The notes under the pieces: model-generated | What the model saw: only the letters and a program-made list of their open reading frames with translations | Database searches by the model: none | Told to the model about the DNA's origin: nothing | Assembly: GCA_017525525.1 (NCBI GenBank) | Contig: JAFXSQ010000023.1 | Location: forward strand, 1-59,919 | DNA: 59,919 bases | From: Lachnospiraceae bacterium | GTDB lineage: Bacteria; Bacillota; Clostridia; Lachnospirales; Lachnospiraceae | Direction of reading: 5' to 3' | Position numbers and translations under genes: made by a program | In this document: one piece after another, positions 1 through 59,919 of the stretch | Position numbering within the stretch: position 1 is the first letter of the stretch | Layout: each line of letters opens with the position of its first letter

Positions 1-134
1 AAAAACGTCATAATTTTTGGCATCTCTAAAACAAGAAAGACCACTATTCACCGACAATAGCATCGGTCTGTTTAAGGTACTCAATTTTTACAGTATAGAA
101 GGCAAATGAGCCTCAATGACATAATTCTAAGCAT
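1..134. other. No gene recognised at left edge
   Basis: AT-rich sequence before the first terminator. Reading both strands gives only short open stretches broken by stops. One minus-strand stretch could be the last codons of a gene lost to decay, but I cannot assign it. Confidence 0.3.
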
Positions 135-188
135 AAAAAAGGGGCCTCGCCCAGATGATTTAATCATCTAAAGCGACAGCCCCTTTTT
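135..188. terminator. Bidirectional intrinsic terminator
   Basis: An A-run followed by GGGGC pairs with GCCCC followed by a T-run, and the loop holds a second small palindrome (GATGATTTAATCATC, 154-168). A-run and T-run on opposite sides allow use on either strand. It separates the left edge from the small ORFs that follow. Confidence 0.75.
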
Positions 189-228
189 GTTATAATCGTA
201 TTATGAAAGGAGGAGAGGTATTAAGAAA

Positions 229-402
229 ATGAAACTAAAGCAGTGGTTAAGAGAGCATAAACAGATGACGTACAAGGAGTACAAGGCGCTCCCTGAAGAA
301 GACCGTTGGGAGATGGAGAGAGAATTCCATAGCTTTAACCGGAGCTTGCAGATAAAAGAGGCAAAACAGGCTTCCGGGGCTAAAGATGGTGTTAAATGGT
401 GA
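229..402 (+). CDS. Small hypothetical protein, 57 aa
   Basis: The ORF starts at an ATG preceded by a strong AGGAGAGG site at 210-217. The product is short, highly charged and probably helical (starts MKLKQWLREH, with a central MTYKEYKALPEEDRW stretch). Similar tiny charged proteins occur in accessory regions of Clostridia, but I know no function. The next small ORF starts directly after its stop, so the two look co-transcribed. No membrane segment or metal motif is visible. It is listed because of the ribosome site and the coding-like charge pattern. Confidence 0.55.
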   Translation: MKLKQWLREHKQMTYKEYKALPEEDRWEMEREFHSFNRSLQIKEAKQASGAKDGVKW

Positions 403-531
403 ATGATGACCGAAGAGGAATGGCAAAAAAGCAAAGAACAAGCAACAAAAGAAAAGAAACGATATGAAGCTAATTTGAAGATTGGTGGGATTGATGAACG
501 TGGTAATTACACAGCGCTACATCATAGATGA
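403..531 (+). CDS. Small hypothetical protein, 42 aa
   Basis: This ORF begins immediately after the stop of the 57-aa ORF, which suggests translational coupling. The product is Lys/Glu-rich (MMTEEEWQKS start) and has no recognised motif. It could be the intact partner of the upstream ORF or the start of a truncated gene, since decayed sequence follows at once. Confidence 0.4.
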   Translation: MMTEEEWQKSKEQATKEKKRYEANLKIGGIDERGNYTALHHR

Positions 532-609
532 GTTTAATAAAGAGAATAAGTAGTGATATACGTATAGAGGCTTGCGGAGAGACTTATTTTTCGGCGCATC
601 TTTGCTTGA

Positions 610-1125
610 TCCAAGTATGGGCTCGATTGTAAGCTGTATAATGAAGAATATGTAGATGCTACATGGGAAACTTGTACACTTCGTAAGTGGCTGAACAGTG
701 ATTTTATAAATGATGCATTCAATGCGGATGAGAAGAACAAGATATGTAAGGTTACTATAAACACTCCGGATAATGCAGAATTTGAAACTCAGGGCGGTAA
801 CAAGACACAGGATAAGGTTTTTCTTTTATGCATAGATGAAGCAAAAGAGCTTTTGGAGGATTGTGTCACCGATGTTTGTCAGCCTACGGAGTATGCAATA
901 TCGAAGGGAGCTGATATCGAAGATGGGTATTGCTACTGGTGGTTGCGGTCGCCCGGCGATTATCAGTTTCGTGCAGCATGTATCGCCTATAGTGGCTTTG
1001 TGGACAGGTGGGGTTACGCTGTGGATGCGTTTGGCGATAACGCCAATTTGATCGCGGATGGCTTAGATCCTGATATCAAAGTCGTCTATTGTGCGGTTCG
1101 TCCTGCTATGCTTATTAATCTTTAA
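610..1125 (+). pseudogene. Decayed DUF6273-type protein gene
   Basis: One frame is open from 610 to the stop at 1123-1125 and reads like the C-terminal two thirds of a DUF6273 protein: a KYGLDCKLYNEEY stretch, then TWETCTLRKWLNS, then the hallmark YWWLRSPGD and a closing AVRPAML. There is no start codon with a ribosome site. An in-frame TGA lies at 607-609, and the similarity appears to continue upstream in another frame (around 593-609), so a frameshift plus loss of the N-terminus has occurred. The family is usually cell-surface or repeat-containing and has a C-type-lectin-like C-terminal domain. Not expected to be functional. Confidence 0.65.
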
Positions 1126-1199
1126 TCGTTAATCTTCTAATCTGTTATCATCTAATAAGCCGCTTGCGGCGTAACCAGCGTCCCGAAGGAACGCATAAA

Positions 1200-1253
1200 C
1201 ATGGGACAGTTCTGTGTCTTACCGAAAGCGGTTTGACTTGGAACTGTCCCGTG
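1200..1253. repeat. GGGACAGTTC inverted repeat
   Basis: CATGGGACAGTTC at 1200-1212 is matched by GAACTGTCCCGTG at 1241-1253, with one G-T mismatch and a 28-base loop. The GGGACAGTTC word is common around REP-type (Y1) transposase elements in many bacteria. No transposase is present, so this may be a leftover or a non-autonomous element. The surrounding 1126-1402 holds no gene. Confidence 0.5.
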
Positions 1254-1402
1254 GTTTAATGTGTAGAGTTATTGTTTATAAGCAATAATGCATATGTGTT
1301 TGGCTTTGTCAGAAAGCTGAGAGCCTTTGTCTGCGAGTTGCGATTATGTTTGTTTCAGTAAGCTCCGCTTTAAGAGACTAGGAGTGTCATCCGTTGAGAT
1401 TG

Positions 1403-2455
1403 CTATATCCATATTCTGATAATATCGCCGAACCTGGGCAACTTGAGTGAAAGATATCCGTATCTTGAACCGTCGACAAGGCCCTTTTTAATTAGCCTGT
1501 CACGATAGACTGCCATATTTCCTGAGGTCATGGACAGAGTATCACGAATTTCTTCTACTTTAACGGTTCCTCTTTCAGAGATTATTGCGATAATGTCTTT
1601 TTCTTTCGGGGATAATTCAAACCATAGCTTTTCGTATACATATTCTTCTAGCAGTCCGTCGTATTCGGAAATCAGATCCTCAATGGTGCCGGAAGATTTT
1701 TTCTTTATGAATTTGTTCCAATAGATGTAGCCAAGTACCTGATAAGCAAATGCATAGCCACAGGTCAGCTTTGCCATTTGATCTGCTTTGACGCGGTCGA
1801 CTTTCAATACTGATTCGTAGCTTCGGGAGATAGCGTTCAGGCTTAACGGCTCGAGAGCTATCTTGGGAGCGCGGTATAAAAAGGTTAGTGTTTTTTCGTT
1901 TTGAAGATTGTAAATATTATCATATAGACCGGTCATCAGTAAAAAAACAGGTAACTTTTGACGTACAAGAATTTGGAAAACGCCAGCAAAATATTTCACG
2001 CTATCGTTTTTTACGATTTCATCTATTGTAATTAAGACTTTGCGGCCTTTCTTTTTAATCTGTTCCAACATCTTTTCAATGGCTGTATCTATGTCGAATA
2101 TCTGGTTGGCTGTGTCAATATGAACACCGAGTCCAAAAGCTGAAAGATCGAGTTTTGCGCTCGTAAACAGTTTTTTTAGCTCGGGTATGCTGTACAGCTT
2201 TGCTGCTATGGAATGGAGTATGTCCGAATCCGGAGTAACACTTATTACTATCCAGTCCTTCTTTTGAGAAAAGCTATCGGATATATCTGCGAGCATAACA
2301 GTTTTTCCGGAACCTCGAACGCCGGATATCATATATACATGAGCTGTGGGCGTATCGCCGGAAAAAGAATCAATTATCTCGTTAATCTGTTGATGTCTGG
2401 ATATGTACTGGGATGGCTCTTCGCCAAAAGACAGTGTAAATGGATTTGAAAGCAT
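1403..2455 (-). CDS. AAA ATPase with C-terminal winged helix
   Basis: A 350-aa P-loop ATPase of the archaeal-ATPase/STAND-like kind. Walker A is GVRGSGKT (residues 45-52); Walker B is VLITIDE with Asp145-Glu146. The C-terminal quarter (about 270-340) reads as a winged helix (ELSPKEKDIIAII, then VEEIRDTL and RLIKKGLV), so DNA binding is likely. The start at 2455 has a GGAGG site six bases upstream. It is transcribed away from a metallopeptidase-like gene at 2687, across a gap full of TTATAAC repeats that this protein may itself bind. Such ATPases occur as solitary accessory genes, some linked to toxin or defence loci. The exact role is unknown. Confidence 0.8.
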   Translation of the reverse strand: MLSNPFTLSFGEEPSQYISRHQQINEIIDSFSGDTPTAHVYMISGVRGSGKTVMLADISDSFSQKKDWIVISVTPDSDILHSIAAKLYSIPELKKLFTSAKLDLSAFGLGVHIDTANQIFDIDTAIEKMLEQIKKKGRKVLITIDEIVKNDSVKYFAGVFQILVRQKLPVFLLMTGLYDNIYNLQNEKTLTFLYRAPKIALEPLSLNAISRSYESVLKVDRVKADQMAKLTCGYAFAYQVLGYIYWNKFIKKKSSGTIEDLISEYDGLLEEYVYEKLWFELSPKEKDIIAIISERGTVKVEEIRDTLSMTSGNMAVYRDRLIKKGLVDGSRYGYLSLKLPRFGDIIRIWI

Positions 2456-2474
2456 GGCACCCTCCTGATCTGAT

Positions 2475-2550
2475 TTATAACTTTTTGTGCGATTTATAAC
2501 TTGTTATAATTTGTTATAACGTTTGTTTGCATTTTATAACTTGTTATAAC
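2475..2550. promoter_or_regulatory. Phased TTATAAC repeat cluster
   Basis: The heptamer TTATAAC (once TTATAAT) occurs at 2475, 2494, 2504, 2514, 2534 and 2544. Five copies sit on a strict 10-base grid, with one grid position (2524) empty, so all face the same side of the helix. TTATAA is itself palindromic, so the sites read on both strands. The cluster starts 20 bases before the ATPase start codon and covers its likely promoter, suggesting cooperative autoregulation. Confidence 0.65.
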
Positions 2551-2616
2551 TTTTGTCAACTGTAGTCATAAACAGACAGGGAGCAGAAAATAAGAAAAAT
2601 GAGGGATGGTTTCTGA

Positions 2617-2645
2617 TTGACGGCATTCCGATAAAATAGTATAAT
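2617..2645 (+). promoter_or_regulatory. Sigma-A promoter of the metallopeptidase-like gene
   Basis: TTGACG (2617-2622), a 17-base spacer and a perfect TATAAT (2640-2645). Transcription would begin near 2652, which makes the upstream ATG at 2654 unlikely as a start and favours 2687. Confidence 0.8.
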
Positions 2646-2686
2646 ACAAGGCGATGATATTTTGCTTTGATTGGGAGAAAAATGAA

Positions 2687-3913
2687 ATGAACAATAAAAA
2701 AGCTGAGATAATTAAAGCATTACAGATTACGGATGAAGATGTTAAAGAACTGTTATGCCCTTCGGCAAAGTCTGTTCAACCAAGGGATATGATTGTGAAG
2801 ATGTATGCTAAAAGAAAAATGGCAGGTTTTGCTACGCGGTATTATATGAGGAGTGCGGTGCCGCCGAGCTTTCGGCTGTCTGTTGACGGAAGTATGTACG
2901 ATAAAACTGATTTGAAAGATGAGTTAAATTGCAGGTTTGGCTATTTGTATAATGGTGAGACTGCCAAGGAAGTATCAGTTCTCGAAGCTTGGAGAGATAA
3001 CGAGAAAGAGGTTAAGGACATCTATAAGAGCCTGGAAACAGATATTGCTAAAGGTTTTTTTATAGGACAATCACCTATAATATGGTTAAGGTTTTCTGAT
3101 GGCTGTTTATTGTTTACTGCGTCAGGCCACAAGGATTATGAAAAAGATGATGCTTCAAAAACACTCTTCTTTTTCAACGAAGCTTCATGGCTTTTGAAAC
3201 AGAAAAACGACCAGGTCGATGAAGATATCAATAAAGCTTTAGAGATAATAAACCAAAAGATTAAATGGAATCAGGAACAGGATACTATTGCAAAGCTGAT
3301 TTCTAAGATGCCTTTAGGCTGGACTGTTCCGGTGGAGATTGATGAGACCAAAGGTTTAGAGGAGCGTAAGAAAGGGCTTACCGGGGATGATAAAGTAAAT
3401 GAATTGATAGATGTTTTTGGATGCTATGAGAATGAAAAGAACGAGTCTGTAAATAATTCAGAATACCCAACAGATTACAAGTCGAAAATCATATTATATA
3501 CCAAGGCTATCCGCGAGTATCGTGATTTGCTGAATCCTGATATAGATATACAACACATGTATGCCTATGTATTAGCACATGAGTTGTTCCACGCTCGTCA
3601 GGATTTTGAAGTAGGTTTGATGCACAGCTTTGACAGATTAAACAAGAACAATGATAATACGCTCATAGTACAGACGGAAACCCTTGCGGAGTTTTTTGCC
3701 TTAAGATTCGTAAAGAAAGAATTAAAAGATGATCTTTTGTTTGAGGAGCTATGCAGATCCAGAAGTAAAGAATTGCTTGATGATTCTCCATGCAAAAGAT
3801 ATGCTGAAGCTTTGAATAAGTACGGAGATATAAAGAGCGACAAAGCGTTTGACGGTTTTCGAAAGGCGCTTGATGACTGGACAGATAAAATGATAGAAGA
3901 GTGCTATTCTTAG
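2687..3913 (+). CDS. HExxH metallopeptidase-like protein
   Basis: A 408-aa protein from the ATG at 2687, chosen because GGGAG lies 11 bases upstream and the predicted transcript starts at about 2652. A zinc-peptidase signature AHELFHARQD is at residues 297-306 from this start, followed about 40 residues later by ETLAEFFALRF, whose Glu could be the third metal ligand (gluzincin/IrrE-like pattern). The N-terminal 200 residues are not recognised. No signal peptide is seen, so it should act in the cytoplasm. It is divergent from the AAA ATPase gene, a pairing that suggests a two-part regulatory or stress/defence unit. Peptidase activity is inferred from the motif only. Confidence 0.7.
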   Translation: MNNKKAEIIKALQITDEDVKELLCPSAKSVQPRDMIVKMYAKRKMAGFATRYYMRSAVPPSFRLSVDGSMYDKTDLKDELNCRFGYLYNGETAKEVSVLEAWRDNEKEVKDIYKSLETDIAKGFFIGQSPIIWLRFSDGCLLFTASGHKDYEKDDASKTLFFFNEASWLLKQKNDQVDEDINKALEIINQKIKWNQEQDTIAKLISKMPLGWTVPVEIDETKGLEERKKGLTGDDKVNELIDVFGCYENEKNESVNNSEYPTDYKSKIILYTKAIREYRDLLNPDIDIQHMYAYVLAHELFHARQDFEVGLMHSFDRLNKNNDNTLIVQTETLAEFFALRFVKKELKDDLLFEELCRSRSKELLDDSPCKRYAEALNKYGDIKSDKAFDGFRKALDDWTDKMIEECYS

Positions 3914-3977
3914 ATATGATAAAACTTTGTGGAAGGTTGATTGAAAAATAATAAATAGAGATTTAGTTGTAAAGAGC

Positions 3978-4006
3978 GGACTGCGCATTATTGCGCAGTC
4001 CTTTTT
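3978..4006 (+). terminator. Intrinsic terminator
   Basis: The perfect stem GGACTGCGCA / TGCGCAGTCC is followed by TTTTT. It ends the metallopeptidase-like transcript and separates it from the vWA/MoxR cluster. Confidence 0.9.
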
Positions 4007-4045
4007 GTTATGCTGATATCACAAAGAAGAGAGGAGTGAAGGACT

Positions 4046-5581
4046 ATGATCAAAACTTATATAAAACCGCCGTTCAAGTATTTTAACCTGACTGAGAAGG
4101 GTGTGAATGCGGTGATGGATGAGCCCGGCCTCGGCAATAATTCCGACAAAGTAAACAGGTTTTCTTTTTTTGAAAAGTGTGAGAACACTATCACGAGCTT
4201 TCATATGAATTGCATAATAGATGACCTGAAGAAGGAGTTCATCGAGGGTGTAGCCGCCTTGGGGGACAATACATCTCTTATAAAGAAGGTTCTTTCCGCG
4301 CCGGAGAAGAACGGTATAAATCCGGAGGATAAGCTTATGCTCTGCCGGAAGAACACTGAGGAAAAGGAGGAATTAACCATTCTTTACGGCTGTCCGATGG
4401 CGCTTGCGGCATATATGGGCGACAATGGACTGATGAATTCGCTGAAAGCGGCAGGCTTTGACTGGAGAGTAAATGATTGTGTTGAGGTTATTAATGTTAG
4501 TGATGCGCGCGCTCCGGGAAAAGAGAAAGAGATAATAGGTTACCTTAAGCTTCGCAATCCGGATTTCGCCCTGATTTTTCTTGAGCTGTCAGAGGCTAAG
4601 AGGGACGAGATCATGGATGAGATGTACAGCACAGAGCATGGGCCGCTCATCTTCGGGGAGGAGATAATTACGATTATTTCCTCGAACAGACACAATCCTT
4701 TGGGATATTATTTCAAAAAGCATCCGAAAAATGGGAACGGTGATCGCCACTGCATAATCAATATCCGGAAGGCTGTAAATGAGATTATAAGGAGAAATGA
4801 GGAGTGTTATGAGCCGGGCAAGGCCCCGGTATATGTGGATATCAGCTCAGTGGCTGCTCATGTAAATGGCTCCAATACCGGTGGATATAATATGGTCCGT
4901 GAATATGATTTCGGAATCGGAACGGCCGCTTACTTCTATGAGGTGGAGGCAAGAAGGATGGTGATACCATTCCTGAAGCTGCTTAATAGGGGGGAGTATT
5001 CCTTATGGAAGGACGGCGGTGATTACAGAACAGAATTCTATGATCCTTTTGGCAATAATGTGATTTCTGATGTAAAAACTGTTCAGGGCATCAGATGGGA
5101 AAGTGAAGATGAGCTTTTTGAAAAGCTTTTAAGCTGCTTTGTGGGACGTGGTGACAGGTATTCACTGAATGGCGGTTTGATGTCGGGCGTGTCAAAGCTT
5201 TGTGACACGGATGCCAAAAAAGCTTGTCTGATAAAGACGGAGCTGGTGCATATCAGCGGTTCACTTCTGTTTACGGTGGAGGAGGAAATGGAGAGGGAGG
5301 TTAAATCCCTGCGCCGAATCATAAGAGAATGGAAGTGGAACACAATCAAAATGATAGATGAGGTATGGGAGGTGACGGAGATAGAAGAAGAGGAGCCTTT
5401 CGGTTTCCATGATCCTTTTGCCGGACATTTATCAGGACAGGGTTTTACGGCGTCGGATCTGCTGAGGCTTATAAAAACACTTAGGAATGCCCCTGTGACA
5501 CTCAGCGCAAAGAGCGAGAAGGCCATGAACCTTATGTGCAATGCATACATGCAGAACCGACTGGATTTCTTTGAAATATAA
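4046..5581 (+). CDS. Ankyrin-like protein leading the vWA/MoxR cluster (frameshifted)
   Basis: A 511-aa ORF preceded by GAGAGGAGTG. Most of it is not recognised. Residues about 111-140 (YGCPMALAAYMGDNG and on) match an ankyrin-like repeat. It stops at 5579-5581, but the next 200 bases stay open in another frame, continue naturally from FFEI, and end in TGA at 5788-5790, overlapping the ATG of the next gene (ATGA). A single missing base near 5578 would join the two parts into a 581-aa protein. So this copy is probably truncated by a frameshift, or the sequence has an error. It is the first gene of the vWA/MoxR/CbxX set, and its role there is unknown. Confidence 0.7.
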   Translation: MIKTYIKPPFKYFNLTEKGVNAVMDEPGLGNNSDKVNRFSFFEKCENTITSFHMNCIIDDLKKEFIEGVAALGDNTSLIKKVLSAPEKNGINPEDKLMLCRKNTEEKEELTILYGCPMALAAYMGDNGLMNSLKAAGFDWRVNDCVEVINVSDARAPGKEKEIIGYLKLRNPDFALIFLELSEAKRDEIMDEMYSTEHGPLIFGEEIITIISSNRHNPLGYYFKKHPKNGNGDRHCIINIRKAVNEIIRRNEECYEPGKAPVYVDISSVAAHVNGSNTGGYNMVREYDFGIGTAAYFYEVEARRMVIPFLKLLNRGEYSLWKDGGDYRTEFYDPFGNNVISDVKTVQGIRWESEDELFEKLLSCFVGRGDRYSLNGGLMSGVSKLCDTDAKKACLIKTELVHISGSLLFTVEEEMEREVKSLRRIIREWKWNTIKMIDEVWEVTEIEEEEPFGFHDPFAGHLSGQGFTASDLLRLIKTLRNAPVTLSAKSEKAMNLMCNAYMQNRLDFFEI

Positions 5582-5790
5582 AGGGTGTTAAGGGGAACAA
5601 CAACTGCAAGGAGCTGTGGTCGGAGATAATCAGAGATGAATCGACTGATCATATAGTAGAAGCCATAGAAAAGAACATCATACCGGCAAGCGGGACATAT
5701 GAGCTGGCTATGGAAGCGATAAAGGCAGGGAACATGAACTGTGTCCCGGTTTTGATGGCATATAGCAGAAATAGAGGTGGGGGCAGATGA
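5582..5790 (+). pseudogene. Out-of-frame C-terminal tail of the ankyrin-like gene
   Basis: The frame beginning at 5581 has no start codon at its head. It reads KGVKGNNNCKELW, then an ankyrin-like SGTYELAMEAIKAGN segment, and ends in TGA at 5788-5790. The ATGA overlap with the following vWA gene is the normal junction of coupled genes, strong evidence that the lead gene once ended here and not at 5581. Confidence 0.7.
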
Positions 5791-7256
5791 TTAAGATTAC
5801 GAAGATGACTCCGGTGGATGTAATGAAGCTTGGTCCGGGAGGAAGAAAACTTCATAGGGAAGCCGAGATGAAGATGGTTAAGGCGGTGAAGTCTGTAAAG
5901 CAGCGCTTTCCGGAGTTCATATATCCTTTGGATAAGATGGAGCTTGTGTCGGTTGAGGAGGAGGTAAATGTTTCAACGGACGGTTACCGACTGGTTTACA
6001 ACGTAAAGCAGGTTAAAGAATTGGCCGGTTATGTATGGGGATACACGATAGAGGACCGGATCATACACATTTTGCTTCACGGACTGCTCGGACATTTTGA
6101 GCTGGATGAAAGGTACAGGAAGGACAAGCTGCTTGCATGGAGCTTTATGGATATGGCGGTGGATTTCCTCGGAGGCGAGCTTTACGGACAGACCTCGTAC
6201 ATATCATATTTTGAAAGAATCAACGACATTACCGGACAGGTTAAGAAGGAGCTTTCGCTTAAAGGGCTTAAGGTTGGAGGCAGCAGGATTGCATTCCCTC
6301 ACAGAGTTTATATGGAGGCTTTGGAGAATGAAAAGACAAAGCGGAGGATAAAGTATAACGGAAGTAAGTTTGAGCTTGATAATCACTATGTGTGGAATCT
6401 GCCCGAAGAAAAAGAAAAGAAGAGCAATGCAAGCGGTGGGAAGGGCGCCGGGAAAGAAATCGGCGCTATGGAGATAAATGCAAAAAAAATACGTGCGCTA
6501 TGGGAAGGCGCGAGAGCATTTGCGGGGATAGACAAGGATAAGCTGCTTGTGAAATGCCTGCGCGGGAAAAGGCAGGGGGATACCTTCGGTGACGGGGACT
6601 GCATGGTTAAAGAGGCCGAGGGCAAAGGACTTGATTACTCGGATATGCTTGAGGAGTTTATGTCAATCTCCGAAAAGCCTGATGAGGATCAGGATGCCAT
6701 AGATATTATGCTTTACCAATACGGACTTGATGTGTACGGGGATATGCCTTTGGTGGAGCCGAGAGAAGAGGGAGATGCGCGAAGCCTGCGCACATTGATA
6801 ATAGCGATAGATACGAGTGGTTCGTGCGCGGGCGCGCTGCTGGAGTGCTTCTTAAGGGACACAAGAAAGCTGCTTTCGAACTGTGAAGGAAGGTTTAAGT
6901 TTGATGAGATAATCGTGCTTGAATGTGACGCGAGAATTCAGCATGAGACAAGGATTACAAGGCCGGAGGATATGAATAAGATAAGCCCGAAGATGAGACT
7001 ACAAGGGTTTGGAGGAACGGATTTCAGGCCTGTGTTTGAAAGGGCGGACGAGCTTGAGAAAAAGGGCAGCAGGGTATCGGCGATAATCTATTTCTCGGAC
7101 AGTTATGGGATATTCCCGCAGAAGCCGAGGGAAAATACCTACTTTGTCATAAATGAGGTTAATTTTGAAAGGGGCAGTTACAGGCCATTTAATGAGTCGA
7201 TACCGAAATGGGTAAAGACGGTAAAGCTGCCCACGGGAACAGACAATGATTTATAG
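5787..7256 (+). CDS. vWA protein with degenerate peptidase-like N-terminus (DUF2201/VWA-like)
   Basis: A 489-aa protein with GAGGTGGGGG upstream of the ATG. The N-terminal half resembles the DUF2201 metallopeptidase-like domain, but where HExxH is expected the sequence is HGLLGH (98-103), so the catalytic Glu is replaced by Gly and the second His is displaced. A Lys/Gly-rich linker follows (about 208-228). The C-terminal vWA domain has a complete MIDAS: DTSGS (342-346), Thr411 in GGTDF and Asp438 in FSDSYG. vWA proteins of this type act with MoxR ATPases as metal-ion-dependent adaptors, and the next gene is MoxR-like. The peptidase fold is therefore probably a binding module only. Confidence 0.8.
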   Translation: MIKITKMTPVDVMKLGPGGRKLHREAEMKMVKAVKSVKQRFPEFIYPLDKMELVSVEEEVNVSTDGYRLVYNVKQVKELAGYVWGYTIEDRIIHILLHGLLGHFELDERYRKDKLLAWSFMDMAVDFLGGELYGQTSYISYFERINDITGQVKKELSLKGLKVGGSRIAFPHRVYMEALENEKTKRRIKYNGSKFELDNHYVWNLPEEKEKKSNASGGKGAGKEIGAMEINAKKIRALWEGARAFAGIDKDKLLVKCLRGKRQGDTFGDGDCMVKEAEGKGLDYSDMLEEFMSISEKPDEDQDAIDIMLYQYGLDVYGDMPLVEPREEGDARSLRTLIIAIDTSGSCAGALLECFLRDTRKLLSNCEGRFKFDEIIVLECDARIQHETRITRPEDMNKISPKMRLQGFGGTDFRPVFERADELEKKGSRVSAIIYFSDSYGIFPQKPRENTYFVINEVNFERGSYRPFNESIPKWVKTVKLPTGTDNDL

Positions 7257-7265
7257 GAAAAAATG

Positions 7266-7295
7266 GTGTCATCCTGAGCGTAGCGAAGGATCTTA
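7266..7295 (+). repeat. Short class II extragenic repeat
   Basis: A single arm of the class II repeat family seen elsewhere in the window (TCATCCTGAGCG, then AGCGAAGGATCTTA), ending 25 bases before the MoxR-like start codon. It resembles extragenic repeats found in many bacterial genomes. Confidence 0.7.
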
Positions 7296-7320
7296 GAATA
7301 CGAAAGGACGAGTGATAATT

Positions 7321-8472
7321 ATGAAGGTAACCATAGCAGAGGCAAAGAAGCAGATTAAGAATGCAGTGAGGACATATCTTTACAAGGGGGAGGAAGGGCA
7401 GTATATGATGCCGGCCTTGGGCAGGCTGCCGCTTTACATGGTCGGAAGTCCGGGCATAGGCAAGACTGAGATAGCAAATTCCGTAGCGGAGGAGATGGGA
7501 ATAGGCTTTGTAAGCTTTTCGCTTACACATCACACCAGGAATTCTCTTCTCGGGCTGCCGGTTATAAAGGAGCTTGACGACGGAAGAAAGTATACTGAGT
7601 TCACCATGTCCGAGGTCCTGGCGGCGGTTGAGAAGAGCCACAAGGCAGGACATGAGGAGGGAATACTACTCCTGGATGAGTTCAACAGTATATCCGAGAC
7701 TATAATGCCGGCGATGCTTGCCTTTCTTCAGACCAAGAACATAGGCGAGTTTTATCTTCCGGAGGGCTGGATAATTGTGCTTGCGGGGAATCCGTCGGAG
7801 TACAACCGCAGCGCGAAGGCTCTTGATATGGCGCTTCTCGACAGAGTCAGAAGGCTCGATATAGAGTTTGACGAGGAAGTGTTCGTAGAGTATGCAAAGG
7901 AGAAGAAATTTTATCCTGAGATAGTTGATTTTCTTGAGACGGGCAAGCAGTATTGCTACGTAATGGACCCGAGTAATGATACATCGGAGGCGGTAACTGC
8001 ACGAGGCTGGGAGAATCTGAGCAGGACCATGTATCTGTATGATAAGCTTGAGATTCAGCCGGATCTTGCTATGGTTCAGCAGTTTATAAAGTCTGACCGT
8101 GTGGCGGTTGCATTTCTGGATTATCTTGCATTAAATGAGCTCGGATGCACCAAAAAGGATATAGACAAGATGGTTGAGGGAATAAACCATGAGGCCTATG
8201 CAAAGAAGTGGGGGGAGCTTCCGGCGCGCGCGCTGTGGCTGCTTTCGGATTACCTGGTACGTCTGTTGTCGTCCGTATGCTCGGACAAAAAACGCTCGGC
8301 GATGCTGACGAAGAACTTTGACAATGTGGCTGACTTCATTGAGCTGATGAAGTCATCGGTGCTTAAGGAAAAGTTCTTCTTAAGCATAAGCAAGGAGCAG
8401 GCTATAGTTACGCGCCTGGTTGAGGAAAAGGATGAGGCCTATATCAGACTGTGCGAGGAATTCTACAGATAA
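7321..8472 (+). CDS. MoxR-like AAA+ ATPase
   Basis: A 383-aa AAA+ ATPase. Walker A is GSPGIGKT (42-49); Walker B is ILLLDE with Asp119-Glu120; a GNPSEYN sensor-1-like segment follows. The order and loop sequences fit the MoxR branch. MoxR proteins remodel or insert cofactors into partners, working with vWA proteins such as the product of the preceding gene. I chose ATG 7321 because the AAAGGA site (7303-7308) is too close to the GTG at 7312. It is separated from the CbxX-type gene downstream by a 340-base repeat-filled gap but shares its orientation. Confidence 0.88.
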   Translation: MKVTIAEAKKQIKNAVRTYLYKGEEGQYMMPALGRLPLYMVGSPGIGKTEIANSVAEEMGIGFVSFSLTHHTRNSLLGLPVIKELDDGRKYTEFTMSEVLAAVEKSHKAGHEEGILLLDEFNSISETIMPAMLAFLQTKNIGEFYLPEGWIIVLAGNPSEYNRSAKALDMALLDRVRRLDIEFDEEVFVEYAKEKKFYPEIVDFLETGKQYCYVMDPSNDTSEAVTARGWENLSRTMYLYDKLEIQPDLAMVQQFIKSDRVAVAFLDYLALNELGCTKKDIDKMVEGINHEAYAKKWGELPARALWLLSDYLVRLLSSVCSDKKRSAMLTKNFDNVADFIELMKSSVLKEKFFLSISKEQAIVTRLVEEKDEAYIRLCEEFYR

Positions 8473-8537
8473 AAGATTAATAAAAATCCTTGGGGCTCAT
8501 GCAATATTACAGAGCTTTTTTGGATAGTATATGTGTA

Positions 8538-8622
8538 GGGAGGTGCGATTATGACGAAGTCATAATTTAGCATCGCACCGACCGACTGGGCAGGATTACG
8601 AAGTAATCATGCCGTTACATAT
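8538..8622 (+). repeat. Class I hairpin element, copy 1
   Basis: GGTGCGAT (8542-8549) pairs with ATCGCACC (8572-8579) around an inner ATGAC-gaa-GTCAT hairpin. A second hairpin follows, GGCAGGATTAC-gaa-GTAATCATGCC (8589-8613). The same modules recur 91 bases on. This fills the gap between the MoxR and CbxX genes; no ORF is present. Confidence 0.85.
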
Positions 8623-8628
8623 TTACAA

Positions 8629-8757
8629 GGGAGGTGCGATTATGACGAAGTCATAATTTAGCATCGCACCGACTTTCGTCATAAGGGGTACCGCGAAGCG
8701 GTGGATTCCTTGTGACATTAGAATGGGCAGGATTACGAAGTAATCATGCCGTTACAT
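8629..8757 (+). repeat. Class I hairpin element, copy 2 with extra module
   Basis: It repeats the GGTGCGAT...ATCGCACC hairpin (8633-8670) and the GGCAGGATTAC hairpin (8726-8750), with a third hairpin inserted between them (TCATAAGG, ACCGC-gaa-GCGGT, CCTTGTGA, about 8679-8715). The tail at about 8780 (GCAACAGGAAGAGTTTTA) matches the end of class II repeats and leads into the CbxX-type gene's ribosome site. Confidence 0.85.
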
Positions 8758-8812
8758 ATTATACGAGGGAGGACCGGAGCAACAGGAAGAGTTTTAAATC
8801 GGAGGTAGAAGG

Positions 8813-10774
8813 ATGATAGTAAAAAGAAACGAATTTGTTAAGGGAACCGATGATTACGGAAGAAAGTACAAGATGCTCAATGTAAGCGGCTGGATGGACC
8901 GGGAGTCATGGAAGTCTGATGTGGACGAGGGCGCGGTGCAGTTTGAGGGCTGTAAGGTTGCGCTGAAGGGGAATGTGGGCAGGTATATCATCGTGGAGGC
9001 AGAGAATGCCGAGGAGGGATTTCTTGCGGTAAACTATCTGTATGGAATGCTCAGGGAAAAGGAAAAAGGTGGTCCGGAAGGAAGAGCAGAGATTTCCGGT
9101 GACTATGATGAGGATTATGAAGAGAATGGTATCCATGATCCGAATGATGAGTCTGACGAGTGTTACTATGACGATTATGAGGAGCCGAGATATGATGAAG
9201 AGGATTATTACTCTGATCTCGAGTATTATATAGAAGACGACGATTATCTCCCTGTGATCGATTCGGATGAGTTGAACAACGAGTGCTGCACAAAGCGCGG
9301 GTTTGATACCGCTTCGTTGGAAAATATGCAGTATGCTTTTGCACCGAAGGAGTATAAGAAACCGTACTGGATGGAAATGGGTTCAAAGCCGGTATGTATT
9401 GTAAGGGATGAGCAGGAATGCATGCCGTTCTCATATTTTGAGCTTGACAATGTGAAGATTTTTGATCACGCAAAGCATGTTTTTATACTTTTCATACGCG
9501 GAAGCCTGAATTCCGGCGGAATGCTTCCAACGTTTTTGGCAGTCGAGAGTGTGGATGAGGTTGATGCGGATGATGCATTTTCGATAAGGTCACCGGAGAT
9601 AACCAAAGCCATGCTCATGCTTACTGCTGATTACGTGAGGGTAAGCTGTCATGAGGATATCAGGAAGGAGTACATGGCAAAGGTATTGGCTTCGTGGCTT
9701 AAAGAACACAAGCTTGCTCTAGCGGATGAGGGCGAGCTTAATCAGATGGCTGAGAAGCTTTCGGGAATTAATTCCGACTATCCGTCGGATACCATGGATA
9801 AGTCCCTGAAGCTTTTGAAGCACAACAATCCGGAGGCAAAGGAAATCTCCTTAAGCTCTATGCAGAAGCTGGGGATACTGGCAATCAATAAGGCGCCGGT
9901 GGATGATGTAAGCTTTGATGACCTGGTGGGTTTGGATCAGGTTAAGGACGAGCTTATTCGCGTGACACATCTTATGAAATTCATGAAGAAGAGAAAGCTT
10001 GCAGGAGGAAAGGTGAATGATTATCACAATGTATTCTTATTCTTAGGCGCGCCGGGCACCGCGAAGACAACGGCAGCCAAGGCTTTGGGAGCGTTGATGA
10101 GAAAGGAGGGACTTATCAAGAGAGGCAAGTTCATCTCAGTGAGCGGTTCTCAGCTTAAGGCGGGCTATGTGGGACATACGGTTGACAAGGTAAGGGCGTT
10201 GTTTAGGGACAATGATATTATACTGATAGATGAGGCGTACTCGATTGCAGCGTCAAACCACGGGGAGATGGATACATTTTCACAGGAGGCGCTGGCTCAG
10301 CTTGCGATAGAGCTTGAGGAGCACGCGGATGACAAGGTTGTAATCTTCGCGGGATACGGCGGAAGGTATGTAACAAAGCAGGACAACAAGATGGAGGAGT
10401 TCCTGAGCGCAAATCCCGGCATAAAGAGCAGGATAAGCTTTGAGGTTTCGTTCCCGAGTTATAATGCAGACGACATGGTCAAGGTTGTGCATCACATCGC
10501 GGGAAGGAGAGGCTACCGCATGGTGCATACCGCTGATGAGCTGATAAGGAATTACTTTGAGCTGAGGCTCAAGGACAGTGCCTTCGGAAACGGGCGTGAG
10601 GCCAGAGTTCTCGTGGAGAATATGGAGCGCCATATAGCAGAGAGGTACTACAAGAGTGCGGTCATCCCTGCCGGAAAACTCCTTATCACCAAGCGTGATA
10701 TAGTGCTTACCTTGGAGGAGACACGTAAGAGCAACGACCACTCAAAGGATCGCTCTCGTGTGTTCGGGTTCTGA
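8813..10774 (+). CDS. CbxX/CfxQ-type AAA+ ATPase with acidic N-terminus
   Basis: A 653-aa protein with a CGGAGGTAG ribosome site. Residues about 95-150 form an Asp/Glu/Tyr-rich, probably disordered segment. An unrecognised domain spans about 160-340. The C-terminal AAA+ domain has Walker A GAPGTAKT (412-419), Walker B ILIDEAYS (Asp473-Glu474) and the SpoVK/CbxX-like GYVGHTVDKV pore region. CbxX/CfxQ ATPases remodel protein complexes, the best known being Rubisco activase. Here the partner is presumably in the vWA/MoxR set upstream. Two AAA+ ATPases of different branches in one cluster with one vWA protein is unusual. A 340-base gap of hairpins precedes it, so co-transcription is likely but unproven. 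Confidence 0.85.
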   Translation: MIVKRNEFVKGTDDYGRKYKMLNVSGWMDRESWKSDVDEGAVQFEGCKVALKGNVGRYIIVEAENAEEGFLAVNYLYGMLREKEKGGPEGRAEISGDYDEDYEENGIHDPNDESDECYYDDYEEPRYDEEDYYSDLEYYIEDDDYLPVIDSDELNNECCTKRGFDTASLENMQYAFAPKEYKKPYWMEMGSKPVCIVRDEQECMPFSYFELDNVKIFDHAKHVFILFIRGSLNSGGMLPTFLAVESVDEVDADDAFSIRSPEITKAMLMLTADYVRVSCHEDIRKEYMAKVLASWLKEHKLALADEGELNQMAEKLSGINSDYPSDTMDKSLKLLKHNNPEAKEISLSSMQKLGILAINKAPVDDVSFDDLVGLDQVKDELIRVTHLMKFMKKRKLAGGKVNDYHNVFLFLGAPGTAKTTAAKALGALMRKEGLIKRGKFISVSGSQLKAGYVGHTVDKVRALFRDNDIILIDEAYSIAASNHGEMDTFSQEALAQLAIELEEHADDKVVIFAGYGGRYVTKQDNKMEEFLSANPGIKSRISFEVSFPSYNADDMVKVVHHIAGRRGYRMVHTADELIRNYFELRLKDSAFGNGREARVLVENMERHIAERYYKSAVIPAGKLLITKRDIVLTLEETRKSNDHSKDRSRVFGF

Positions 10775-10789
10775 TGACATGGATGATAT

Positions 10790-10962
10790 TTATCCGATCA
10801 CGGCATTCTTTCCGTTATTCTTGCCGTAATACAGCTTTTCATCGGCACGCTGTATCCATTTATCTATGGACTGCGTGCCGTCTTTTATTGCGTATCTTAT
10901 GGTGACCGTAGCGGCAATCCAGTTTTTTGTTGTTATGACAGCTTTCTTAAGCTGTATTTCTT
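10790..10962 (-). pseudogene. Remnant of a GGDEF (diguanylate cyclase) gene C-terminus
   Basis: Read on the minus strand, the last codons encode a segment ending SIDKWIQRADEKLYYGKNNG and then KNAVIG and a stop at 10790-10792. This matches the C-terminal end of GGDEF domains. The signature GGDEF loop and everything before it are missing, and a stop interrupts the frame at about 10960. It marks a deletion scar next to the HAD remnant. Confidence 0.75.
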
Positions 10963-10979
10963 AAAGTCCTGAACCTTGA

Positions 10980-11249
10980 CATACTTTTTCTGGGCGGATA
11001 TACTTTGAGCCAATCAGTGACTGGTCTGTACCGGAGGTGATAGGCGAAGTGCTCAAAAGACTTGACATAAAGGATATGTCGGGTGTGCTGATGGTGGGAG
11101 ACAGGAAACAGGATATAGAGGGTGCTCACGCAATGGGTATCTGTGCGATGGGCGTGCTTTACGGCTATGGCAGCAGGGAAGAGTTTAAGAAGGCGGGAGC
11201 CGATTACATAGTGAAAACACCGGCAGATATACGTGCCTGGGAGCTGTGA
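10980..11249 (+). pseudogene. Remnant of a HAD-family phosphatase gene C-terminus
   Basis: The open frame reads PEVIGEVLKRLDI, then MVGDRKQDIEGAHAMGI and VLYGYGSREEFKKAGAD, the motif III/IV region of phosphoglycolate-phosphatase-like HAD hydrolases. The N-terminal half with the nucleophile Asp is absent and there is no good start or ribosome site. It is likely inactive and, with the opposed GGDEF remnant, shows that this junction suffered rearrangement. Confidence 0.75.
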
Positions 11250-11313
11250 AGGTCATCGCATGTTCAGGAGATTTTAATGAGATTATAGTTTTAAGAAAGT
11301 GAGGAATAAGGAC

Positions 11314-12207
11314 ATGAAGAAAAGAGTATTGACATCAAAGGTTTTATGTGTGTGCATGGCAGCAGGGCTTTTATGCACAGGTTGCGGAAAGAGCGAAAAG
11401 GAGACGACAACTGCTGCAACAACCGCAGCCGCGGAGCTTTCTACAGAAGCACCGCAGGACGTTGTTACCATTGAAGAACAAGTTCTGGTTGATGAAAAAG
11501 AGGTTAAGGTCACTGCCAAGCGTGTCGGCACTTATAAGGGAGATTTGCTCATGCTTGACAACCAGCTTATCTTAGAGGCTGAAAATCATACAGACAAGCT
11601 TATCTCCGTCGGATTCTTTGATTCCTCTGTCAACGGATACATGATCGACTGTGATTACAGCTCATTCGTCCAGCCGGGAGAGACCAGAGAGATTCCAAGC
11701 GGCTTCAACGAGTCGCAAATGGAAATGTGCGGTATAACGACCCTGGCGGAAATGGAGTTCGCAATCCGGGTCACTTACGAAGAGACCTATGAGGATATCT
11801 TGAGCACGGAGCCTTTTGTGATCAAAACATCTGCTGCGGATGACTTCAAATATGAATTCGACGAGAGCGGAACAGTGGCATATGATAAGGACGGCTTCAA
11901 AATAGTGGTTCATGGAGTTCACCACGACAATGTGTTCGCCGGAGAAGACATAGTTATCTATGCTTCAAATCAGAGCGATAAATATATCTCGGTATCGTCT
12001 CAGGATGAAAAGATAAACGGGCAGGCTGTGGAGGCATACTTCGGAATGGATGTCCTTCCGGGAAAAAGCGCTATGGGGCTGCTTGGAACAGATTCGGAGC
12101 ATGCGATTGAAAAGATAGAGAGCTTCGAGGGCTCCTTCAGTATACAGGACTATGAAAACGGAGATAATATCGTAGAAAAAACAGATCCGGTAAGTGTGAC
12201 ATTCTAA
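11314..12207 (+). CDS. Secreted lipoprotein with two similar halves
   Basis: A 297-aa protein from ATG 11314 (GAGG nine bases upstream; the GTG at 11299 lacks a site). A signal peptide ends in a lipobox-like LLCTGC, followed by a Thr/Ala-rich linker, so it should be anchored outside the membrane. The mature part has two related beta-rich halves (about 60-170 and 175-295), each with a pattern of a non-bonded Asn plus D/SKxISV (NHTDKLISV and NQSDKYISV). Function is unknown. It lies upstream of the GH26 gene, 75 bases away. Confidence 0.75.
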   Translation: MKKRVLTSKVLCVCMAAGLLCTGCGKSEKETTTAATTAAAELSTEAPQDVVTIEEQVLVDEKEVKVTAKRVGTYKGDLLMLDNQLILEAENHTDKLISVGFFDSSVNGYMIDCDYSSFVQPGETREIPSGFNESQMEMCGITTLAEMEFAIRVTYEETYEDILSTEPFVIKTSAADDFKYEFDESGTVAYDKDGFKIVVHGVHHDNVFAGEDIVIYASNQSDKYISVSSQDEKINGQAVEAYFGMDVLPGKSAMGLLGTDSEHAIEKIESFEGSFSIQDYENGDNIVEKTDPVSVTF

Positions 12208-12282
12208 AAGAGTTTCTCACTGAATGATGAAGCCATGCGGAAAAAAAGCAACAAAGCGGATAATCTTATCAGGAGGTATCAC

Positions 12283-13224
12283 ATGCAAAAACCGGTAAAT
12301 CCCAACGCGTCGCCAAACGCAAAAAAACTGCTTGATTTCTTAAGCGAATCGGCAGGACATAAGATAATAACAGGTCAGCATACCCAGACTGTGGAGATGG
12401 AAGAGGTGTCCTACATCAAAAGCATAACGGGCAGTGAGCCTATGCTTCGCGGGTTTGAGCTTCTTTCGTATTCACCGAATATCAACTATGACGATGCGTC
12501 TGAGGAGTGTCTTAAAGAGGTGTATGCAAACCGCAATACACTTGATGAAGCGTACAGGTGGGCGCTTTCCGAGGAAAGAGCAGTACTTACTTTTACGTTT
12601 CACTGGTTTTCGCCGCTTGGAGGAAGGGACAAAAGCTTCTTCTCCGAGAATACGGATTTTGATGCAAGGCGTATACTTGAAGCCGGCACTCCGGAGCAGT
12701 CTGCCTTTTACAGTGATATGGATGCAATCGCCGGGCACCTGAAACGCTTCCTCGATAAAGATATCCCCATTCTCTGGAGGCCGTTTCATGAGTCTGAGGG
12801 CGTGTGGTTCTGGTGGGGAAGATACGGCTGTGAGGTCGCTGCGGAATTGTACAGAAGGATGTACAAACACTATACAGAAAAGCATCATCTGGACAATCTG
12901 CTCTGGGTATGGAACTGCCCGTTAAAAGAGGGCTATCCGGGTGATGAATATGTGGATGTTGTAACAAGAGACCTGTATCCTGAGGCTGACACCCCGACTG
13001 ATTTTAAAAAGGAATATGATGAGTTAGTGGGGACCACATCAAAGAACAAGGTTGCTGCACTCGGAGAAGTGGGCAGATTCCCCGATGTAAATATACTGTC
13101 GGAAACGCACACGCCGTGGGCTTATTACATGACCTGGTCGGGCGAGTTCTGCATGAGTGAGAAGTTCAATACATCAAAAAAGCTTAAAAGTATGTATCAG
13201 AGTGAGTATTCCCTGAAGCTTTAA
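12283..13224 (+). CDS. GH26 family glycoside hydrolase (beta-mannanase-like)
   Basis: A 313-aa enzyme from ATG 12283, which has AGGAGG at 12271; the longer ORF from 12235 lacks a site. Hallmarks of family 26 are visible: the acid/base Glu170 in WRPFHE and the nucleophile Glu262 in LGEVG. The family cleaves beta-1,4-mannans and related glycans with retention. No signal peptide precedes the catalytic domain, so the enzyme probably acts on imported oligosaccharides. No transporter or other mannan gene is adjacent; the upstream lipoprotein is the only candidate partner. Confidence 0.88.
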   Translation: MQKPVNPNASPNAKKLLDFLSESAGHKIITGQHTQTVEMEEVSYIKSITGSEPMLRGFELLSYSPNINYDDASEECLKEVYANRNTLDEAYRWALSEERAVLTFTFHWFSPLGGRDKSFFSENTDFDARRILEAGTPEQSAFYSDMDAIAGHLKRFLDKDIPILWRPFHESEGVWFWWGRYGCEVAAELYRRMYKHYTEKHHLDNLLWVWNCPLKEGYPGDEYVDVVTRDLYPEADTPTDFKKEYDELVGTTSKNKVAALGEVGRFPDVNILSETHTPWAYYMTWSGEFCMSEKFNTSKKLKSMYQSEYSLKL

Positions 13225-13300
13225 CGGGAGTCGTTTTGATTTAAGTGCTTTTTGCGCCGGTCGGCGTCAAAGGGTGCTTTGCGGGTCATACATATAACAT

Positions 13301-13320
13301 ACGGCAAAGCGTTTTGCCGT
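13301..13320. other. 20-bp near-perfect palindrome
   Basis: ACGGCAAAGC / GTTTTGCCGT, with one mismatch. It lies between the GH26 gene and the membrane-protein gene and could be a weak terminator without a T-tract or a protein-binding site. Confidence 0.4.
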
Positions 13321-13368
13321 TGACTGTAACCCTGAGAGTGATTTTCGGGGTGAATCCGAGGTTTAAAA

Positions 13369-14100
13369 ATGAGCACGAATGTTGTGACTTATCTTGCATA
13401 TTACTACTTCTACTGTATGTTCGGCTGGGCTTATGAGACCATAGAAGTATCGATTCGTAAAAAGGAATTCGTAAACAGGGGCTTTATGTCCGGACCATGG
13501 CTCCCGATATACGGGTTTGGCGCGATGATCTATCTGGTGGTCTGCGTGCCTTTAAAGGATTATCCGGTTCTTGTCTTCCTGTCAGGGATGGTCACATCAA
13601 CGGTCATGGAGTACATAGCCGGAGCGCTGCTGCTGTATATATTTAAAGTAAGATATTGGGATTACAGAAAGTTTAAGATCCAGCTTCATGGTCATATCTG
13701 CCTGACAGCCTCACTTATCTGGGGGATGGGGGCGCTGCTTTTTGTATATATTCTGCATGAGCCGGTGGTCCGTTTTATGGGGTGGATAAACCAGGAGGTG
13801 CTGAGCGTTGCAACGCTTGTGATTACAGGTATTATGGGTTATGATTTTGCGAACTCGCTGAGGCAGGCTTTGGATCTTCGAAGGATTCTTGCGAATATGG
13901 AGGAGATGCTGGACCAGCTCACTGAAATAGTTGAAAAAAAGAGCCATGGAATGATTGAAAAGGTGAGCGAATACGGAAAAGAAATGGAGAAGCGGCTGGA
14001 AGAGGTATCGAAAAAAATGCTTCACAGAAATCCGACAGCAAGCTTCGAAAAATACAAAGAATTATCCGATCAGATCAGAAGCAGGTTCAGGAAAAAATGA
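13369..14100 (+). CDS. CmpB-like putative ABC transporter membrane protein
   Basis: A 243-aa membrane protein with four or five hydrophobic segments in the first 170 residues and a charged coiled-coil C-terminus (about 175-243). The GWAYETIEVSIRKKEFVNRG and GPWLPIYGFG stretches are typical of the putative ABC-transporter type IV (CmpB) family common in Clostridia. Transport has been proposed from family naming only. GAGGT lies about nine bases before the ATG. It is not clearly in an operon with its neighbours. Confidence 0.75.
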   Translation: MSTNVVTYLAYYYFYCMFGWAYETIEVSIRKKEFVNRGFMSGPWLPIYGFGAMIYLVVCVPLKDYPVLVFLSGMVTSTVMEYIAGALLLYIFKVRYWDYRKFKIQLHGHICLTASLIWGMGALLFVYILHEPVVRFMGWINQEVLSVATLVITGIMGYDFANSLRQALDLRRILANMEEMLDQLTEIVEKKSHGMIEKVSEYGKEMEKRLEEVSKKMLHRNPTASFEKYKELSDQIRSRFRKK

Positions 14101-14208
14101 CTGTGTTCCCGTTGCTTTGCTCGTCAAAAAGTCATAAAAATATGTGGCGAAAAGTGTGAAAAAATGGTAGAATATCCGAGATTTATTACGGAGGATGTTG
14201 CTTATAAT

Positions 14209-14739
14209 ATGGTTCAGATCTATTGCGGAAACGGAAAAGGCAAGACGACCGCTGCGGTCGGCGCTGCAGTCAGAGGCTGCGGCGCCGGCTTTTCTGTGCT
14301 TTTTGTGCAGTTTTTAAAGGACGGAAGCTCATCGGAGCTCCATATCCTGCGTGACTTAAAGGAAGTCACCGTCTTAGTCCCGGAGGAGTTTTACGGATTT
14401 TCATCACAGCTTGGTGAGGAAGAGAAAAAAGCGCTGACAGCCTGCTACAAAGAGGTCTTCAACAGGATAGACGGTTGGATTGCGGACAATTCCGCGGACG
14501 GTGAGCTTAAAGGTATTATAGTGCTGGACGAATTGCTGCACGCGGTCAACGCCGGACTGGTTGAAGAGGCGCAGGTCACAGAGCTTCTTGATGCTTATTC
14601 CTCAGAGTACGAGTTTATAATAACGGGCTATTATCCGACTGCCGCCTTAGTAAAAAGAGCTGACTATATATCCAACATTACGGCAGAGAAACATCCGTAT
14701 GCTCTCGGAGTCAAGGCGAGAAAAGGAATAGAGCTGTAA
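14209..14739 (+). CDS. Corrinoid adenosyltransferase-like P-loop protein (CobA/BtuR type)
   Basis: A 176-aa protein. The P-loop GNGKGKTT is at residues 7-14, followed by the VQFLKDG and IIVLDELLHAV segments of the CobA/CobO/BtuR family, which transfers adenosyl from ATP to cob(I)alamin. The ATG at 14209 places the P-loop where family members have it; GGAGG is 14 bases upstream. The ORF could also start at 14164 but no ribosome site is there. No cobalamin riboswitch or other cob gene is next to it. A cobI/cbiL-like gene is 11.5 kb away. Some family members are salvage enzymes; others are of unknown substrate. Confidence 0.78.
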   Translation: MVQIYCGNGKGKTTAAVGAAVRGCGAGFSVLFVQFLKDGSSSELHILRDLKEVTVLVPEEFYGFSSQLGEEEKKALTACYKEVFNRIDGWIADNSADGELKGIIVLDELLHAVNAGLVEEAQVTELLDAYSSEYEFIITGYYPTAALVKRADYISNITAEKHPYALGVKARKGIEL

Positions 14740-14856
14740 ATCACATTTTTACAAATAATGATGTCGTGGGCAAAGTGTTTTGCGGGTCATAAAATCAAAA
14801 ATTTACATGCAGATGTGAAAAATATGATCTTTTGAACCTGATATCAAATATTCATC

Positions 14857-14885
14857 TTGACAATAATTCCCCCAGCACATAGAAT
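14857..14885 (+). promoter_or_regulatory. Sigma-A promoter of the acyl-CoA synthetase operon
   Basis: Perfect TTGACA (14857-14862), 17-base spacer, TAGAAT (14880-14885). The transcription start would fall at about 14892, inside the palindrome that follows. Confidence 0.88.
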
Positions 14886-14887
14886 GA

Positions 14888-14908
14888 ATGTAGTATTGAA
14901 AACTACAT
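14888..14908. promoter_or_regulatory. TetR-type operator, ATGTAGT-N7-ACTACAT
   Basis: A 21-bp palindrome with 7-bp arms covers the predicted transcription start, an ideal place for repression. The same arms and the same 7-bp centre length occur at 41240-41260, directly after the TetR gene. Binding by that TetR is inferred. Confidence 0.75.
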
Positions 14909-14930
14909 GCAACAATAAATGAGGTGCGTT

Positions 14931-16625
14931 ATGCCGGAAAAAACATTCAAACCGGAGCCGGGAATAGCCGGCGCATATATAGATACTGTGATCGATGAGG
15001 AGAGCGGGCTGCTTGAGGACATCCGCTTTCATGACATCGATAGGTTTAATTTTGCTTATGACGTAGTAGACAGACTCGGAAGTGAACAGCCGGGTCGTCT
15101 AGCCATGCTTCACGTCGACCGTGAGGGCAAGGAGCGTCGTTTTACATTTGCGGATATGAAGAAGTACTCCTCCATGACCGCGAATTATTTCAGGTATTTG
15201 GGCATAAAGAAGGGCGACAGGGTGCTGCTTGTGTTAAAGAGGCATTACCAGTTCTGGTTTGCCATGCTTGCGCTTCATAAGATAGGCGCTATTGCGATAC
15301 CTGCCACATTTCTTCTGGTGAAGAAGGATTTTGAGTACAGGTTCAAGGCGGCAAAGATAAGCGCCGTCATAGCCACTGCCGATGGAAAATGCACCGAGGA
15401 GATAGACAAGGCAGAGAAGGGCTATGAAGGACTTAAGGCTAAGGTGCTGGTCGGCAGCAGATCGGTGAAGGGCTGGAGGAATTTCAACCGTGATATCCGC
15501 TTTTTCTCGGACGAATTCAAGAAACCTGCCAATTACGCGGGTGGCGATGATACCATGCTTATGTTCTTCACCTCCGGCACGACTTCATACCCCAAAATTG
15601 CTGCACAGAGTTACAAGTACGCTCTCGGACATTATGTGACGGCGCGCTTCTGGCAGCAGGTTAAAAGGGACGGGATACATTTTACCGTGAGCGATACGGG
15701 TTGGGCGAAAGCCATGTGGGGCAAGCTTTACGGACAGTGGCTCTGTGAGGCGGCGATATTTACATATGATTATGATGAGTTTATAGCCAACGAGATACTC
15801 GGAATGATAGCAAAATACAGGATTACGACCTTCTGTGCACCGCCTACGGTGTACAGGGTGCTTTCGCACATGAGGCTTGAGGATTATGACCTTTCTTCGG
15901 TGTCCAATCTGACCACCGCGGGTGAGGCGTTAAATCCCGAGGTCTTTGAGCGCATATATAAGTCTACGGGACTTTCAATCATGGAGGGCTTCGGTCAGTC
16001 GGAGTCTTCAATGATAGTGGGAAATATAAAGGGAGTTATGCCTAAACCGGGCTCCATGGGCAAGCCCAACCCGGGTTATGAGGTAGTTCTGCTTGATCAG
16101 GACGGAGTACCCTGTACTCCGGGAAAGACCGGTGAGCTGTGTGTCAAGGTTGACGGAGACACAAGACCCTGCGGACTGTTCAAGGGTTATTATTTAGACG
16201 AAGAAAAAACCGAAAATGTAATATATGAGGGCTATTATCATACGGGAGATACCGCATATGTTGATGCGGACGGTTACTACTGGTATGTCGGAAGAGTGGA
16301 TGATGTGATCAAATCAACCGGCTACCGCGTGGGGCCCTTCGAGATAGAAAATGAGATTATGAAGCTGCCGCATGTGCTTGAATGCGCGGTTACCGCAGTT
16401 CCCGATCCCATAAGGGGACAGGCGATAAAGGCTAGCGTTGTTTTGACAGACGGAACGGAAGGCACCGACAGCTTAAAGAGGCAGATGATGAAGGCTTTAA
16501 GAGCGGTGCTTGCCTCATACAAGAGACCGAAGATACTTGAGTTCGTGGCTGATCTTCCGAAGACCTCTTCGGGTAAGATTAAGAGGGCGGAGATTAAAGA
16601 GAGGGATTGGAAGAAAGATGAGTGA
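14931..16625 (+). CDS. AMP-forming acyl-CoA synthetase
   Basis: A 564-aa member of the ANL superfamily, closest in style to medium-chain/ACSM-type acyl-CoA synthetases. The ATP-binding TSGTT motif is at 214-218, a GEALNPEVF segment and YHTGD follow, and the C-terminal SSGKIKRAEI carries the adenylation Lys. It should activate a carboxylic acid with ATP and load CoA in the cytoplasm. Start 14931 has GAGGTG upstream; the ATG at 14919 lies in that site. It is the first gene of an operon: the fabF start overlaps its end by 8 bases. It is controlled by a TTGACA promoter with a TetR-like operator on the start site, suggesting induction by a fatty or aromatic acid. Confidence 0.9.
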   Translation: MPEKTFKPEPGIAGAYIDTVIDEESGLLEDIRFHDIDRFNFAYDVVDRLGSEQPGRLAMLHVDREGKERRFTFADMKKYSSMTANYFRYLGIKKGDRVLLVLKRHYQFWFAMLALHKIGAIAIPATFLLVKKDFEYRFKAAKISAVIATADGKCTEEIDKAEKGYEGLKAKVLVGSRSVKGWRNFNRDIRFFSDEFKKPANYAGGDDTMLMFFTSGTTSYPKIAAQSYKYALGHYVTARFWQQVKRDGIHFTVSDTGWAKAMWGKLYGQWLCEAAIFTYDYDEFIANEILGMIAKYRITTFCAPPTVYRVLSHMRLEDYDLSSVSNLTTAGEALNPEVFERIYKSTGLSIMEGFGQSESSMIVGNIKGVMPKPGSMGKPNPGYEVVLLDQDGVPCTPGKTGELCVKVDGDTRPCGLFKGYYLDEEKTENVIYEGYYHTGDTAYVDADGYYWYVGRVDDVIKSTGYRVGPFEIENEIMKLPHVLECAVTAVPDPIRGQAIKASVVLTDGTEGTDSLKRQMMKALRAVLASYKRPKILEFVADLPKTSSGKIKRAEIKERDWKKDE

Positions 16626-17868
16626 CAGGATAGTAATTACAGGTATGGGCGCGGTTACGCCCTGCGGAATAGGTGTAGATGATTTCTGGGCAGGACTGGT
16701 TAAGGGCGAGAGCGCAGTCGGAAGGATAAGCTCCTTTGACGCATCGGCTCTTCCGGTTCAGATTGCAGCTGAGATAAAAGATTTTGATCCGCTTAGATTT
16801 ATGGATAAGAAGCACACGAGGGAGCTTGCACCGTTTATGCAGTATGCTTTTGCGGCTGCAACCGAAGCTTTAGAGGATGCGGGTATATCCGGTGTGGCCG
16901 AGGAGAGAAGCATTCCATCGGACAGGATAGGCATATCCTTCGGAACCGCATTTGCGGGCTTTTCGGAGATTGCACAGACACAGGACGGTATCAGCAAGGG
17001 TGAGCACAGTAAGGTCAGCCCGCGCTTTGTGCCGAAGGTAATAGGCAATATAGCGGCGGCACAGATAGCTATAGCAAAGGGCTTTACCGGTCCTTCGATG
17101 ACCGTAACCACTGCGTGCTCATCGGGAGCGGACGCCATAACAAACGGTGCCATGCTGTTAAAGTCGGGCGATGCGGATGTGATGATATGTGTCGGCGCGG
17201 AGGCTGCAACCTGTGCGCTGAATATACTTGGGCTTTCCGGAGCGCATGCTTTGTCAACTGCAAATGAGATACCCGAGAAGGCATCACGCCCCTTTGACGA
17301 AGGCAGAAACGGCTTCGTTATGGGAGAGGGAGGCGGAGCCATAATCATAGAGACAGAGGAGCATGCAAAGGCTCGCGGTGCCAAGATACATGCTGTTCTT
17401 CTTGCATGCGCCAACAGCACGGACGGTTACCATGTGACCTCACCTCATCCGGACGGAATAGGCGCGATACAGTGCATGGAAAGCTGTATAAGGAAGGCAG
17501 GGCTTAAGGTTACCGATGTGGATTATATCAATGCGCACGGAACCTCCACGCCGGTGGGCGATGTGATTGAGACCAGGGCAATTCATACCCTTTTCGGTGA
17601 GCATGCGGATAAGCTTATGGTTTCTTCGACAAAGGGAACCACCGGTCATATGATGGGAGCGGGCGGAGTGACTGAGGTTATAGCATGCGTGAAGGCAATA
17701 CAGGAGGGAATAGTTCCTCCCACAGTTAATTTAGAGACACCGGACGACAAGTGCGACCTTGATTATGTTCCCTTAAAGGCAAGAAAGGCAGATGTTAAGG
17801 TTGCCATGTCCAACGCGTTTGGCTTCGGCGGACAGAATTCGAGCGTACTTGTGGGAAAATATCAGTAG
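16618..17868 (+). CDS. fabF: 3-oxoacyl-ACP synthase II (KAS II)
   Basis: A 416-aa condensing enzyme with a full Cys-His-His triad: Cys167 in TACSSGAD, His307 in NAHGTSTP and His344 in GTTGHMMG. KAS II extends acyl-ACP by condensation with malonyl-ACP. It overlaps the acyl-CoA synthetase gene by 8 bases and abuts the TraX gene. No acpP, fabD, fabG or fabZ is here, so this is probably a specialised second KAS acting with the acyl-CoA synthetase and not the housekeeping fab cluster. It is co-regulated through the operator at 14888. Confidence 0.93.
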   Translation: MSDRIVITGMGAVTPCGIGVDDFWAGLVKGESAVGRISSFDASALPVQIAAEIKDFDPLRFMDKKHTRELAPFMQYAFAAATEALEDAGISGVAEERSIPSDRIGISFGTAFAGFSEIAQTQDGISKGEHSKVSPRFVPKVIGNIAAAQIAIAKGFTGPSMTVTTACSSGADAITNGAMLLKSGDADVMICVGAEAATCALNILGLSGAHALSTANEIPEKASRPFDEGRNGFVMGEGGGAIIIETEEHAKARGAKIHAVLLACANSTDGYHVTSPHPDGIGAIQCMESCIRKAGLKVTDVDYINAHGTSTPVGDVIETRAIHTLFGEHADKLMVSSTKGTTGHMMGAGGVTEVIACVKAIQEGIVPPTVNLETPDDKCDLDYVPLKARKADVKVAMSNAFGFGGQNSSVLVGKYQ

Positions 17869-18699
17869 ATGACTAATGTATTAGATAAAACTGAAAGCAA
17901 GGGCTTGAGCGGAAGCATACTGAAGATAATAGCCTGTGTGACCATGTTTATTGATCACACGGCTTTTTCTATTGTGCGTCAGATGCAGCTTGGAGATACG
18001 ACTAATTTTGATTCGAACGGAGAACTCATAAAGAACGGAATATATTATCTCTTTCATGTGATGAGAGGGATTGGCCGGATAGCATTCCCTATATTCATAT
18101 TCATGCTTATCGAGGGATACTTCCATACCGATAACAGATGGCTGTATCTGCTCAGGATGGCAGTTTTCGCCATAATCTCCGAGGTGCCTTATGATGTGGC
18201 CTTTAATCTGACGCAGAGGCAGATGCTCGAAGGAAAGTTTATCGAGTTTACGGATCAAAATGTATTCTTTACGCTTTTCCTGGGGCTGCTTGCGGTTATT
18301 ATATCGGATACGCTTCTTTCACTGGATATCGATATAATGCTGAAGCTGGTGCTTTCCGGGGCTTTTGCGGTGGGACTGGCGGCGATAGCTTATTTTATGA
18401 AGACGGACTACGATGCAGTGGGAGTGTGCGCGATAGAGGCTGCATACCTGTTCAGGAAATCGGTTAAGATAATTGGCTATGAGGAGGAGTACCCCATAAG
18501 ATGCAACGTAATTTTTGCGGGTTTGATATGCACGATTCTGCTTTTTTCGGGCGTTAAGGAAGTATTTGCTTATGCAATCCTGCCGTTATGCGCGCTCTAC
18601 AACGGCAAACGCGGGCAATATATGAAGTATACATTCTATGTTTTTTATCCTTTACACCTGCTGATACTCGGTTTGATTAAGTTTATTATGTTTGAGTGA
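17869..18699 (+). CDS. TraX family membrane protein
   Basis: A 276-aa polytopic membrane protein starting directly after the fabF stop. The opening LKIIACVTMFIDHTA and the GRIAFPIFIFMLIEGY segment are the hallmarks of the TraX family, with about eight hydrophobic segments. F-plasmid TraX N-acetylates pilin; chromosomal TraX proteins in Clostridia are of unknown function but are thought to be membrane acyl-group transferases. In this operon it follows acyl activation and elongation genes, which makes acylation of a surface molecule a reasonable hypothesis. Confidence 0.85.
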   Translation: MTNVLDKTESKGLSGSILKIIACVTMFIDHTAFSIVRQMQLGDTTNFDSNGELIKNGIYYLFHVMRGIGRIAFPIFIFMLIEGYFHTDNRWLYLLRMAVFAIISEVPYDVAFNLTQRQMLEGKFIEFTDQNVFFTLFLGLLAVIISDTLLSLDIDIMLKLVLSGAFAVGLAAIAYFMKTDYDAVGVCAIEAAYLFRKSVKIIGYEEEYPIRCNVIFAGLICTILLFSGVKEVFAYAILPLCALYNGKRGQYMKYTFYVFYPLHLLILGLIKFIMFE

Positions 18700-18741
18700 G
18701 TGTGGTTGGAACTTATGCGATTAAAGAAAAAAGCCGTGTGG

Positions 18742-18925
18742 GCTAACAAAGCTGTGGGAAAACGGCATGTTGTTAGCTGAATAGAGCAAAATAATGAGAG
18801 GAAGTGTGCTTGGCGGCTAACAAAAATGCGCGAAAGAGACTTGTTGTTAGCTGTAAAGGTAGCGCAGAGGGCGGAAAACAAGTTAAAAGGCTAACAAATG
18901 AACGAAAAAGAGGTCTGTTGTTAGC
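18742..18925. repeat. Three hairpins at exact 74-bp period
   Basis: GCTAACAA-N20-TTGTTAGC occurs at 18742-18777, 18816-18851 and 18890-18925. Each unit is exactly 36 bases, each spacer exactly 38, and the period is 74. Only the ends (GCTAACAAA and TGTTGTTAGC) and a central GAAA/GAAAAA are conserved. 74 bp is close to seven helical turns. No ORF covers them; the rest of 18700-19164 is AT-rich leader of the foldase gene with a small hairpin GTGCG-cggata-CGCAC at 19098-19113. Confidence 0.85.
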
Positions 18926-19164
18926 TTAAGGCATGAAAATGGTGGTTTTGACGTAAATATTGACTGAATGCTATTATTATATAGGAATAGGATATGCAGG
19001 ATATTGGCAGAATATATGACGAGAGCTCGTGAATATTTCGTGAATTCGTCAATTTTGCACTTTATTTTTGGAATGAAGTGTGATATAAGTATGTAGTTGT
19101 GCGCGGATACGCACGGCGCTTTAGAAATATTAGGCAATAATAAGTTTCAGAAAGGAATACAGCA

Positions 19165-20268
19165 ATGAAGAAGAGCATTAAAAGAGTGCTTGCGGCTGCA
19201 CTCATCGGGATCGGAACATTAGGACTTTGCGGATGTGGCGGCAAGGTGAACGGCGTAAATGTAAACAAGATGATAGACAAGTTTTCTTCCTACGGCAATC
19301 CGGGGAATTACAAGGCTATTGAGTATAATCTCACAACCACGACTGTGGATGATGATATGGTTCAGTCCCAGATTGATTACATGATCAGTCAGAGTACTAC
19401 TACGGAAGAGGTTACAAGCGGAACCGTTGCTACGGGCGACACGGTCAACATAGACTTTGTCGGAACCATAGACGGTGAAGAGTTCCAAGGCGGTAACACC
19501 AACGGAAAGGGCTATGAATTAACACTCGGTTCGGGATCTTTTATCCCGGGATTTGAGGATCAGGTTGCAGGTCATAATGTAGGCGAAACGTTTGATGTCA
19601 AGGCAACCTTCCCGGAGGATTATAAGAGTACTGACATTGCGGGAAAGGATGCAGTGTTCTCTGTAACAATCAATTCTATAAAGAAAACAGTTACTCCCGA
19701 ATACAATGATGAATTTGTAAAGGCCAATTCAGAGTATAAGACGGTTGCTGAGTTTGAAGCAGGCTTAAAGCAGGATATGACTGACTACTATGCAAAGACC
19801 GACAAGAATGCCAACAGATCCGCAGTTATCACAGCGCTTGTTGAACAGACAACGGTTGATAAGTTCCCGGAGCAGGAGACTGAGGAGCTGCTTAAGAAGA
19901 CCATGGACAGAATCGATAATATGGCAGCGCAGTACGGTAAGGACACAGCAACCTATGTGACTACTTATCTCGGTTATTCAAGTGAGGATGCCTTCAAGAC
20001 CTATGTAAAGGGTGTCGTTGAGGATCACATTAAGGAAAAGATTGCTATATGCTCGGTGGCAAAGAGCGAGAACAAGACGGTTAACAACAAAGAGGTTGAG
20101 GATTATATCCAGACCATGATGGATGATTACGGTTATGATGATAGGGAAGCGGTATTAGAGGATTACACAGAGGAGGACCTCGTGTATTATGCGCTTGAGG
20201 ATAAGATTTGCACATACCTCTTAGAGGTGGTTCCTCCGACGGTTGCGACGGATACTGATGCCGAGTAA
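19165..20268 (+). CDS. Lipidated trigger-factor-like peptidyl-prolyl isomerase
   Basis: A 367-aa protein with a signal peptide ending in lipobox LGLCGC, so it is membrane-anchored on the outside. An FKBP-type isomerase domain (about 85-180, with the GSFIPGFEDQVAGHNVGE stretch typical of trigger factor) is followed by a helical trigger-factor C-terminal domain. The ribosome-binding N-domain of true trigger factor is absent. It is therefore probably a foldase for secreted proteins and not the ribosomal chaperone. It ends 141 bases before hup and is preceded by the 74-bp-period hairpins. Confidence 0.85.
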   Translation: MKKSIKRVLAAALIGIGTLGLCGCGGKVNGVNVNKMIDKFSSYGNPGNYKAIEYNLTTTTVDDDMVQSQIDYMISQSTTTEEVTSGTVATGDTVNIDFVGTIDGEEFQGGNTNGKGYELTLGSGSFIPGFEDQVAGHNVGETFDVKATFPEDYKSTDIAGKDAVFSVTINSIKKTVTPEYNDEFVKANSEYKTVAEFEAGLKQDMTDYYAKTDKNANRSAVITALVEQTTVDKFPEQETEELLKKTMDRIDNMAAQYGKDTATYVTTYLGYSSEDAFKTYVKGVVEDHIKEKIAICSVAKSENKTVNNKEVEDYIQTMMDDYGYDDREAVLEDYTEEDLVYYALEDKICTYLLEVVPPTVATDTDAE

Positions 20269-20332
20269 GCCCAAAAAATAGACATTTTTGAAAAAAAAAT
20301 TACGAAAAATGCCGTAAAATAGTAATTTTCTA

Positions 20333-20361
20333 TTGCTAAAGTGTTAACAATGTAGTAAAAT
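20333..20361 (+). promoter_or_regulatory. Sigma-A promoter of the HU gene
   Basis: TTGCTA (20333-20338), 17-base spacer, TAAAAT (20356-20361), giving a leader of about 40 bases. Confidence 0.7.
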
Positions 20362-20409
20362 CAATATATCGGCGAGACCGAAAGAATACATCAAAAGGAG
20401 ATTAGGACA

Positions 20410-20712
20410 ATGAATAAGACAGAGCTTGCAGCAGCAATTGCTTTGGAGGCAGGTCTTTCTAAGAAGGATTCCGAGGCAGCAGTTAAGGCATTTGTTAAGG
20501 TTGTATCTGAGGAGCTTCAGAAGAAGGAGAAGGTTCAGCTTATCGGCTTCGGTACCTTTGAGGTAGGCGAGAGAAAGGCTAGAACAGCTAGAAATCCCCA
20601 GACCGGCGAGGCTATAAAGATTAAGGCAGCAGCAGTGCCGAAGTTCAAGGCAGGCAAGGCTTTAAAGGAGCTTGTTAACAGCAAGCCGAAGAAGTCCGCA
20701 AAGAAGAAGTAA
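20410..20712 (+). CDS. hup: DNA-binding protein HU
   Basis: 100 aa, the usual HU length plus a short basic tail. The dimerisation helix MNKTELAAAIA start, the GFGTFEVGERKARTARNPQ arm and the VPKFKAGKALKE end are all canonical, with a KPKKSAKKK extension. HU bends and compacts DNA and supports recombination and replication. AAAAGGAG precedes the ATG; the gene has its own promoter and terminator. Confidence 0.96.
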   Translation: MNKTELAAAIALEAGLSKKDSEAAVKAFVKVVSEELQKKEKVQLIGFGTFEVGERKARTARNPQTGEAIKIKAAAVPKFKAGKALKELVNSKPKKSAKKK

Positions 20713-20727
20713 TAACTCCTTGTAAAG

Positions 20728-20754
20728 GCGCCCCGTATTAGCGGGGCGTCTTTC
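20728..20754 (+). terminator. Intrinsic terminator of hup
   Basis: GGCGCCCCG and CGGGGCGTC pair around a TATTAG loop, followed by TTTC. Confidence 0.85.
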
Positions 20755-20761
20755 ATTAGTT

Positions 20762-20841
20762 TATGCACACGACCGCGCAAAGTGGTTTTTCACTTTGCGG
20801 CGCGCGGTCGGCGCAATGCTCGGCGCGCGACGTTGTCTACA
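20762..20841 (+). repeat. GC-rich hairpin repeat (TATGCACACG type)
   Basis: It begins TATGCACACG, as does the tandem repeat at 46158, and like it follows a terminator. GACCGCG (20771-20777) pairs with CGCGGTC (20803-20809), and CGCAAAGTG (20776-20784) with CACTTTGCG (20791-20799). A further GC-rich segment with repeated GGCGCG words follows. No ORF. Confidence 0.6.
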
Positions 20842-20915
20842 CAAATGATATAAAGGTCTCGATTATATAAATAAATAACGGATAAATAAAGGATAGGAAA
20901 AGATAGGGAAAGAAT

Positions 20916-22829
20916 ATGCCATATACTGATTATGAAAAAGCGCAGAAACAGGGAGTAAAAGCGTTAAGAACTGCTATAGTAAAGGGAGAGAATGAGTATC
21001 TCCCGGTTTTAGATGAGATATTAGATGGTGTTGACATAGTAGGGGAGCAGCTGCTCGGCTTATACGATATACCGCTTGACAGGGTGGTGGGAACGAGCAC
21101 GCACGGGCGCACCTATGCATTTGCCAATAACTTCATGCCCATACTCGACTTAAAAAGTGAGTTCGGAGCAAAGTGGACAGCCCTTTGCGACAGCCAGATT
21201 GAAGAGGGAATCCATGAGCCGATTAAGGTCTTTGAGTACATGGCGAATTACTATGTGGTTGAGGGCAACAAGAGGGTGTCGGTCCTCAAATATTTTGAGG
21301 CTGCGACCATACCGGCCATCGTCACAAGAAAGATACCGAAGCTCACCGATGATCTTCAGGTTAAAATATATTACGAGTACATGGATTGTTTTAAGTACAC
21401 AGGGATAAACTATCTTTGGTTTTCGCAGGAGGGCTGCTTCAAGAGACTTCTTGAGCTTACCTCAGAGAATCCCAAGGCAGTGTGGACGGAGGATCAGAGG
21501 AAGGATTTCGGCTCGTTTAACCACAGGTTCAGCTCAGCCATAAAGAGCATGGGAGCGCAGAAGCTTCACATGCCGGTGAGCGAGGCGCTGCTTGTGTTTA
21601 TCGATATATTCGGGTACGATGAGGTCAAGAACCTGACAGAGGCGGAGCTTAAAACAAAGATAAGCACGCTATGGGAGGAATTTGAGGCTGAAGCAAAGGG
21701 CAGGGAGCTGACATTGCAGATGGAGCCGGCAAAGCAGGGAAGGAAGAACCTGATTGACTATTTCTTCTCGCCGTCGCAAAAGAAGGTTACGGTTGGCTTT
21801 ATCTTCGACAAGGATCCGAAGAATTCGGACTGGCTTTATGCGCATGAGCTCGGAAGGCTTTACTTAGAGGAGCATCATCCGGATACAATCAAGACTCTCG
21901 AGGCACATAATCTTAATGATGATGCAGAGATCACAACGGCGATAGACGGAATGATAGCAGAGGGAGCGAGCATAATATTTACAACCTCTTCGAGGATGGA
22001 GGCGGTATCATTAAAGGCGGCGGCCAACAACCCGAAGGTCACTATATTGAATTGTTCCATAGAGACGAGGCACAGGGTAATGAGAACCTACTACGCAAGG
22101 CTTTATGAGGTAAAGTTCCTCTCGGGCATGATTGCGGGTGCTTTGACAAAAAGCGGTCGTATAGGTTACCTGGCCGATTATCCGATAAAGGGCATGCCGG
22201 CGAACATTAATGCATTTGCTTTGGGCGCAAGGATGATGAATCCCGAGGCGAAGGTTTTCCTTGAGTGGACTAAGATAAAGGGCTCGTCGAGAGAGCTTGC
22301 GATAGAGCATTTTAAGAGACATGAGGTTCATTACATATCAGATCAGGATATGATAAAGCCAAACGAAGAGGGAAGGCTTTACGGACTTTATCACTTAGAC
22401 AATGACGGATTGAGGAACATAGCCATGCCCGTTTATAACTGGGGCGTGTTCTATGATAAGCTTATCGACAGCATTAAGTCGGGAGCGTACGAGCAGGAGG
22501 ACGATAAGGACGAGAAGGCCATCAATTACTGGTGGGGACTTTCGGCCGGTGTGGTGGATATAATTCTTTCACAGAAGCTTCCGGACGGCACGAGACAGCT
22601 TGTTGACCTGATGAAGGAGCTTATCGTGGAGGGGAAGTTCAATCCCTTCTCCGGCACATTTCGCTCACAGGATGAGCTGATAAGGAATAATGACGACAAG
22701 GAGGGGCTCACACCGGAGGAGATACTGGACATGAACTATCTCGCGGAGAATGTAGTGGGCTCGATACCGGAGATAGATATGCTCGACGATGCCGCAAGGG
22801 CAATCGTGGAGATCAAGGGTGTAGATTAG
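20916..22829 (+). CDS. ParB-like / BMP-type binding protein fusion
   Basis: A 637-aa cytoplasmic protein; no signal peptide. Residues about 50-140 fit the ParB/sulfiredoxin fold: a start like IPLDRVV, then SQIEEGIHEPIKVFEY and YYVVEGNKRVSVLKYF, matching the ParB motif of partner-proposing and the G-N-K-R catalytic-like loop. Residues about 288-550 are a BMP/PnrA-type ligand-binding domain (VTVGFIFDKDP start, IIFTTSSRMEA, GYLADYPIKG). BMP domains normally bind nucleosides outside the cell for an ABC importer. Here the domain is fused to a ParB-like module in the cytoplasm with no transporter nearby, suggesting a nucleoside-like sensor. The start has AGGGAAAG upstream. Confidence 0.75.
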   Translation: MPYTDYEKAQKQGVKALRTAIVKGENEYLPVLDEILDGVDIVGEQLLGLYDIPLDRVVGTSTHGRTYAFANNFMPILDLKSEFGAKWTALCDSQIEEGIHEPIKVFEYMANYYVVEGNKRVSVLKYFEAATIPAIVTRKIPKLTDDLQVKIYYEYMDCFKYTGINYLWFSQEGCFKRLLELTSENPKAVWTEDQRKDFGSFNHRFSSAIKSMGAQKLHMPVSEALLVFIDIFGYDEVKNLTEAELKTKISTLWEEFEAEAKGRELTLQMEPAKQGRKNLIDYFFSPSQKKVTVGFIFDKDPKNSDWLYAHELGRLYLEEHHPDTIKTLEAHNLNDDAEITTAIDGMIAEGASIIFTTSSRMEAVSLKAAANNPKVTILNCSIETRHRVMRTYYARLYEVKFLSGMIAGALTKSGRIGYLADYPIKGMPANINAFALGARMMNPEAKVFLEWTKIKGSSRELAIEHFKRHEVHYISDQDMIKPNEEGRLYGLYHLDNDGLRNIAMPVYNWGVFYDKLIDSIKSGAYEQEDDKDEKAINYWWGLSAGVVDIILSQKLPDGTRQLVDLMKELIVEGKFNPFSGTFRSQDELIRNNDDKEGLTPEEILDMNYLAENVVGSIPEIDMLDDAARAIVEIKGVD

Positions 22830-22837
22830 TGAAAGTG

Positions 22838-23016
22838 ATAAGATTCTTCGGGAAAAAGAGGAAGTATTGACACAGTGTCATCCTGAACGAAGTGACGCAG
22901 ACCGTAATGCGAAGCGTTACGGTGCCGGCCTTCGATGTCATAAGGAATCCACCGCAAGCGGTACCCCTTATGACGAAATGCGAGGGCTTGCGAAGCAACA
23001 GGAAGGGTCTTAAAAG
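22838..23016 (+). repeat. Class II composite hairpin repeat
   Basis: It opens GATTCTTCGGG, carries the hairpin ACCGTAATGC (22901-22910) / GCGTTACGGT (22914-22923) and a TCATAAGG...CCTTATGA hairpin with ACCGC-aa-GCGGT at its core, and ends GAAGGGTCTTA. A nearly identical inverted copy is at 38014-38165. Its end meets the ribosome site of the phosphoesterase gene. This gap contains no gene. Confidence 0.88.
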
Positions 23017-23025
23017 GGGATTGCA

Positions 23026-23622
23026 ATGAAAGTTCTGCTGCTTGCGGACGAGGAGTCTAAGTTTTACTGGGATTTCTTTGAGAAAAGTAAATTAGAGGGC
23101 ATAGACCTGATAGTGTCCTGCGGGGATTTGTCACCGCATTTCCTGTCATTTATGGCGACCTTTGCGAAGTGTCCGGTGCTTTATGTGCATGGGAATCACG
23201 ATCACTGCTATGACGAGACGCCGCCTGACGGATGCGTGTGCATAGATGATAAGATTTATGAGTACCAAGGACATTATATAGCGGGGCTCGGAGGCAGCAT
23301 GGCTTATAACGGGGGTAATTACCAGTATACCGAGAGAGCCATGAACCTCAGGGTAACAAAGCTTCTGATTAGGATGAAGCTCAAACGCATTAAGAAGCTG
23401 GACCTTTTTGTGGCGCACTCGCCGGCTTACAAGCTGAACGACAGTGACGATTTGCCACACACGGGCTTTGCCGCATTTTACAGGATTCTTGACAAGGTTA
23501 AGCCTGCGGTTTTCGCGCACGGACATGTGCATATTAATTATGGGCGTGACTTTAAGAGAGATTCGGATTATAATGGGGTGCGTGTTGTGAACGCATTTGA
23601 AAGATATATAATAGAGATTTAG
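23026..23622 (+). CDS. Metallophosphoesterase
   Basis: A 198-aa calcineurin-like phosphoesterase. Metal-binding blocks are visible in order: CGDLSPH, GNHDHC, AHSPAYK and HGHVH near the C-terminus. The usual first D-x-H block near the start is altered to LLLADEESKFYW, so one metal ligand may differ. It probably hydrolyses a phosphodiester or phosphoprotein in the cytoplasm; the substrate is unknown. It sits directly behind a class II repeat and upstream of citrate synthase, same strand. Confidence 0.85.
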   Translation: MKVLLLADEESKFYWDFFEKSKLEGIDLIVSCGDLSPHFLSFMATFAKCPVLYVHGNHDHCYDETPPDGCVCIDDKIYEYQGHYIAGLGGSMAYNGGNYQYTERAMNLRVTKLLIRMKLKRIKKLDLFVAHSPAYKLNDSDDLPHTGFAAFYRILDKVKPAVFAHGHVHINYGRDFKRDSDYNGVRVVNAFERYIIEI

Positions 23623-23711
23623 TTGACTTAGGGGCTTTAGCGCAAAAGACGCTATACGCCGAAACCTTTCGTAATAAAGAAACAATAATATACAATAAGG
23701 GAGAGAGTGAC

Positions 23712-25067
23712 ATGGCTGAAACAGGAATGGACAGGCTTATCAACAGATATGTGGACTTCTGCAACGATACCTGCAGGATAGACCTTAATCTGTACGAGGA
23801 ATACAACGTAAAAAGAGGTTTGAGAGACTCAAACGGACGAGGCGTATTGACCGGACTTACCGAGGTTTCGGATGTAAACGGCTTTAAGGTGGTGGACGGA
23901 AACCGTGTGCCCATGCCCGGTAAGCTTTATTTTCGCGGTTATGAGATAGAGGAGCTTGTCAGCGGAGCCGGCGGGACCAACCACGGCTTTGAGGAGATAA
24001 CCTTCCTGCTTTTGTTCGGCGATTTGCCGACCAAGGAGGAGCTTGCCGCATTTATGGAGGTGCTCGGTGAGTTAAGGCAGCTTCCGGAGTCATTTAACCG
24101 TGATGTCATAATGAAGGCGCCGAGCCGCGACATGATGAACGTGCTTCAGAAGTGCGTGCTGACACTCTACTCCTATGACGAGGATCCGAATAATTTAGAC
24201 ATAAAAAATGTATTGATGCAGAGCTTGAAGCTTATTGCGCAGCTTCCGGTAATGGCGGCCTACGGTTACCAGGCTTACAGGCATTATTACCTTGAGAAGA
24301 GCCTTGTTATCCATAGGCCGAAGCCGGAGCTTTCGACGGCCGAGAACCTGCTCAGATTGCTCAGAACCGACGGAAAGTACACCGAGCTTGAGGCAAAGGT
24401 GCTTGATGTGTGTCTTATAATACACGCTGAGCACGGCGGCGGTAACAATTCTACATTTACAACTCATGTGCTCACTTCATCGGGCACCGATACATATTCG
24501 ACAATAGCCGCGTCCCTCGGTTCTCTTAAGGGCCCCCGTCACGGTGGTGCGAACATCAAGGTTCAGCAGATGTTCAACGATCTTAAGGAAAATGTACGAG
24601 ACTGGGAGAATGAGGATGAGCTCAAAGCTTATCTTCAGGGTCTGCTCGACAAGAAGGGATTTGACCACTCGGGGCTTATCTACGGTATGGGACATGCGGT
24701 CTACAGTGAGTCCGACCCGAGAGCGGTAATCTTAAAGTCTTATGCCAAGAAGCTTGCGGAGGAGAAGGAGTATTACGACGAATTTGCGCTTTATGACAGA
24801 GTTGAGAGGATAGCTTCGGAGCTTATAGCAAAGAATCGCAAGATATTCAAGGGCGTGTGCGCAAATGTGGACTTCTACAGCGGCTTCGTGTACAGCATGC
24901 TAAAGCTGCCGATGGAGATATTTACACCTATATTCGCTATCTCGCGTATATCGGGATGGTCTGCTCACAGGATAGAGGAGCTTGTAAACAACGGTAAGAT
25001 AATACGTCCGGCGTACAAGTACGTGGGTACTCATCAGGAGTATACGCCGCTTGACAAGAGACAGTAG
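23712..25067 (+). CDS. gltA: Citrate synthase
   Basis: A 451-aa citrate/2-methylcitrate synthase, in the usual size range with an N-terminal extension. Catalytic elements are visible: HAEHGGGNNSTF with the first His, GMGHAVYSESDPR with the second, and an Asp in VDFYSGFVY. It condenses acetyl-CoA with oxaloacetate and feeds 2-oxoglutarate/glutamate synthesis in an anaerobe lacking a full cycle. GGGAGAGAGTG precedes the ATG. No aconitase or isocitrate dehydrogenase gene follows; the next gene, 22 bases downstream, is a flavin reductase. Confidence 0.93.
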   Translation: MAETGMDRLINRYVDFCNDTCRIDLNLYEEYNVKRGLRDSNGRGVLTGLTEVSDVNGFKVVDGNRVPMPGKLYFRGYEIEELVSGAGGTNHGFEEITFLLLFGDLPTKEELAAFMEVLGELRQLPESFNRDVIMKAPSRDMMNVLQKCVLTLYSYDEDPNNLDIKNVLMQSLKLIAQLPVMAAYGYQAYRHYYLEKSLVIHRPKPELSTAENLLRLLRTDGKYTELEAKVLDVCLIIHAEHGGGNNSTFTTHVLTSSGTDTYSTIAASLGSLKGPRHGGANIKVQQMFNDLKENVRDWENEDELKAYLQGLLDKKGFDHSGLIYGMGHAVYSESDPRAVILKSYAKKLAEEKEYYDEFALYDRVERIASELIAKNRKIFKGVCANVDFYSGFVYSMLKLPMEIFTPIFAISRISGWSAHRIEELVNNGKIIRPAYKYVGTHQEYTPLDKRQ

Positions 25068-25089
25068 CGCGGCGCTCCGGTGGTAATAT

Positions 25090-25701
25090 ATGAAGAAGGT
25101 TTGGAAGCCCGGAAATATGCTTTATCCGGTTCCGGCGGTAATGGTGACGGTCGGAGAGCAAAAATCGGGAGTCGAGAGAGATAATATAATAACTGTTGCA
25201 TGGGCCGGTACGGTAAACTCCGATCCGCCCATGGTATCAATATCTGTCAGGAAATCAAGGTATTCGCATGAATTGCTTGCGGCAAGCGGAGAATTCGCTA
25301 TAAATCTGGTTACGGAAGGGCTTTGCAGGGCAATGGATTATTGCGGCGTGAAGAGCGGTCGTGATACGGATAAGTTCGAAGCTTGCAGACTTACACGCGG
25401 TAAGGCGGAAACTATAGGGGTTCCGTTGATTGAGGAGAGTCCGGTGAACATTGAATGCAGGGTAAAGCAGGTTGTAGAGCTTGGCTCACATGATATGTTC
25501 ATTGCCGAGGTGACGGCAGTTCAGGTTGATGAGGCCTTTATTGACGAAAAGGGGCTTCTTGATATGTCGCGCATGAAGCTTATAGCCTATAATCACGGTG
25601 AGTACAATGCCCTGGGCGCCAAGATTGGAAGCTTCGGATACAGCGTGAGAAAAAAGAAGAATAATCATAAATCGGGACAGGGCAAAAAAAGAAAGAAATG
25701 A
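25090..25701 (+). CDS. Flavin reductase-like FMN-binding protein
   Basis: A 203-aa protein of the flavin-reductase/flavoredoxin family: AWAGTVNSDPPMVSISVRKS and the later SPVNIECRV are typical of the FMN-binding split barrel. Family members reduce FMN or carry electrons. The C-terminal 20 residues are strongly basic (KKKNNHKSGQGKKRKK), an unusual tail that might bind nucleic acid. It is 22 bases after citrate synthase and 7 bases before the cobI-like gene, so probably one operon. Confidence 0.85.
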   Translation: MKKVWKPGNMLYPVPAVMVTVGEQKSGVERDNIITVAWAGTVNSDPPMVSISVRKSRYSHELLAASGEFAINLVTEGLCRAMDYCGVKSGRDTDKFEACRLTRGKAETIGVPLIEESPVNIECRVKQVVELGSHDMFIAEVTAVQVDEAFIDEKGLLDMSRMKLIAYNHGEYNALGAKIGSFGYSVRKKKNNHKSGQGKKRKK

Positions 25702-25708
25702 GAAAGCA

Positions 25709-26398
25709 ATGATATACGGAGTGGGGGTCGGAGTCGGAGCTCCGGAGATGATAACCCTGAAGGCATTGAGGGTAATAAGAGAATGTGATGTGATTGTCCT
25801 TCCCGCAGCTGACGGAAAGAATAGCAGGGCTTATGAGGCGGTAAGACAGGTTTGTCCCGAGGCGGAGGAAAAGGAGCTTAAGTTTTTTGAATTCCCGATG
25901 ACGAGGGATGCGGATACCTTAGAGGAGAGAAGAAACCGGATAGCCGAAGAACTGGGAAAGCTTGACTCCGAAGGAAAGAAGGTTGCCATGCTTGTAATAG
26001 GCGATCCGAATCTCTATTCGACCTACAGCTATATCGAGATGAGGTTAAAGAGAGCGGGAGTCGACTGTGAGAGCATAAGCGGCATCAATTCATTTACGGC
26101 AAGCGCTGCGGCGGCCGGAATGCCCCTTGTTATGGATGATGAGGAGCTGCATGTGATACCGGGTAGCGCTGAGCTTGAGAGAGCGATAAAGCTTAAGGGC
26201 ACCAAGGTATTTATGAAGCTAGGCAGGGAAAAGTATAAGAGGCTTGCCTGCCTGATAGAACCGCTTGAGAACAGGGGGCTGGTAGAGGTTTGTGCCGTGG
26301 AAAAATGCGGTCTGCCGGAGGAAAAGGTGTACCGCGGCATAAAGCAGATACCGGAGGAGCTTGCGTATCTGTCTACCGTGATAGTCAAGGATAAATAA
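25709..26398 (+). CDS. cobI: Precorrin-2 C20-methyltransferase-like (CobI/CbiL)
   Basis: A 229-aa SAM-dependent tetrapyrrole methylase. The GVGVGVGAPEMITLKALR start, the VIGDPNLYSTY loop, GINSFTASAAAAG and the closing STVIVKD fit CobI/CbiL, which methylates precorrin-2 or Co-factor II at C20 in B12 synthesis. The start lies 7 bases after the flavin reductase stop. No other B12 pathway genes are adjacent, which is odd for this family; B12 genes are usually clustered. A different tetrapyrrole methylase role cannot be excluded. Confidence 0.82.
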   Translation: MIYGVGVGVGAPEMITLKALRVIRECDVIVLPAADGKNSRAYEAVRQVCPEAEEKELKFFEFPMTRDADTLEERRNRIAEELGKLDSEGKKVAMLVIGDPNLYSTYSYIEMRLKRAGVDCESISGINSFTASAAAAGMPLVMDDEELHVIPGSAELERAIKLKGTKVFMKLGREKYKRLACLIEPLENRGLVEVCAVEKCGLPEEKVYRGIKQIPEELAYLSTVIVKDK

Positions 26399-26441
26399 CG
26401 GACCTGAATGTGAAGGACAACAAAATAAAAAAATGTAGCAT

Positions 26442-26478
26442 AACACGCCTGTTAGTGATAGAATAGGCGTGTTGTTTT
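26442..26478 (+). terminator. Intrinsic terminator
   Basis: The perfect stem AACACGCCT / AGGCGTGTT is followed by GTTTT. It ends the citrate synthase operon. The TATGCGCAGGGGCA word that starts another repeat family follows directly. Confidence 0.9.
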
Positions 26479-26500
26479 ATGCGCAGGGGCAACGAAATGA

Positions 26501-26549
26501 AAAAAAGATTCTTCGGGCTAAAGCCCTCAGAATGACACGAAGAGTCTTA
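26501..26549 (+). repeat. Class II short repeat
   Basis: AAGATTCTTCGGGCTAAAGC opens it (GGGCT-aa-AGCCC hairpin), and CGAAGAGTCTTA closes it; the ends are imperfect inverted repeats. It leads into AGGAGG of the ACT-domain gene. Confidence 0.85.
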
Positions 26550-26567
26550 TTATAGGAGGAAAATCAA

Positions 26568-26975
26568 ATGATAAAGCAAATATCGATTTTTGCGGAGAAC
26601 ACGAAGGGAGCCATGCTCAACATATCAAAGGCCGTATCGGAGGCCGGGATAGACATCTATAATGTTGTAACCAACGACAGCGCGGAGTTCGGCATAGTGC
26701 GTATGCTGGTGACCGATCCCGAGAAGGCAGAGCAGGTGCTTGTCTCTAAAGGATATATGTGCAGGGTGGACAAGGTCGTAGGCGTTGAGATACCGGACGA
26801 TGTGGGAAGTCTGACTAATCTGTTAAACACTTTGCTTGACTGCAACATTAATATTGATTATTTGTATGTGTCCTACAGCAGGGATTCCAAGACGCCTCTT
26901 GCGGTAATGAAGGTCAACGGATACACGGAGGTGGAGTCGAGCCTTGAAAGCAGAGGATACAATATAGTGAAATAA
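26568..26975 (+). CDS. Tandem ACT-domain protein
   Basis: A 135-aa protein made of two ACT domains (about 1-65 and 70-135). Each begins with a beta strand, a Gly-containing turn (NTKGAMLNIS; DDVGSLTNLL) and a helix. ACT domains bind amino acids for allosteric control. It lies 100 bases before trpE, with a class II repeat before each gene, so it may report aromatic amino acid levels. Stand-alone tandem-ACT proteins in Clostridia also accompany phenylacetate-CoA ligases; none is here. Confidence 0.85.
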   Translation: MIKQISIFAENTKGAMLNISKAVSEAGIDIYNVVTNDSAEFGIVRMLVTDPEKAEQVLVSKGYMCRVDKVVGVEIPDDVGSLTNLLNTLLDCNINIDYLYVSYSRDSKTPLAVMKVNGYTEVESSLESRGYNIVK

Positions 26976-26995
26976 ATATTGTAATGTGGATTATG

Positions 26996-27061
26996 AAAAA
27001 GATTCTTCGGGCTAAAGAGGAGGTATTGACACGTGTGTTATGTCTTAAGTGAAGAGTCTTA
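26996..27061 (+). repeat. Class II short repeat before trpE
   Basis: It opens with the same GATTATGAAAAAGATTCTTC word as the copy at 48801 and ends GTGAAGAGTCTTA, three bases before the trpE ribosome site. A GTG inside the repeat (27049) opens the reading frame early but has no ribosome site. Confidence 0.85.
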
Positions 27062-27075
27062 TTGGAGAGCAAGTT

Positions 27076-28536
27076 ATGAGAATAAAACCTACACTTGAAG
27101 AATTAAAGAAGATGGATCTGTCGGGCTACACGGTTGCACCGGTCAGCCTGAGCATTTTATCGGACTTTACAACCCCGATAGAGACGCTTCGTATATTGAA
27201 AAATGTATCGTCGCATACCTATATGCTCGAGTCTGCGCAGGCTGACGACAGATGGGGACGCTATACATTTATGGGATATGATCCGGTGCTCGAAATCACT
27301 TGCATAAACGGTGAGATGAAGGCAGGGGATGAGGAGTTCACAACCGACAACCCGTCGGAGTACATAAGGGGGCTTTTAGGCAAGTACAGGAGCGTGCGTT
27401 TTGATTATCTTCCGCCTTTTACCGGAGGACTTGTGGGGTACTTTTCCTACGACTATTTAAAGTACAGTGAACCGACGCTCAAGAATGCGGTCTACGACAA
27501 GGAAGAGTTCAAGGATGTGGACCTGATGCTCTTTGACAGGGTTATAGCCTTTGACAATGTGGCTCAGAAGATAGTCCTGATTGTGAATATTAAGCTTAAT
27601 GATATGGAGGCTGAGTATGAGCGCGCGATTGCCGAGCTGGAAAAGCTTGAAAAGCTCTTAAAGACCGGAAGCAAATCCAAGGAGGAGACCGGCAGGATAC
27701 TAGGCGAGTTCAAGCCCGTCTTCGACAAGGAGCATTACTGCAGCATGGTGGAGAAAGCAAAGGACTATATACACGAGGGAGATATCTTCCAGATAGTGCT
27801 TTCAAACAGGCTCTCTGCTCCTTTTGCGGGAAGTCTTTTGGACACCTACCGTGTGTTAAGGACTATCAATCCATCGCCGTACATGTTTTACTTCTCGGGA
27901 ACGGACGTTGAGGTTGCGGGCGCTTCTCCGGAGACGCTTGTAAAGCTTGAGAACGGAGTCCTTCATACATTTCCGCTTGCGGGCACAAGGCCCAGAGGAA
28001 AAAACGAGGAAGAGGATGAGGCGCTTATTGCGGAGCTTTTGGTGGATGAGAAGGAGCTTGCCGAGCACAACATGCTTGTTGATTTGGGCAGAAACGATCT
28101 CGGCAGAGTGAGCCGCTTCGGCACGGTTGAGGTTGAGGAGTACAAGCAGGTTTTGAAATTCTCTCATGTAATGCATATTGGCTCGACCGTAAGAGGCGTG
28201 ATCAGAGAGGATAAGGATGCGCTTGACGCGATAGAAGCGGTGCTTCCCGCAGGCACACTCTCGGGCGCACCGAAGATAAGAGCCTGCCAGCTAATAGATG
28301 AGCTTGAGAAGAACAAGAGAGGCATATACGGCGGCGCCATAGGCTATATAGATTTCACCGGAAATATGGACACCTGCATAGCAATCAGGATAGCCTACAA
28401 GAAAAACGGCAAGGTATTCGTAAGGAGCGGAGCGGGAATAGTTGCGGACTCAGTGCCCGAGACGGAATACCAGGAGTGCATAAACAAGGCCAAGGCTGTT
28501 GTGAATGCTGTTAACGCGAGCAGGGAGGTGAGGTAG
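27076..28536 (+). CDS. trpE: Anthranilate synthase component I
   Basis: A 486-aa chorismate-utilising enzyme. The LES element at 51-53 followed by RWGRYTFMG is the tryptophan feedback site typical of TrpE and argues against PabB. The C-terminal domain has AGTRPRG, ELLVDEKELAEHNMLVDL and PAGTLSGAPKIRA. It makes anthranilate from chorismate with the amidotransferase encoded next. ATG 27076 follows GGAGAG; the longer frame from 27049 starts inside a repeat. trpDCFBA are not in the window. Confidence 0.9.
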   Translation: MRIKPTLEELKKMDLSGYTVAPVSLSILSDFTTPIETLRILKNVSSHTYMLESAQADDRWGRYTFMGYDPVLEITCINGEMKAGDEEFTTDNPSEYIRGLLGKYRSVRFDYLPPFTGGLVGYFSYDYLKYSEPTLKNAVYDKEEFKDVDLMLFDRVIAFDNVAQKIVLIVNIKLNDMEAEYERAIAELEKLEKLLKTGSKSKEETGRILGEFKPVFDKEHYCSMVEKAKDYIHEGDIFQIVLSNRLSAPFAGSLLDTYRVLRTINPSPYMFYFSGTDVEVAGASPETLVKLENGVLHTFPLAGTRPRGKNEEEDEALIAELLVDEKELAEHNMLVDLGRNDLGRVSRFGTVEVEEYKQVLKFSHVMHIGSTVRGVIREDKDALDAIEAVLPAGTLSGAPKIRACQLIDELEKNKRGIYGGAIGYIDFTGNMDTCIAIRIAYKKNGKVFVRSGAGIVADSVPETEYQECINKAKAVVNAVNASREVR

Positions 28537-29124
28537 ATGATACTGTTGATAGATAATTACGACAGCTTCTCCTACAACCTTTACCAGCTTGTGGGAAGTA
28601 TAGATGAGGACATAAAGGTTATAAGAAATGATGCGATGACTGTGGAGGAGATAGAAGCGCTTGCTCCCGACCGTATCATACTTTCACCCGGACCGGGTAA
28701 GCCGGCAGATGCGGGAGTGTGCGAGGATGTGGTAAGAAAGCTCGGAGGCAGGATACCGATACTCGGCGTGTGTCTCGGACACCAGGCTATATGCGAGGTG
28801 TACGGCGCGACCGTTTCTTACGCGAAAAGGCTTATGCATGGAAAGCAGTCGGTATGTTCATACAAAAAGGATGAACCGTTGTTTGCGGGATTGTCGGACG
28901 AAGGGGAAGATAATGCCAAGCTTGAGGTGGCAAGATACCATTCATTGGCTGCGATAAAGGATACCATCCCCGGGGAGCTCGTGGTGATAGCAACCTCGGA
29001 CGATGACGATGAGATAATGGCCGTAAGGCATAAGGAATACCGGGTCTACGGTCTGCAGTTTCACCCGGAGTCGATTCTTACTCCAAAGGGCAAGACCATA
29101 CTGGAGAATTTTATAAAGGCTTAA
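28537..29124 (+). CDS. trpG: Anthranilate synthase component II (glutamine amidotransferase)
   Basis: A 195-aa class I glutamine amidotransferase starting directly after the trpE stop. It has LIDNYDSFSYNL at the start, SPGPGKP, the nucleophile Cys in GVCLGHQA and the His-Glu pair in LQFHPES. It supplies ammonia to TrpE and could also serve PabB for folate, as in many Firmicutes. Its stop overlaps the stop of the opposite-strand ABC gene by four bases (29121-29124), leaving no room for a terminator. Confidence 0.92.
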   Translation: MILLIDNYDSFSYNLYQLVGSIDEDIKVIRNDAMTVEEIEALAPDRIILSPGPGKPADAGVCEDVVRKLGGRIPILGVCLGHQAICEVYGATVSYAKRLMHGKQSVCSYKKDEPLFAGLSDEGEDNAKLEVARYHSLAAIKDTIPGELVVIATSDDDDEIMAVRHKEYRVYGLQFHPESILTPKGKTILENFIKA

Positions 29125-29750
29125 AGAGAAATAATCTTTCCGTCGAAGAAAGAAGCTTCATCAGCGTCGTGGGTGACTACTATCATGGTCCGTCCGCGGC
29201 GCTCTTCTTTTATATATTTTAATGTAAGCTCTTTGGTGGCTTCGTCAAGTCCCTTGCAGGGCTCGTCGAGGAGGATAAGCTCGGAGTCGGCCATCATGGC
29301 GCGTACCAAAGCCACGCGTCGCTTCATGCCGCCGCTTAATTCCCTGACGGGGGATGTCTCGTGATGACTTAAGTCAAGGCCGGTTCTTTGGAAATGCTTC
29401 TCTATGTTAGATAATACGGCCTTGCGTTCTTTTTTGTTCTTAGGTTTAAGTGCCAGCGATACATTTTCGGCGGCTGAAAGCTGCTCACACAGGCGATCCT
29501 CCTGAAAGAGCATGGACTTTGCCTCGGGCGCTCCTGTGACGGTACCTCTGTCCGGTGTCTCAAGACCGGCTATCAGACGGAGAAGGGTTGTCTTTCCCGC
29601 ACCGGAAGTTCCCATGATAACCGTGATTTCACTGCCTGTTATTGCGAGGTTGAAATCTTTGAGCACTGTTTTTTCGCCGTATGCTTTATGTATGTTTTTT
29701 AATTCTATATTTTTTAATTCTATCTTCGCTTGAGTTTTACTCATGTTCAT
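29121..29750 (-). CDS. ABC transporter ATP-binding protein (SsuB/TauB type)
   Basis: A 209-aa ATPase: Walker A GTSGAGKTT, signature LSGGMKRRVAL, Walker B LILLDEPCKGLD and switch His in VVTHDADEA. It powers the permease encoded directly upstream; its ATG follows the permease stop without a gap. The substrate class (nitrate, sulfonate, taurine or pyrimidine precursor) is set by the binding protein. It converges on trpG with overlapping stops. Confidence 0.92.
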   Translation of the reverse strand: MNMSKTQAKIELKNIELKNIHKAYGEKTVLKDFNLAITGSEITVIMGTSGAGKTTLLRLIAGLETPDRGTVTGAPEAKSMLFQEDRLCEQLSAAENVSLALKPKNKKERKAVLSNIEKHFQRTGLDLSHHETSPVRELSGGMKRRVALVRAMMADSELILLDEPCKGLDEATKELTLKYIKEERRGRTMIVVTHDADEASFFDGKIISL

Positions 29751-30488
29751 TTACCTCAATAGCTTTTTTATAGCCCATATAAAGGCCTTTTCGAACAAAA
29801 CCGAAATCAGGACGAGGATGACTGTCCAGGCCAGCAGGTCGTCGGTGTCAAGGTATATCTTGGACAGGTAGAGCTGTTTTCCTATCGAGCCGTTCGGCGT
29901 TCCGATAACCTCTGCGGCAACACCCGCCTTCCATGCCATGCCTGCGCCTATGCTGCACGCGGAGATAAGCTGTGGTTTGATGGCTTCTAAGGTAATGGCC
30001 TTGAGCTTTGCGAAGCCGCGCATCCCGAATATGGAAGCCATCTCTTCCATGCGGGGGTCCTTTGCCTTAAGTCCGGCCAGAAGGTTTTGGTATACAATCG
30101 GGAAGACCACAAGAAATGATATGAAGATCGAGAGGTTCCCGGCTGAAAGCCATATCAGGCAGATGACCACGAAGGAGGCGACCGGAACTGTCTTGAAGGT
30201 CACCACAAAGGGCCAGAGCAGGATCTCAATCCATTCAAAGCGGGCGGCCGCAAAGGACAGCAGGATACCGAGAAACAGTCCTGCAAAGAAGCCTGCGGTT
30301 ATTCTAAGAAACGTAAATCCGATAGATGCAAAAAAGCCCTCCGTCTGCCAGATGGTGGTGAGACGCAAGAGCACATCTACGGGGGATACAAGGAGTATCC
30401 GCTGATTTATAAGCATTGCCGCTGCCTGCCAGAGAGCGAGCGCGAAGAGTATCGCGCCCGTCCTTTGGAGGATTTTTTTATAATCCAT
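29751..30488 (-). CDS. ABC transporter permease (SsuC/TauC type)
   Basis: A 245-aa membrane protein with about six hydrophobic segments and the EAA-loop region (MEEMASIFGMRGFAKLKAIT) that contacts the ATPase. It fits the BPD_transp_1 family of nitrate/sulfonate/taurine importers. It lies between the ATPase gene and the lipoprotein gene in one minus-strand operon. Confidence 0.92.
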   Translation of the reverse strand: MDYKKILQRTGAILFALALWQAAAMLINQRILLVSPVDVLLRLTTIWQTEGFFASIGFTFLRITAGFFAGLFLGILLSFAAARFEWIEILLWPFVVTFKTVPVASFVVICLIWLSAGNLSIFISFLVVFPIVYQNLLAGLKAKDPRMEEMASIFGMRGFAKLKAITLEAIKPQLISACSIGAGMAWKAGVAAEVIGTPNGSIGKQLYLSKIYLDTDDLLAWTVILVLISVLFEKAFIWAIKKLLR

Positions 30489-30577
30489 AATAAAGTCTTT
30501 CTGAATATAAGCTTATTGTAAAGAGTGTTTTATAACCCGTAATAGAAGTCTTCCTGAATTACTAATCTTTGTAATGA

Positions 30578-31717
30578 TTATTTTATACCATAGTAAAAGT
30601 CTTCATTAGGAAGATTTCCGCCTACGGACTTTGCGTTTTCATCGTAAAGAATCTTTAAGAAGCCCTCGAGAGAGTTCTTCATATCGGAGCCCTTTTCAAA
30701 GCATAAGTGACAACCCGGAAGAGCCTTCTTGGCTATGGGCGCCTTGGCAACTATGCCGTAATGCTCGATTAAGGCTGCGGCACCGTCCGCATCATCTGCG
30801 GTGTAGTTCATCGAAGCCTCATACTCCTTAAGGAAGGTTTCAACTGCTTCGGGATTCTCCTCGGCAAAAGCCTTTCTGACAACGATAACGCCCGTAACCT
30901 GCTTGCAGCCGTTGTCGAGATCGTTCCAGGCATCGTTTAAGTCAATGGCTAATCTTAAGTCTTCAACCTGAGCAAGGGCAGCAGTCACAAAGGGCTGTGG
31001 CAGCATGGCGATGGCCTCGCTGTCGTTGTTGATGTAGGAGAGCGCCTCTGTGGTATCCGCGCACCACTGAAGCTCAAGGTCAGCGTCGGGATCTATGCCC
31101 TTTTGTTTTAAGAGATGGCGAAGTGTGTACTCGGGAACCGCGCCCTGACCGGTGGCATAAAGCTTTTTGCCCTTGAGGTCTTCGAGGTTGTTAACCGAAT
31201 CACCGCGCTCGACTATGTTTAATACGCAGAGGTTGTTGATGGCAAGCACGCATACTCCCCCGTCAGTATTGTTGTAAAGTACTGAAGAGAGGTTAGCCGG
31301 AACCGCGGCTATATCGAGCTCACCCTTGCTAAGCGGCGCAACGAAGGCTGAGGGGTCTGTTGAAAGCTCAGCGAATTCGTAAGAGTTTTCGGAGAGGCCC
31401 TTCTCGTTGTCGTCCATAAGCTTTACGAGTCCCATGGCTGTGGGACCGGACATGGCTCCGATGCGTACAGTTGCTTTTTCTGCAGACTGTTCGGTTGCTT
31501 GTTCAGTGATTTGCTCAGCGGTCGTTTCCGGTGTCTGCGCTGTGGTTTGCTCGGTTGTTTGCTCGGTGCTCTGTTCGGCTTTTTGCTCTGTGGATTGTTC
31601 GGTCGGCTTTTCGGTGGTGGTTTCCTTCTTGTCACCGGAACAGCCTGCCAGTGCGAACACTAAAGCAAGTATCATGAAAAGAGAAATAAGTGTGGATCCG
31701 TGTTTTTTGCTGCTCAT
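30578..31717 (-). CDS. Substrate-binding lipoprotein of the ABC importer (SsuA/THI5-like)
   Basis: A 379-aa lipoprotein: signal peptide, lipobox ALAGC, then a linker of about 60 residues made mostly of TEQ-type repeats (Thr/Glu/Gln), then a type II binding fold (VRIGAMSGPTAMGL start, LKGKKLYATGQGAVPEYTLRH). It resembles NrtT/SsuA/THI5-like proteins; the ligand is not predictable by eye. It is the first gene of the minus-strand importer operon. An AAGGAG site lies upstream of the start, and a class I repeat of the same orientation lies upstream of that. Confidence 0.9.
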   Translation of the reverse strand: MSSKKHGSTLISLFMILALVFALAGCSGDKKETTTEKPTEQSTEQKAEQSTEQTTEQTTAQTPETTAEQITEQATEQSAEKATVRIGAMSGPTAMGLVKLMDDNEKGLSENSYEFAELSTDPSAFVAPLSKGELDIAAVPANLSSVLYNNTDGGVCVLAINNLCVLNIVERGDSVNNLEDLKGKKLYATGQGAVPEYTLRHLLKQKGIDPDADLELQWCADTTEALSYINNDSEAIAMLPQPFVTAALAQVEDLRLAIDLNDAWNDLDNGCKQVTGVIVVRKAFAEENPEAVETFLKEYEASMNYTADDADGAAALIEHYGIVAKAPIAKKALPGCHLCFEKGSDMKNSLEGFLKILYDENAKSVGGNLPNEDFYYGIK

Positions 31718-31746
31718 TTTGATTGCTCCTTCATATGAAATATTGT

Positions 31747-31866
31747 GGCATGATTACTCCGTAATCCTGCCCATTCTAATGTCATAAGGAATCCACCGCT
31801 TCGCGGTACCCCTTATGACACGAAAGTCGGCGCGAATAAGACGTTGTCATAATCGTGCCTTCCTGT
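31747..31866 (-). repeat. Class I hairpin element, minus orientation
   Basis: Read on the minus strand it has the same modules in the same order as 8629-8757: a GGCACGA...TCGCGCC hairpin, the TCATAAGG...CCTTATGA hairpin with ACCGC-gaa-GCGGT, and GGCAGGATTAC-gga-GTAATCATGCC. It points toward the minus-strand binding-protein gene. The rest of 31867-32083 has no gene; a TATAAT at 32022-32027 is the probable -10 of the next plus-strand gene. Confidence 0.85.
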
Positions 31867-32083
31867 GAATTTTGCATATTTATGCTATCGCTTCCGTTCA
31901 CGAAAGGTATAGTATATTATCCGCGTGGGGTTGTCAAGGCAAGGAGAGTCAGACAAGAAATATTATCAATAGGACTTAAGAATAGTAACCCAATTATAGT
32001 GACTTGCATATTGAAATATTGTATAATTCAAACCAACGGCTATTGGGAAAAGCAAACTATATTATTAATGGAGGAGGATGAGT

Positions 32084-32974
32084 ATGTACAATGATTTTGT
32101 GATGTCACAAGAAGACATCGAGCAGTTTAAAGCTTTGATACCGGATTATTGTGTCGGGCTTTTAAAGGGCGGGAGTCTGTATGGTTTGGTTGTTATCAAC
32201 GAGGAAAGCTCCGCAGCTCCAGTCGTGGGGATTGTGCTCTACCGTTTTGTGCAGGATTTTATCGAAGTGGAATGGGTTGAATTGACTGAAGAGTACGACC
32301 TGCCTGACTATGGAGCTGATATGGTGGTCAGACTTCTTAACAAGGCGAGGGTCATGGGAGGTGTCAGAGGCGTACGGGCAAGATTCAGAGAAGATGACCG
32401 TATGGCGGAGTTTTTCCCTGAATACGAATTTGAGCGAAGCAGTGAGACGGGCGGAGTATACCGCTTTATACTGTCAGATGTGTCGAGCTTAAACGGCGTA
32501 AGCGTTAAGGAGCTGGACGACAGCTGTATCTCGCTTGCGAAGGCAGATAACAAAGCTAAGAACGGCATTCTCAATGTTCTCTTGTCATACGAGGAGGCTT
32601 TGCCGATAAGCTCTCCTGTGGTATGGGACAGCTATGAGCAGGACTGCAGCTATATATTTGTAAAGAATAATGAGGCTCAGGGAGTGGTGCTTGTCGAGAA
32701 GAAGGCGGAGGAGCTGACCTTATCCTTCCTTTTCTCAAGCAACAATATGGCAACGATGACCCTGTTAAAGAAAGCTTTTCAGACTGCAAAGGAAAAGTAC
32801 GGGGAGAGCTTCGCAGTGGCGTGCCCGGTTGTTAACGAAGTGTCAAAGGGCTTGGTGGAGAAGATAGTGCGTAAGTATGAACATGACGAGTTCGTGCTTG
32901 CGGAGGCTCTGCTTCCCATGGGCACGGGTACACTGAGTGACTATGAATACTTTTCTGCGGACAAAAAAGCTTAA
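32084..32974 (+). CDS. Hypothetical protein, possible tandem GNAT fold
   Basis: A 296-aa protein from ATG 32084, six bases after GGAGGAGG (the ATG at 32078 abuts the site). Two halves of about 145 residues each look like degenerate acetyltransferase (GNAT) folds: strands such as APVVGIVLYRFV and EVEWVELTEEYD, then helix GADMVVRLLNKAR. No clear acetyl-CoA loop is seen, so the assignment is weak. It is encoded 19 bases before the 1374-residue helical protein and probably works with it. Confidence 0.6.
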   Translation: MYNDFVMSQEDIEQFKALIPDYCVGLLKGGSLYGLVVINEESSAAPVVGIVLYRFVQDFIEVEWVELTEEYDLPDYGADMVVRLLNKARVMGGVRGVRARFREDDRMAEFFPEYEFERSSETGGVYRFILSDVSSLNGVSVKELDDSCISLAKADNKAKNGILNVLLSYEEALPISSPVVWDSYEQDCSYIFVKNNEAQGVVLVEKKAEELTLSFLFSSNNMATMTLLKKAFQTAKEKYGESFAVACPVVNEVSKGLVEKIVRKYEHDEFVLAEALLPMGTGTLSDYEYFSADKKA

Positions 32975-32993
32975 GAAAAAAGGAGGCCAGATT

Positions 32994-35900
32994 ATGCCGG
33001 GACCAAATGACCGTTTAATTAAAGAATTAGAATTGGAAATGAAGAAGTCTCATGTCGAGCTTTCACCGATGAGTGAAATGATGAAAACCGCAGCGGAAGG
33101 ATTTGCATTTGCGGAGCAGGGGAAGAAGCTTTTTGCCGTGGCTGACTATCAGCATTCTGAGTTGGCTGACGGAAGCATAAATGTACATTTACAAGGAGAA
33201 CTGGGGGCATTAAGAGAAAAGCAGCTATACGATGACGCGGCTCTTCGTGATGCGATGAAGCGTCAGAAGCTCGGAGTCAAGGCGGAAATAGAAGGGGAAT
33301 TAAGCTACAGGGAGAAGGAGGCATCCTACACTAAGAAGAAGGGCGATCAGGAGAAGGATGCCAAGGCCAGGAGTGAGCAGCTTGCAGAGGTTCCTTTGGA
33401 TATGCTGCGAGAAAGGGCCGATAGCTTGAAAAAGAGGCTTGGGGAAGCTATAGATGACGATGATACCCTTGCCTTAGGTCAGCGCGAGTACGATAAGCAG
33501 TACCTGGCGGTGATTGAGGATCTGATTGAAACCCAGTCCTCGAAAGGAAAGCTGTTCGGAAACTATAAGAGCCACATCGCTCTCGCAAAGGAAAAGTATT
33601 ACTTTTATACCCAGGAGAGCGCGCGCCTTATAGGCAAGGAACAGGCAAAGCTCATGATGGCCAAGACAGAATACACGTCCAATCTTGATGCGGCAAAGAA
33701 TGCTTCGGGTTTCCCTGACCTCTTTTCGACGATTAAGGATATTAATGCGGAAGAAATAAGAAGGAACAAGGGCGACAAGGCATATGAGACATTAAGAAAA
33801 GCAATCTTAGAATACAGGGAGTATGCTTATAAGGTATATACTTTAAGGCGAGAGCTTGAAGCCATCAATGCAACAGAGCGAAATGATCTTGCGGCGCGAC
33901 AGAGCCGTCTGGCGGCCGCAGGCAATCCGATTCCAAATAGGATTGAGGACACAAATGATACACGTAATTGCTTATGGGCATTCAAAAAGTCAATAGAGAC
34001 GGAGTTGAGCGTGTGGAAGTTCTATGCGGATTCATGCGCTATGTGCATGGCGCAGCTGTCAAATATTGACGGAAAACCCATGATTAACGGAGCTTACTCG
34101 GCGCATGCGGGATATGTGAAAACCCATTTTGGAGTGGAGCTTGATGAGATAAAAACCGATGAAGCCCTTCGGGATCAGGAGATATGCCGAAGAATAGGAT
34201 TCGAGAGTGATGATTCTGATTGTGATTTTGAATCGGATCATAAGAGCAGCTCTAATGGTTATGTTGCGCAGAGAGCTTTCGAATGGAATGCAACCGAGGA
34301 TGTATCATCTGATATCGCCGAAGAAATGATCAAGCAAGGAAATCTGACCGGCAAAGAAGCGCGAGAGGCTAAGGAGGCGTGCCATGGAGTTGTTGCGATG
34401 TTTTTCTCGTTGCCTGCCTTAAGAGAGGTTAAGGATAGTACGGGAGAAAGCCATACAGAGATTCTTTTCGCCGGACATCGCGAGAGAAACGGTGATTACA
34501 ACGCTGAAGCGTATGAGGATTTAGATGAGGACGAGGTTATAAGTTGTGTGCAAGATATTGCGACCATCAGGACATCGAAGGATGAAGATGCGGTAAAGAA
34601 GGCTATTCTTGCGCGGATACCCCGTATAGATGAAGCATTTGATGATATAGATGCTTTTATGAACACGGGAAAGACCGCAGAAATATTCACCGCAAAGGGG
34701 CATGATGAGGTGTTCAATAACACTGCGGGACTCCCGAGCTTTGAGATGAAAGCAAGACAGCTTAGGGATATGATAGGTTATATCCTGAAACAAAAGCAGT
34801 GTCTTAAGGGTGCTGCAAATGATATCAATCAACAGGATATGCCGAAGGCGCTCTATCATAAGTGGATGTTTTTAAACAGGGCTTTAAGCTACGTGGATTA
34901 TCGTATACAGATTATGCAAAAGGGCTATAAGTCCACTCCGGAGGAGTGGGCGAAGGATACCACGGTTGTCGAATCCTTCTGGGATAAGATAAACTATGAA
35001 AAACAACAGGGAACCGATGATATCGGGAAATTCCTGATGGGCTTGTCTCACAAGCTTAATCGCTCGCTTAAGGGTGTACTGCCAAGCGCTGCGGCGCCAC
35101 AGGCTCCTGAGACGGATGTTCTTAACACTCCGATAGCCGGAGAGGAGGAGAACTGGTCCGAGGAGGATAAGAAAACCTGGCGCAGATGGAATGCGCAGCT
35201 TCGAGAGGCCGGCCGCAAGGCAGAGGAGCGGAATAGGGAGTGGGATGCACAGCTCGAAGGCTTCTCATTATCCGAGAAGAGAGACTTAAGGCGTGAGAGA
35301 TACGAATCGCGCAGGTATATTACAAGAGAACAGCAAAAGGATGCAATTATGAAGGACCTCATTAAAGCGTCTGATCACGCTGCGCTCTCTGCCGAATTGT
35401 TCTATAATCAGGGCAGGATGATCGAACTTGATGGAAAACTTGATAAATTGCCTGCGGCAGCGCCGGGAAGGCAGGAACTCGTAGCTGAGAGAATGGAACT
35501 TTCACTCAGACAGTCATCTCTGCAGAAGGAGCTTGAGGCAATCGAAAGAGATGCGGAAGAGAAGACAAGAGAGCTTCTGAAGCTTGTCAGGGAGCCGGAA
35601 AACAAGGATACAGCGCTAAAGGAGCAAATCTCGGCTTTGATCAACGAAGGTAATAAAAAGTTTGGTCCAAATGCGGATGGCAGTGAAGATTCTGTCTTAA
35701 TGACGAGAGTGATGCCTGAGATGCTTACTTTGAAAAGGATAGTTGATAATCCCGGTTTCTCGATCAAAGAGGCAAAAGAGAAGCATGCGGAGATTATGGA
35801 CTTAATAATAACGCAGTTTGAAAATGATGCAAAACCATACATTCTGAAATGCATTTCGAGGTCAAAAACAGCGTTGAGAGATGATGTGATCAACGGGATT

Positions 35901-37118
35901 ATTACCCGGGAAAAGGCTGATAAGCTTACGGTGCGTTTGAAGGATTATGAGAATAAAATCAATAATACCGATACAGAACCTTCTACCATACTTGTTATTG
36001 CGGAGTTTATGGATTCTCATATGAGCCATATTGAACCGGGATATGAGGCTCCGTTTTCAGCAATACTATTAAGGCAGGCGATGAATGTTGAGGTTTGTCT
36101 AAATGATATGGATAAAAAAATCGAAGGTGGGAAAGTCGGCTTTGCAGAAGTTGTTAATGCTACTGACTTTGACAAGGAATCCGATGAGCTTCACGGTGAT
36201 GTCTATGATTATCATGCTGATGAGGAGGAAGCGTTGAAATCGGTAAGAAAAGAACAGCACGGTATGAGACATAGCGCTAAATCCGAAGCGTTTAGAGAGG
36301 TAAAGCTGCATGTTGGCAGAATAGAGAACGCCGATAAAAAGGTCAAGGCAGAAAAGAAGAGATTTATGGAAGAAATTCGACGCATCGAAGGTGATACCGT
36401 TACGAAGCTTGTGGATGCCGAGAAGCCTGACGAGGATGTGGCTTCTTTGTTGTACAGTTTGAGCAGTCTGTTAGTGACTATTGCGGGAGGAACGGCTAAT
36501 CCTGTGCTTCCTGCCAATCAGGATGAGGCAAAGAATATATGTGGGAAAATGGGAACGAGTGTCTTGAGCCTTATCGATGATGACTTAACAGATCAACAGG
36601 TGCAGGAAGCTGTTGACTTTATGCGGGATAAGGTGATGACAGCGTATGAGGACATAAGAGCTTTTGTTCATTCACCCATAGGAGGTAAGATGATGGGTGC
36701 AAGGAGGGCGGATGACTTTACGCGTTTTCGGCGAGAAGCAGTGAATCCTGAGAACTATTCGGATGACATCGACGGAGTTGCGACACTTAGAATCAAGGCA
36801 GATAGTGTATTTGAGGTGGCTAAGCTGCTTTCAAGCCGAGGAGCGGATATTCCGGAGCAGATGATTGATACACTCTCAAGACTGACGGAGTTCCTGGAAT
36901 GGAGAGAGAATATTTTATCCGAAGTTCTCAAAAGCACAGGCAGTCTTAAGTATTCAGATAAAGAAAAATATATGAGTTTCAATTCAAGTACCAGGGAATA
37001 CGAACTCGATATGCTTGACGGAATCCGAACAACTGATTATGTTAATGATGTAATGGATGATCCCGAAAAGTGGAGTCATCCGGCCTTTGTATGGGATAGG
37101 GAAGAGACACATGAGTGA
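32994..37118 (+). CDS. Giant helical protein of unknown function, 1374 aa
   Basis: ATG 32994 follows AGGAGG by nine bases; an upstream in-frame ATG at 32937 lies inside the preceding gene. The product is almost wholly alpha-helical and highly charged, with many coiled-coil-like heptads (for example around residues 90-230 and 790-860) and a Pro/Ala break near 700. No signal peptide, membrane segment, P-loop or known catalytic motif was found. Base composition matches its neighbours. I do not recognise the family. The length, charge and pairing with a small GNAT-like protein suggest a scaffold or large-complex protein. Confidence 0.7.
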   Translation: MPGPNDRLIKELELEMKKSHVELSPMSEMMKTAAEGFAFAEQGKKLFAVADYQHSELADGSINVHLQGELGALREKQLYDDAALRDAMKRQKLGVKAEIEGELSYREKEASYTKKKGDQEKDAKARSEQLAEVPLDMLRERADSLKKRLGEAIDDDDTLALGQREYDKQYLAVIEDLIETQSSKGKLFGNYKSHIALAKEKYYFYTQESARLIGKEQAKLMMAKTEYTSNLDAAKNASGFPDLFSTIKDINAEEIRRNKGDKAYETLRKAILEYREYAYKVYTLRRELEAINATERNDLAARQSRLAAAGNPIPNRIEDTNDTRNCLWAFKKSIETELSVWKFYADSCAMCMAQLSNIDGKPMINGAYSAHAGYVKTHFGVELDEIKTDEALRDQEICRRIGFESDDSDCDFESDHKSSSNGYVAQRAFEWNATEDVSSDIAEEMIKQGNLTGKEAREAKEACHGVVAMFFSLPALREVKDSTGESHTEILFAGHRERNGDYNAEAYEDLDEDEVISCVQDIATIRTSKDEDAVKKAILARIPRIDEAFDDIDAFMNTGKTAEIFTAKGHDEVFNNTAGLPSFEMKARQLRDMIGYILKQKQCLKGAANDINQQDMPKALYHKWMFLNRALSYVDYRIQIMQKGYKSTPEEWAKDTTVVESFWDKINYEKQQGTDDIGKFLMGLSHKLNRSLKGVLPSAAAPQAPETDVLNTPIAGEEENWSEEDKKTWRRWNAQLREAGRKAEERNREWDAQLEGFSLSEKRDLRRERYESRRYITREQQKDAIMKDLIKASDHAALSAELFYNQGRMIELDGKLDKLPAAAPGRQELVAERMELSLRQSSLQKELEAIERDAEEKTRELLKLVREPENKDTALKEQISALINEGNKKFGPNADGSEDSVLMTRVMPEMLTLKRIVDNPGFSIKEAKEKHAEIMDLIITQFENDAKPYILKCISRSKTALRDDVINGIITREKADKLTVRLKDYENKINNTDTEPSTILVIAEFMDSHMSHIEPGYEAPFSAILLRQAMNVEVCLNDMDKKIEGGKVGFAEVVNATDFDKESDELHGDVYDYHADEEEALKSVRKEQHGMRHSAKSEAFREVKLHVGRIENADKKVKAEKKRFMEEIRRIEGDTVTKLVDAEKPDEDVASLLYSLSSLLVTIAGGTANPVLPANQDEAKNICGKMGTSVLSLIDDDLTDQQVQEAVDFMRDKVMTAYEDIRAFVHSPIGGKMMGARRADDFTRFRREAVNPENYSDDIDGVATLRIKADSVFEVAKLLSSRGADIPEQMIDTLSRLTEFLEWRENILSEVLKSTGSLKYSDKEKYMSFNSSTREYELDMLDGIRTTDYVNDVMDDPEKWSHPAFVWDREETHE

Positions 37119-37125
37119 TAGGTGA

Positions 37126-38013
37126 TTAAGTTTTGCTTAGCGCTCGGTTGATTGTGTTCAGCACATTCTTCTTATCCATGCTCCATTCGGGGGCAATCAA
37201 GGTTTTCTTGTCACCGTCGCCGGTTATGCGGTGGATGACAAGCTTCGTGCCGATAATCTGAACACAGTCGCGGATAAGAGAAGCATATTCATCTAAAGAA
37301 AGACACTTGAATTTACCGGCCTTGTAGTCAGCTGCAAGGTCGGTATTTTCTATTACATGCAGCAACTGGAGCTTTATGCCGTCTGCTCCGCTTGTGTTTA
37401 CGTAGCGGACTGTGGAAAGCATATCCTCGCGGGTTTCGCCGGGGAGTCCGAGGATGACATGGACGATAACGGAGAGTCCTCGATTTTTTAATTCCTCAAC
37501 CGCGCGATCGTATACGGAAAGCTCGTAACCGCGCCTGATGTAGGAAGCGGTTTTTTCGTGAATTGTCTGAAGTCCGAGCTCTACCCAGACAGGCTTGATT
37601 TTGTTTAATTCCGAAAGCAGCTCGAGGACTTCCTCAGGCAGACAGTCCGGACGTGTGGCGATAGACAGTACCTCGACCTCTGGATGGCTGATGGCCTCGG
37701 AAAAAAGACTGCGAAGCTTGCTTACCGGACCGTATGTATTGGTAAATGCCTGAAAGTAAGCTATGTATCCCGCGACTTCGTTCTTCGGGAGCTTGGCGGC
37801 GACACGCTTTTTACCATGCTCAATCTGTTCGGTCACTGAAAGACAGGCGGATTCGGAAAACTCACCCGAACCTGCGCCCGAGCAGAAGATGCATCCCCTT
37901 GTGTCAAGGGTTCCGTCCCTGTTCGGGCAGGTAAAGCCGCCGTTTATGGCAAGCTTGTAAAGTTTTTTGCCGAAGTGGGAGCGGATGTAATTGTTTAGGG
38001 TAATGTAGTTCAT
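37126..38013 (-). CDS. YhcC-like radical SAM protein
   Basis: A 295-aa radical SAM enzyme of the TIGR01212/YhcC family. The start MNYITLNNYIRSHFG and the cluster-binding CPNRDGTLDTRGCIFC segment are typical, followed by the GLQTIHEKTASYIRRG substrate loop. The longer frame to 38127 is translation of a repeat; ATG 38013 is the real start, with AAGGA supplied by the end of that repeat. The reaction of the family is unsettled. It converges on the giant-protein gene with seven bases between stops. Confidence 0.9.
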   Translation of the reverse strand: MNYITLNNYIRSHFGKKLYKLAINGGFTCPNRDGTLDTRGCIFCSGAGSGEFSESACLSVTEQIEHGKKRVAAKLPKNEVAGYIAYFQAFTNTYGPVSKLRSLFSEAISHPEVEVLSIATRPDCLPEEVLELLSELNKIKPVWVELGLQTIHEKTASYIRRGYELSVYDRAVEELKNRGLSVIVHVILGLPGETREDMLSTVRYVNTSGADGIKLQLLHVIENTDLAADYKAGKFKCLSLDEYASLIRDCVQIIGTKLVIHRITGDGDKKTLIAPEWSMDKKNVLNTINRALSKT

Positions 38014-38165
38014 ACTCAAGATCCTTCGCTTTCTGTTGCTTCGCAAGCCATCGCATTTCGTCATAAAGGGTACCGCTTGCGGTGGATTCCTTATGACATC
38101 GAAGGCCGGCACCGTAACGCTTCGCATTACGGTCAGCGTCGCGTTGCTCAGGATGACACTTCGGT
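38014..38165 (-). repeat. Class II composite hairpin repeat, minus orientation
   Basis: Almost identical, inverted, to 22838-23016: the ACCGTAATGC/GCGTTACGGT hairpin, the TCATAAGG...CCCTTTATG hairpin, the TTGCGAAGCAACAG hairpin and the terminal GAAGGATCTT. It points toward the minus-strand radical SAM gene and its end gives that gene's ribosome site. Its other end carries the stop codon of the HD-GYP gene. Confidence 0.9.
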
Positions 38166-38166
38166 G

Positions 38167-39519
38167 TTACTCGTGCAAATTATATTCCGTGTCTTCATCT
38201 ATCAGCTCAAGCATATACTTTGCTATCTCGGAATCAAACTGCGTGCCTAAGTTCTTTTTTATTTCCTCCCTCACAACATCTTGAGGGAGATACTTTCTGT
38301 AGCTTCTGTTCGATGTCATGGCATCATAAGCATCTGCAACGGCTATGATCCTTGCTTCGAGCGGAATATCTTCACCGGAAAGACCGTCAGGGTAACCTTT
38401 TCCGTCGAAGCGTTCATGGTGCCAGCGAGCGCCCTTTAACAGTTCGGGCTTGCTCTTTATCTTGGATAGAATCTCATATCCTATTACGGGGTGTGTCTTG
38501 ATTATCTCGTATTCTTCGTCATTAAGGCGTGACGGCTTGTTGATTATTTCGTTTGGAACTCCTATTTTACCTATGTCATGAAGAAGCCCCATATAGTAGA
38601 TGTTTTCACAGGTTTCCTCGTCCAATCCCATTTTCGCGCTTATCATGCGTGAGTATTTTGCCACTCTTATAGAATGACCGTTAGTGTACTTGTCCTTTGC
38701 ATCTATGGTGTTGGCCAGAGCCTCCATGACCTCAACGGACAGGTTCTTGGTCTCGTTTTTAGCGACGATTGCTTCGTTTGTCGCGTTGATATTGTTGATA
38801 ATGACGTAAAATGCCCAGATAAACAGGAAGAGAACCACCATGGAGAAAACCTGGGATGCCAGAAAGGTTTCATAACCGGCATATGCATATAAGCTGTAAC
38901 TGATAGGAAAATAAAACAAAAGAAAGATAGCAGGTGGGATTGTAAATATCTTCCAGCGTGTCACAATCTCTGTGTCAGACAGTTTGGCAAGCTCCTTTAT
39001 AATAAGATGATATATCAGAAGTGTAGCGATGATCAGAAGAATATGATTTAGTATTGATACAATGTACTGAAGTATTGAACTGAAGGTTACAGGGTCATCT
39101 GAAAGGCCTGTGATCACAGAAAAAATCAGATAGACAAAGGTGACCAGAGACACATTCTTAACCTTTAGCTTCTTTCCGATAAGGCGTGAGAACAGTATTA
39201 TCATAGGAGTGTATAAAACTCCAAATATTGACATCAATACAGCGAGAAAAGAAGAATTGGTCGCAAGTGTGTTTAGTTCGGCTGAAACGTGCCCGGTGGC
39301 GAGAAGGAAAATTATTGCAACAATATAAGCTAAAAATACAAATACAGCAAAAATAATATATGGATTTGTTGCAAGGGTAATAAAAAACAGCTTTATCCGA
39401 TCGTGTCTGTCGCTGTTCTTTAAAAAGCATTTTCTGATTGAATAATAGAACATAAATATAAAAATAAGGGTAAAAGAAATATTTAAAACCATGTCAATAA
39501 GATACAGCGTGTCGTTCAT
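38167..39519 (-). CDS. Membrane HD-GYP phosphodiesterase
   Basis: A 450-aa protein with seven or so hydrophobic segments in the first 240 residues and a C-terminal HD-GYP domain: GHSIRVAKYS, HDIGKIGVP with His314-Asp315, and HHERFDGKGYPDGL. HD-GYP domains hydrolyse cyclic di-GMP. The membrane part is a sensor of unknown signal (7TM-like). A decayed GGDEF gene elsewhere in the window belongs to the same signalling class. The stop codon at 38167-38169 lies at the junction with the class II repeat. Confidence 0.9.
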   Translation of the reverse strand: MNDTLYLIDMVLNISFTLIFIFMFYYSIRKCFLKNSDRHDRIKLFFITLATNPYIIFAVFVFLAYIVAIIFLLATGHVSAELNTLATNSSFLAVLMSIFGVLYTPMIILFSRLIGKKLKVKNVSLVTFVYLIFSVITGLSDDPVTFSSILQYIVSILNHILLIIATLLIYHLIIKELAKLSDTEIVTRWKIFTIPPAIFLLFYFPISYSLYAYAGYETFLASQVFSMVVLFLFIWAFYVIINNINATNEAIVAKNETKNLSVEVMEALANTIDAKDKYTNGHSIRVAKYSRMISAKMGLDEETCENIYYMGLLHDIGKIGVPNEIINKPSRLNDEEYEIIKTHPVIGYEILSKIKSKPELLKGARWHHERFDGKGYPDGLSGEDIPLEARIIAVADAYDAMTSNRSYRKYLPQDVVREEIKKNLGTQFDSEIAKYMLELIDEDTEYNLHE

Positions 39520-39680
39520 TTCCGTTTCCTTTCATCTGCCGTGATATTAACATACAGTAACATAGCATAAGAGCAGGCTTTGTGCAATGAAAATTAAGTA
39601 TATTTGATGTCACTTTATATTGATGGAAAAGCTGGCATTGTAGACAAAATAGACTTTTTAGACTTTTTGTATACTTTATA

Positions 39681-39709
39681 TTGACATATAAGGGTAAAAA
39701 TTGTATTAT
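39681..39709 (+). promoter_or_regulatory. Sigma-A promoter of the methyltransferase-tetR unit
   Basis: Perfect TTGACA (39681-39686), 17-base spacer, TATTAT (39704-39709). The remaining bases of 39520-39758 hold no gene; they show repeated AGACTTTTT words. Confidence 0.85.
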
Positions 39710-39758
39710 GGCAAGAATACAATAGGCTTTGTTTACAAAAGATTTCAGGAGGCATAAG

Positions 39759-40634
39759 ATGTGGATTGCAGATAAGTGGAAGGATTATGAGGTGATAGAC
39801 ACCTCTGGCGGAGAGAAGCTCGAAAGGTGGGATAAGTACATCCTGCTCAGGCCGGATCCGCAGGTAATATGGAACACTGAGAAGAAGAACCCGGCATGGA
39901 AGAAGCTGAACGCGCATTACCACAGGAGCGCAAAGGGCGGTGGAGAGTGGGAATTCTTTAATCTGCCGGAGCAGTGGACGGTAAGCTACGGGGATTTGAA
40001 GTTTAACTTAAAGCCTTTTTCGTTCAAGCACACGGGGCTCTTTCCTGAGCAGGCCGTGAACTGGGACTGGTTCGGCGGCATTATTAAAGATGCTTTGAAG
40101 AAGGAACCGAAAAGAGAGATAAAGGTTTTGAACCTCTTTGCATACACAGGCGGTGCGACTGTTGCGGCCGCAGCAGCGGGTGCGAAGGTTACCCATGTGG
40201 ACGCCTCGAAGGGCATGGTTACCTGGGCAAAGGAAAACGCCGAAAGCTCAGGGCTCGGCGATGCGCCCATACGATGGCTCGTGGATGACTGTGTGAAATT
40301 CGTCGAGAGAGAGTTAAGACGCGGCAATTCATACGATGGAATAATAATGGATCCGCCCTCATACGGCAGAGGCCCGAAGGGCGAGCTTTGGAAGCTCGAG
40401 GAGAGCATACACAGCTTTATCGAGCTTACTGCAAAGCTGCTCTCAAAGGATGCGTTGTTCTTCCTTGTGAATTCATACACAACCGGTCTTTCACCGGCTG
40501 TGCTTGACTACATGATCTCGATTGAGATAGCGAAGAAACGAGGTGGCAGCGTGACCGCATCCGATATAGGACTGCCGGTAACCGAGACCGGACTTGTGCT
40601 TCCGTGCGGCGCAAGCGGAAGATGGACGATTTGA
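39759..40634 (+). CDS. Class I SAM methyltransferase, RlmI-like
   Basis: A 291-aa Rossmann methyltransferase. The SAM loop VLNLFAYTGGATVAAAAAG and the catalytic MDPPSYGRGPKGE (DPPSY) are typical of RlmI/RlmK-type 23S rRNA cytosine methyltransferases; the N-terminal PUA domain is absent. ATG 39759 has AGGAGG eight bases upstream. It is 15 bases before the TetR gene and shares its promoter. The target RNA is not known from sequence. Confidence 0.88.
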   Translation: MWIADKWKDYEVIDTSGGEKLERWDKYILLRPDPQVIWNTEKKNPAWKKLNAHYHRSAKGGGEWEFFNLPEQWTVSYGDLKFNLKPFSFKHTGLFPEQAVNWDWFGGIIKDALKKEPKREIKVLNLFAYTGGATVAAAAAGAKVTHVDASKGMVTWAKENAESSGLGDAPIRWLVDDCVKFVERELRRGNSYDGIIMDPPSYGRGPKGELWKLEESIHSFIELTAKLLSKDALFFLVNSYTTGLSPAVLDYMISIEIAKKRGGSVTASDIGLPVTETGLVLPCGASGRWTI

Positions 40635-40649
40635 AGGGAGATGTAACAC

Positions 40650-41216
40650 ATGGCTGACAAAAGAAGAGACACTAAAAGAGTGATAGCTGAAAGCTTCAAG
40701 GAATTGCTGAAGAAAAATCCCATAGAGAAGATAACAGTGGGTAACATAACAGAGCTTTCGGGTGTGATCCGTCCGACATTTTATAATCATTTCAGCGATA
40801 AGTACGAGGTTTTGGAGTATATCATCAGAAATGATCTTCTACTTCCGATAAAGCCGTTGCTTGCTAACGACATGATAGTAGAGGGCGTGACGCTCCTTAT
40901 GTCCAATATGAATAATGAGATAGATTTCTACAAAAATGCCGTCAGGATAGAGGGACAGAATTCCTTTGAGGTCGTGGCCAGGCAGGAGGTTGCAAAGCTT
41001 CTGCTTGAAATCATGGAGGAACGTTCGGGAGAAGCCACGCATTATAAATACAGATGGCTTACACGTGAGATAGTGGCGGAGTATTATGCGCAGTCGATTA
41101 CATACGTGGCCACAAGCTGGATTAAACAGGATTATTCGATAACACCCAAGGAAATATCTGAGATATATGACTTCCTGACGCATAATAATGTAATAGATGT
41201 GCTTAAATCGTTGTGA
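40650..41216 (+). CDS. TetR/AcrR family transcriptional regulator
   Basis: A 188-aa regulator. The N-terminal HTH spans about residues 25-50 (ITVGNITELSGVIRPTFYNHF then SDKYEVLEY); the C-terminal domain is all-helical and would bind a small inducer. A 21-bp palindrome ATGTAGT-N7-ACTACAT starts 24 bases after its stop, upstream of the MmpL gene, and an equal palindrome overlaps the transcription start of the acyl-CoA synthetase operon at 14888. It is thus the best candidate repressor of both. The site is not upstream of its own promoter. Confidence 0.88.
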   Translation: MADKRRDTKRVIAESFKELLKKNPIEKITVGNITELSGVIRPTFYNHFSDKYEVLEYIIRNDLLLPIKPLLANDMIVEGVTLLMSNMNNEIDFYKNAVRIEGQNSFEVVARQEVAKLLLEIMEERSGEATHYKYRWLTREIVAEYYAQSITYVATSWIKQDYSITPKEISEIYDFLTHNNVIDVLKSL

Positions 41217-41239
41217 TAAAACAAACTATTTTGGTACTA

Positions 41240-41260
41240 ATGTAGTTTATATAACTACAT
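41240..41260. promoter_or_regulatory. TetR-type operator upstream of the MmpL gene
   Basis: ATGTAGT-TTATATA-ACTACAT, arms and spacing identical to 14888-14908. A likely promoter TTGTGA (41211-41216), 18 bases, TACTAA (41235-41240) places the operator just after the -10. The remaining leader to 41387 is AT-rich with no ORF. Confidence 0.78.
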
Positions 41261-41387
41261 AATAATAAAGCTGTATAGAAATAAATGACGAAAATAAGGT
41301 TTTATATCTTTATTTTATTCATTTTCGGGATTATTATTCGTTTGTGGCTTGGGAATACCACAAATATATAGGAAAGAAGTGAAGGAA

Positions 41388-43493
41388 ATGATTAATTTCG
41401 GAAAATGGGTGGTAAAGCACAGGGTGCTCATTCTTGTGATAGCAGTGGTGCTTTTGTTCCCGTCAGCAATCGGATATGTGAAGACGCGTGTCAATTATGA
41501 CATCCTCACATATCTTCCGAGTGAAATCGATACCATGAAGGGACAGCAGATCATGGTCGATGAATTCGGAACCGGCGCATTTTCGATGTGCGTCGTGGAG
41601 GGAATGAGTGATAAAGATGTCTCGGCCCTCAGACAGAAGATGAAGGAAGTAAAGGGTGTAAAGGATGTTATCTGGTACGACTCATTCCTTGATCTTTCGG
41701 TACCGGTAGACCTTCTTCCGGACAAGATAAAGGACGCCTTCATCAACAAGGAAGCGGACTCGACCATAATGTTCGTCCTCTTCCCAACCTCACTTTCGGA
41801 TGATGATACCCTGAAAGCGATAGGCGATTTAAGGAAGGTTATGAATAAGCAGTGCTTCCTGTCGGGCATGTCAGCAGTGGTGCTCGATACGAAGAACCTT
41901 TCCGACAAGGAGACACCGATTTACGTAATAATTGCAGTGATACTTTCATCATTAGTGCTTGCAATTACCATGGACTCGGCGATAATACCGGTGTTCTTCC
42001 TGCTTTCAATCGGAATGGCGATCATTTACAACTTAGGAACAAATGTGTTCCAGGGCGAGATATCCTACATAACACAGGCTCTTGCGGCGGTGCTGCAGCT
42101 CGGTGTCACGATGGACTACTCAATCTTCCTGTGGCACAGCTATGAGGAGAACCGTGAGACTTATCCGGACGATAAGGAAAGGGCCATGGCTCATGCAATC
42201 TCACAGACTATTTCTTCGGTAATCGGAAGCTCGATTACAACGGTTGCAGGTTTTATCGCACTTTGCTTCATGAGCTTCACACTCGGCCTTGACCTCGGTG
42301 TTGTTATGAGTAAGGGCGTTGTTCTCGGAGTAATCGCCTGCGTAACGATCCTTCCGTCGATGATACTTATCTTCGACAAGGTTATTCAGAAGACAAAGCA
42401 TAAGCCGCTGCTTCCCGACTTGGGAAGGATAGGACCCTGGGTAACCAAGCATTTTTACATATTCCTGATACTTTTTGCAGCTTTGCTTGTTCCGGCGTTC
42501 CACGGTTACAGAAACACCGAGGTTTATTACGACCTGATGGGAACGCTTCCGGAAAGCTTAGAGAGCATAACGGCTAATCACAAGCTCGAGGATCAGTACA
42601 ACACGGGTGCTACTCACATGGTACTCCTTTCCAAGGATACATCTACAAAGGATGTTGTCAATATGACAGAGGAGATGGAAAAGGTTGACGGTGTAAAGGC
42701 GGTGCTCGGACTTGACAGCGTGATTGGCGCTAGTATCCCGAAGGAGCTTATTCCGGCGGGCCTGCTCGAGGTCTTCGAGAGCGACAATTACAAGATGATG
42801 ATAATCATGTCAGAGTACGCGGTTGCTTCGGATGAGGTAAATGAACAGTGTACCAGACTGCAGGATATAGTTAAGAAGTATGATGCAAGCGGCATGCTCA
42901 TAGGTGAGGCGCCGTGTACAAAGGATCTTATAGAGATAACCGACAAGGATTTCAAGACTGTCAGCGCGGTTTCAATAGGAGTTATCTTCATGATAATCCT
43001 GATTGTGTTCAGGTCCATAAGCCTTCCGATCATACTGGTTTCGGTTATTGAGTTCGCGATATTCATCAATCTCGGTATTCCGTACTACACGCATACGACG
43101 CTTCCGTTCGTTGCTTCAATCGTAATCGGAACCATACAGCTCGGTGCGACGGTTGACTACGCGATACTTATGACGAATAAGTACAAGAGAGCAAGGAACC
43201 ACGGACTGGTAAAGAGGGATGCGGTTACCGAGGCCATGACAGCTTCGATTCAGTCAATAGTTGTCAGCGCGCTTTCGTTCTTCGCATCAACCTTCGGCGT
43301 AGGACTTTACTCGAATATAGATATGATCAGTTCACTCTGTGTGCTTATGGCAAGAGGTGCCATAATCTCGATGTTTGCGGTATCGCTTGTACTTCCGGCG
43401 ATGTTCATGATTTTCGACGGACTTATCGTACACACAAGCTTCGGATTTAAGGCACAGAAGGAAGAAGAGAAGACAGAGCTTAAAGAGGCTTAA
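41388..43493 (+). CDS. MmpL/RND family transporter
   Basis: A 701-aa membrane protein of the MMPL branch of RND permeases: two similar halves, each with one segment, an extracytoplasmic loop (about 30-160 and 365-500) and five more segments. VTMDYSIFLWHSYEENRE and ATVDYAILMTNKYKRARNHG are the two matching TM4-like motifs with the proton-relay Asp-Tyr. Such proteins export lipids or other hydrophobic molecules. ATG 41388 follows GGAAAGAAG; the longer frame from 41349 has no site. It is operonic with the heptad-repeat lipoprotein and lies behind the TetR operator. Confidence 0.9.
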   Translation: MINFGKWVVKHRVLILVIAVVLLFPSAIGYVKTRVNYDILTYLPSEIDTMKGQQIMVDEFGTGAFSMCVVEGMSDKDVSALRQKMKEVKGVKDVIWYDSFLDLSVPVDLLPDKIKDAFINKEADSTIMFVLFPTSLSDDDTLKAIGDLRKVMNKQCFLSGMSAVVLDTKNLSDKETPIYVIIAVILSSLVLAITMDSAIIPVFFLLSIGMAIIYNLGTNVFQGEISYITQALAAVLQLGVTMDYSIFLWHSYEENRETYPDDKERAMAHAISQTISSVIGSSITTVAGFIALCFMSFTLGLDLGVVMSKGVVLGVIACVTILPSMILIFDKVIQKTKHKPLLPDLGRIGPWVTKHFYIFLILFAALLVPAFHGYRNTEVYYDLMGTLPESLESITANHKLEDQYNTGATHMVLLSKDTSTKDVVNMTEEMEKVDGVKAVLGLDSVIGASIPKELIPAGLLEVFESDNYKMMIIMSEYAVASDEVNEQCTRLQDIVKKYDASGMLIGEAPCTKDLIEITDKDFKTVSAVSIGVIFMIILIVFRSISLPIILVSVIEFAIFINLGIPYYTHTTLPFVASIVIGTIQLGATVDYAILMTNKYKRARNHGLVKRDAVTEAMTASIQSIVVSALSFFASTFGVGLYSNIDMISSLCVLMARGAIISMFAVSLVLPAMFMIFDGLIVHTSFGFKAQKEEEKTELKEA

Positions 43494-43528
43494 ACCGGAT
43501 TATAGGAAAAATGACAGGAGGAATAACC

Positions 43529-46093
43529 ATGAGACATTACATTTATAATAAGAGAAGCTTTAAAAAGGCAGGTACAGGCGCTCTTGCATGCGCGGTAGCG
43601 CTTACAGCCTGCGGACTCGGCAGCATGGGTAGCGCTCAGGATGTGGCAAGGACCAACTACCTTGATGATGAAGAAGTGAAGACAGAGGATGTCGCAAAGA
43701 AGGACGGCAGTGAGGATAAGCTTGACACTGAGGAGCTTGTGAAGAAGTTTACCGACAGTGTGTCCATAAGCGAGAAGGATGTATTCAAGGATGAGACGGT
43801 ATACGCCTTCACCGATCCAAACGGCAACATCAACAATATCCTTGTAAATGAAGTTTTGAGGAACCCGGATAAGAAGGCTACGCTTGAGGATGAGACAGAC
43901 TTAAGCGGTATCGTGAACTTAAAGGGCGACGAGACATTTTCACAGGAGGGAAGCAAGGTTACCTGGAATGCGAACGGCAACGACATCTACTATCAGGGCA
44001 CGACGGACAAGTCACTTCCTGTGACCATGAAGGCAACCTACTACTTAAACGGCAGTGAGGTTAAGCCTGCGGAGCTTGCGGGCGCTTCGGGCAGGGTTAA
44101 GATAAGATTTGATTACACGAATAACGCTACGGTTACCAAGAAGGTTGCCGGTAAGGAAGAGGAGATGCATGTACCGTTCTTAGCTCTTACCGGAATGATC
44201 TTAAACAGTGATTTTTCAAACATCACTGTTACGAACGGCAAGGTGACCACAGAGGGCAACAGCAACATAGTTGTGGGATACGCTCTTCCCGGACTTACAG
44301 AGAGCCTTGACATAGACAAGGACGATACTTTAGGAGGTCTTACACTTCCGGATTACTTTGAGATAGAGGCCGATGTGAACAACTTCTCCATGGATATGAC
44401 CATGACGGTTCTGGTGGATGCTTCGGCATTCCAGATAGACGGAGAGCTTGACACCTCAGAGCTTGACGATTTGGTAAATAAGCTCGACGATGCAGGAAAG
44501 CAGCTTGAAGACGGATCAAAGCAGCTTGCGGACGGAGCGAAGCAGCTTGACAGCGGAACAGGCGAGCTTTCGACAGGCGCTTCAAAGGTGGCAGGCGGAG
44601 CCGATCAGCTTGCAGGCGGACTGGGAAGTCTGACTAACGGGGCTGACCAGCTTGCAGGCGGACTTTCACAGCTTGAGCAAAGCTCGGGAGTTTTGTCTAA
44701 CGGAGTAGGCACCTTGAACAGCAGCGCAGCAGCGCTCAGTAACGGCATAGATACACTTGATGCGGCGCTTAACGCTCCGATGAGTGAGGATACAAAGAAT
44801 GCAACCTACGCTTTGGCTTACGGTCAGGCAAAGGAAACGGCTGAGAAGGCAGCGACGGATCAGGCGGCAGCAGCCGATTATTCGGGAGTGGGAGCTAAGG
44901 CTTCCACAGCGCTTAAGGAGGGCGGTCAGCTTGACGCTATCGCAGAGCAGGCCAAGGCCGGAGCAGAGGAAGGAGTTAAGGGTAAGAGCGAGGAGATAGC
45001 AGCGACGGCTGCAGCTTCTGCAGAGCAGCTCTTTAAGGCAAATTACTATGATGCGGTAAAGGCACAGGCTTTAGAAAAGTTTGGAGCTAACTTCACCGCG
45101 GACAATGTATATCAGCTTCTTGCGGCAAATGATGACTTAAAGCTTGCAATAGCAGGCGCTGTAAAGGCACAGTACCTTCAGGGTGCATTGTCACAGGTTG
45201 CACCGAATGCGGCAGCCATGACCGGTGATCAGGTTATCGCAGCTGTATCGGGCGCGGTTCCGGATGATGGCACGATAGCAGCAATAGTAGATCAGCAGCT
45301 TCAGGGAATGGCAGCCAAGATGGCAGGCGGCCTTTCAGGATACGGCGATGCATTTGCAACGGGCGTTGCGGACGCATGTCTTGATACGGCAAAGAGTACT
45401 GCAGCTTCGGTAGCACCGACGGTTGCGGTTCAGACTGCAGGTGAGGTTGCGGGACAGGTATCACAGCAGACAGCTGTTTCCGTAGCTGAGCAGCTTGCTC
45501 CTCAGGTAGCCAAGGAGGCAGCTGTAACAGCAGCAGGTCAGGCGGCAGGTGAGGCTGCGGGTCAGGCAGCAGGCCAGGCAGCTATAGCAGGAGCAGAGGG
45601 AGCTAAGAGCCAGATTGCGACACAGATAGAGGCAGTTCAGGCAAACGGTTACAGCCTTGTTACGGGTGCAAAGGCACTTGCAGGCGGAACTCAGACACTT
45701 AACGACAGCGTGCCGGCACTTATAGACGGAGTATCCAAGCTTTCAAACGGAGCGGGACAGTTGAAGAACGGAGCTTACCAGCTCTCGGACGGAGCAGGCC
45801 AGCTTAAGTCCGGAGCAAATCAGCTTGCTGCAGGAGCTTCAAAGCTTGCGGACGGAACCAAGCAGCTCTCCACAGGTGCGGATCAGCTTCATGACGGTAT
45901 AGTAGAGTTCAATAAGCAGGCTATTGGAAAGCTTGTAGATGCTTATAACGGCGACTTAAAGGAGCTTTACGGACGTATCTGCGCACTTGCAGAGGCAGGT
46001 ACGGAGTACGATACATTTACGGCGCTTCCGGAAGGCGAAAGCGGCATGACAAAGTTCATAATAAAAACGGAGGGTATCTCCGTTTCTGAATAA
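43529..46093 (+). CDS. Heptad-repeat lipoprotein (YhgE-like), MmpL partner
   Basis: An 854-aa secreted lipoprotein from ATG 43529 (AGGAGG upstream). The signal ends in the lipobox ALTAC. After an extracellular beta domain (about 60-290) come two blocks of LxxGaxxLxxG heptads (about 310-420 and 700-790, like QLADGAKQLDSG), the pattern of YhgE/Pip-type proteins. Between them is a very Ala-rich helical insert (about 430-690). Similar heptad proteins accompany MmpL/RND exporters in Firmicutes and Actinobacteria, perhaps as an extracytoplasmic conduit. Only 35 bases separate it from the MmpL gene. Confidence 0.85.
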   Translation: MRHYIYNKRSFKKAGTGALACAVALTACGLGSMGSAQDVARTNYLDDEEVKTEDVAKKDGSEDKLDTEELVKKFTDSVSISEKDVFKDETVYAFTDPNGNINNILVNEVLRNPDKKATLEDETDLSGIVNLKGDETFSQEGSKVTWNANGNDIYYQGTTDKSLPVTMKATYYLNGSEVKPAELAGASGRVKIRFDYTNNATVTKKVAGKEEEMHVPFLALTGMILNSDFSNITVTNGKVTTEGNSNIVVGYALPGLTESLDIDKDDTLGGLTLPDYFEIEADVNNFSMDMTMTVLVDASAFQIDGELDTSELDDLVNKLDDAGKQLEDGSKQLADGAKQLDSGTGELSTGASKVAGGADQLAGGLGSLTNGADQLAGGLSQLEQSSGVLSNGVGTLNSSAAALSNGIDTLDAALNAPMSEDTKNATYALAYGQAKETAEKAATDQAAAADYSGVGAKASTALKEGGQLDAIAEQAKAGAEEGVKGKSEEIAATAAASAEQLFKANYYDAVKAQALEKFGANFTADNVYQLLAANDDLKLAIAGAVKAQYLQGALSQVAPNAAAMTGDQVIAAVSGAVPDDGTIAAIVDQQLQGMAAKMAGGLSGYGDAFATGVADACLDTAKSTAASVAPTVAVQTAGEVAGQVSQQTAVSVAEQLAPQVAKEAAVTAAGQAAGEAAGQAAGQAAIAGAEGAKSQIATQIEAVQANGYSLVTGAKALAGGTQTLNDSVPALIDGVSKLSNGAGQLKNGAYQLSDGAGQLKSGANQLAAGASKLADGTKQLSTGADQLHDGIVEFNKQAIGKLVDAYNGDLKELYGRICALAEAGTEYDTFTALPEGESGMTKFIIKTEGISVSE

Positions 46094-46122
46094 GCCTATC
46101 ACTTTTTCCTATATAATCCTTA

Positions 46123-46156
46123 GGGCGCCTGCGAGTAATCACAGGCGCCCGCTTTT
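46123..46156 (+). terminator. Intrinsic terminator of the MmpL operon
   Basis: The perfect stem GGGCGCCTG / CAGGCGCCC is followed by GCTTTT. Confidence 0.92.
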
Positions 46157-46157
46157 G

Positions 46158-46354
46158 TATGCACACGCCCGCGTAAGGTAAAATGTCAGCTAAAGCTGAC
46201 CGGTGCCCCGCGCGACGAGCAGGGTGCGACTGCGTCTTCCCTACTCGATTTATTTATATGCGCAGGGGCACCGTAATGTAGATGTCAGCTAAAGCTGACC
46301 GGTGCCCCGCGCGGCGAGCAGGGTGCGACTACGTCTTCCCTACTCGATTTATTA
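46158..46354. repeat. Two tandem 99-bp hairpin repeats
   Basis: Copies begin TATGC at 46158 and 46257 (period 99). Both carry the hairpin GTCAGCT-aa-AGCTGAC, then GGTGCCCCGCGCG, GAGCAGGGTGCGACT and a shared end TACTCGATTTATT. The first 25 bases differ (CACACGCCCGCG against GCAGGGGCACCG), showing exchange of modules. The second copy runs into the stop codon of the minus-strand zinc-ribbon gene. Confidence 0.88.
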
Positions 46355-47380
46355 CAATACCAATATCAATAAAACCGTTACCAATGCAATGAACCCTGCG
46401 GATATCAAGGCGGCGGTTATGATGATTCTCTTTTTTTCTTCCGGGGTCAGCTCGTTGTTTACATGTCTTCTTTCCGGAACCTCCTCGGGTTCAGTTTTTG
46501 CTTCAGCCTTTTCTGTAGGTTTCGGAGCTTCTTTTTTCGCTGCCTGTACCTGCTTTGGCTTTGCCGGGGCTTCAGTCTTTTGTTTTGCAGGTTCTTGTTT
46601 AACAGGCTCCTGTTTTGCGGGCGCCGGCTTAGCAGCTTCCTGCTTTACGGGTTCCTGTTTTGCGGGCGCCGGTTTAGCAGCTTCCTGTTTTTTAGACTCC
46701 TGCTTTTCTGTCTCGGCTTTTGCGGACTCCTGTATTGAAGGTGTATACTCTTTTTTCTGTTCCTGCTTTGGCTTAGCGGCAAGGCACTCCTTGATTATGC
46801 TCTCTTTGGTGTATTTCTTGACAGTAGAGTATTCCTCGCCACAGTTGATGCATCTTTCTATGTCCTTGCCGTTAAGGTTTCCGCAGGCGCAGATCCAGCC
46901 CATGGCGTGAGATGAGGGATAGCAGATGAACATCTTATTTTTTTCCTTGAGGCACATGAGCTGCTCGTGCTCGGTGATGCCGTTTGTCATCTCTTCGCTG
47001 AAGTCGTCAAGGGCGTTGATGTTGTACTCCACCATTTTCTGCTCGGGTACATCCAGAATCCTGCTGTCCTCCTGATAGATAACTTGTATCTGCTGGACCT
47101 CGACCTTGCTTATTTCTGCGCTCGGGAGTTCGGCCTTAAGGCCCGAAGCCTTCTTGTTTGGAGCGATGAGAATATTGCTTATCATGACAGGAAAGCTTTG
47201 CTGTCTGTTGATAGTGACAGTTTTTCCGGCGTTGTTAATTCCTTTAAGGGTTAACTTGAGGGCTACTATAGTGCCTATTGCGGTGTTGTTAAAGGAAACC
47301 GAAAGCTTCCCGTCCTCAGCCGTACATTTTAAGTTGGATATAACCTTATGTATATTAACCTGTTTCTTCAGTGGCATCAT
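46352..47380 (-). CDS. Tail-anchored zinc-ribbon protein with KQEPAK repeats
   Basis: A 342-aa protein. An N-terminal beta domain (about 1-140) precedes a zinc ribbon of the CxC...CxxC kind (ICACGNLNGKDIERCINCG, about 165-185). A Lys/Glu/Pro/Ala-rich region of AKQEPVKQEAAKPAP-like repeats follows (about 215-300), then one C-terminal membrane segment. There is no signal peptide, so it is probably a cytoplasmic protein anchored by its tail. Function unknown. The repeat segment is in phase and likely to vary between strains. It is divergent from the EIIC gene. Confidence 0.75.
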   Translation of the reverse strand: MMPLKKQVNIHKVISNLKCTAEDGKLSVSFNNTAIGTIVALKLTLKGINNAGKTVTINRQQSFPVMISNILIAPNKKASGLKAELPSAEISKVEVQQIQVIYQEDSRILDVPEQKMVEYNINALDDFSEEMTNGITEHEQLMCLKEKNKMFICYPSSHAMGWICACGNLNGKDIERCINCGEEYSTVKKYTKESIIKECLAAKPKQEQKKEYTPSIQESAKAETEKQESKKQEAAKPAPAKQEPVKQEAAKPAPAKQEPVKQEPAKQKTEAPAKPKQVQAAKKEAPKPTEKAEAKTEPEEVPERRHVNNELTPEEKKRIIITAALISAGFIALVTVLLILVL

Positions 47381-47542
47381 AATCTAAAACTCACCTGCTT
47401 TCTTTAGTTGTTATACAAATCATACTCCGTGCTTAGGCTTTTTGTCAACCGACAGTAAAACTACTTGACTCTGTTCGGAGAAAGCGCAGAGGTGTGTAAA
47501 TATTTTCCTTCAAAACATATAAAAAAATGTGTCGTTTTTTTC

Positions 47543-47571
47543 TTGCAAGAAGAGTAGAATTGTAGTATTAT
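47543..47571 (+). promoter_or_regulatory. Sigma-A promoter of the EIIC gene
   Basis: TTGCAA (47543-47548), 17-base spacer, TATTAT (47566-47571). The divergent gap 47381-47614 shows no gene. Confidence 0.8.
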
Positions 47572-47614
47572 GTGTGGCTGAAAACAAATACATATATTAA
47601 GAGGAACATAAAAT

Positions 47615-48706
47615 ATGGGCAAAGTAAAAGATTATCTTAAGAAAAAAGATGTTGAGATTTCGCTGAAGCGGTACGGCATCGATGCTCTCGGAGCCATGGC
47701 GCAGGGACTTTTCTGCTCGCTGCTTATCGGAACGATTATCAATACCATCGGAACACAGTTCGGGATAGACTTTTTGACAAAGGCGGTTGCTACGGTCGGC
47801 GGCGTCGAGTACACAGTCGGCGGACTTGCCTCTGCCATGAGCGGTCCTGCGATGGCGGTTGCGATAGCATTTGCGTTGAAAGCTCCGAACCTGGTGCTTT
47901 TCTCGATGATCACGGTCGGATTTGCGTCTAACGCGTTAGGCGGCGCGGGCGGACCGCTTGCGGTACTCTTTGTGGCAATCATCGCTACCGAGTGCGGAAA
48001 GCTTGTCTCGAAAGCAACCAAGGTTGATATACTTGTCACGCCGCTGTTTACGATAGGTATAGGTATTTTCCTGTCATGGCTTATCGCGCCGGCTCTCGGC
48101 AAGGCGGCCATGTGGGTCGGTGATATAATCATGTGGGCTACGGATCTCCAGCCCTTCCTTATGGGAATTGTCGTATCGGTTGTGGTCGGTATGGCACTCA
48201 CACTCCCGATATCATCCGCCGCAATCTGCGCGGCCTTCGGCCTTGTGGGACTTGCAGGCGGTGCTGCTGTTGCGGGATGTTCGGCGCAGATGGTCGGTTT
48301 CGCTGTTATCTCCTTTAAGGAGAACGGATGGGGCGGTCTTGTGTCACAGGGTATCGGAACATCTATGCTTCAGATGGGCAACATAGTCAAGAACCCGAGA
48401 ATATGGATTGCACCGACTCTTGCTTCGGCAATCACGGGTCCTTTGGCAACCTGTGTGTTTAGGCTTCATATGAACGGCGCGCCGGTATCTTCGGGAATGG
48501 GTACCTGCGGTTTGGTCGGACAGATCGGAGTTTACACAGGCTGGGTAAATGATGTGGCTTCCGGCGCAAAGGATGCGATTACCGCATTTGACTGGGTTGG
48601 ATTGATACTGATATCCTTCGTGCTTCCGGCGTTGCTCTCGCTTATCTTCCATGTAGGAATTAAAGAGCTAGGCTGGGTAAAGGACGGCGACATGAAGCTT
48701 TCATAG
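47615..48706 (+). CDS. PfoR-like PTS EIIC-type membrane protein
   Basis: A 363-aa membrane protein with about nine hydrophobic segments, very rich in Gly/Ala. It matches the PTS_EIIC_2/PfoR type (AMSGPAMAVAIAFALKAPNLV, GLASAMSG). True EIIC proteins import and pass a sugar to EIIB; PfoR-type proteins stand alone and have been linked to regulation. No EIIA or EIIB gene is here. It has its own promoter and terminator. Confidence 0.85.
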   Translation: MGKVKDYLKKKDVEISLKRYGIDALGAMAQGLFCSLLIGTIINTIGTQFGIDFLTKAVATVGGVEYTVGGLASAMSGPAMAVAIAFALKAPNLVLFSMITVGFASNALGGAGGPLAVLFVAIIATECGKLVSKATKVDILVTPLFTIGIGIFLSWLIAPALGKAAMWVGDIIMWATDLQPFLMGIVVSVVVGMALTLPISSAAICAAFGLVGLAGGAAVAGCSAQMVGFAVISFKENGWGGLVSQGIGTSMLQMGNIVKNPRIWIAPTLASAITGPLATCVFRLHMNGAPVSSGMGTCGLVGQIGVYTGWVNDVASGAKDAITAFDWVGLILISFVLPALLSLIFHVGIKELGWVKDGDMKLS

Positions 48707-48724
48707 AACAAACAAAAATTATAT

Positions 48725-48768
48725 AACGCTTTCCCTGTTTGTTGTAGCAAAATGGGGAAAGCGTTTTG
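48725..48768 (+). terminator. Intrinsic terminator of the EIIC gene
   Basis: AACGCTTTCCC pairs with GGGGAAAGCGTT (one base offset) around a 18-base loop, followed by TTTTGC. Confidence 0.85.
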
Positions 48769-48800
48769 CATTATTATACATAAAAGGTAGTGTATAGTAG

Positions 48801-48953
48801 ATTATGAAAAAGATTCTTCGGGCTAAAGAGGAGGCGTTGACACGACATAGCTTTGCATAAGTTCGACTAGCGAAATCAAAGATTTCGAGTCTCACTTACG
48901 GTACCCCTTATGACGAAATGCGAGGGCTTGCGAAGCAACAGGAAGGATCTTAA
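48801..48953 (+). repeat. Class II composite repeat
   Basis: It opens with the GATTATGAAAAAGATTCTTC word also seen at 26990, carries the hairpin GACTaGCGAAATC-aaa-GATTTCGaGTC (48866-48892), then half of the TCATAAGG hairpin and the GCGAAGCAACAGGAAGGATC tail. It ends at the GGGAGG site of the first exporter gene. The gap holds no gene. Confidence 0.85.
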
Positions 48954-48968
48954 CGGGAGGTGTGATTA

Positions 48969-50732
48969 TTGCTCAGGATATTTAAGAATCTGAGAACAAA
49001 AGAATGGCTGATGGGCCTGGCCTGTCTTGTGCTTGTTGTACTGCAGGTGCACTTAGAACTTCTTCTTCCGGATTACATGAAGGAGATAACGGCCTTGGTT
49101 ACCACCGGTCAGAATGAGACAAATGATGTGCTTGCTGCGGGAGGCAAGATGCTTCTCTGTGCATTTGCAAGTTTGCTTACAGCCTTTTTGACATCGGTCT
49201 TTGCATCGAGGATAGCATCTAACTTTAGCGCATATACAAGAAAAAAGGTGTTTGATAAGGTGGAAAGCTTATCCATGGAGGAGATAGGCCATTTCTCGAC
49301 TGCGAGCCTTATCACCCGCTGCACCAATGATGTGACACAGGTTCAGACACTCATCGTCCTGGGATTGTCGGCCCTGCTCAGAGCCCCGATTATGGCGGGT
49401 ATGGCGATGGCGAAGATTGCCGACAAGAACTGGCAGTGGACCCTGGCTACGGGTATTGCGGTGTTCGCGCTTCTTTTCGTTGTCACGGTTTCCGTTGCGA
49501 TAACCCTTCCTAAGTTCAGGATACTGCAGACGATCACCGATGATTTGAACAGAGTTACCCGCGAGAATTTAAGCGGTATAAATGTGGTAAGAGCGTATAA
49601 TGCCGAGAGCTATCAGGAGGAAAAGTTCGACAAGGTAAATGATGCTCTTACCAATACTCATCTTTTTACATCAATAACAATGTCTGTTATGATCCCGTTC
49701 ATAGGGCTTGTGATGAACGGCCTTTCGCTTGCAATATACTGGATTGGTGCGATTATCATTAACGACGCAAAGCTTCCGACGGATAAGTTCAATCTCTTTT
49801 CGGACATGATAGTATTTTCGTCTTATGCCATGCAGGTTGTAATGAGCTTTATGCTGCTGGTTGTAATCTTCATTATCTTGCCGAGAGCAAGCGTGTCTGC
49901 AAAGAGAATACTCGAGGTGCTTGACACAAAGCAGAGCATCTTGGACGGCGACAAGACCGAAGGTGTAAGCGGGAGCGAGGGAGTTGTTGAGTTTAAAAAT
50001 GTATTCTTCAAGTACCCGGATGCTGAGGATTACGCTCTGACTAATATAAGCTTTAAGGCAAACAAGGGCGAAACGGTTGCCTTTATCGGTTCCACCGGCT
50101 GCGGCAAGAGTACGGTGGTCAACCTCATACCGAGGTTCTATGACGTGAACGAGGGCGAGGTCCTTGTGGACGGCGTAAATGTAAAGTCCTTCACGCAGGA
50201 AGCGTTAAGGAACAGAATAGGCTATGTGTCACAGAGGGCAATCCTTTTTTCGGGAAATGTTATCGATAACATCGCGTATGGCGATAATGGTGTGAATAAA
50301 GCCGGCGAGGCAGAGGTCGTAAAGGCACTTACCACAGCGCAGGCTATGGACTTTGTGGACAAGCCTGAGGTAGGGCTTAAGGGAACTGTGTCGCAGGGTG
50401 GCAATAACTTCTCCGGAGGACAGAAGCAAAGGCTTTCAATCGCGAGGGCAATCGCAAGGAAGCCGGAGGTGCTGATATTCGACGATTCATTTTCGGCGCT
50501 TGATTACAAAACCGACAGGGCGCTGAGAAATGCATTGAAAACCGAGTGCGCTTCGGTTACAAAGCTGATAGTTGCGCAGAGGATAGGAACCATAAGGGAT
50601 GCGGACAGGATAATCGTGTTGGAGGACGGAGAGATAGTAGGCAATGGCAAGCACGGTGAGCTTTTGAAGAACTGTGAGGTGTACAGACAGATTGCTCTGT
50701 CACAGCTTTCTAAGGAGGAACTCGATGGCTAA
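48969..50732 (+). CDS. ABC exporter half-transporter, degenerate site subunit
   Basis: A 587-aa protein: six membrane segments in the first 310 residues, then an ATPase domain with Walker A GSTGCGKST (374-382), signature FSGGQKQRLSI and Walker B VLIFDDSFSALD. The residue after the Walker B Asp is Asp, not the catalytic Glu, the mark of the non-consensus subunit of a heterodimeric exporter. The start is TTG at 48969, eight bases after GGGAGG; no ATG is near. Its end overlaps the second subunit's start by eight bases. Confidence 0.92.
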   Translation: MLRIFKNLRTKEWLMGLACLVLVVLQVHLELLLPDYMKEITALVTTGQNETNDVLAAGGKMLLCAFASLLTAFLTSVFASRIASNFSAYTRKKVFDKVESLSMEEIGHFSTASLITRCTNDVTQVQTLIVLGLSALLRAPIMAGMAMAKIADKNWQWTLATGIAVFALLFVVTVSVAITLPKFRILQTITDDLNRVTRENLSGINVVRAYNAESYQEEKFDKVNDALTNTHLFTSITMSVMIPFIGLVMNGLSLAIYWIGAIIINDAKLPTDKFNLFSDMIVFSSYAMQVVMSFMLLVVIFIILPRASVSAKRILEVLDTKQSILDGDKTEGVSGSEGVVEFKNVFFKYPDAEDYALTNISFKANKGETVAFIGSTGCGKSTVVNLIPRFYDVNEGEVLVDGVNVKSFTQEALRNRIGYVSQRAILFSGNVIDNIAYGDNGVNKAGEAEVVKALTTAQAMDFVDKPEVGLKGTVSQGGNNFSGGQKQRLSIARAIARKPEVLIFDDSFSALDYKTDRALRNALKTECASVTKLIVAQRIGTIRDADRIIVLEDGEIVGNGKHGELLKNCEVYRQIALSQLSKEELDG

Positions 50733-52566
50733 AGAAGAATACGAATTCGGACAAGCGAAGACAGGACCTAGGAGGCATCATGGACCCATGGCCAGAGGCC
50801 CCGTTGAGAAAGCCGGTGACTTTAAAGGAACCTGGAAGAAGCTCCTTGAGTTCAATAAGAAGTATGTTCCGGCTATTATAATAGCGATTATCGCTGCAGG
50901 CTTCGGAACGGTGCTGACCATAATCGGTCCGGATAAGTTAAAGGAGCTTACGAATGTTATAACCGAAGGCATCATGACCGGGATAGATATGGATAAGGTA
51001 AAGACGATAGGATTTACACTTGCGGCCTTTTATGCCGGCAGTATGGTGCTTACCTTGATTCAGCACATGATAATGGCTATAGTTACACAAAGGGTATCGC
51101 AGGGGCTTAGATACGAAATTTCAAGAAAGATAAACAGATTGCCGATGAGTTACTTCGGAAGGACACAGACAGGAGATATCCTTTCGAGAGTGACTAATGA
51201 TGTAGACACAATAGGACAGTCCTTCAATCAGAGTATAGGAAACCTTGTTTCCTCTGTTACTCTGTTCATCGGCTCGCTGATCATGATGGCCAAGACCAAC
51301 GTAATTCTTACTCTTACCGCAATCGGAGCGACGATTATCGGTTTTATCCTCATGTTTATGATCATGGGGAAGTCTCAGAAGTACTTCGCGAGGCAGCAGC
51401 TTCACCTGGGAGAAATCAACGGTCATGTGGAGGAGATGTTTGCGGGACATACCGTAGTCAAGGCTTACAACGGTGAGAAGGAGGCGGTATCCGCATTTGA
51501 TACCATGAACGAGAACTTGAGAGACAGTGCTTTCAAGGCTCAATGTCTTGCGGGCCTGATGCCGCCGATTATGGGCTTTATCGGTAACTTCGGTTATGTA
51601 GCCGTCTGCGTTGCAGGCTCGGTGCTTACCATGAAGGGCAAGGCGGACTTCGGTGTTATAGTTGCGTTCATGCTCTATATAAGGTACTTTACCCAGCCGC
51701 TCAACCAGCTTGCGCAGGTGGCTCAGTCACTTCAGTCGGCTGCGGCCGCGGGTGAAAGGGTATTTGTATTCCTTGAGGCACAGGAGATGGAGGACGAAAG
51801 CGGTAAAAAGCAGGTAACCGACAAGGGTGCCGGAGAGGTAGTGTTCTCACATGTCAAATTCGGTTATCCCGGAACAGATAAGGAGATAATACACGATTTC
51901 TCTGCAGTGGCAAAACCGGGACAGAAGGTTGCCATAGTCGGTCCTACGGGCGCGGGCAAGACCACTTTAGTGAACCTGCTTATGCGGTTTTATGAGATCG
52001 ACGGCGGTGAGATAACGATAGACGGCGTATCCACTAAGGAGTATACAAGAGAGCAGCTGCATGACAGGTTCTGTATGGTGCTTCAGGACACCTGGCTTTT
52101 TGAGGGGACGGTAAGGGATAACCTCGCGTACTCCAGCGAGGGAGTGACGGATGCCGACCTTGACAGGGTGTGCAAGGCCGTAGGCTTAAGAAAGTTCATT
52201 AATACCCTGCCGAATGGCTATGACACGATATTAAACGATAATGTAAATCTGTCACAGGGACAGAGGCAGCAGCTTACGATAGCAAGGGCCATGCTTTCCG
52301 ACAGATCCATGCTTATTCTCGATGAGGCTACAAGCTCGGTTGATACAAGAACAGAGTTGAAGATACAGAAGGCTATGGATGAGCTGACCAGCAACCGCAC
52401 AAGCTTTGTCATAGCGCACAGGCTGTCCACTATCAAAAATTCAGACCTGATACTTGTCTTAAAGGACGGAGATGTGATAGAGAGCGGCAACCATGAGGAG
52501 TTGTTGGCGAAAAACGGCTTCTACGCGGATTTATACATGAGTCAGTTTGAGGAGGAGCGCAAATGA
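50725..52566 (+). CDS. ABC exporter half-transporter, catalytic subunit
   Basis: A 613-aa partner of the preceding gene. A basic N-terminal tail (GPRRHHGPMARGP) precedes six membrane segments. The ATPase domain has Walker A GPTGAGKTT (406-414), signature LSQGQRQQLTI and Walker B LILDEATSSVD with the catalytic Glu. Together they form a TM287/288-type heterodimer with one active site, exporting drugs, lipids or peptides. ATG 50725 has AAGGAGG upstream. The last codons (EERK and stop) lie within a class I repeat. Confidence 0.92.
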   Translation: MAKEEYEFGQAKTGPRRHHGPMARGPVEKAGDFKGTWKKLLEFNKKYVPAIIIAIIAAGFGTVLTIIGPDKLKELTNVITEGIMTGIDMDKVKTIGFTLAAFYAGSMVLTLIQHMIMAIVTQRVSQGLRYEISRKINRLPMSYFGRTQTGDILSRVTNDVDTIGQSFNQSIGNLVSSVTLFIGSLIMMAKTNVILTLTAIGATIIGFILMFMIMGKSQKYFARQQLHLGEINGHVEEMFAGHTVVKAYNGEKEAVSAFDTMNENLRDSAFKAQCLAGLMPPIMGFIGNFGYVAVCVAGSVLTMKGKADFGVIVAFMLYIRYFTQPLNQLAQVAQSLQSAAAAGERVFVFLEAQEMEDESGKKQVTDKGAGEVVFSHVKFGYPGTDKEIIHDFSAVAKPGQKVAIVGPTGAGKTTLVNLLMRFYEIDGGEITIDGVSTKEYTREQLHDRFCMVLQDTWLFEGTVRDNLAYSSEGVTDADLDRVCKAVGLRKFINTLPNGYDTILNDNVNLSQGQRQQLTIARAMLSDRSMLILDEATSSVDTRTELKIQKAMDELTSNRTSFVIAHRLSTIKNSDLILVLKDGDVIESGNHEELLAKNGFYADLYMSQFEEERK

Positions 52567-52634
52567 CGAAGTCATTTTTGCATGCGCTCCGACGAGTGGG
52601 CAGGATTCGCTTGCGAATCGTGCCGATACAATGA
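52554..52634 (+). repeat. Class I hairpin element overlapping the exporter gene end
   Basis: GGAGCGCA (52554-52561) pairs with TGCGCTCC (52583-52590) around AATGAC-gaa-GTCATT. A second hairpin, GGCAGGATTCGC / GCGAATCGTGCC, follows (52599-52624). Stems differ in sequence from the copies at 8538 but keep pairing. The exporter stop codon TGA (52564-52566) is inside the first hairpin. Confidence 0.85.
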
Positions 52635-52670
52635 GGCAGCTTAGAAAACGGAACCTGAACAAACGAAGTC

Positions 52671-52699
52671 TTGCGAATAGACCTCTTTTGGTGTATTAT
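52671..52699 (+). promoter_or_regulatory. Sigma-A promoter of the DUF308-Fur-xth group
   Basis: TTGCGA (52671-52676), 17-base spacer, TATTAT (52694-52699). Confidence 0.75.
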
Positions 52700-52748
52700 C
52701 AAAAAGGTTTTTCAGAGAATTGCATTATAATGAAACGGAGGGATCAAA

Positions 52749-53297
52749 GTGGGCGAAATGTTCAACAAATTTAAAGTAGAAAATATCCTTGGCTCAGTGC
52801 TTATGATCGTGGTCGGTGTGTTCCTGATAATCCATCCGGACGATACCTTAAGCATAATTGCGTATGGCATTTCCGCGGTAATGGTGATCATGGGCATCAT
52901 AAAGATAGTTGGTTATCTTAAAGGTTCTAAAGGAGATTCCACGGTAAACGGACTGAACGAATATTCATCCCCCTGGAATCTTATTGCGGGTATATTGCTT
53001 ATTATCTTTGCAGGTCTTATCGCAACGGTTTTAATGAACCTTATCTCATTCGTGCTTGGTATCCTCATCATAGGAAGCGGAGCAATTAAGCTCGAGCAGG
53101 GTATTACAATGAACAAGAACGGAGGCAAGGGGCTTTTTGTTATAATTCTCGGAGTTGTTGCTATTGCGCTCGGAGTAATCTGCATAGCAAAGCCGAGCTT
53201 TGTGAACAACATTATTACGCAGCTTATAGGCGCGGGACTTGCGTATGGAGGCGTGACGGATATTTTGTCTACCGCGTTAGTCTCAAAGTCAAAATAA
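52749..53297 (+). CDS. DUF308/HdeD-like membrane protein
   Basis: A 182-aa protein with six hydrophobic segments arranged as repeated pairs (GVFLIIHPDDTLSIIAYGIS and similar later stretches), the DUF308/HdeD pattern. HdeD is an acid-resistance protein in E. coli; the function here is unknown. The GTG start at 52749 has GGAGG eight bases upstream; the internal ATG at 52758 is too close to nothing better. It is 10 bases from the Fur-like gene, so one operon. Confidence 0.85.
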   Translation: MGEMFNKFKVENILGSVLMIVVGVFLIIHPDDTLSIIAYGISAVMVIMGIIKIVGYLKGSKGDSTVNGLNEYSSPWNLIAGILLIIFAGLIATVLMNLISFVLGILIIGSGAIKLEQGITMNKNGGKGLFVIILGVVAIALGVICIAKPSFVNNIITQLIGAGLAYGGVTDILSTALVSKSK

Positions 53298-53307
53298 AGG
53301 AACTGTT

Positions 53308-53748
53308 ATGGCAAATGTAAATGACAACGAAACGCTTTCCGGATTTATGGGCCGTGATGAAATATACGAGAGGCTTAAGCAAAACGGCTTGAGGATAACC
53401 GACCAGAGAAAGCTCATCATAGACGTAATAACCACGGAGGAGTATTCCTGCTGCAAGGAGGTTTATCTTCTCGCGCACAAGCGTGATGCAAGCATTGGCA
53501 TCGCAACTGTTTACCGCATGATAAACGTCCTGGAGGATATAGGCGCGATAAGCAGAAAGAGTATCGAGAAGGCTCCCTGTAACGGTCGTTGTTGCGATAT
53601 GAAGGAGGGCTGTACTGTGGTTGCCGATGAGAGTACACAGGTAAATTTATCCGAGGAGGATATGCAGGAAGCGTTAAAATATATTATGAAGAAGAAAGGC
53701 TACGAGGATGTGGAACAGATAAAAGCAGTTCTTTTCACACCCCGGTAG
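53308..53748 (+). CDS. Fur-family regulator with cysteine-rich C-terminus
   Basis: A 146-aa protein with the Fur winged helix: LKQNGLRITDQRKLIID, YLLAHKRDASIGIATVYRMI and NVLEDIGAI. The C-terminal domain departs from Fur: the His-rich metal site (HHHxH type) is absent, and it has a CNGRCCDMKEGC cluster instead of two clean CxxC pairs. It may sense another metal or oxidant, or only keep the structural zinc. It sits between the DUF308 gene and exonuclease III, ten bases from each. Confidence 0.85.
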   Translation: MANVNDNETLSGFMGRDEIYERLKQNGLRITDQRKLIIDVITTEEYSCCKEVYLLAHKRDASIGIATVYRMINVLEDIGAISRKSIEKAPCNGRCCDMKEGCTVVADESTQVNLSEEDMQEALKYIMKKKGYEDVEQIKAVLFTPR

Positions 53749-53757
53749 AATACTTGT

Positions 53758-54513
53758 ATGAAGCTTGTATCTTGGAATGTGAACGGCCTTCGCGCCGTGA
53801 TGGATAAGGGTTTTAAGGAAGTATTCGCAGATTTTGCTGCGGATATTTTCTGTCTGCAGGAGATAAAGCTTTCCGCGGGCCAGCTTGACTGGGAACCGGA
53901 GGGCTATCACTCCTATTGGAACTATGCCGAAAAGAAAGGGTACTCGGGGACTGCCATATTCTCGAAGCAGGAACCGCTTGAGGTTACCTACGGGATAGGA
54001 ATCGACGAGCATGATCACGAGGGCCGGGTTATAACTCTTGAGTTCGAAAAGTATTTCATGGTGGTTGTATATACGCCGAATTCTCAGAATGAATTAAAGA
54101 GGCTTGATTATCGCATGAAGTGGGAAGATGACTTCAGGGATTATCTTGTCGAATTGAAGAAGGCAAAGTCAGTTATAGTCTGCGGAGATATGAATGTTGC
54201 CCACAACGAGATAGACCTTAAGAATCCGAAGAGCAACCGGCGTAATGCGGGCTTTACGGATGAGGAGAGAGCGAAGTTTACCGAGCTCCTTGAGAGTGGG
54301 TTTATCGATACTTTCAGGTACTTCTATCCGGACATGACCGACATTTATTCGTGGTGGTCGTACCGGTTTAAGGCGCGGGAGAAGAACGCAGGGTGGCGCA
54401 TAGATTATTTCCTCGCATCCGAGGATTTGAAAGACAGACTTGAGGACGCGAAGATCCACACGGAGGTGTATGGTTCTGACCATTGTCCTGTGGAGTTGGA
54501 TGTACGACTGTAA
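53758..54513 (+). CDS. xth: Exodeoxyribonuclease III
   Basis: A 251-aa AP endonuclease/exonuclease of the Xth family. It has [10 protein letters not shown] at the start, LQEIKLS with the metal Glu, [28 protein letters not shown] with Asp-Asn, the WRIDYF segment and the closing SDHCPV with the Asp-His pair. It repairs abasic sites. It overlaps no gene and follows the Fur-like gene by ten bases. Confidence 0.95.
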
Positions 54514-54548
54514 TTTGGTGGCTAAAGTGACGCAGCTTCACACTGTAT

Positions 54549-54742
54549 GTTAAGTACGCAGGACGTTCGCACTCCGTTTGGAGCGTGTACCCGATGAACG
54601 CAGTGAGTCGTTGGTACCGCCCATGCGACAGGGCTCCGACGAGCTTGCGAGTCGGCTAAGCCCGAACCGCTCAACGACGTAGCCCTTCTAAGCTCGTGAG
54701 GGACCTCGCTAAGAAGGGACGTCGCTCTACGGCCTGCTTAAC
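54549..54742 (+). ncRNA. Candidate structured RNA or complex hairpin element
   Basis: About 195 bases with nested pairing. The outer stem is GTTAAG (54549-54554) / CTTAAC (54737-54742) stacked on CAGG (54559-54562) / CCTG (54733-54736). Branches are CGTTC/GAACG; TCGTTG (54608-54613) / CAACGA (54672-54677), enclosing GGGCT/AGCCC and CCGAC/GTCGG; and GACGTAGCCCTTCT / AGAAGGGACGTC. No ORF runs through. It does not match tmRNA, RNase P, SRP or 6S RNA by eye. It may be a stable RNA or a composite extragenic repeat. Confidence 0.5.
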
Positions 54743-54778
54743 TTAATATGTATGTCGCGGTTGCTGGGAATAGAAAAT

Positions 54779-54850
54779 AAAAAGATTCTTCGGGCTAAAG
54801 CCCTCAGAATGACACAACGGTGTCACTCCGAGCGTAGCGAAGAGTCTTAA
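54779..54850 (+). repeat. Class II repeat before the phosphofructokinase gene
   Basis: AAGATTCTTCGGGCTAAAGC opens it, TGTCACTCCGAGCG follows, and AGCGAAGAGTCTTA closes it, directly before the AAGGA ribosome site of the next gene. Confidence 0.88.
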
Positions 54851-54863
54851 AGGATTTATAATT

Positions 54864-55769
54864 ATGGTTTACACGGTTACATTGAATCCGTCGCTTGACT
54901 ACATTGTGGATGTTGACGGGTTTGCTATTGGGCAGGTGAATAGGACTAAGGGAGAGAAAATTTACCCCGGAGGGAAGGGACTGAATGTCTCGATGGTCTT
55001 GAAGGAGCTCGGAGTTGAGACTAAGGCGCTCGGATTTACTGCGGGGTTTACCGGTGAGGCGCTTGAGAAACTGCTGAGAGAACGGGGTGTTGAGTCTGAT
55101 TTTATTCAGCTTGGTGAGGGACTGACGAGGATCAATGTCAAGCTCAGGTCGGGTGAGGAGACCGAGATCAATGGGCAGGGGCCGGTTGTGAGTGAAAGAG
55201 ATATCGATAAGCTCTGTGAGAAGCTTAAAGCTCTCGGCGAGGGAGATTGCATAGTTCTTGCGGGTTCGGTTCCTTCGGGCATGCCCAAGACGGTGTACAG
55301 GGATATAATCGATAAGGTATCCGGTCAGGGGCTGAAGGTGGCGGTTGATACCAACGGAGAGCTGCTGCTGTCGGTGCTTGACACGAAGCCCTTTTTGATA
55401 AAACCGAACAATCATGAGCTTTCGGACATCTTCGGGGTTGAGATCAAGACCAAGGAAGATGCGGCCGTTTTTGCTAAAAAGCTGCAGGAGAGGGGCGCAG
55501 GAAATGTGCTCGTTTCCATGGCCGGCGAGGGTGCGGTGCTTGTGACGGAGGCCGGAGAAGTCATAGAGAGCGGCGTTCCGAAGGGGGAGGTTAAGAACTC
55601 CGTCGGAGCGGGAGATTCCATGCTTGCAGGATTTATCGCGGGCTACATGGAAAGCGGTGACTATGCAAGGTCACTTAAAATGGGTATATGTGCAGGGAGT
55701 GCGAGTGCATTTTCGGAGCTTCTTGCGACAAAAAAAGAGATAGAAGAATTAATGAAGGGAGATTACTAA
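54864..55769 (+). CDS. fruK: 1-phosphofructokinase family kinase
   Basis: A 301-aa PfkB-family sugar kinase. VTLNPSLDYIV at the start, PGGKGLNVS, IKPNNHELS and the catalytic NSVGAGDSMLAGF are those of 1-phosphofructokinase/tagatose-6-phosphate kinase. It phosphorylates fructose-1-phosphate to the bisphosphate. No fruA or fruR is adjacent, so a tagatose-6-phosphate kinase (LacC) role is possible. It lies 1 base before the cyclophilin gene. Confidence 0.85.
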   Translation: MVYTVTLNPSLDYIVDVDGFAIGQVNRTKGEKIYPGGKGLNVSMVLKELGVETKALGFTAGFTGEALEKLLRERGVESDFIQLGEGLTRINVKLRSGEETEINGQGPVVSERDIDKLCEKLKALGEGDCIVLAGSVPSGMPKTVYRDIIDKVSGQGLKVAVDTNGELLLSVLDTKPFLIKPNNHELSDIFGVEIKTKEDAAVFAKKLQERGAGNVLVSMAGEGAVLVTEAGEVIESGVPKGEVKNSVGAGDSMLAGFIAGYMESGDYARSLKMGICAGSASAFSELLATKKEIEELMKGDY

Positions 55770-55770
55770 G

Positions 55771-56289
55771 ATGAGCAATCCGATTTTTACAATTACCATG
55801 GAGGACGGCAGTGTGATGAAGGGCGAGCTTTATCCCGAGATCGCGCCGAATACGGTCAATAATTTCATAAGCCTTATCAAGAAGGGCTTTTACGATGGAC
55901 TTATATTCCACAGGGTTATAGCAGGCTTTATGATCCAGGGCGGAGATCCGGACGGAATAGGTACCGGCGGACCGGGCTATTCGATCAAGGGCGAGTTCTC
56001 AAGCAATGGCTTTAAGAATGACTTAAAGCATGAGCCGGGCGTTCTCTCCATGGCAAGAGCTATGGATCCGGATTCGGCGGGAAGCCAGTTCTTCCTTATG
56101 CACAAGACCTCACCGCATCTTGACGGAGAGTATGCGGCTTTCGGTAAGGTGACAGAGGGACTCGATGTGGTTGACAAGATTGCCAGCACACCGACCGATT
56201 ACAACGAGAGGCCTTATGAGACCCAGAGGATACAGTCTATGACGGTAGACACCCTCGGGGTAGATTACCCGGAGCCTGAGAAGGTGTGA
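55771..56289 (+). CDS. Cyclophilin-type peptidyl-prolyl isomerase
   Basis: A 172-aa cytoplasmic cyclophilin (no signal peptide). The FHRVIAGFMIQGGDPDG catalytic stretch, SQFFLMHKTSPHLDG and AFGKVTEGLDVV are canonical. It speeds proline isomerisation in protein folding. It starts one base after the 1-phosphofructokinase stop and is probably co-transcribed. Confidence 0.93.
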   Translation: MSNPIFTITMEDGSVMKGELYPEIAPNTVNNFISLIKKGFYDGLIFHRVIAGFMIQGGDPDGIGTGGPGYSIKGEFSSNGFKNDLKHEPGVLSMARAMDPDSAGSQFFLMHKTSPHLDGEYAAFGKVTEGLDVVDKIASTPTDYNERPYETQRIQSMTVDTLGVDYPEPEKV

Positions 56290-56344
56290 TTTGACTTTGA
56301 TGTGATAAAACTCAGACAGTAATACTGAAACGGAGGCTAGAAAG

Positions 56345-57295
56345 ATGTCTGATACGGTAGTTAAGATTACGAATCTTGTCAAGCGCTACAAGGAACTTGT
56401 AGCGCTTGACAATTTTAACTTAGAGATTAAAAAGGGAGAGGTTTTTGGCCTTCTCGGCCCGAACGGTTCAGGCAAGAGCACGACCATGAATTGTGTGCTC
56501 TCGCTTCTTGCTTATGATGAAGGCGAGATAGAGGTGTTCGGAGAGCGCATGGAGCCGTCAAGGTACGACCTGAAAAAAAGAATAGGAGTCGTACCGCAGA
56601 ATGTGGCTGTTTTTGATGAGCTTACGGTTCAGGAGAACATAGATTATTTCTGCGGGCTCTACATAAAGGATAAGGAGACAAAAAGCAAGTATGTTGAGGA
56701 TGCGATAGAATTCGTGGGGCTTTCCGACTTTAGGAAGTTTAAACCGAGAAAGCTTTCGGGAGGTTTACTTCGCAGACTGAATATTGCCTGCGGTATCGCG
56801 CACAAGCCGGAGCTCATCTTCTTTGATGAGCCGACGGTGGCCGTTGATCCCCAGAGCAGAAATAAGATATTGGAGAACATCACCGAGCTGAATAAACAGG
56901 GCGCGACTATTGTGTACACAACACATTACATGGAAGAGGTGGAGCAAATATGCACCAATATTCTGATCATGGACCGCGGCAAATCGGTTGCTTCCGGAAC
57001 AAGCGAAGAATTAAAGAAGATGATCAAGAATACAGAGAATGTGGTTGTGGACATCAAGCGTCTTCCGGCAGAGAAGATAGAGGAGCTTAAGAAGCTTTCG
57101 CATGTGTACGAGGTAAGCTATGTATCCGACAGGCTGACCATAAAGTGCGCGGGAGGACGGCACAACATCTCCCATGTGATCGCTTTTTTTGAGAAGGAAA
57201 ATATCGAATATGACAGAATCTATTCGGAGCTTCCGACCTTAAATGATGTCTTCCTTGAGATAACGGGTAAGGAACTCAGGGATAAGGAGGACTGA
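56345..57295 (+). CDS. ABC-2 type exporter ATPase
   Basis: A 316-aa ATPase: Walker A GPNGSGKST, signature LSGGLLRRLNI, Walker B LIFFDEPTVAVDP, H-loop in TTHYMEE. The C-terminal 80 residues form the extra domain of the DrrA/CcmA type. It pairs with the two following permease genes. CGGAGG lies upstream of the ATG; only three bases separate it from the first permease gene. Confidence 0.92.
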   Translation: MSDTVVKITNLVKRYKELVALDNFNLEIKKGEVFGLLGPNGSGKSTTMNCVLSLLAYDEGEIEVFGERMEPSRYDLKKRIGVVPQNVAVFDELTVQENIDYFCGLYIKDKETKSKYVEDAIEFVGLSDFRKFKPRKLSGGLLRRLNIACGIAHKPELIFFDEPTVAVDPQSRNKILENITELNKQGATIVYTTHYMEEVEQICTNILIMDRGKSVASGTSEELKKMIKNTENVVVDIKRLPAEKIEELKKLSHVYEVSYVSDRLTIKCAGGRHNISHVIAFFEKENIEYDRIYSELPTLNDVFLEITGKELRDKED

Positions 57296-57298
57296 CAG

Positions 57299-58477
57299 AT
57301 GGCGGGACGCATTTTTGTTACACACTTGAAGCTTGCCTTGCGTGAAAAGCATGCCCTGTTCTGGACACTTGCATTTGGCATGATCCTCGGTACCTTGTTC
57401 TATGTGGCGTTCCACGGAATCTATTCCCAGGAGAGCCTGGATTCGATCCCGACTGCACTTGTGACAGGGGATGCTCTTGAGAGTATGAAAGACGGTGAAG
57501 GTAATGCCGTGGACATCGAAGGGATGCTAAAGGAGCTTACCTATGACAACGGCAAGAAGATGCTTGAGCTTAAAACCGTCAGTGAAAGCGAGGCGGAGGA
57601 ACTACTTGCAAATGGTGACGTGGACGGTGTAATATCTGTTACTCTTGACGAGCAGAACGCTCCGAAGTTTTCTCTTGAGATAAAGGAGAACGGTATCGGG
57701 CAGAGTGTATTGACCGTGGTTGTGGGAGAGTATCAGGCAAGCTTTGATTATTTGAGATATCTCTATGAGAATCATCCCGACAGGCTTGCGGATTATTTTG
57801 CAAGAAATGATCAGGTTATAGATTATGTAGAAGCAAAAAACATCGGCGGGAACAACAAGGATCCGTACGTGGCTTATTTTTATAATCTTATGGCCATGGT
57901 ATGCCTGTTTTGCTCGCTTCAAAGCTTGGCTGCCATGTGCAGGAATCAGGCAGATATAGATGATGTAGGCAAGAGGACGAATCTGGTGCCGGTCAACAAG
58001 ATGGTGTACGAGCTTTCGGCTCTGGCGGCGGTTTATGTGATTCAGTTTGTGGCAACATCCCTTGTGCTTTGCTACCTGAACTTTGTTCTCGGGGTGGATT
58101 TCGGCGGCGAGCTTCCGTGGCTGTTCCTGATGACAGCCCTCGGTACGCTGCTTGGCGTGTCACTTGGCTTCATGGTGGCACATATCGGCGCTAAGAGCTA
58201 TGACAAGAAGGAGACGATCCTTACGGTTATAACCCTCTTGGGCGGGTTCTTCGCCGGGCTTTTCTACCATGGTATGAAGGCGGTTATGGAGGAGAACTGT
58301 CCCATAGTTAACAGGATCAATCCTTCAGCCGTGATCACGGATTCATTTTACAGTCTGAATATGTTCGGGCCCGGTGACAGAGTTACGAGATCCGTAATCT
58401 ATATGCTGGCTCTCGCCGCGGTATTTATTGCCATAGGAAGTTTACTCGGAAGGAGGCAGCGGTATGCAAGTCTTTAA
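57299..58477 (+). CDS. ABC-2 type permease, subunit 1
   Basis: A 392-aa membrane protein: one N-terminal segment, a large extracytoplasmic loop (about 40-195) and five or six C-terminal segments, the ABC-2 (YhaP/NatB-like) layout. AAGGAGG precedes the ATG. Its end overlaps the second permease gene by 14 bases. The exported substrate is unknown; antibiotic, lipid or sodium export are the family's roles. Confidence 0.88.
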   Translation: MAGRIFVTHLKLALREKHALFWTLAFGMILGTLFYVAFHGIYSQESLDSIPTALVTGDALESMKDGEGNAVDIEGMLKELTYDNGKKMLELKTVSESEAEELLANGDVDGVISVTLDEQNAPKFSLEIKENGIGQSVLTVVVGEYQASFDYLRYLYENHPDRLADYFARNDQVIDYVEAKNIGGNNKDPYVAYFYNLMAMVCLFCSLQSLAAMCRNQADIDDVGKRTNLVPVNKMVYELSALAAVYVIQFVATSLVLCYLNFVLGVDFGGELPWLFLMTALGTLLGVSLGFMVAHIGAKSYDKKETILTVITLLGGFFAGLFYHGMKAVMEENCPIVNRINPSAVITDSFYSLNMFGPGDRVTRSVIYMLALAAVFIAIGSLLGRRQRYASL

Positions 58478-59633
58478 GAGCTTTTTTAAGATCCTTAAGG
58501 CACAGAAGGCCGGGATTATCATCTATACGGCTATCATCCTTGTTATGCTGCTGGTCATGGGTAAGGCAGGCACCGGTAACGAGGATGTCTTTGAGCAGAC
58601 GGGCTACACCATCATAATTGATGATGAGGATGATACCGAGGTTTCGCGTGGGCTTAAAGAATATCTGCTTTCTATCCACGAAGAGAAGAAGGGGGATTTT
58701 TCGGAGGACCAGATCACCGATCTTTTGTACTACCGTTCGGTTTTGGCGCATGTTGTTATACCGAAGGGCTTTGAAGAGGATGTAAAGTCCGGCAGGAATT
58801 CAGGCGTGCAGCTCAGGTCGGATGACAGTCTTCCGGTTGCAAGTTATCTGGAAAGCCAGATCAATGCTTACATCAAGCACTTATATAATTATCTTTCCGT
58901 GGGTGAGACATTTGCGGAGGCTGACAGTAAGGCGAAAAACGACTCGGACTACAGCAGGCTTGTGACCATGTCACAGAGTAAAAATGCCAACGAGAACAGG
59001 CTCGATAGTGTAAATGTTATACTTTTTGCGGCATTTTCGCTGATGGGAATTATACTTTCGGGACTATTACCCGTACTGTTCAAGTTCAAGAACAAAGGCG
59101 TGGCTGAAAGAACTGCCGTATCTTCGTACAGGCCGGAAAAGAGGGTGCTTGAGCTGAGCCTGGCGACGGTGCTTTTTTCCTTCGTGGTATTCCTGGCGCT
59201 TGCGGCTATGCTTTACTTCCTTGCAGGAAAGAAGTACGACGTTGCCGACCTCGGATTGTACGCGTTGAACCTCTTTACATTTACGGTGGTAACAGCGCTT
59301 ATAGCAATCATGATAGCACAGCTTCCAATCTCCGGATCTACCAGCCAGGTTGGTATGATTACAAATGTGGTCAGCTTATCGCTTTCGTTTCTGGGAGGTA
59401 TCTTCGTACCGCTGTCAGTCCTTGGAGAGGGCGTAAAGAGTTTTGGCAGGTTCCTGCCGACCTATTGGTATGCGACAGCGGTGGAAAAGATTGAGACCGG
59501 CGCCGCGTTCTCGGAGATTGCGGTCTGCCTTCTGATACAGCTTTTGTTCGGAGCAGCATTTATAGTGGTCGGAATAATATGCGCAAGAATGTCGGAGAAC
59601 AAGTCTGCGCGGCCGGCTAAAAGTGAAAATTAA
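58464..59633 (+). CDS. ABC-2 type permease, subunit 2
   Basis: A 389-aa permease of the same layout as subunit 1 (N-terminal segment, loop about 40-180, then five or six segments with SLSFLGGIFVPLSVLGEGV typical of ABC-2 proteins). GGAGG lies inside the end of the preceding gene. It ends the operon; no clear terminator follows. Confidence 0.88.
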   Translation: MQVFKSFFKILKAQKAGIIIYTAIILVMLLVMGKAGTGNEDVFEQTGYTIIIDDEDDTEVSRGLKEYLLSIHEEKKGDFSEDQITDLLYYRSVLAHVVIPKGFEEDVKSGRNSGVQLRSDDSLPVASYLESQINAYIKHLYNYLSVGETFAEADSKAKNDSDYSRLVTMSQSKNANENRLDSVNVILFAAFSLMGIILSGLLPVLFKFKNKGVAERTAVSSYRPEKRVLELSLATVLFSFVVFLALAAMLYFLAGKKYDVADLGLYALNLFTFTVVTALIAIMIAQLPISGSTSQVGMITNVVSLSLSFLGGIFVPLSVLGEGVKSFGRFLPTYWYATAVEKIETGAAFSEIAVCLLIQLLFGAAFIVVGIICARMSENKSARPAKSEN

Positions 59634-59789
59634 GTGGAATTATCTCGTTTTTTTGGGCAGATAAAAGCAACGGATTGCAAAAAAATATTGATATTGACAA
59701 TGATAACGACCTATGGTGTGAAGACAAATAAGTATAGTGGGCTGGTTAACAGCAGTATAGTTTTGGATGATCTTTTTAAGAAGGTGTAG
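59634..59789 (+). pseudogene. Remnant of an AAA-ATPase gene C-terminus
   Basis: Directly after the permease stop the same strand stays open to a stop at 59787-59789 and reads RFFGQIKATDCKKILILTM, ITTYGVKTNKYSGLVN, then LDDLF. This is the characteristic C-terminal end of Firmicute AAA ATPases with a nuclease-like C-domain. No start or ATPase domain remains, so it is a truncated leftover that marks a rearrangement joint. Confidence 0.6.
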
Positions 59790-59792
59790 AAG

Positions 59793-59919
59793 TTGGCGAA
59801 AAACCTGTTTGATATCATACCGGCGGATTTTTACAAGCCGCTTACAAGTAAATACAAAAGGATGTACGCTGATTGCATTCTTTTGATGTTCAACACATTT
59901 AAGCCGGAGATATCATACG
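59793..59919 (+). CDS. jetA: Wadjet JetA-like protein, N-terminal fragment (runs off edge)
   Basis: From TTG 59793, with AAGGTG six bases upstream, the frame reads AKNLFDIIPADFYKPLTSKY, then RMYADCILLMFNTFKPEIS, up to the window edge. The LFDIIP...F..L.S....Y..C start is typical of JetA/DUF5716, the kleisin-like first component of the Wadjet (JetABCD) plasmid/phage defence system. Only 42 residues are visible, so the call needs the flanking sequence. Confidence 0.55.
   Translation, partial: MAKNLFDIIPADFYKPLTSKYKRMYADCILLMFNTFKPEISY

Follow-up and report, generated by a model that had tools for sequence, protein, structure and literature searches.

DUF1836 proteins are, on balance, probably lipid-responsive transcription factors of Clostridia whose operator is the palindrome ATRTAGTWTTNAAWACTAYAT and whose core regulon comprises their own gene, hlyIII (trhA), degV/fakB and, in one branch, an acyl-CoA synthetase (ACS)-fabF operon. 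The organism studied here would just have gained an MmpL exporter operon as well, through a site that overlaps the operator of a TetR protein. The starting point is a window of 59,919 nucleotides (the whole stretch of DNA analysed, a contig of a Lachnospiraceae bacterium), which holds two copies of the palindrome. As judged from sequence comparison, the first, at 14888, very probably serves the DUF1836 lipid regulator as an operator; the second, at 41240, probably does so too, but is recent. We have fair confidence that DUF1836 binds the first site and probably the second, and the alternatives weighed below overlap with this reading in part.

Both copies have the form ATGTAGT-N7-ACTACAT (14888–14908 and 41240–41260) and, as originally predicted, share identical 7-base arms around a 7-base centre. 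These are the only two exact matches in the organism's genome (G000; 3.19 Mb in 75 contigs), where the backwards pattern, used as control, has none; both lie on the window contig, and the genome scan proposed as a check thus finds no exact palindrome elsewhere. With up to 2 mismatches, the genome has 10 places versus 21 for the backwards control, which leaves no wider group of near-sites, and a broad motif with up to 3 mismatches gives 14 places versus 10 in its control. In the window alone, up to 3 mismatches yields 2 sites versus a mean of 1.72 expected, which is not above chance; the weight of the observation therefore comes from the exactness of both sites and the genome-wide count, not from the window count. 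As only two sites in this genome are clear, its own DegV and HlyIII genes would be without a clear one. The features around the first site are as follows.

14857–14885, + strand: promoter TTGACA-17-TAGAAT of the ACS operon (promoter scan, 11/12 matches)
14888–14908, no strand: palindrome ATGTAGTATTGAAAACTACAT, candidate DUF1836 operator (31.2 bits; conserved before ACS orthologs)
14919–16625, + strand: ACS, AMP-binding (best PDB relative 3etc)
16549–17868, + strand: FabF-type beta-ketoacyl-ACP synthase II (TIGR03150, above cut-off)
17869–18699, + strand: TraX family protein (PF05857)

The 5' end of fabF overlaps the end of the ACS gene, and its start codon is provisional. The promoter claimed for this operon was recovered by the scan, its TTGACA and TA-AAT being invariant with four same-genus loci, and its position means that the palindrome covers the likely transcription start. 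Among 29 relatives' ACS loci (L111–L139), the motif with up to 4 mismatches occurs in 10, all of them among the 11 best-scoring; this group of ten was picked after the site scan had been seen, and L119, the one of the eleven that has no site, was placed with the rest. The site of L120 is weak (14.3 bits). In many of the 19 other loci the upstream region looks coding, as part of a longer frame, so a missing site says little there. The motif also precedes ACS in five further same-genus genomes, one of which has the identical 21-mer and an ACS that is 94% identical. Allowing one mismatch, the bare pattern occurs at 41 places versus 68 in the control across the 37 genomes of the genus; because this is no enrichment, only the places adjoining ACS (5) or DegV (2) were used. 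One genome, G180, has 8 broad-motif places versus 0 in the control, and the two best precede ACS and DUF1836.

The exact palindrome recurs in 81 of 299 genomes of the organism's family, versus 15 of 299 for the backwards control. Neighbours were examined for 73 of the 93 exact sites in the family outside the organism's own genome, with families named by Pfam on representatives. DegV, of the FakB type, adjoins 35 sites and HlyIII 28, one site precedes an ACS ortholog, and nine (L011, L017, L018, L020, L021, L070, L087, L094 and L095) have none of these beside them; four of the nine score below 13 bits and five at least 28 bits.

Comparison shows the same motif at the DUF1836 genes themselves. 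With up to 3 mismatches it lies within 250 bp upstream of DUF1836 at 26 of 30 family loci (the exceptions being L176, L183, L184 and L186) and at 23 of 28 class loci, which are the best-scoring ones and mostly from two families (exceptions L322, L328 and L335–L337). The reversed motif gives 0 in either set, and shuffles a mean of 0.13 in each. Outside the organism's own family, 21 loci were compared. In 17 of them hlyIII and DUF1836 are divergent, and each of these 17 carries the motif upstream of DUF1836, 16 of them between both starts. DUF1836 is present in 255 of the 299 family genomes and in 79 of the 81 with the palindrome versus 176 of the 218 others (Fisher p 8e-5). The sites in the two palindrome genomes that lack it score 7.8 and 8.7 bits. 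Conversely, 176 of the 255 DUF1836 genomes lack the exact palindrome, degenerate sites having been searched in 11 genomes. The organism itself encodes a DUF1836 protein on another contig than the window (G000:C60:15617-15901, E 5e-33), whose HTH-bearing stretch is strongly conserved with relatives. The site ahead of its gene is weak, with 4 mismatches and 11.3 bits, and lies 44 bases upstream of the start. Bacillus subtilis, taken as a control genome, also has a DUF1836 match. A PDB profile search with five DUF1836 sequences gave no match at E 1, and a literature search, within the portions of the sources it covered, returned no operator or regulon for DUF1836.

A matrix was built from 49 sites upstream of DUF1836 in other genomes, using no data of the window's genome. 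In the window it ranks 14888 first (31.2 bits) and 41240 second (23.1), the next match scoring 13.3. The features around the second site are given below.

40650–41216, + strand: TetR family regulator (TetR_C_8), DhaS-like, below the cut-off of the DhaS model
41240–41260, no strand: second exact palindrome ATGTAGTTTATATAACTACAT, candidate DUF1836 operator (23.1 bits)
41254–41277, no strand: candidate operator of TetR, ACTACA-N12-TGTATA (alignment with relatives' gaps)
41332–41337, + strand: TATTAT, possible -10 of the MmpL operon (sequence comparison only; the promoter scan missed it)
41388–43493, + strand: MmpL/RND family exporter (PF03176)
43511–46093, + strand: Leu/Gly heptad repeat protein after MmpL (TIGR03057)

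The promoter originally claimed at this second site was not confirmed: a scan of 41150–41450 gave 2 matches versus 2.1 in shuffles, a weak one inside the TetR gene (41158–41186, +) and one at 41291–41262 (−). The TATTAT at 41332–41337 is invariant in two relatives. Taken as the -10, it would put the palindrome some 90 bases upstream of the likely start, a geometry unlike that of the first site. This distance fits the view that 14888 is a DUF1836 operator while 41240 has no role, being a palindrome by chance or a side product of TetR half-sites. In line with that view, the centre of the second site differs from the consensus at two positions, its right arm is common to the TetR operator, and the site is unconserved even in the closest relative (MmpL 90% identical), which scores 9.2 bits at the matching position; G180 has no site there. 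Against it, 23.1 bits exceeds the best match in 622 kb of other sequence (15.1 bits) and is within the range of the exact DegV/HlyIII sites (minimum 20.8 with the same matrix), although with the arms fixed 2.4% of uniform random centres would reach this score, and more if AT-rich. An exact match by chance is rare, judging by the backwards control, and this one sits in the gap before a lipid exporter. We consider a second site with no role unlikely.

A third regulator could instead bind the palindromes and also control the DUF1836 gene. Known lipid regulons have MarR (FabT), TetR (FabR) or other proteins as their regulators, and the evidence for binding by DUF1836 consists of upstream sites, neighbourhood and co-occurrence. 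The upstream sites, however, recur in several families, and in the organism's own family 17 of 26 begin 43–54 bases before the estimated DUF1836 start. Moreover, among 30 scanned neighbour proteins the regulators comprise three DUF1836 proteins and one GntR, with no others. These observations favour DUF1836 itself, and a third regulator seems less likely still than a second site with no role.

The original prediction assigned both palindromes to the adjacent TetR, as one operator joining the two operons. The single element common to both stands, and it behaves as a lipid-regulon operator; it is the ownership by TetR that finds no support. Comparison shows a motif of a different kind in the gaps between TetR and MmpL: TATACA-N12-TGTATA, with up to 1 mismatch, occurs in 11 of 30 TetR ortholog gaps in one set (other spacers 0–2) and in 25 of 43 in a second (other spacers 0–3). 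Its half-site order is opposite to that of the palindrome. The window's 41254–41277 aligns with it and overlaps the right arm of the palindrome at 41240. The exact palindrome is found in 0 of 29 TetR and 0 of 80 MmpL loci outside the organism's own genome (109 relatives' loci, some of which end at a contig end), so the exporter operon and the exact site, whose joint occurrence in relatives was to be checked, do not come together in these loci. Furthermore, of ten genomes with the site before ACS, six gave no match to TetR at E 1e-10. On this conservation, TetR was rejected as the common regulator. It may well contact some of the palindrome at 41240, since in L269 and L283 the TetR operator has ACTACA, the sequence of the right arm, as its left half-site. 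A TetR that binds the two palindromes and links acyl activation with export is thus improbable, even with its gene adjoining 41240, the two sole exact sites of the genome on one contig and a palindrome much like them, with 2 mismatches in the arms, in the TetR-MmpL gap of L050.

The same prediction saw a regulon of activation, acylation by TraX and export. TraX adjoins fabF in 3 of 12 relatives' ACS regions (L169, L350 and L352), all of the organism's own genus; the regions counted were L167, L169, L350–L353, L355–L359 and L361, with L354 and L360 left out as they are cut before fabF. A conserved set of this kind was rejected, and by this comparison TraX is not a core member of the regulon. 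What survives is that TraX and the exporter do meet elsewhere, as a TraX relative (35%) precedes TetR-MmpL in G297 (L054) and in L238.

Several known systems resemble parts of this picture. FabT, FapR and FadR have operators before fatty-acid genes and follow repressor logic; they belong to other protein families than DUF1836 and use other motifs too. Rows for DegV and hemolysin III appear in a table of the FabT paper (PMC8406281). In Staphylococcus aureus, the TetR regulator FarR lies beside FarE, an RND/MmpL exporter that answers fatty acids, and binds an intergenic segment (PMC10019231, PMC12671165), farE being transcribed divergently (PMC8844917). The window is likened to it by family and gene arrangement, as a TetR gene adjoins an MmpL/RND exporter gene, but the window TetR is DhaS-like, precedes mmpL on the same strand and has the putative operator TATACA-N12-TGTATA. 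DhaS-type TetR activators (PDB 2iu5, 4mk6) are sequence relatives of this TetR in a different gene context. In E. coli, the HlyIII homolog TrhA (YqfA) belongs to the unsaturated fatty acid regulon, with a FabR site involved (PMC9017321); there too an HlyIII homolog is under a lipid regulator, which is FabR instead of the DUF1836 protein we infer here. Finally, the CREST superfamily paper of 2011 noted hlyIII-DUF1836 and hlyIII-DegV neighbourhoods, the same gene families that adjoin the palindrome, and proposed from STRING neighbourhood that DUF1836, a member of the HTH clan in Pfam, may act as the regulator of some hemolysin III genes (PMC3146951). In its available portions that paper is without the operator, the regulon and the ACS-fabF and MmpL operons treated here.

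We propose that DUF1836 is a widespread HTH protein of Clostridia which regulates genes for fatty acids and membrane lipids, with the palindrome as its operator. At 14888 it would most likely sit on the transcription start and repress the ACS-fabF(-traX) operon until released by a lipid-related signal, for which acyl-CoA, acyl-ACP or free fatty acid is our guess. The 41240 site may be a recent gain of the organism's lineage, next to an older operator that serves the local TetR, and would place the MmpL exporter operon in part under DUF1836 control as well.

If this is true, DUF1836, for all its presence in most genomes of the family, would for the first time gain a DNA target and a gene set, and its field would be how fatty acids are taken up, activated and used in membranes. 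One regulator would link DegV/FakB with HlyIII/TrhA, and its motif is directly testable in cultured bacteria. For the window, a tempting assignment of the palindromes to the neighbouring TetR would be corrected.

The palindrome ATGTAGT-N7-ACTACAT occurs twice in the window, and an exact scan of the entire 3.19 Mb genome returned the same two copies only, both on this contig. They are:

14888-14908, site 1, spanning the transcription start expected from the promoter TTGACA-17-TAGAAT
41240-41260, site 2, between the TetR gene and the MmpL gene

The control, which is the pattern read backwards, gave no exact match in the 3.19 Mb. These exact matches confirm the original observation of the two palindromes. 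At up to two mismatches there is nothing above control (10 places versus 21). Across 37 genomes of the same genus, a one-mismatch search with the bare pattern gave fewer places than its control did (41 versus 68, summed). A broad, degenerate form of the motif, at up to three mismatches, gave 14 places versus 10 for the control in this genome, and 8 versus 0 in that of a same-genus relative (G180). One sequence element is common to both operons. The single regulon once proposed is supported insofar as this shared element is real; TetR as its regulator is not supported.

A search for TetR orthologs matched 122 of 299 genomes, and 30 loci were fetched, including that of the window. The exact palindrome is absent from all 29 other loci, and at up to two arm mismatches something similar was seen in L050 only. 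G180, whose TetR and MmpL are 65% and 79% identical to those of the window, is also without it. Instead, TATACA-N12-TGTATA lies in the gap 3' of TetR in 11 of the 30 loci at one mismatch or fewer, with other spacers of 4-21 giving 0-2. A second set comprised 80 MmpL loci from named genomes, the species of which partly overlap the TetR set. Here, 43 loci have TetR directly before MmpL, and the motif was found in 25 of these at up to one mismatch and in 36 at up to two, while other spacers of 6-18 gave 0-3 and 0-25, respectively, the 25 being for spacer 10. The exact palindrome was found at none of the 80 loci. The window itself has ACTACA-N12-TGTATA at 41254-41277, which lines up with the operators of two close relatives; this ACTACA variant is also present in L269 and L283. 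Because this motif recurs in TetR gaps, the window aligns with it and the exact palindrome is missing from the relatives' loci examined, the TetR protein very probably acts through a different operator of its own, one that has the right arm of the palindrome in common. The adjacent TetR was misassigned as the binder of both palindromes. This TetR carries TetR_C_8 and is DhaS-like, yet under the DhaS model's cut-off; its nearest named relatives are DhaS activators. In TetR orthologs without MmpL (L051, L053, L057, L060, L065, L067, L068 and L069), a small membrane protein gene, presumably MntP-like, is often next, and some of these loci have TATACA-N12-TGTATA in the gap.

Downstream of site 1 is an AMP-binding acyl-CoA synthetase (ACS; top PDB relative 3etc, E 3e-172) overlapped by fabF, with a TraX family gene in the same operon. 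TraX adjoins the ACS-fabF pair in 3 of 12 regions, all same-genus, and a TraX relative (35%) stands before TetR-MmpL genes at L054:2776-3489 and L238:828-1541. The motif precedes ACS at up to four mismatches in 10 of the 11 top-scoring relatives (L111-L121; L120, one of the ten, is weak) and in five additional same-genus genomes, and sequence comparison aligns promoter and operator within the genus. It was found in 0 of 18 more distant relatives, many of which have coding sequence in that stretch. All ten genomes with the ACS site encode DUF1836, a helix-turn-helix family; a TetR match at E 1e-10 is missing from six of them. In relatives the site is kept before ACS and not before MmpL, where the exact motif is confined to this genome among the loci examined. 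Consequently, ACS-fabF is an old target and MmpL is new at best. The promoter proposed at site 2 was not recovered, as the scan gave no match above chance. The gene after MmpL (43511-46093) encodes a Leu/Gly heptad-repeat protein, likewise in G180 and L217, for which no Pfam family was found at E 0.001. Elsewhere in the window, three matches to GA-cis RNA exceed the gathering score (8535-8623, 8626-8696 and 52547-52634), and two of these lie in tandem. In L119 and L122-L131, ACS relatives lie in open frames of ~758-779 residues, a few of which include a single stop; the palindrome was not found in these loci, and the coding stretch preceding the ACS match may be cupin-like. In another genome (G291, L361:1354-4587) fabF and ACS are divergent, with ATGTAGTTTCCATTACTACTT upstream of ACS.

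Degenerate sites were examined in ten genomes, and in three they stand directly upstream of a 200-residue protein with the Pfam domain DUF1836. Within the family, 255 of 299 genomes have a DUF1836 match, and 26 of the 30 best loci have the motif within 250 bp upstream at up to three mismatches. In 17 of these 26 the site begins 43-54 bases ahead of the estimated start. The reversed motif was found upstream in none of the same 30, and shuffles averaged 0.13. Class-wide, DUF1836 was matched in 129 of 291 genomes, and the motif is present in 23 of 28 fetched loci. Twenty-one of the 28 are from outside this family, mostly from two families, and in 17 of these HlyIII (hemolysin III/TrhA type) and DUF1836 are divergently oriented. 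Each of the 17 carries the motif upstream of DUF1836, in 16 cases between both starts.

A weight matrix was built from 49 sites upstream of DUF1836 genes in other genomes. Over all window positions, 14888 scores highest with 31.2 bits, followed by 41240 with 23.1 and then by a position with 13.3; in 622 kb of sequence from elsewhere, made up of the 80 MmpL loci, the top score is 15.1. If the arms are kept and the centre is drawn uniformly at random, 2.4% of the draws score 23.1 bits or more. Sites beside DegV and HlyIII, which were chosen for exact arms, score 20.8 bits and up. Site 2 is a probable DUF1836 operator. The organism's own DUF1836 protein is encoded on contig 60, and conservation is strong in the region of its HTH; this gene is preceded by a weak site of 11.3 bits.

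Of 299 family genomes, 81 have the exact palindrome and 15 the backwards control. DUF1836 is encoded by 79 of the 81 (p 8e-5, kinship not corrected for); in the other two, the palindromes score 7.8 and 8.7 bits and are a poor match to the motif. Per-genome counts give 93 sites in other genomes, and of the 73 examined 35 adjoin DegV, 28 adjoin HlyIII, one precedes an ACS ortholog and nine are beside none of these, with neighbor families assigned by Pfam on representatives. In five same-genus genomes (L305:1626-2927, L308:1708-3009, L300, L309 and, with one mismatch, L303) the palindrome precedes a ~433-residue gene that comes after rpsF-ssb-rpsR (by Pfam on L305 and by like frame lengths in the other four). 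Its product has no Pfam match (L305 tested), and its HVLTDGSG stretch is, we presume, reminiscent of condensation-type acyltransferases.

Most likely, DUF1836 would repress the ACS operon by binding as a dimer over its start site, and DUF1836 would also autoregulate its own gene, as sites stand close to its start. Site 2 is ~90 bases before a possible start that follows a conserved TATTAT. Since its position is upstream of the promoter, with some overlap with the TetR operator, DUF1836 is unlikely to act at the MmpL operon simply by blocking polymerase, and the first reading to consider is that it may compete with TetR there. We know of no described TetR-MmpL pair nearer than FarE/FarR. The literature searched, with most subscription journals outside its scope, yielded no DUF1836 operator or regulon. 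A 2011 paper describes hlyIII-DUF1836 and hlyIII-DegV neighborhoods and proposes DUF1836 as a possible hlyIII regulator (PMC3146951). DegV proteins include fatty-acid binding FakB subunits (PMC5958418), and TrhA of E. coli, an HlyIII homolog, is described as part of the unsaturated fatty acid regulon (PMC9017321). The interest of the finding is in this wider pattern, which would be a DUF1836 lipid regulon in Clostridia.
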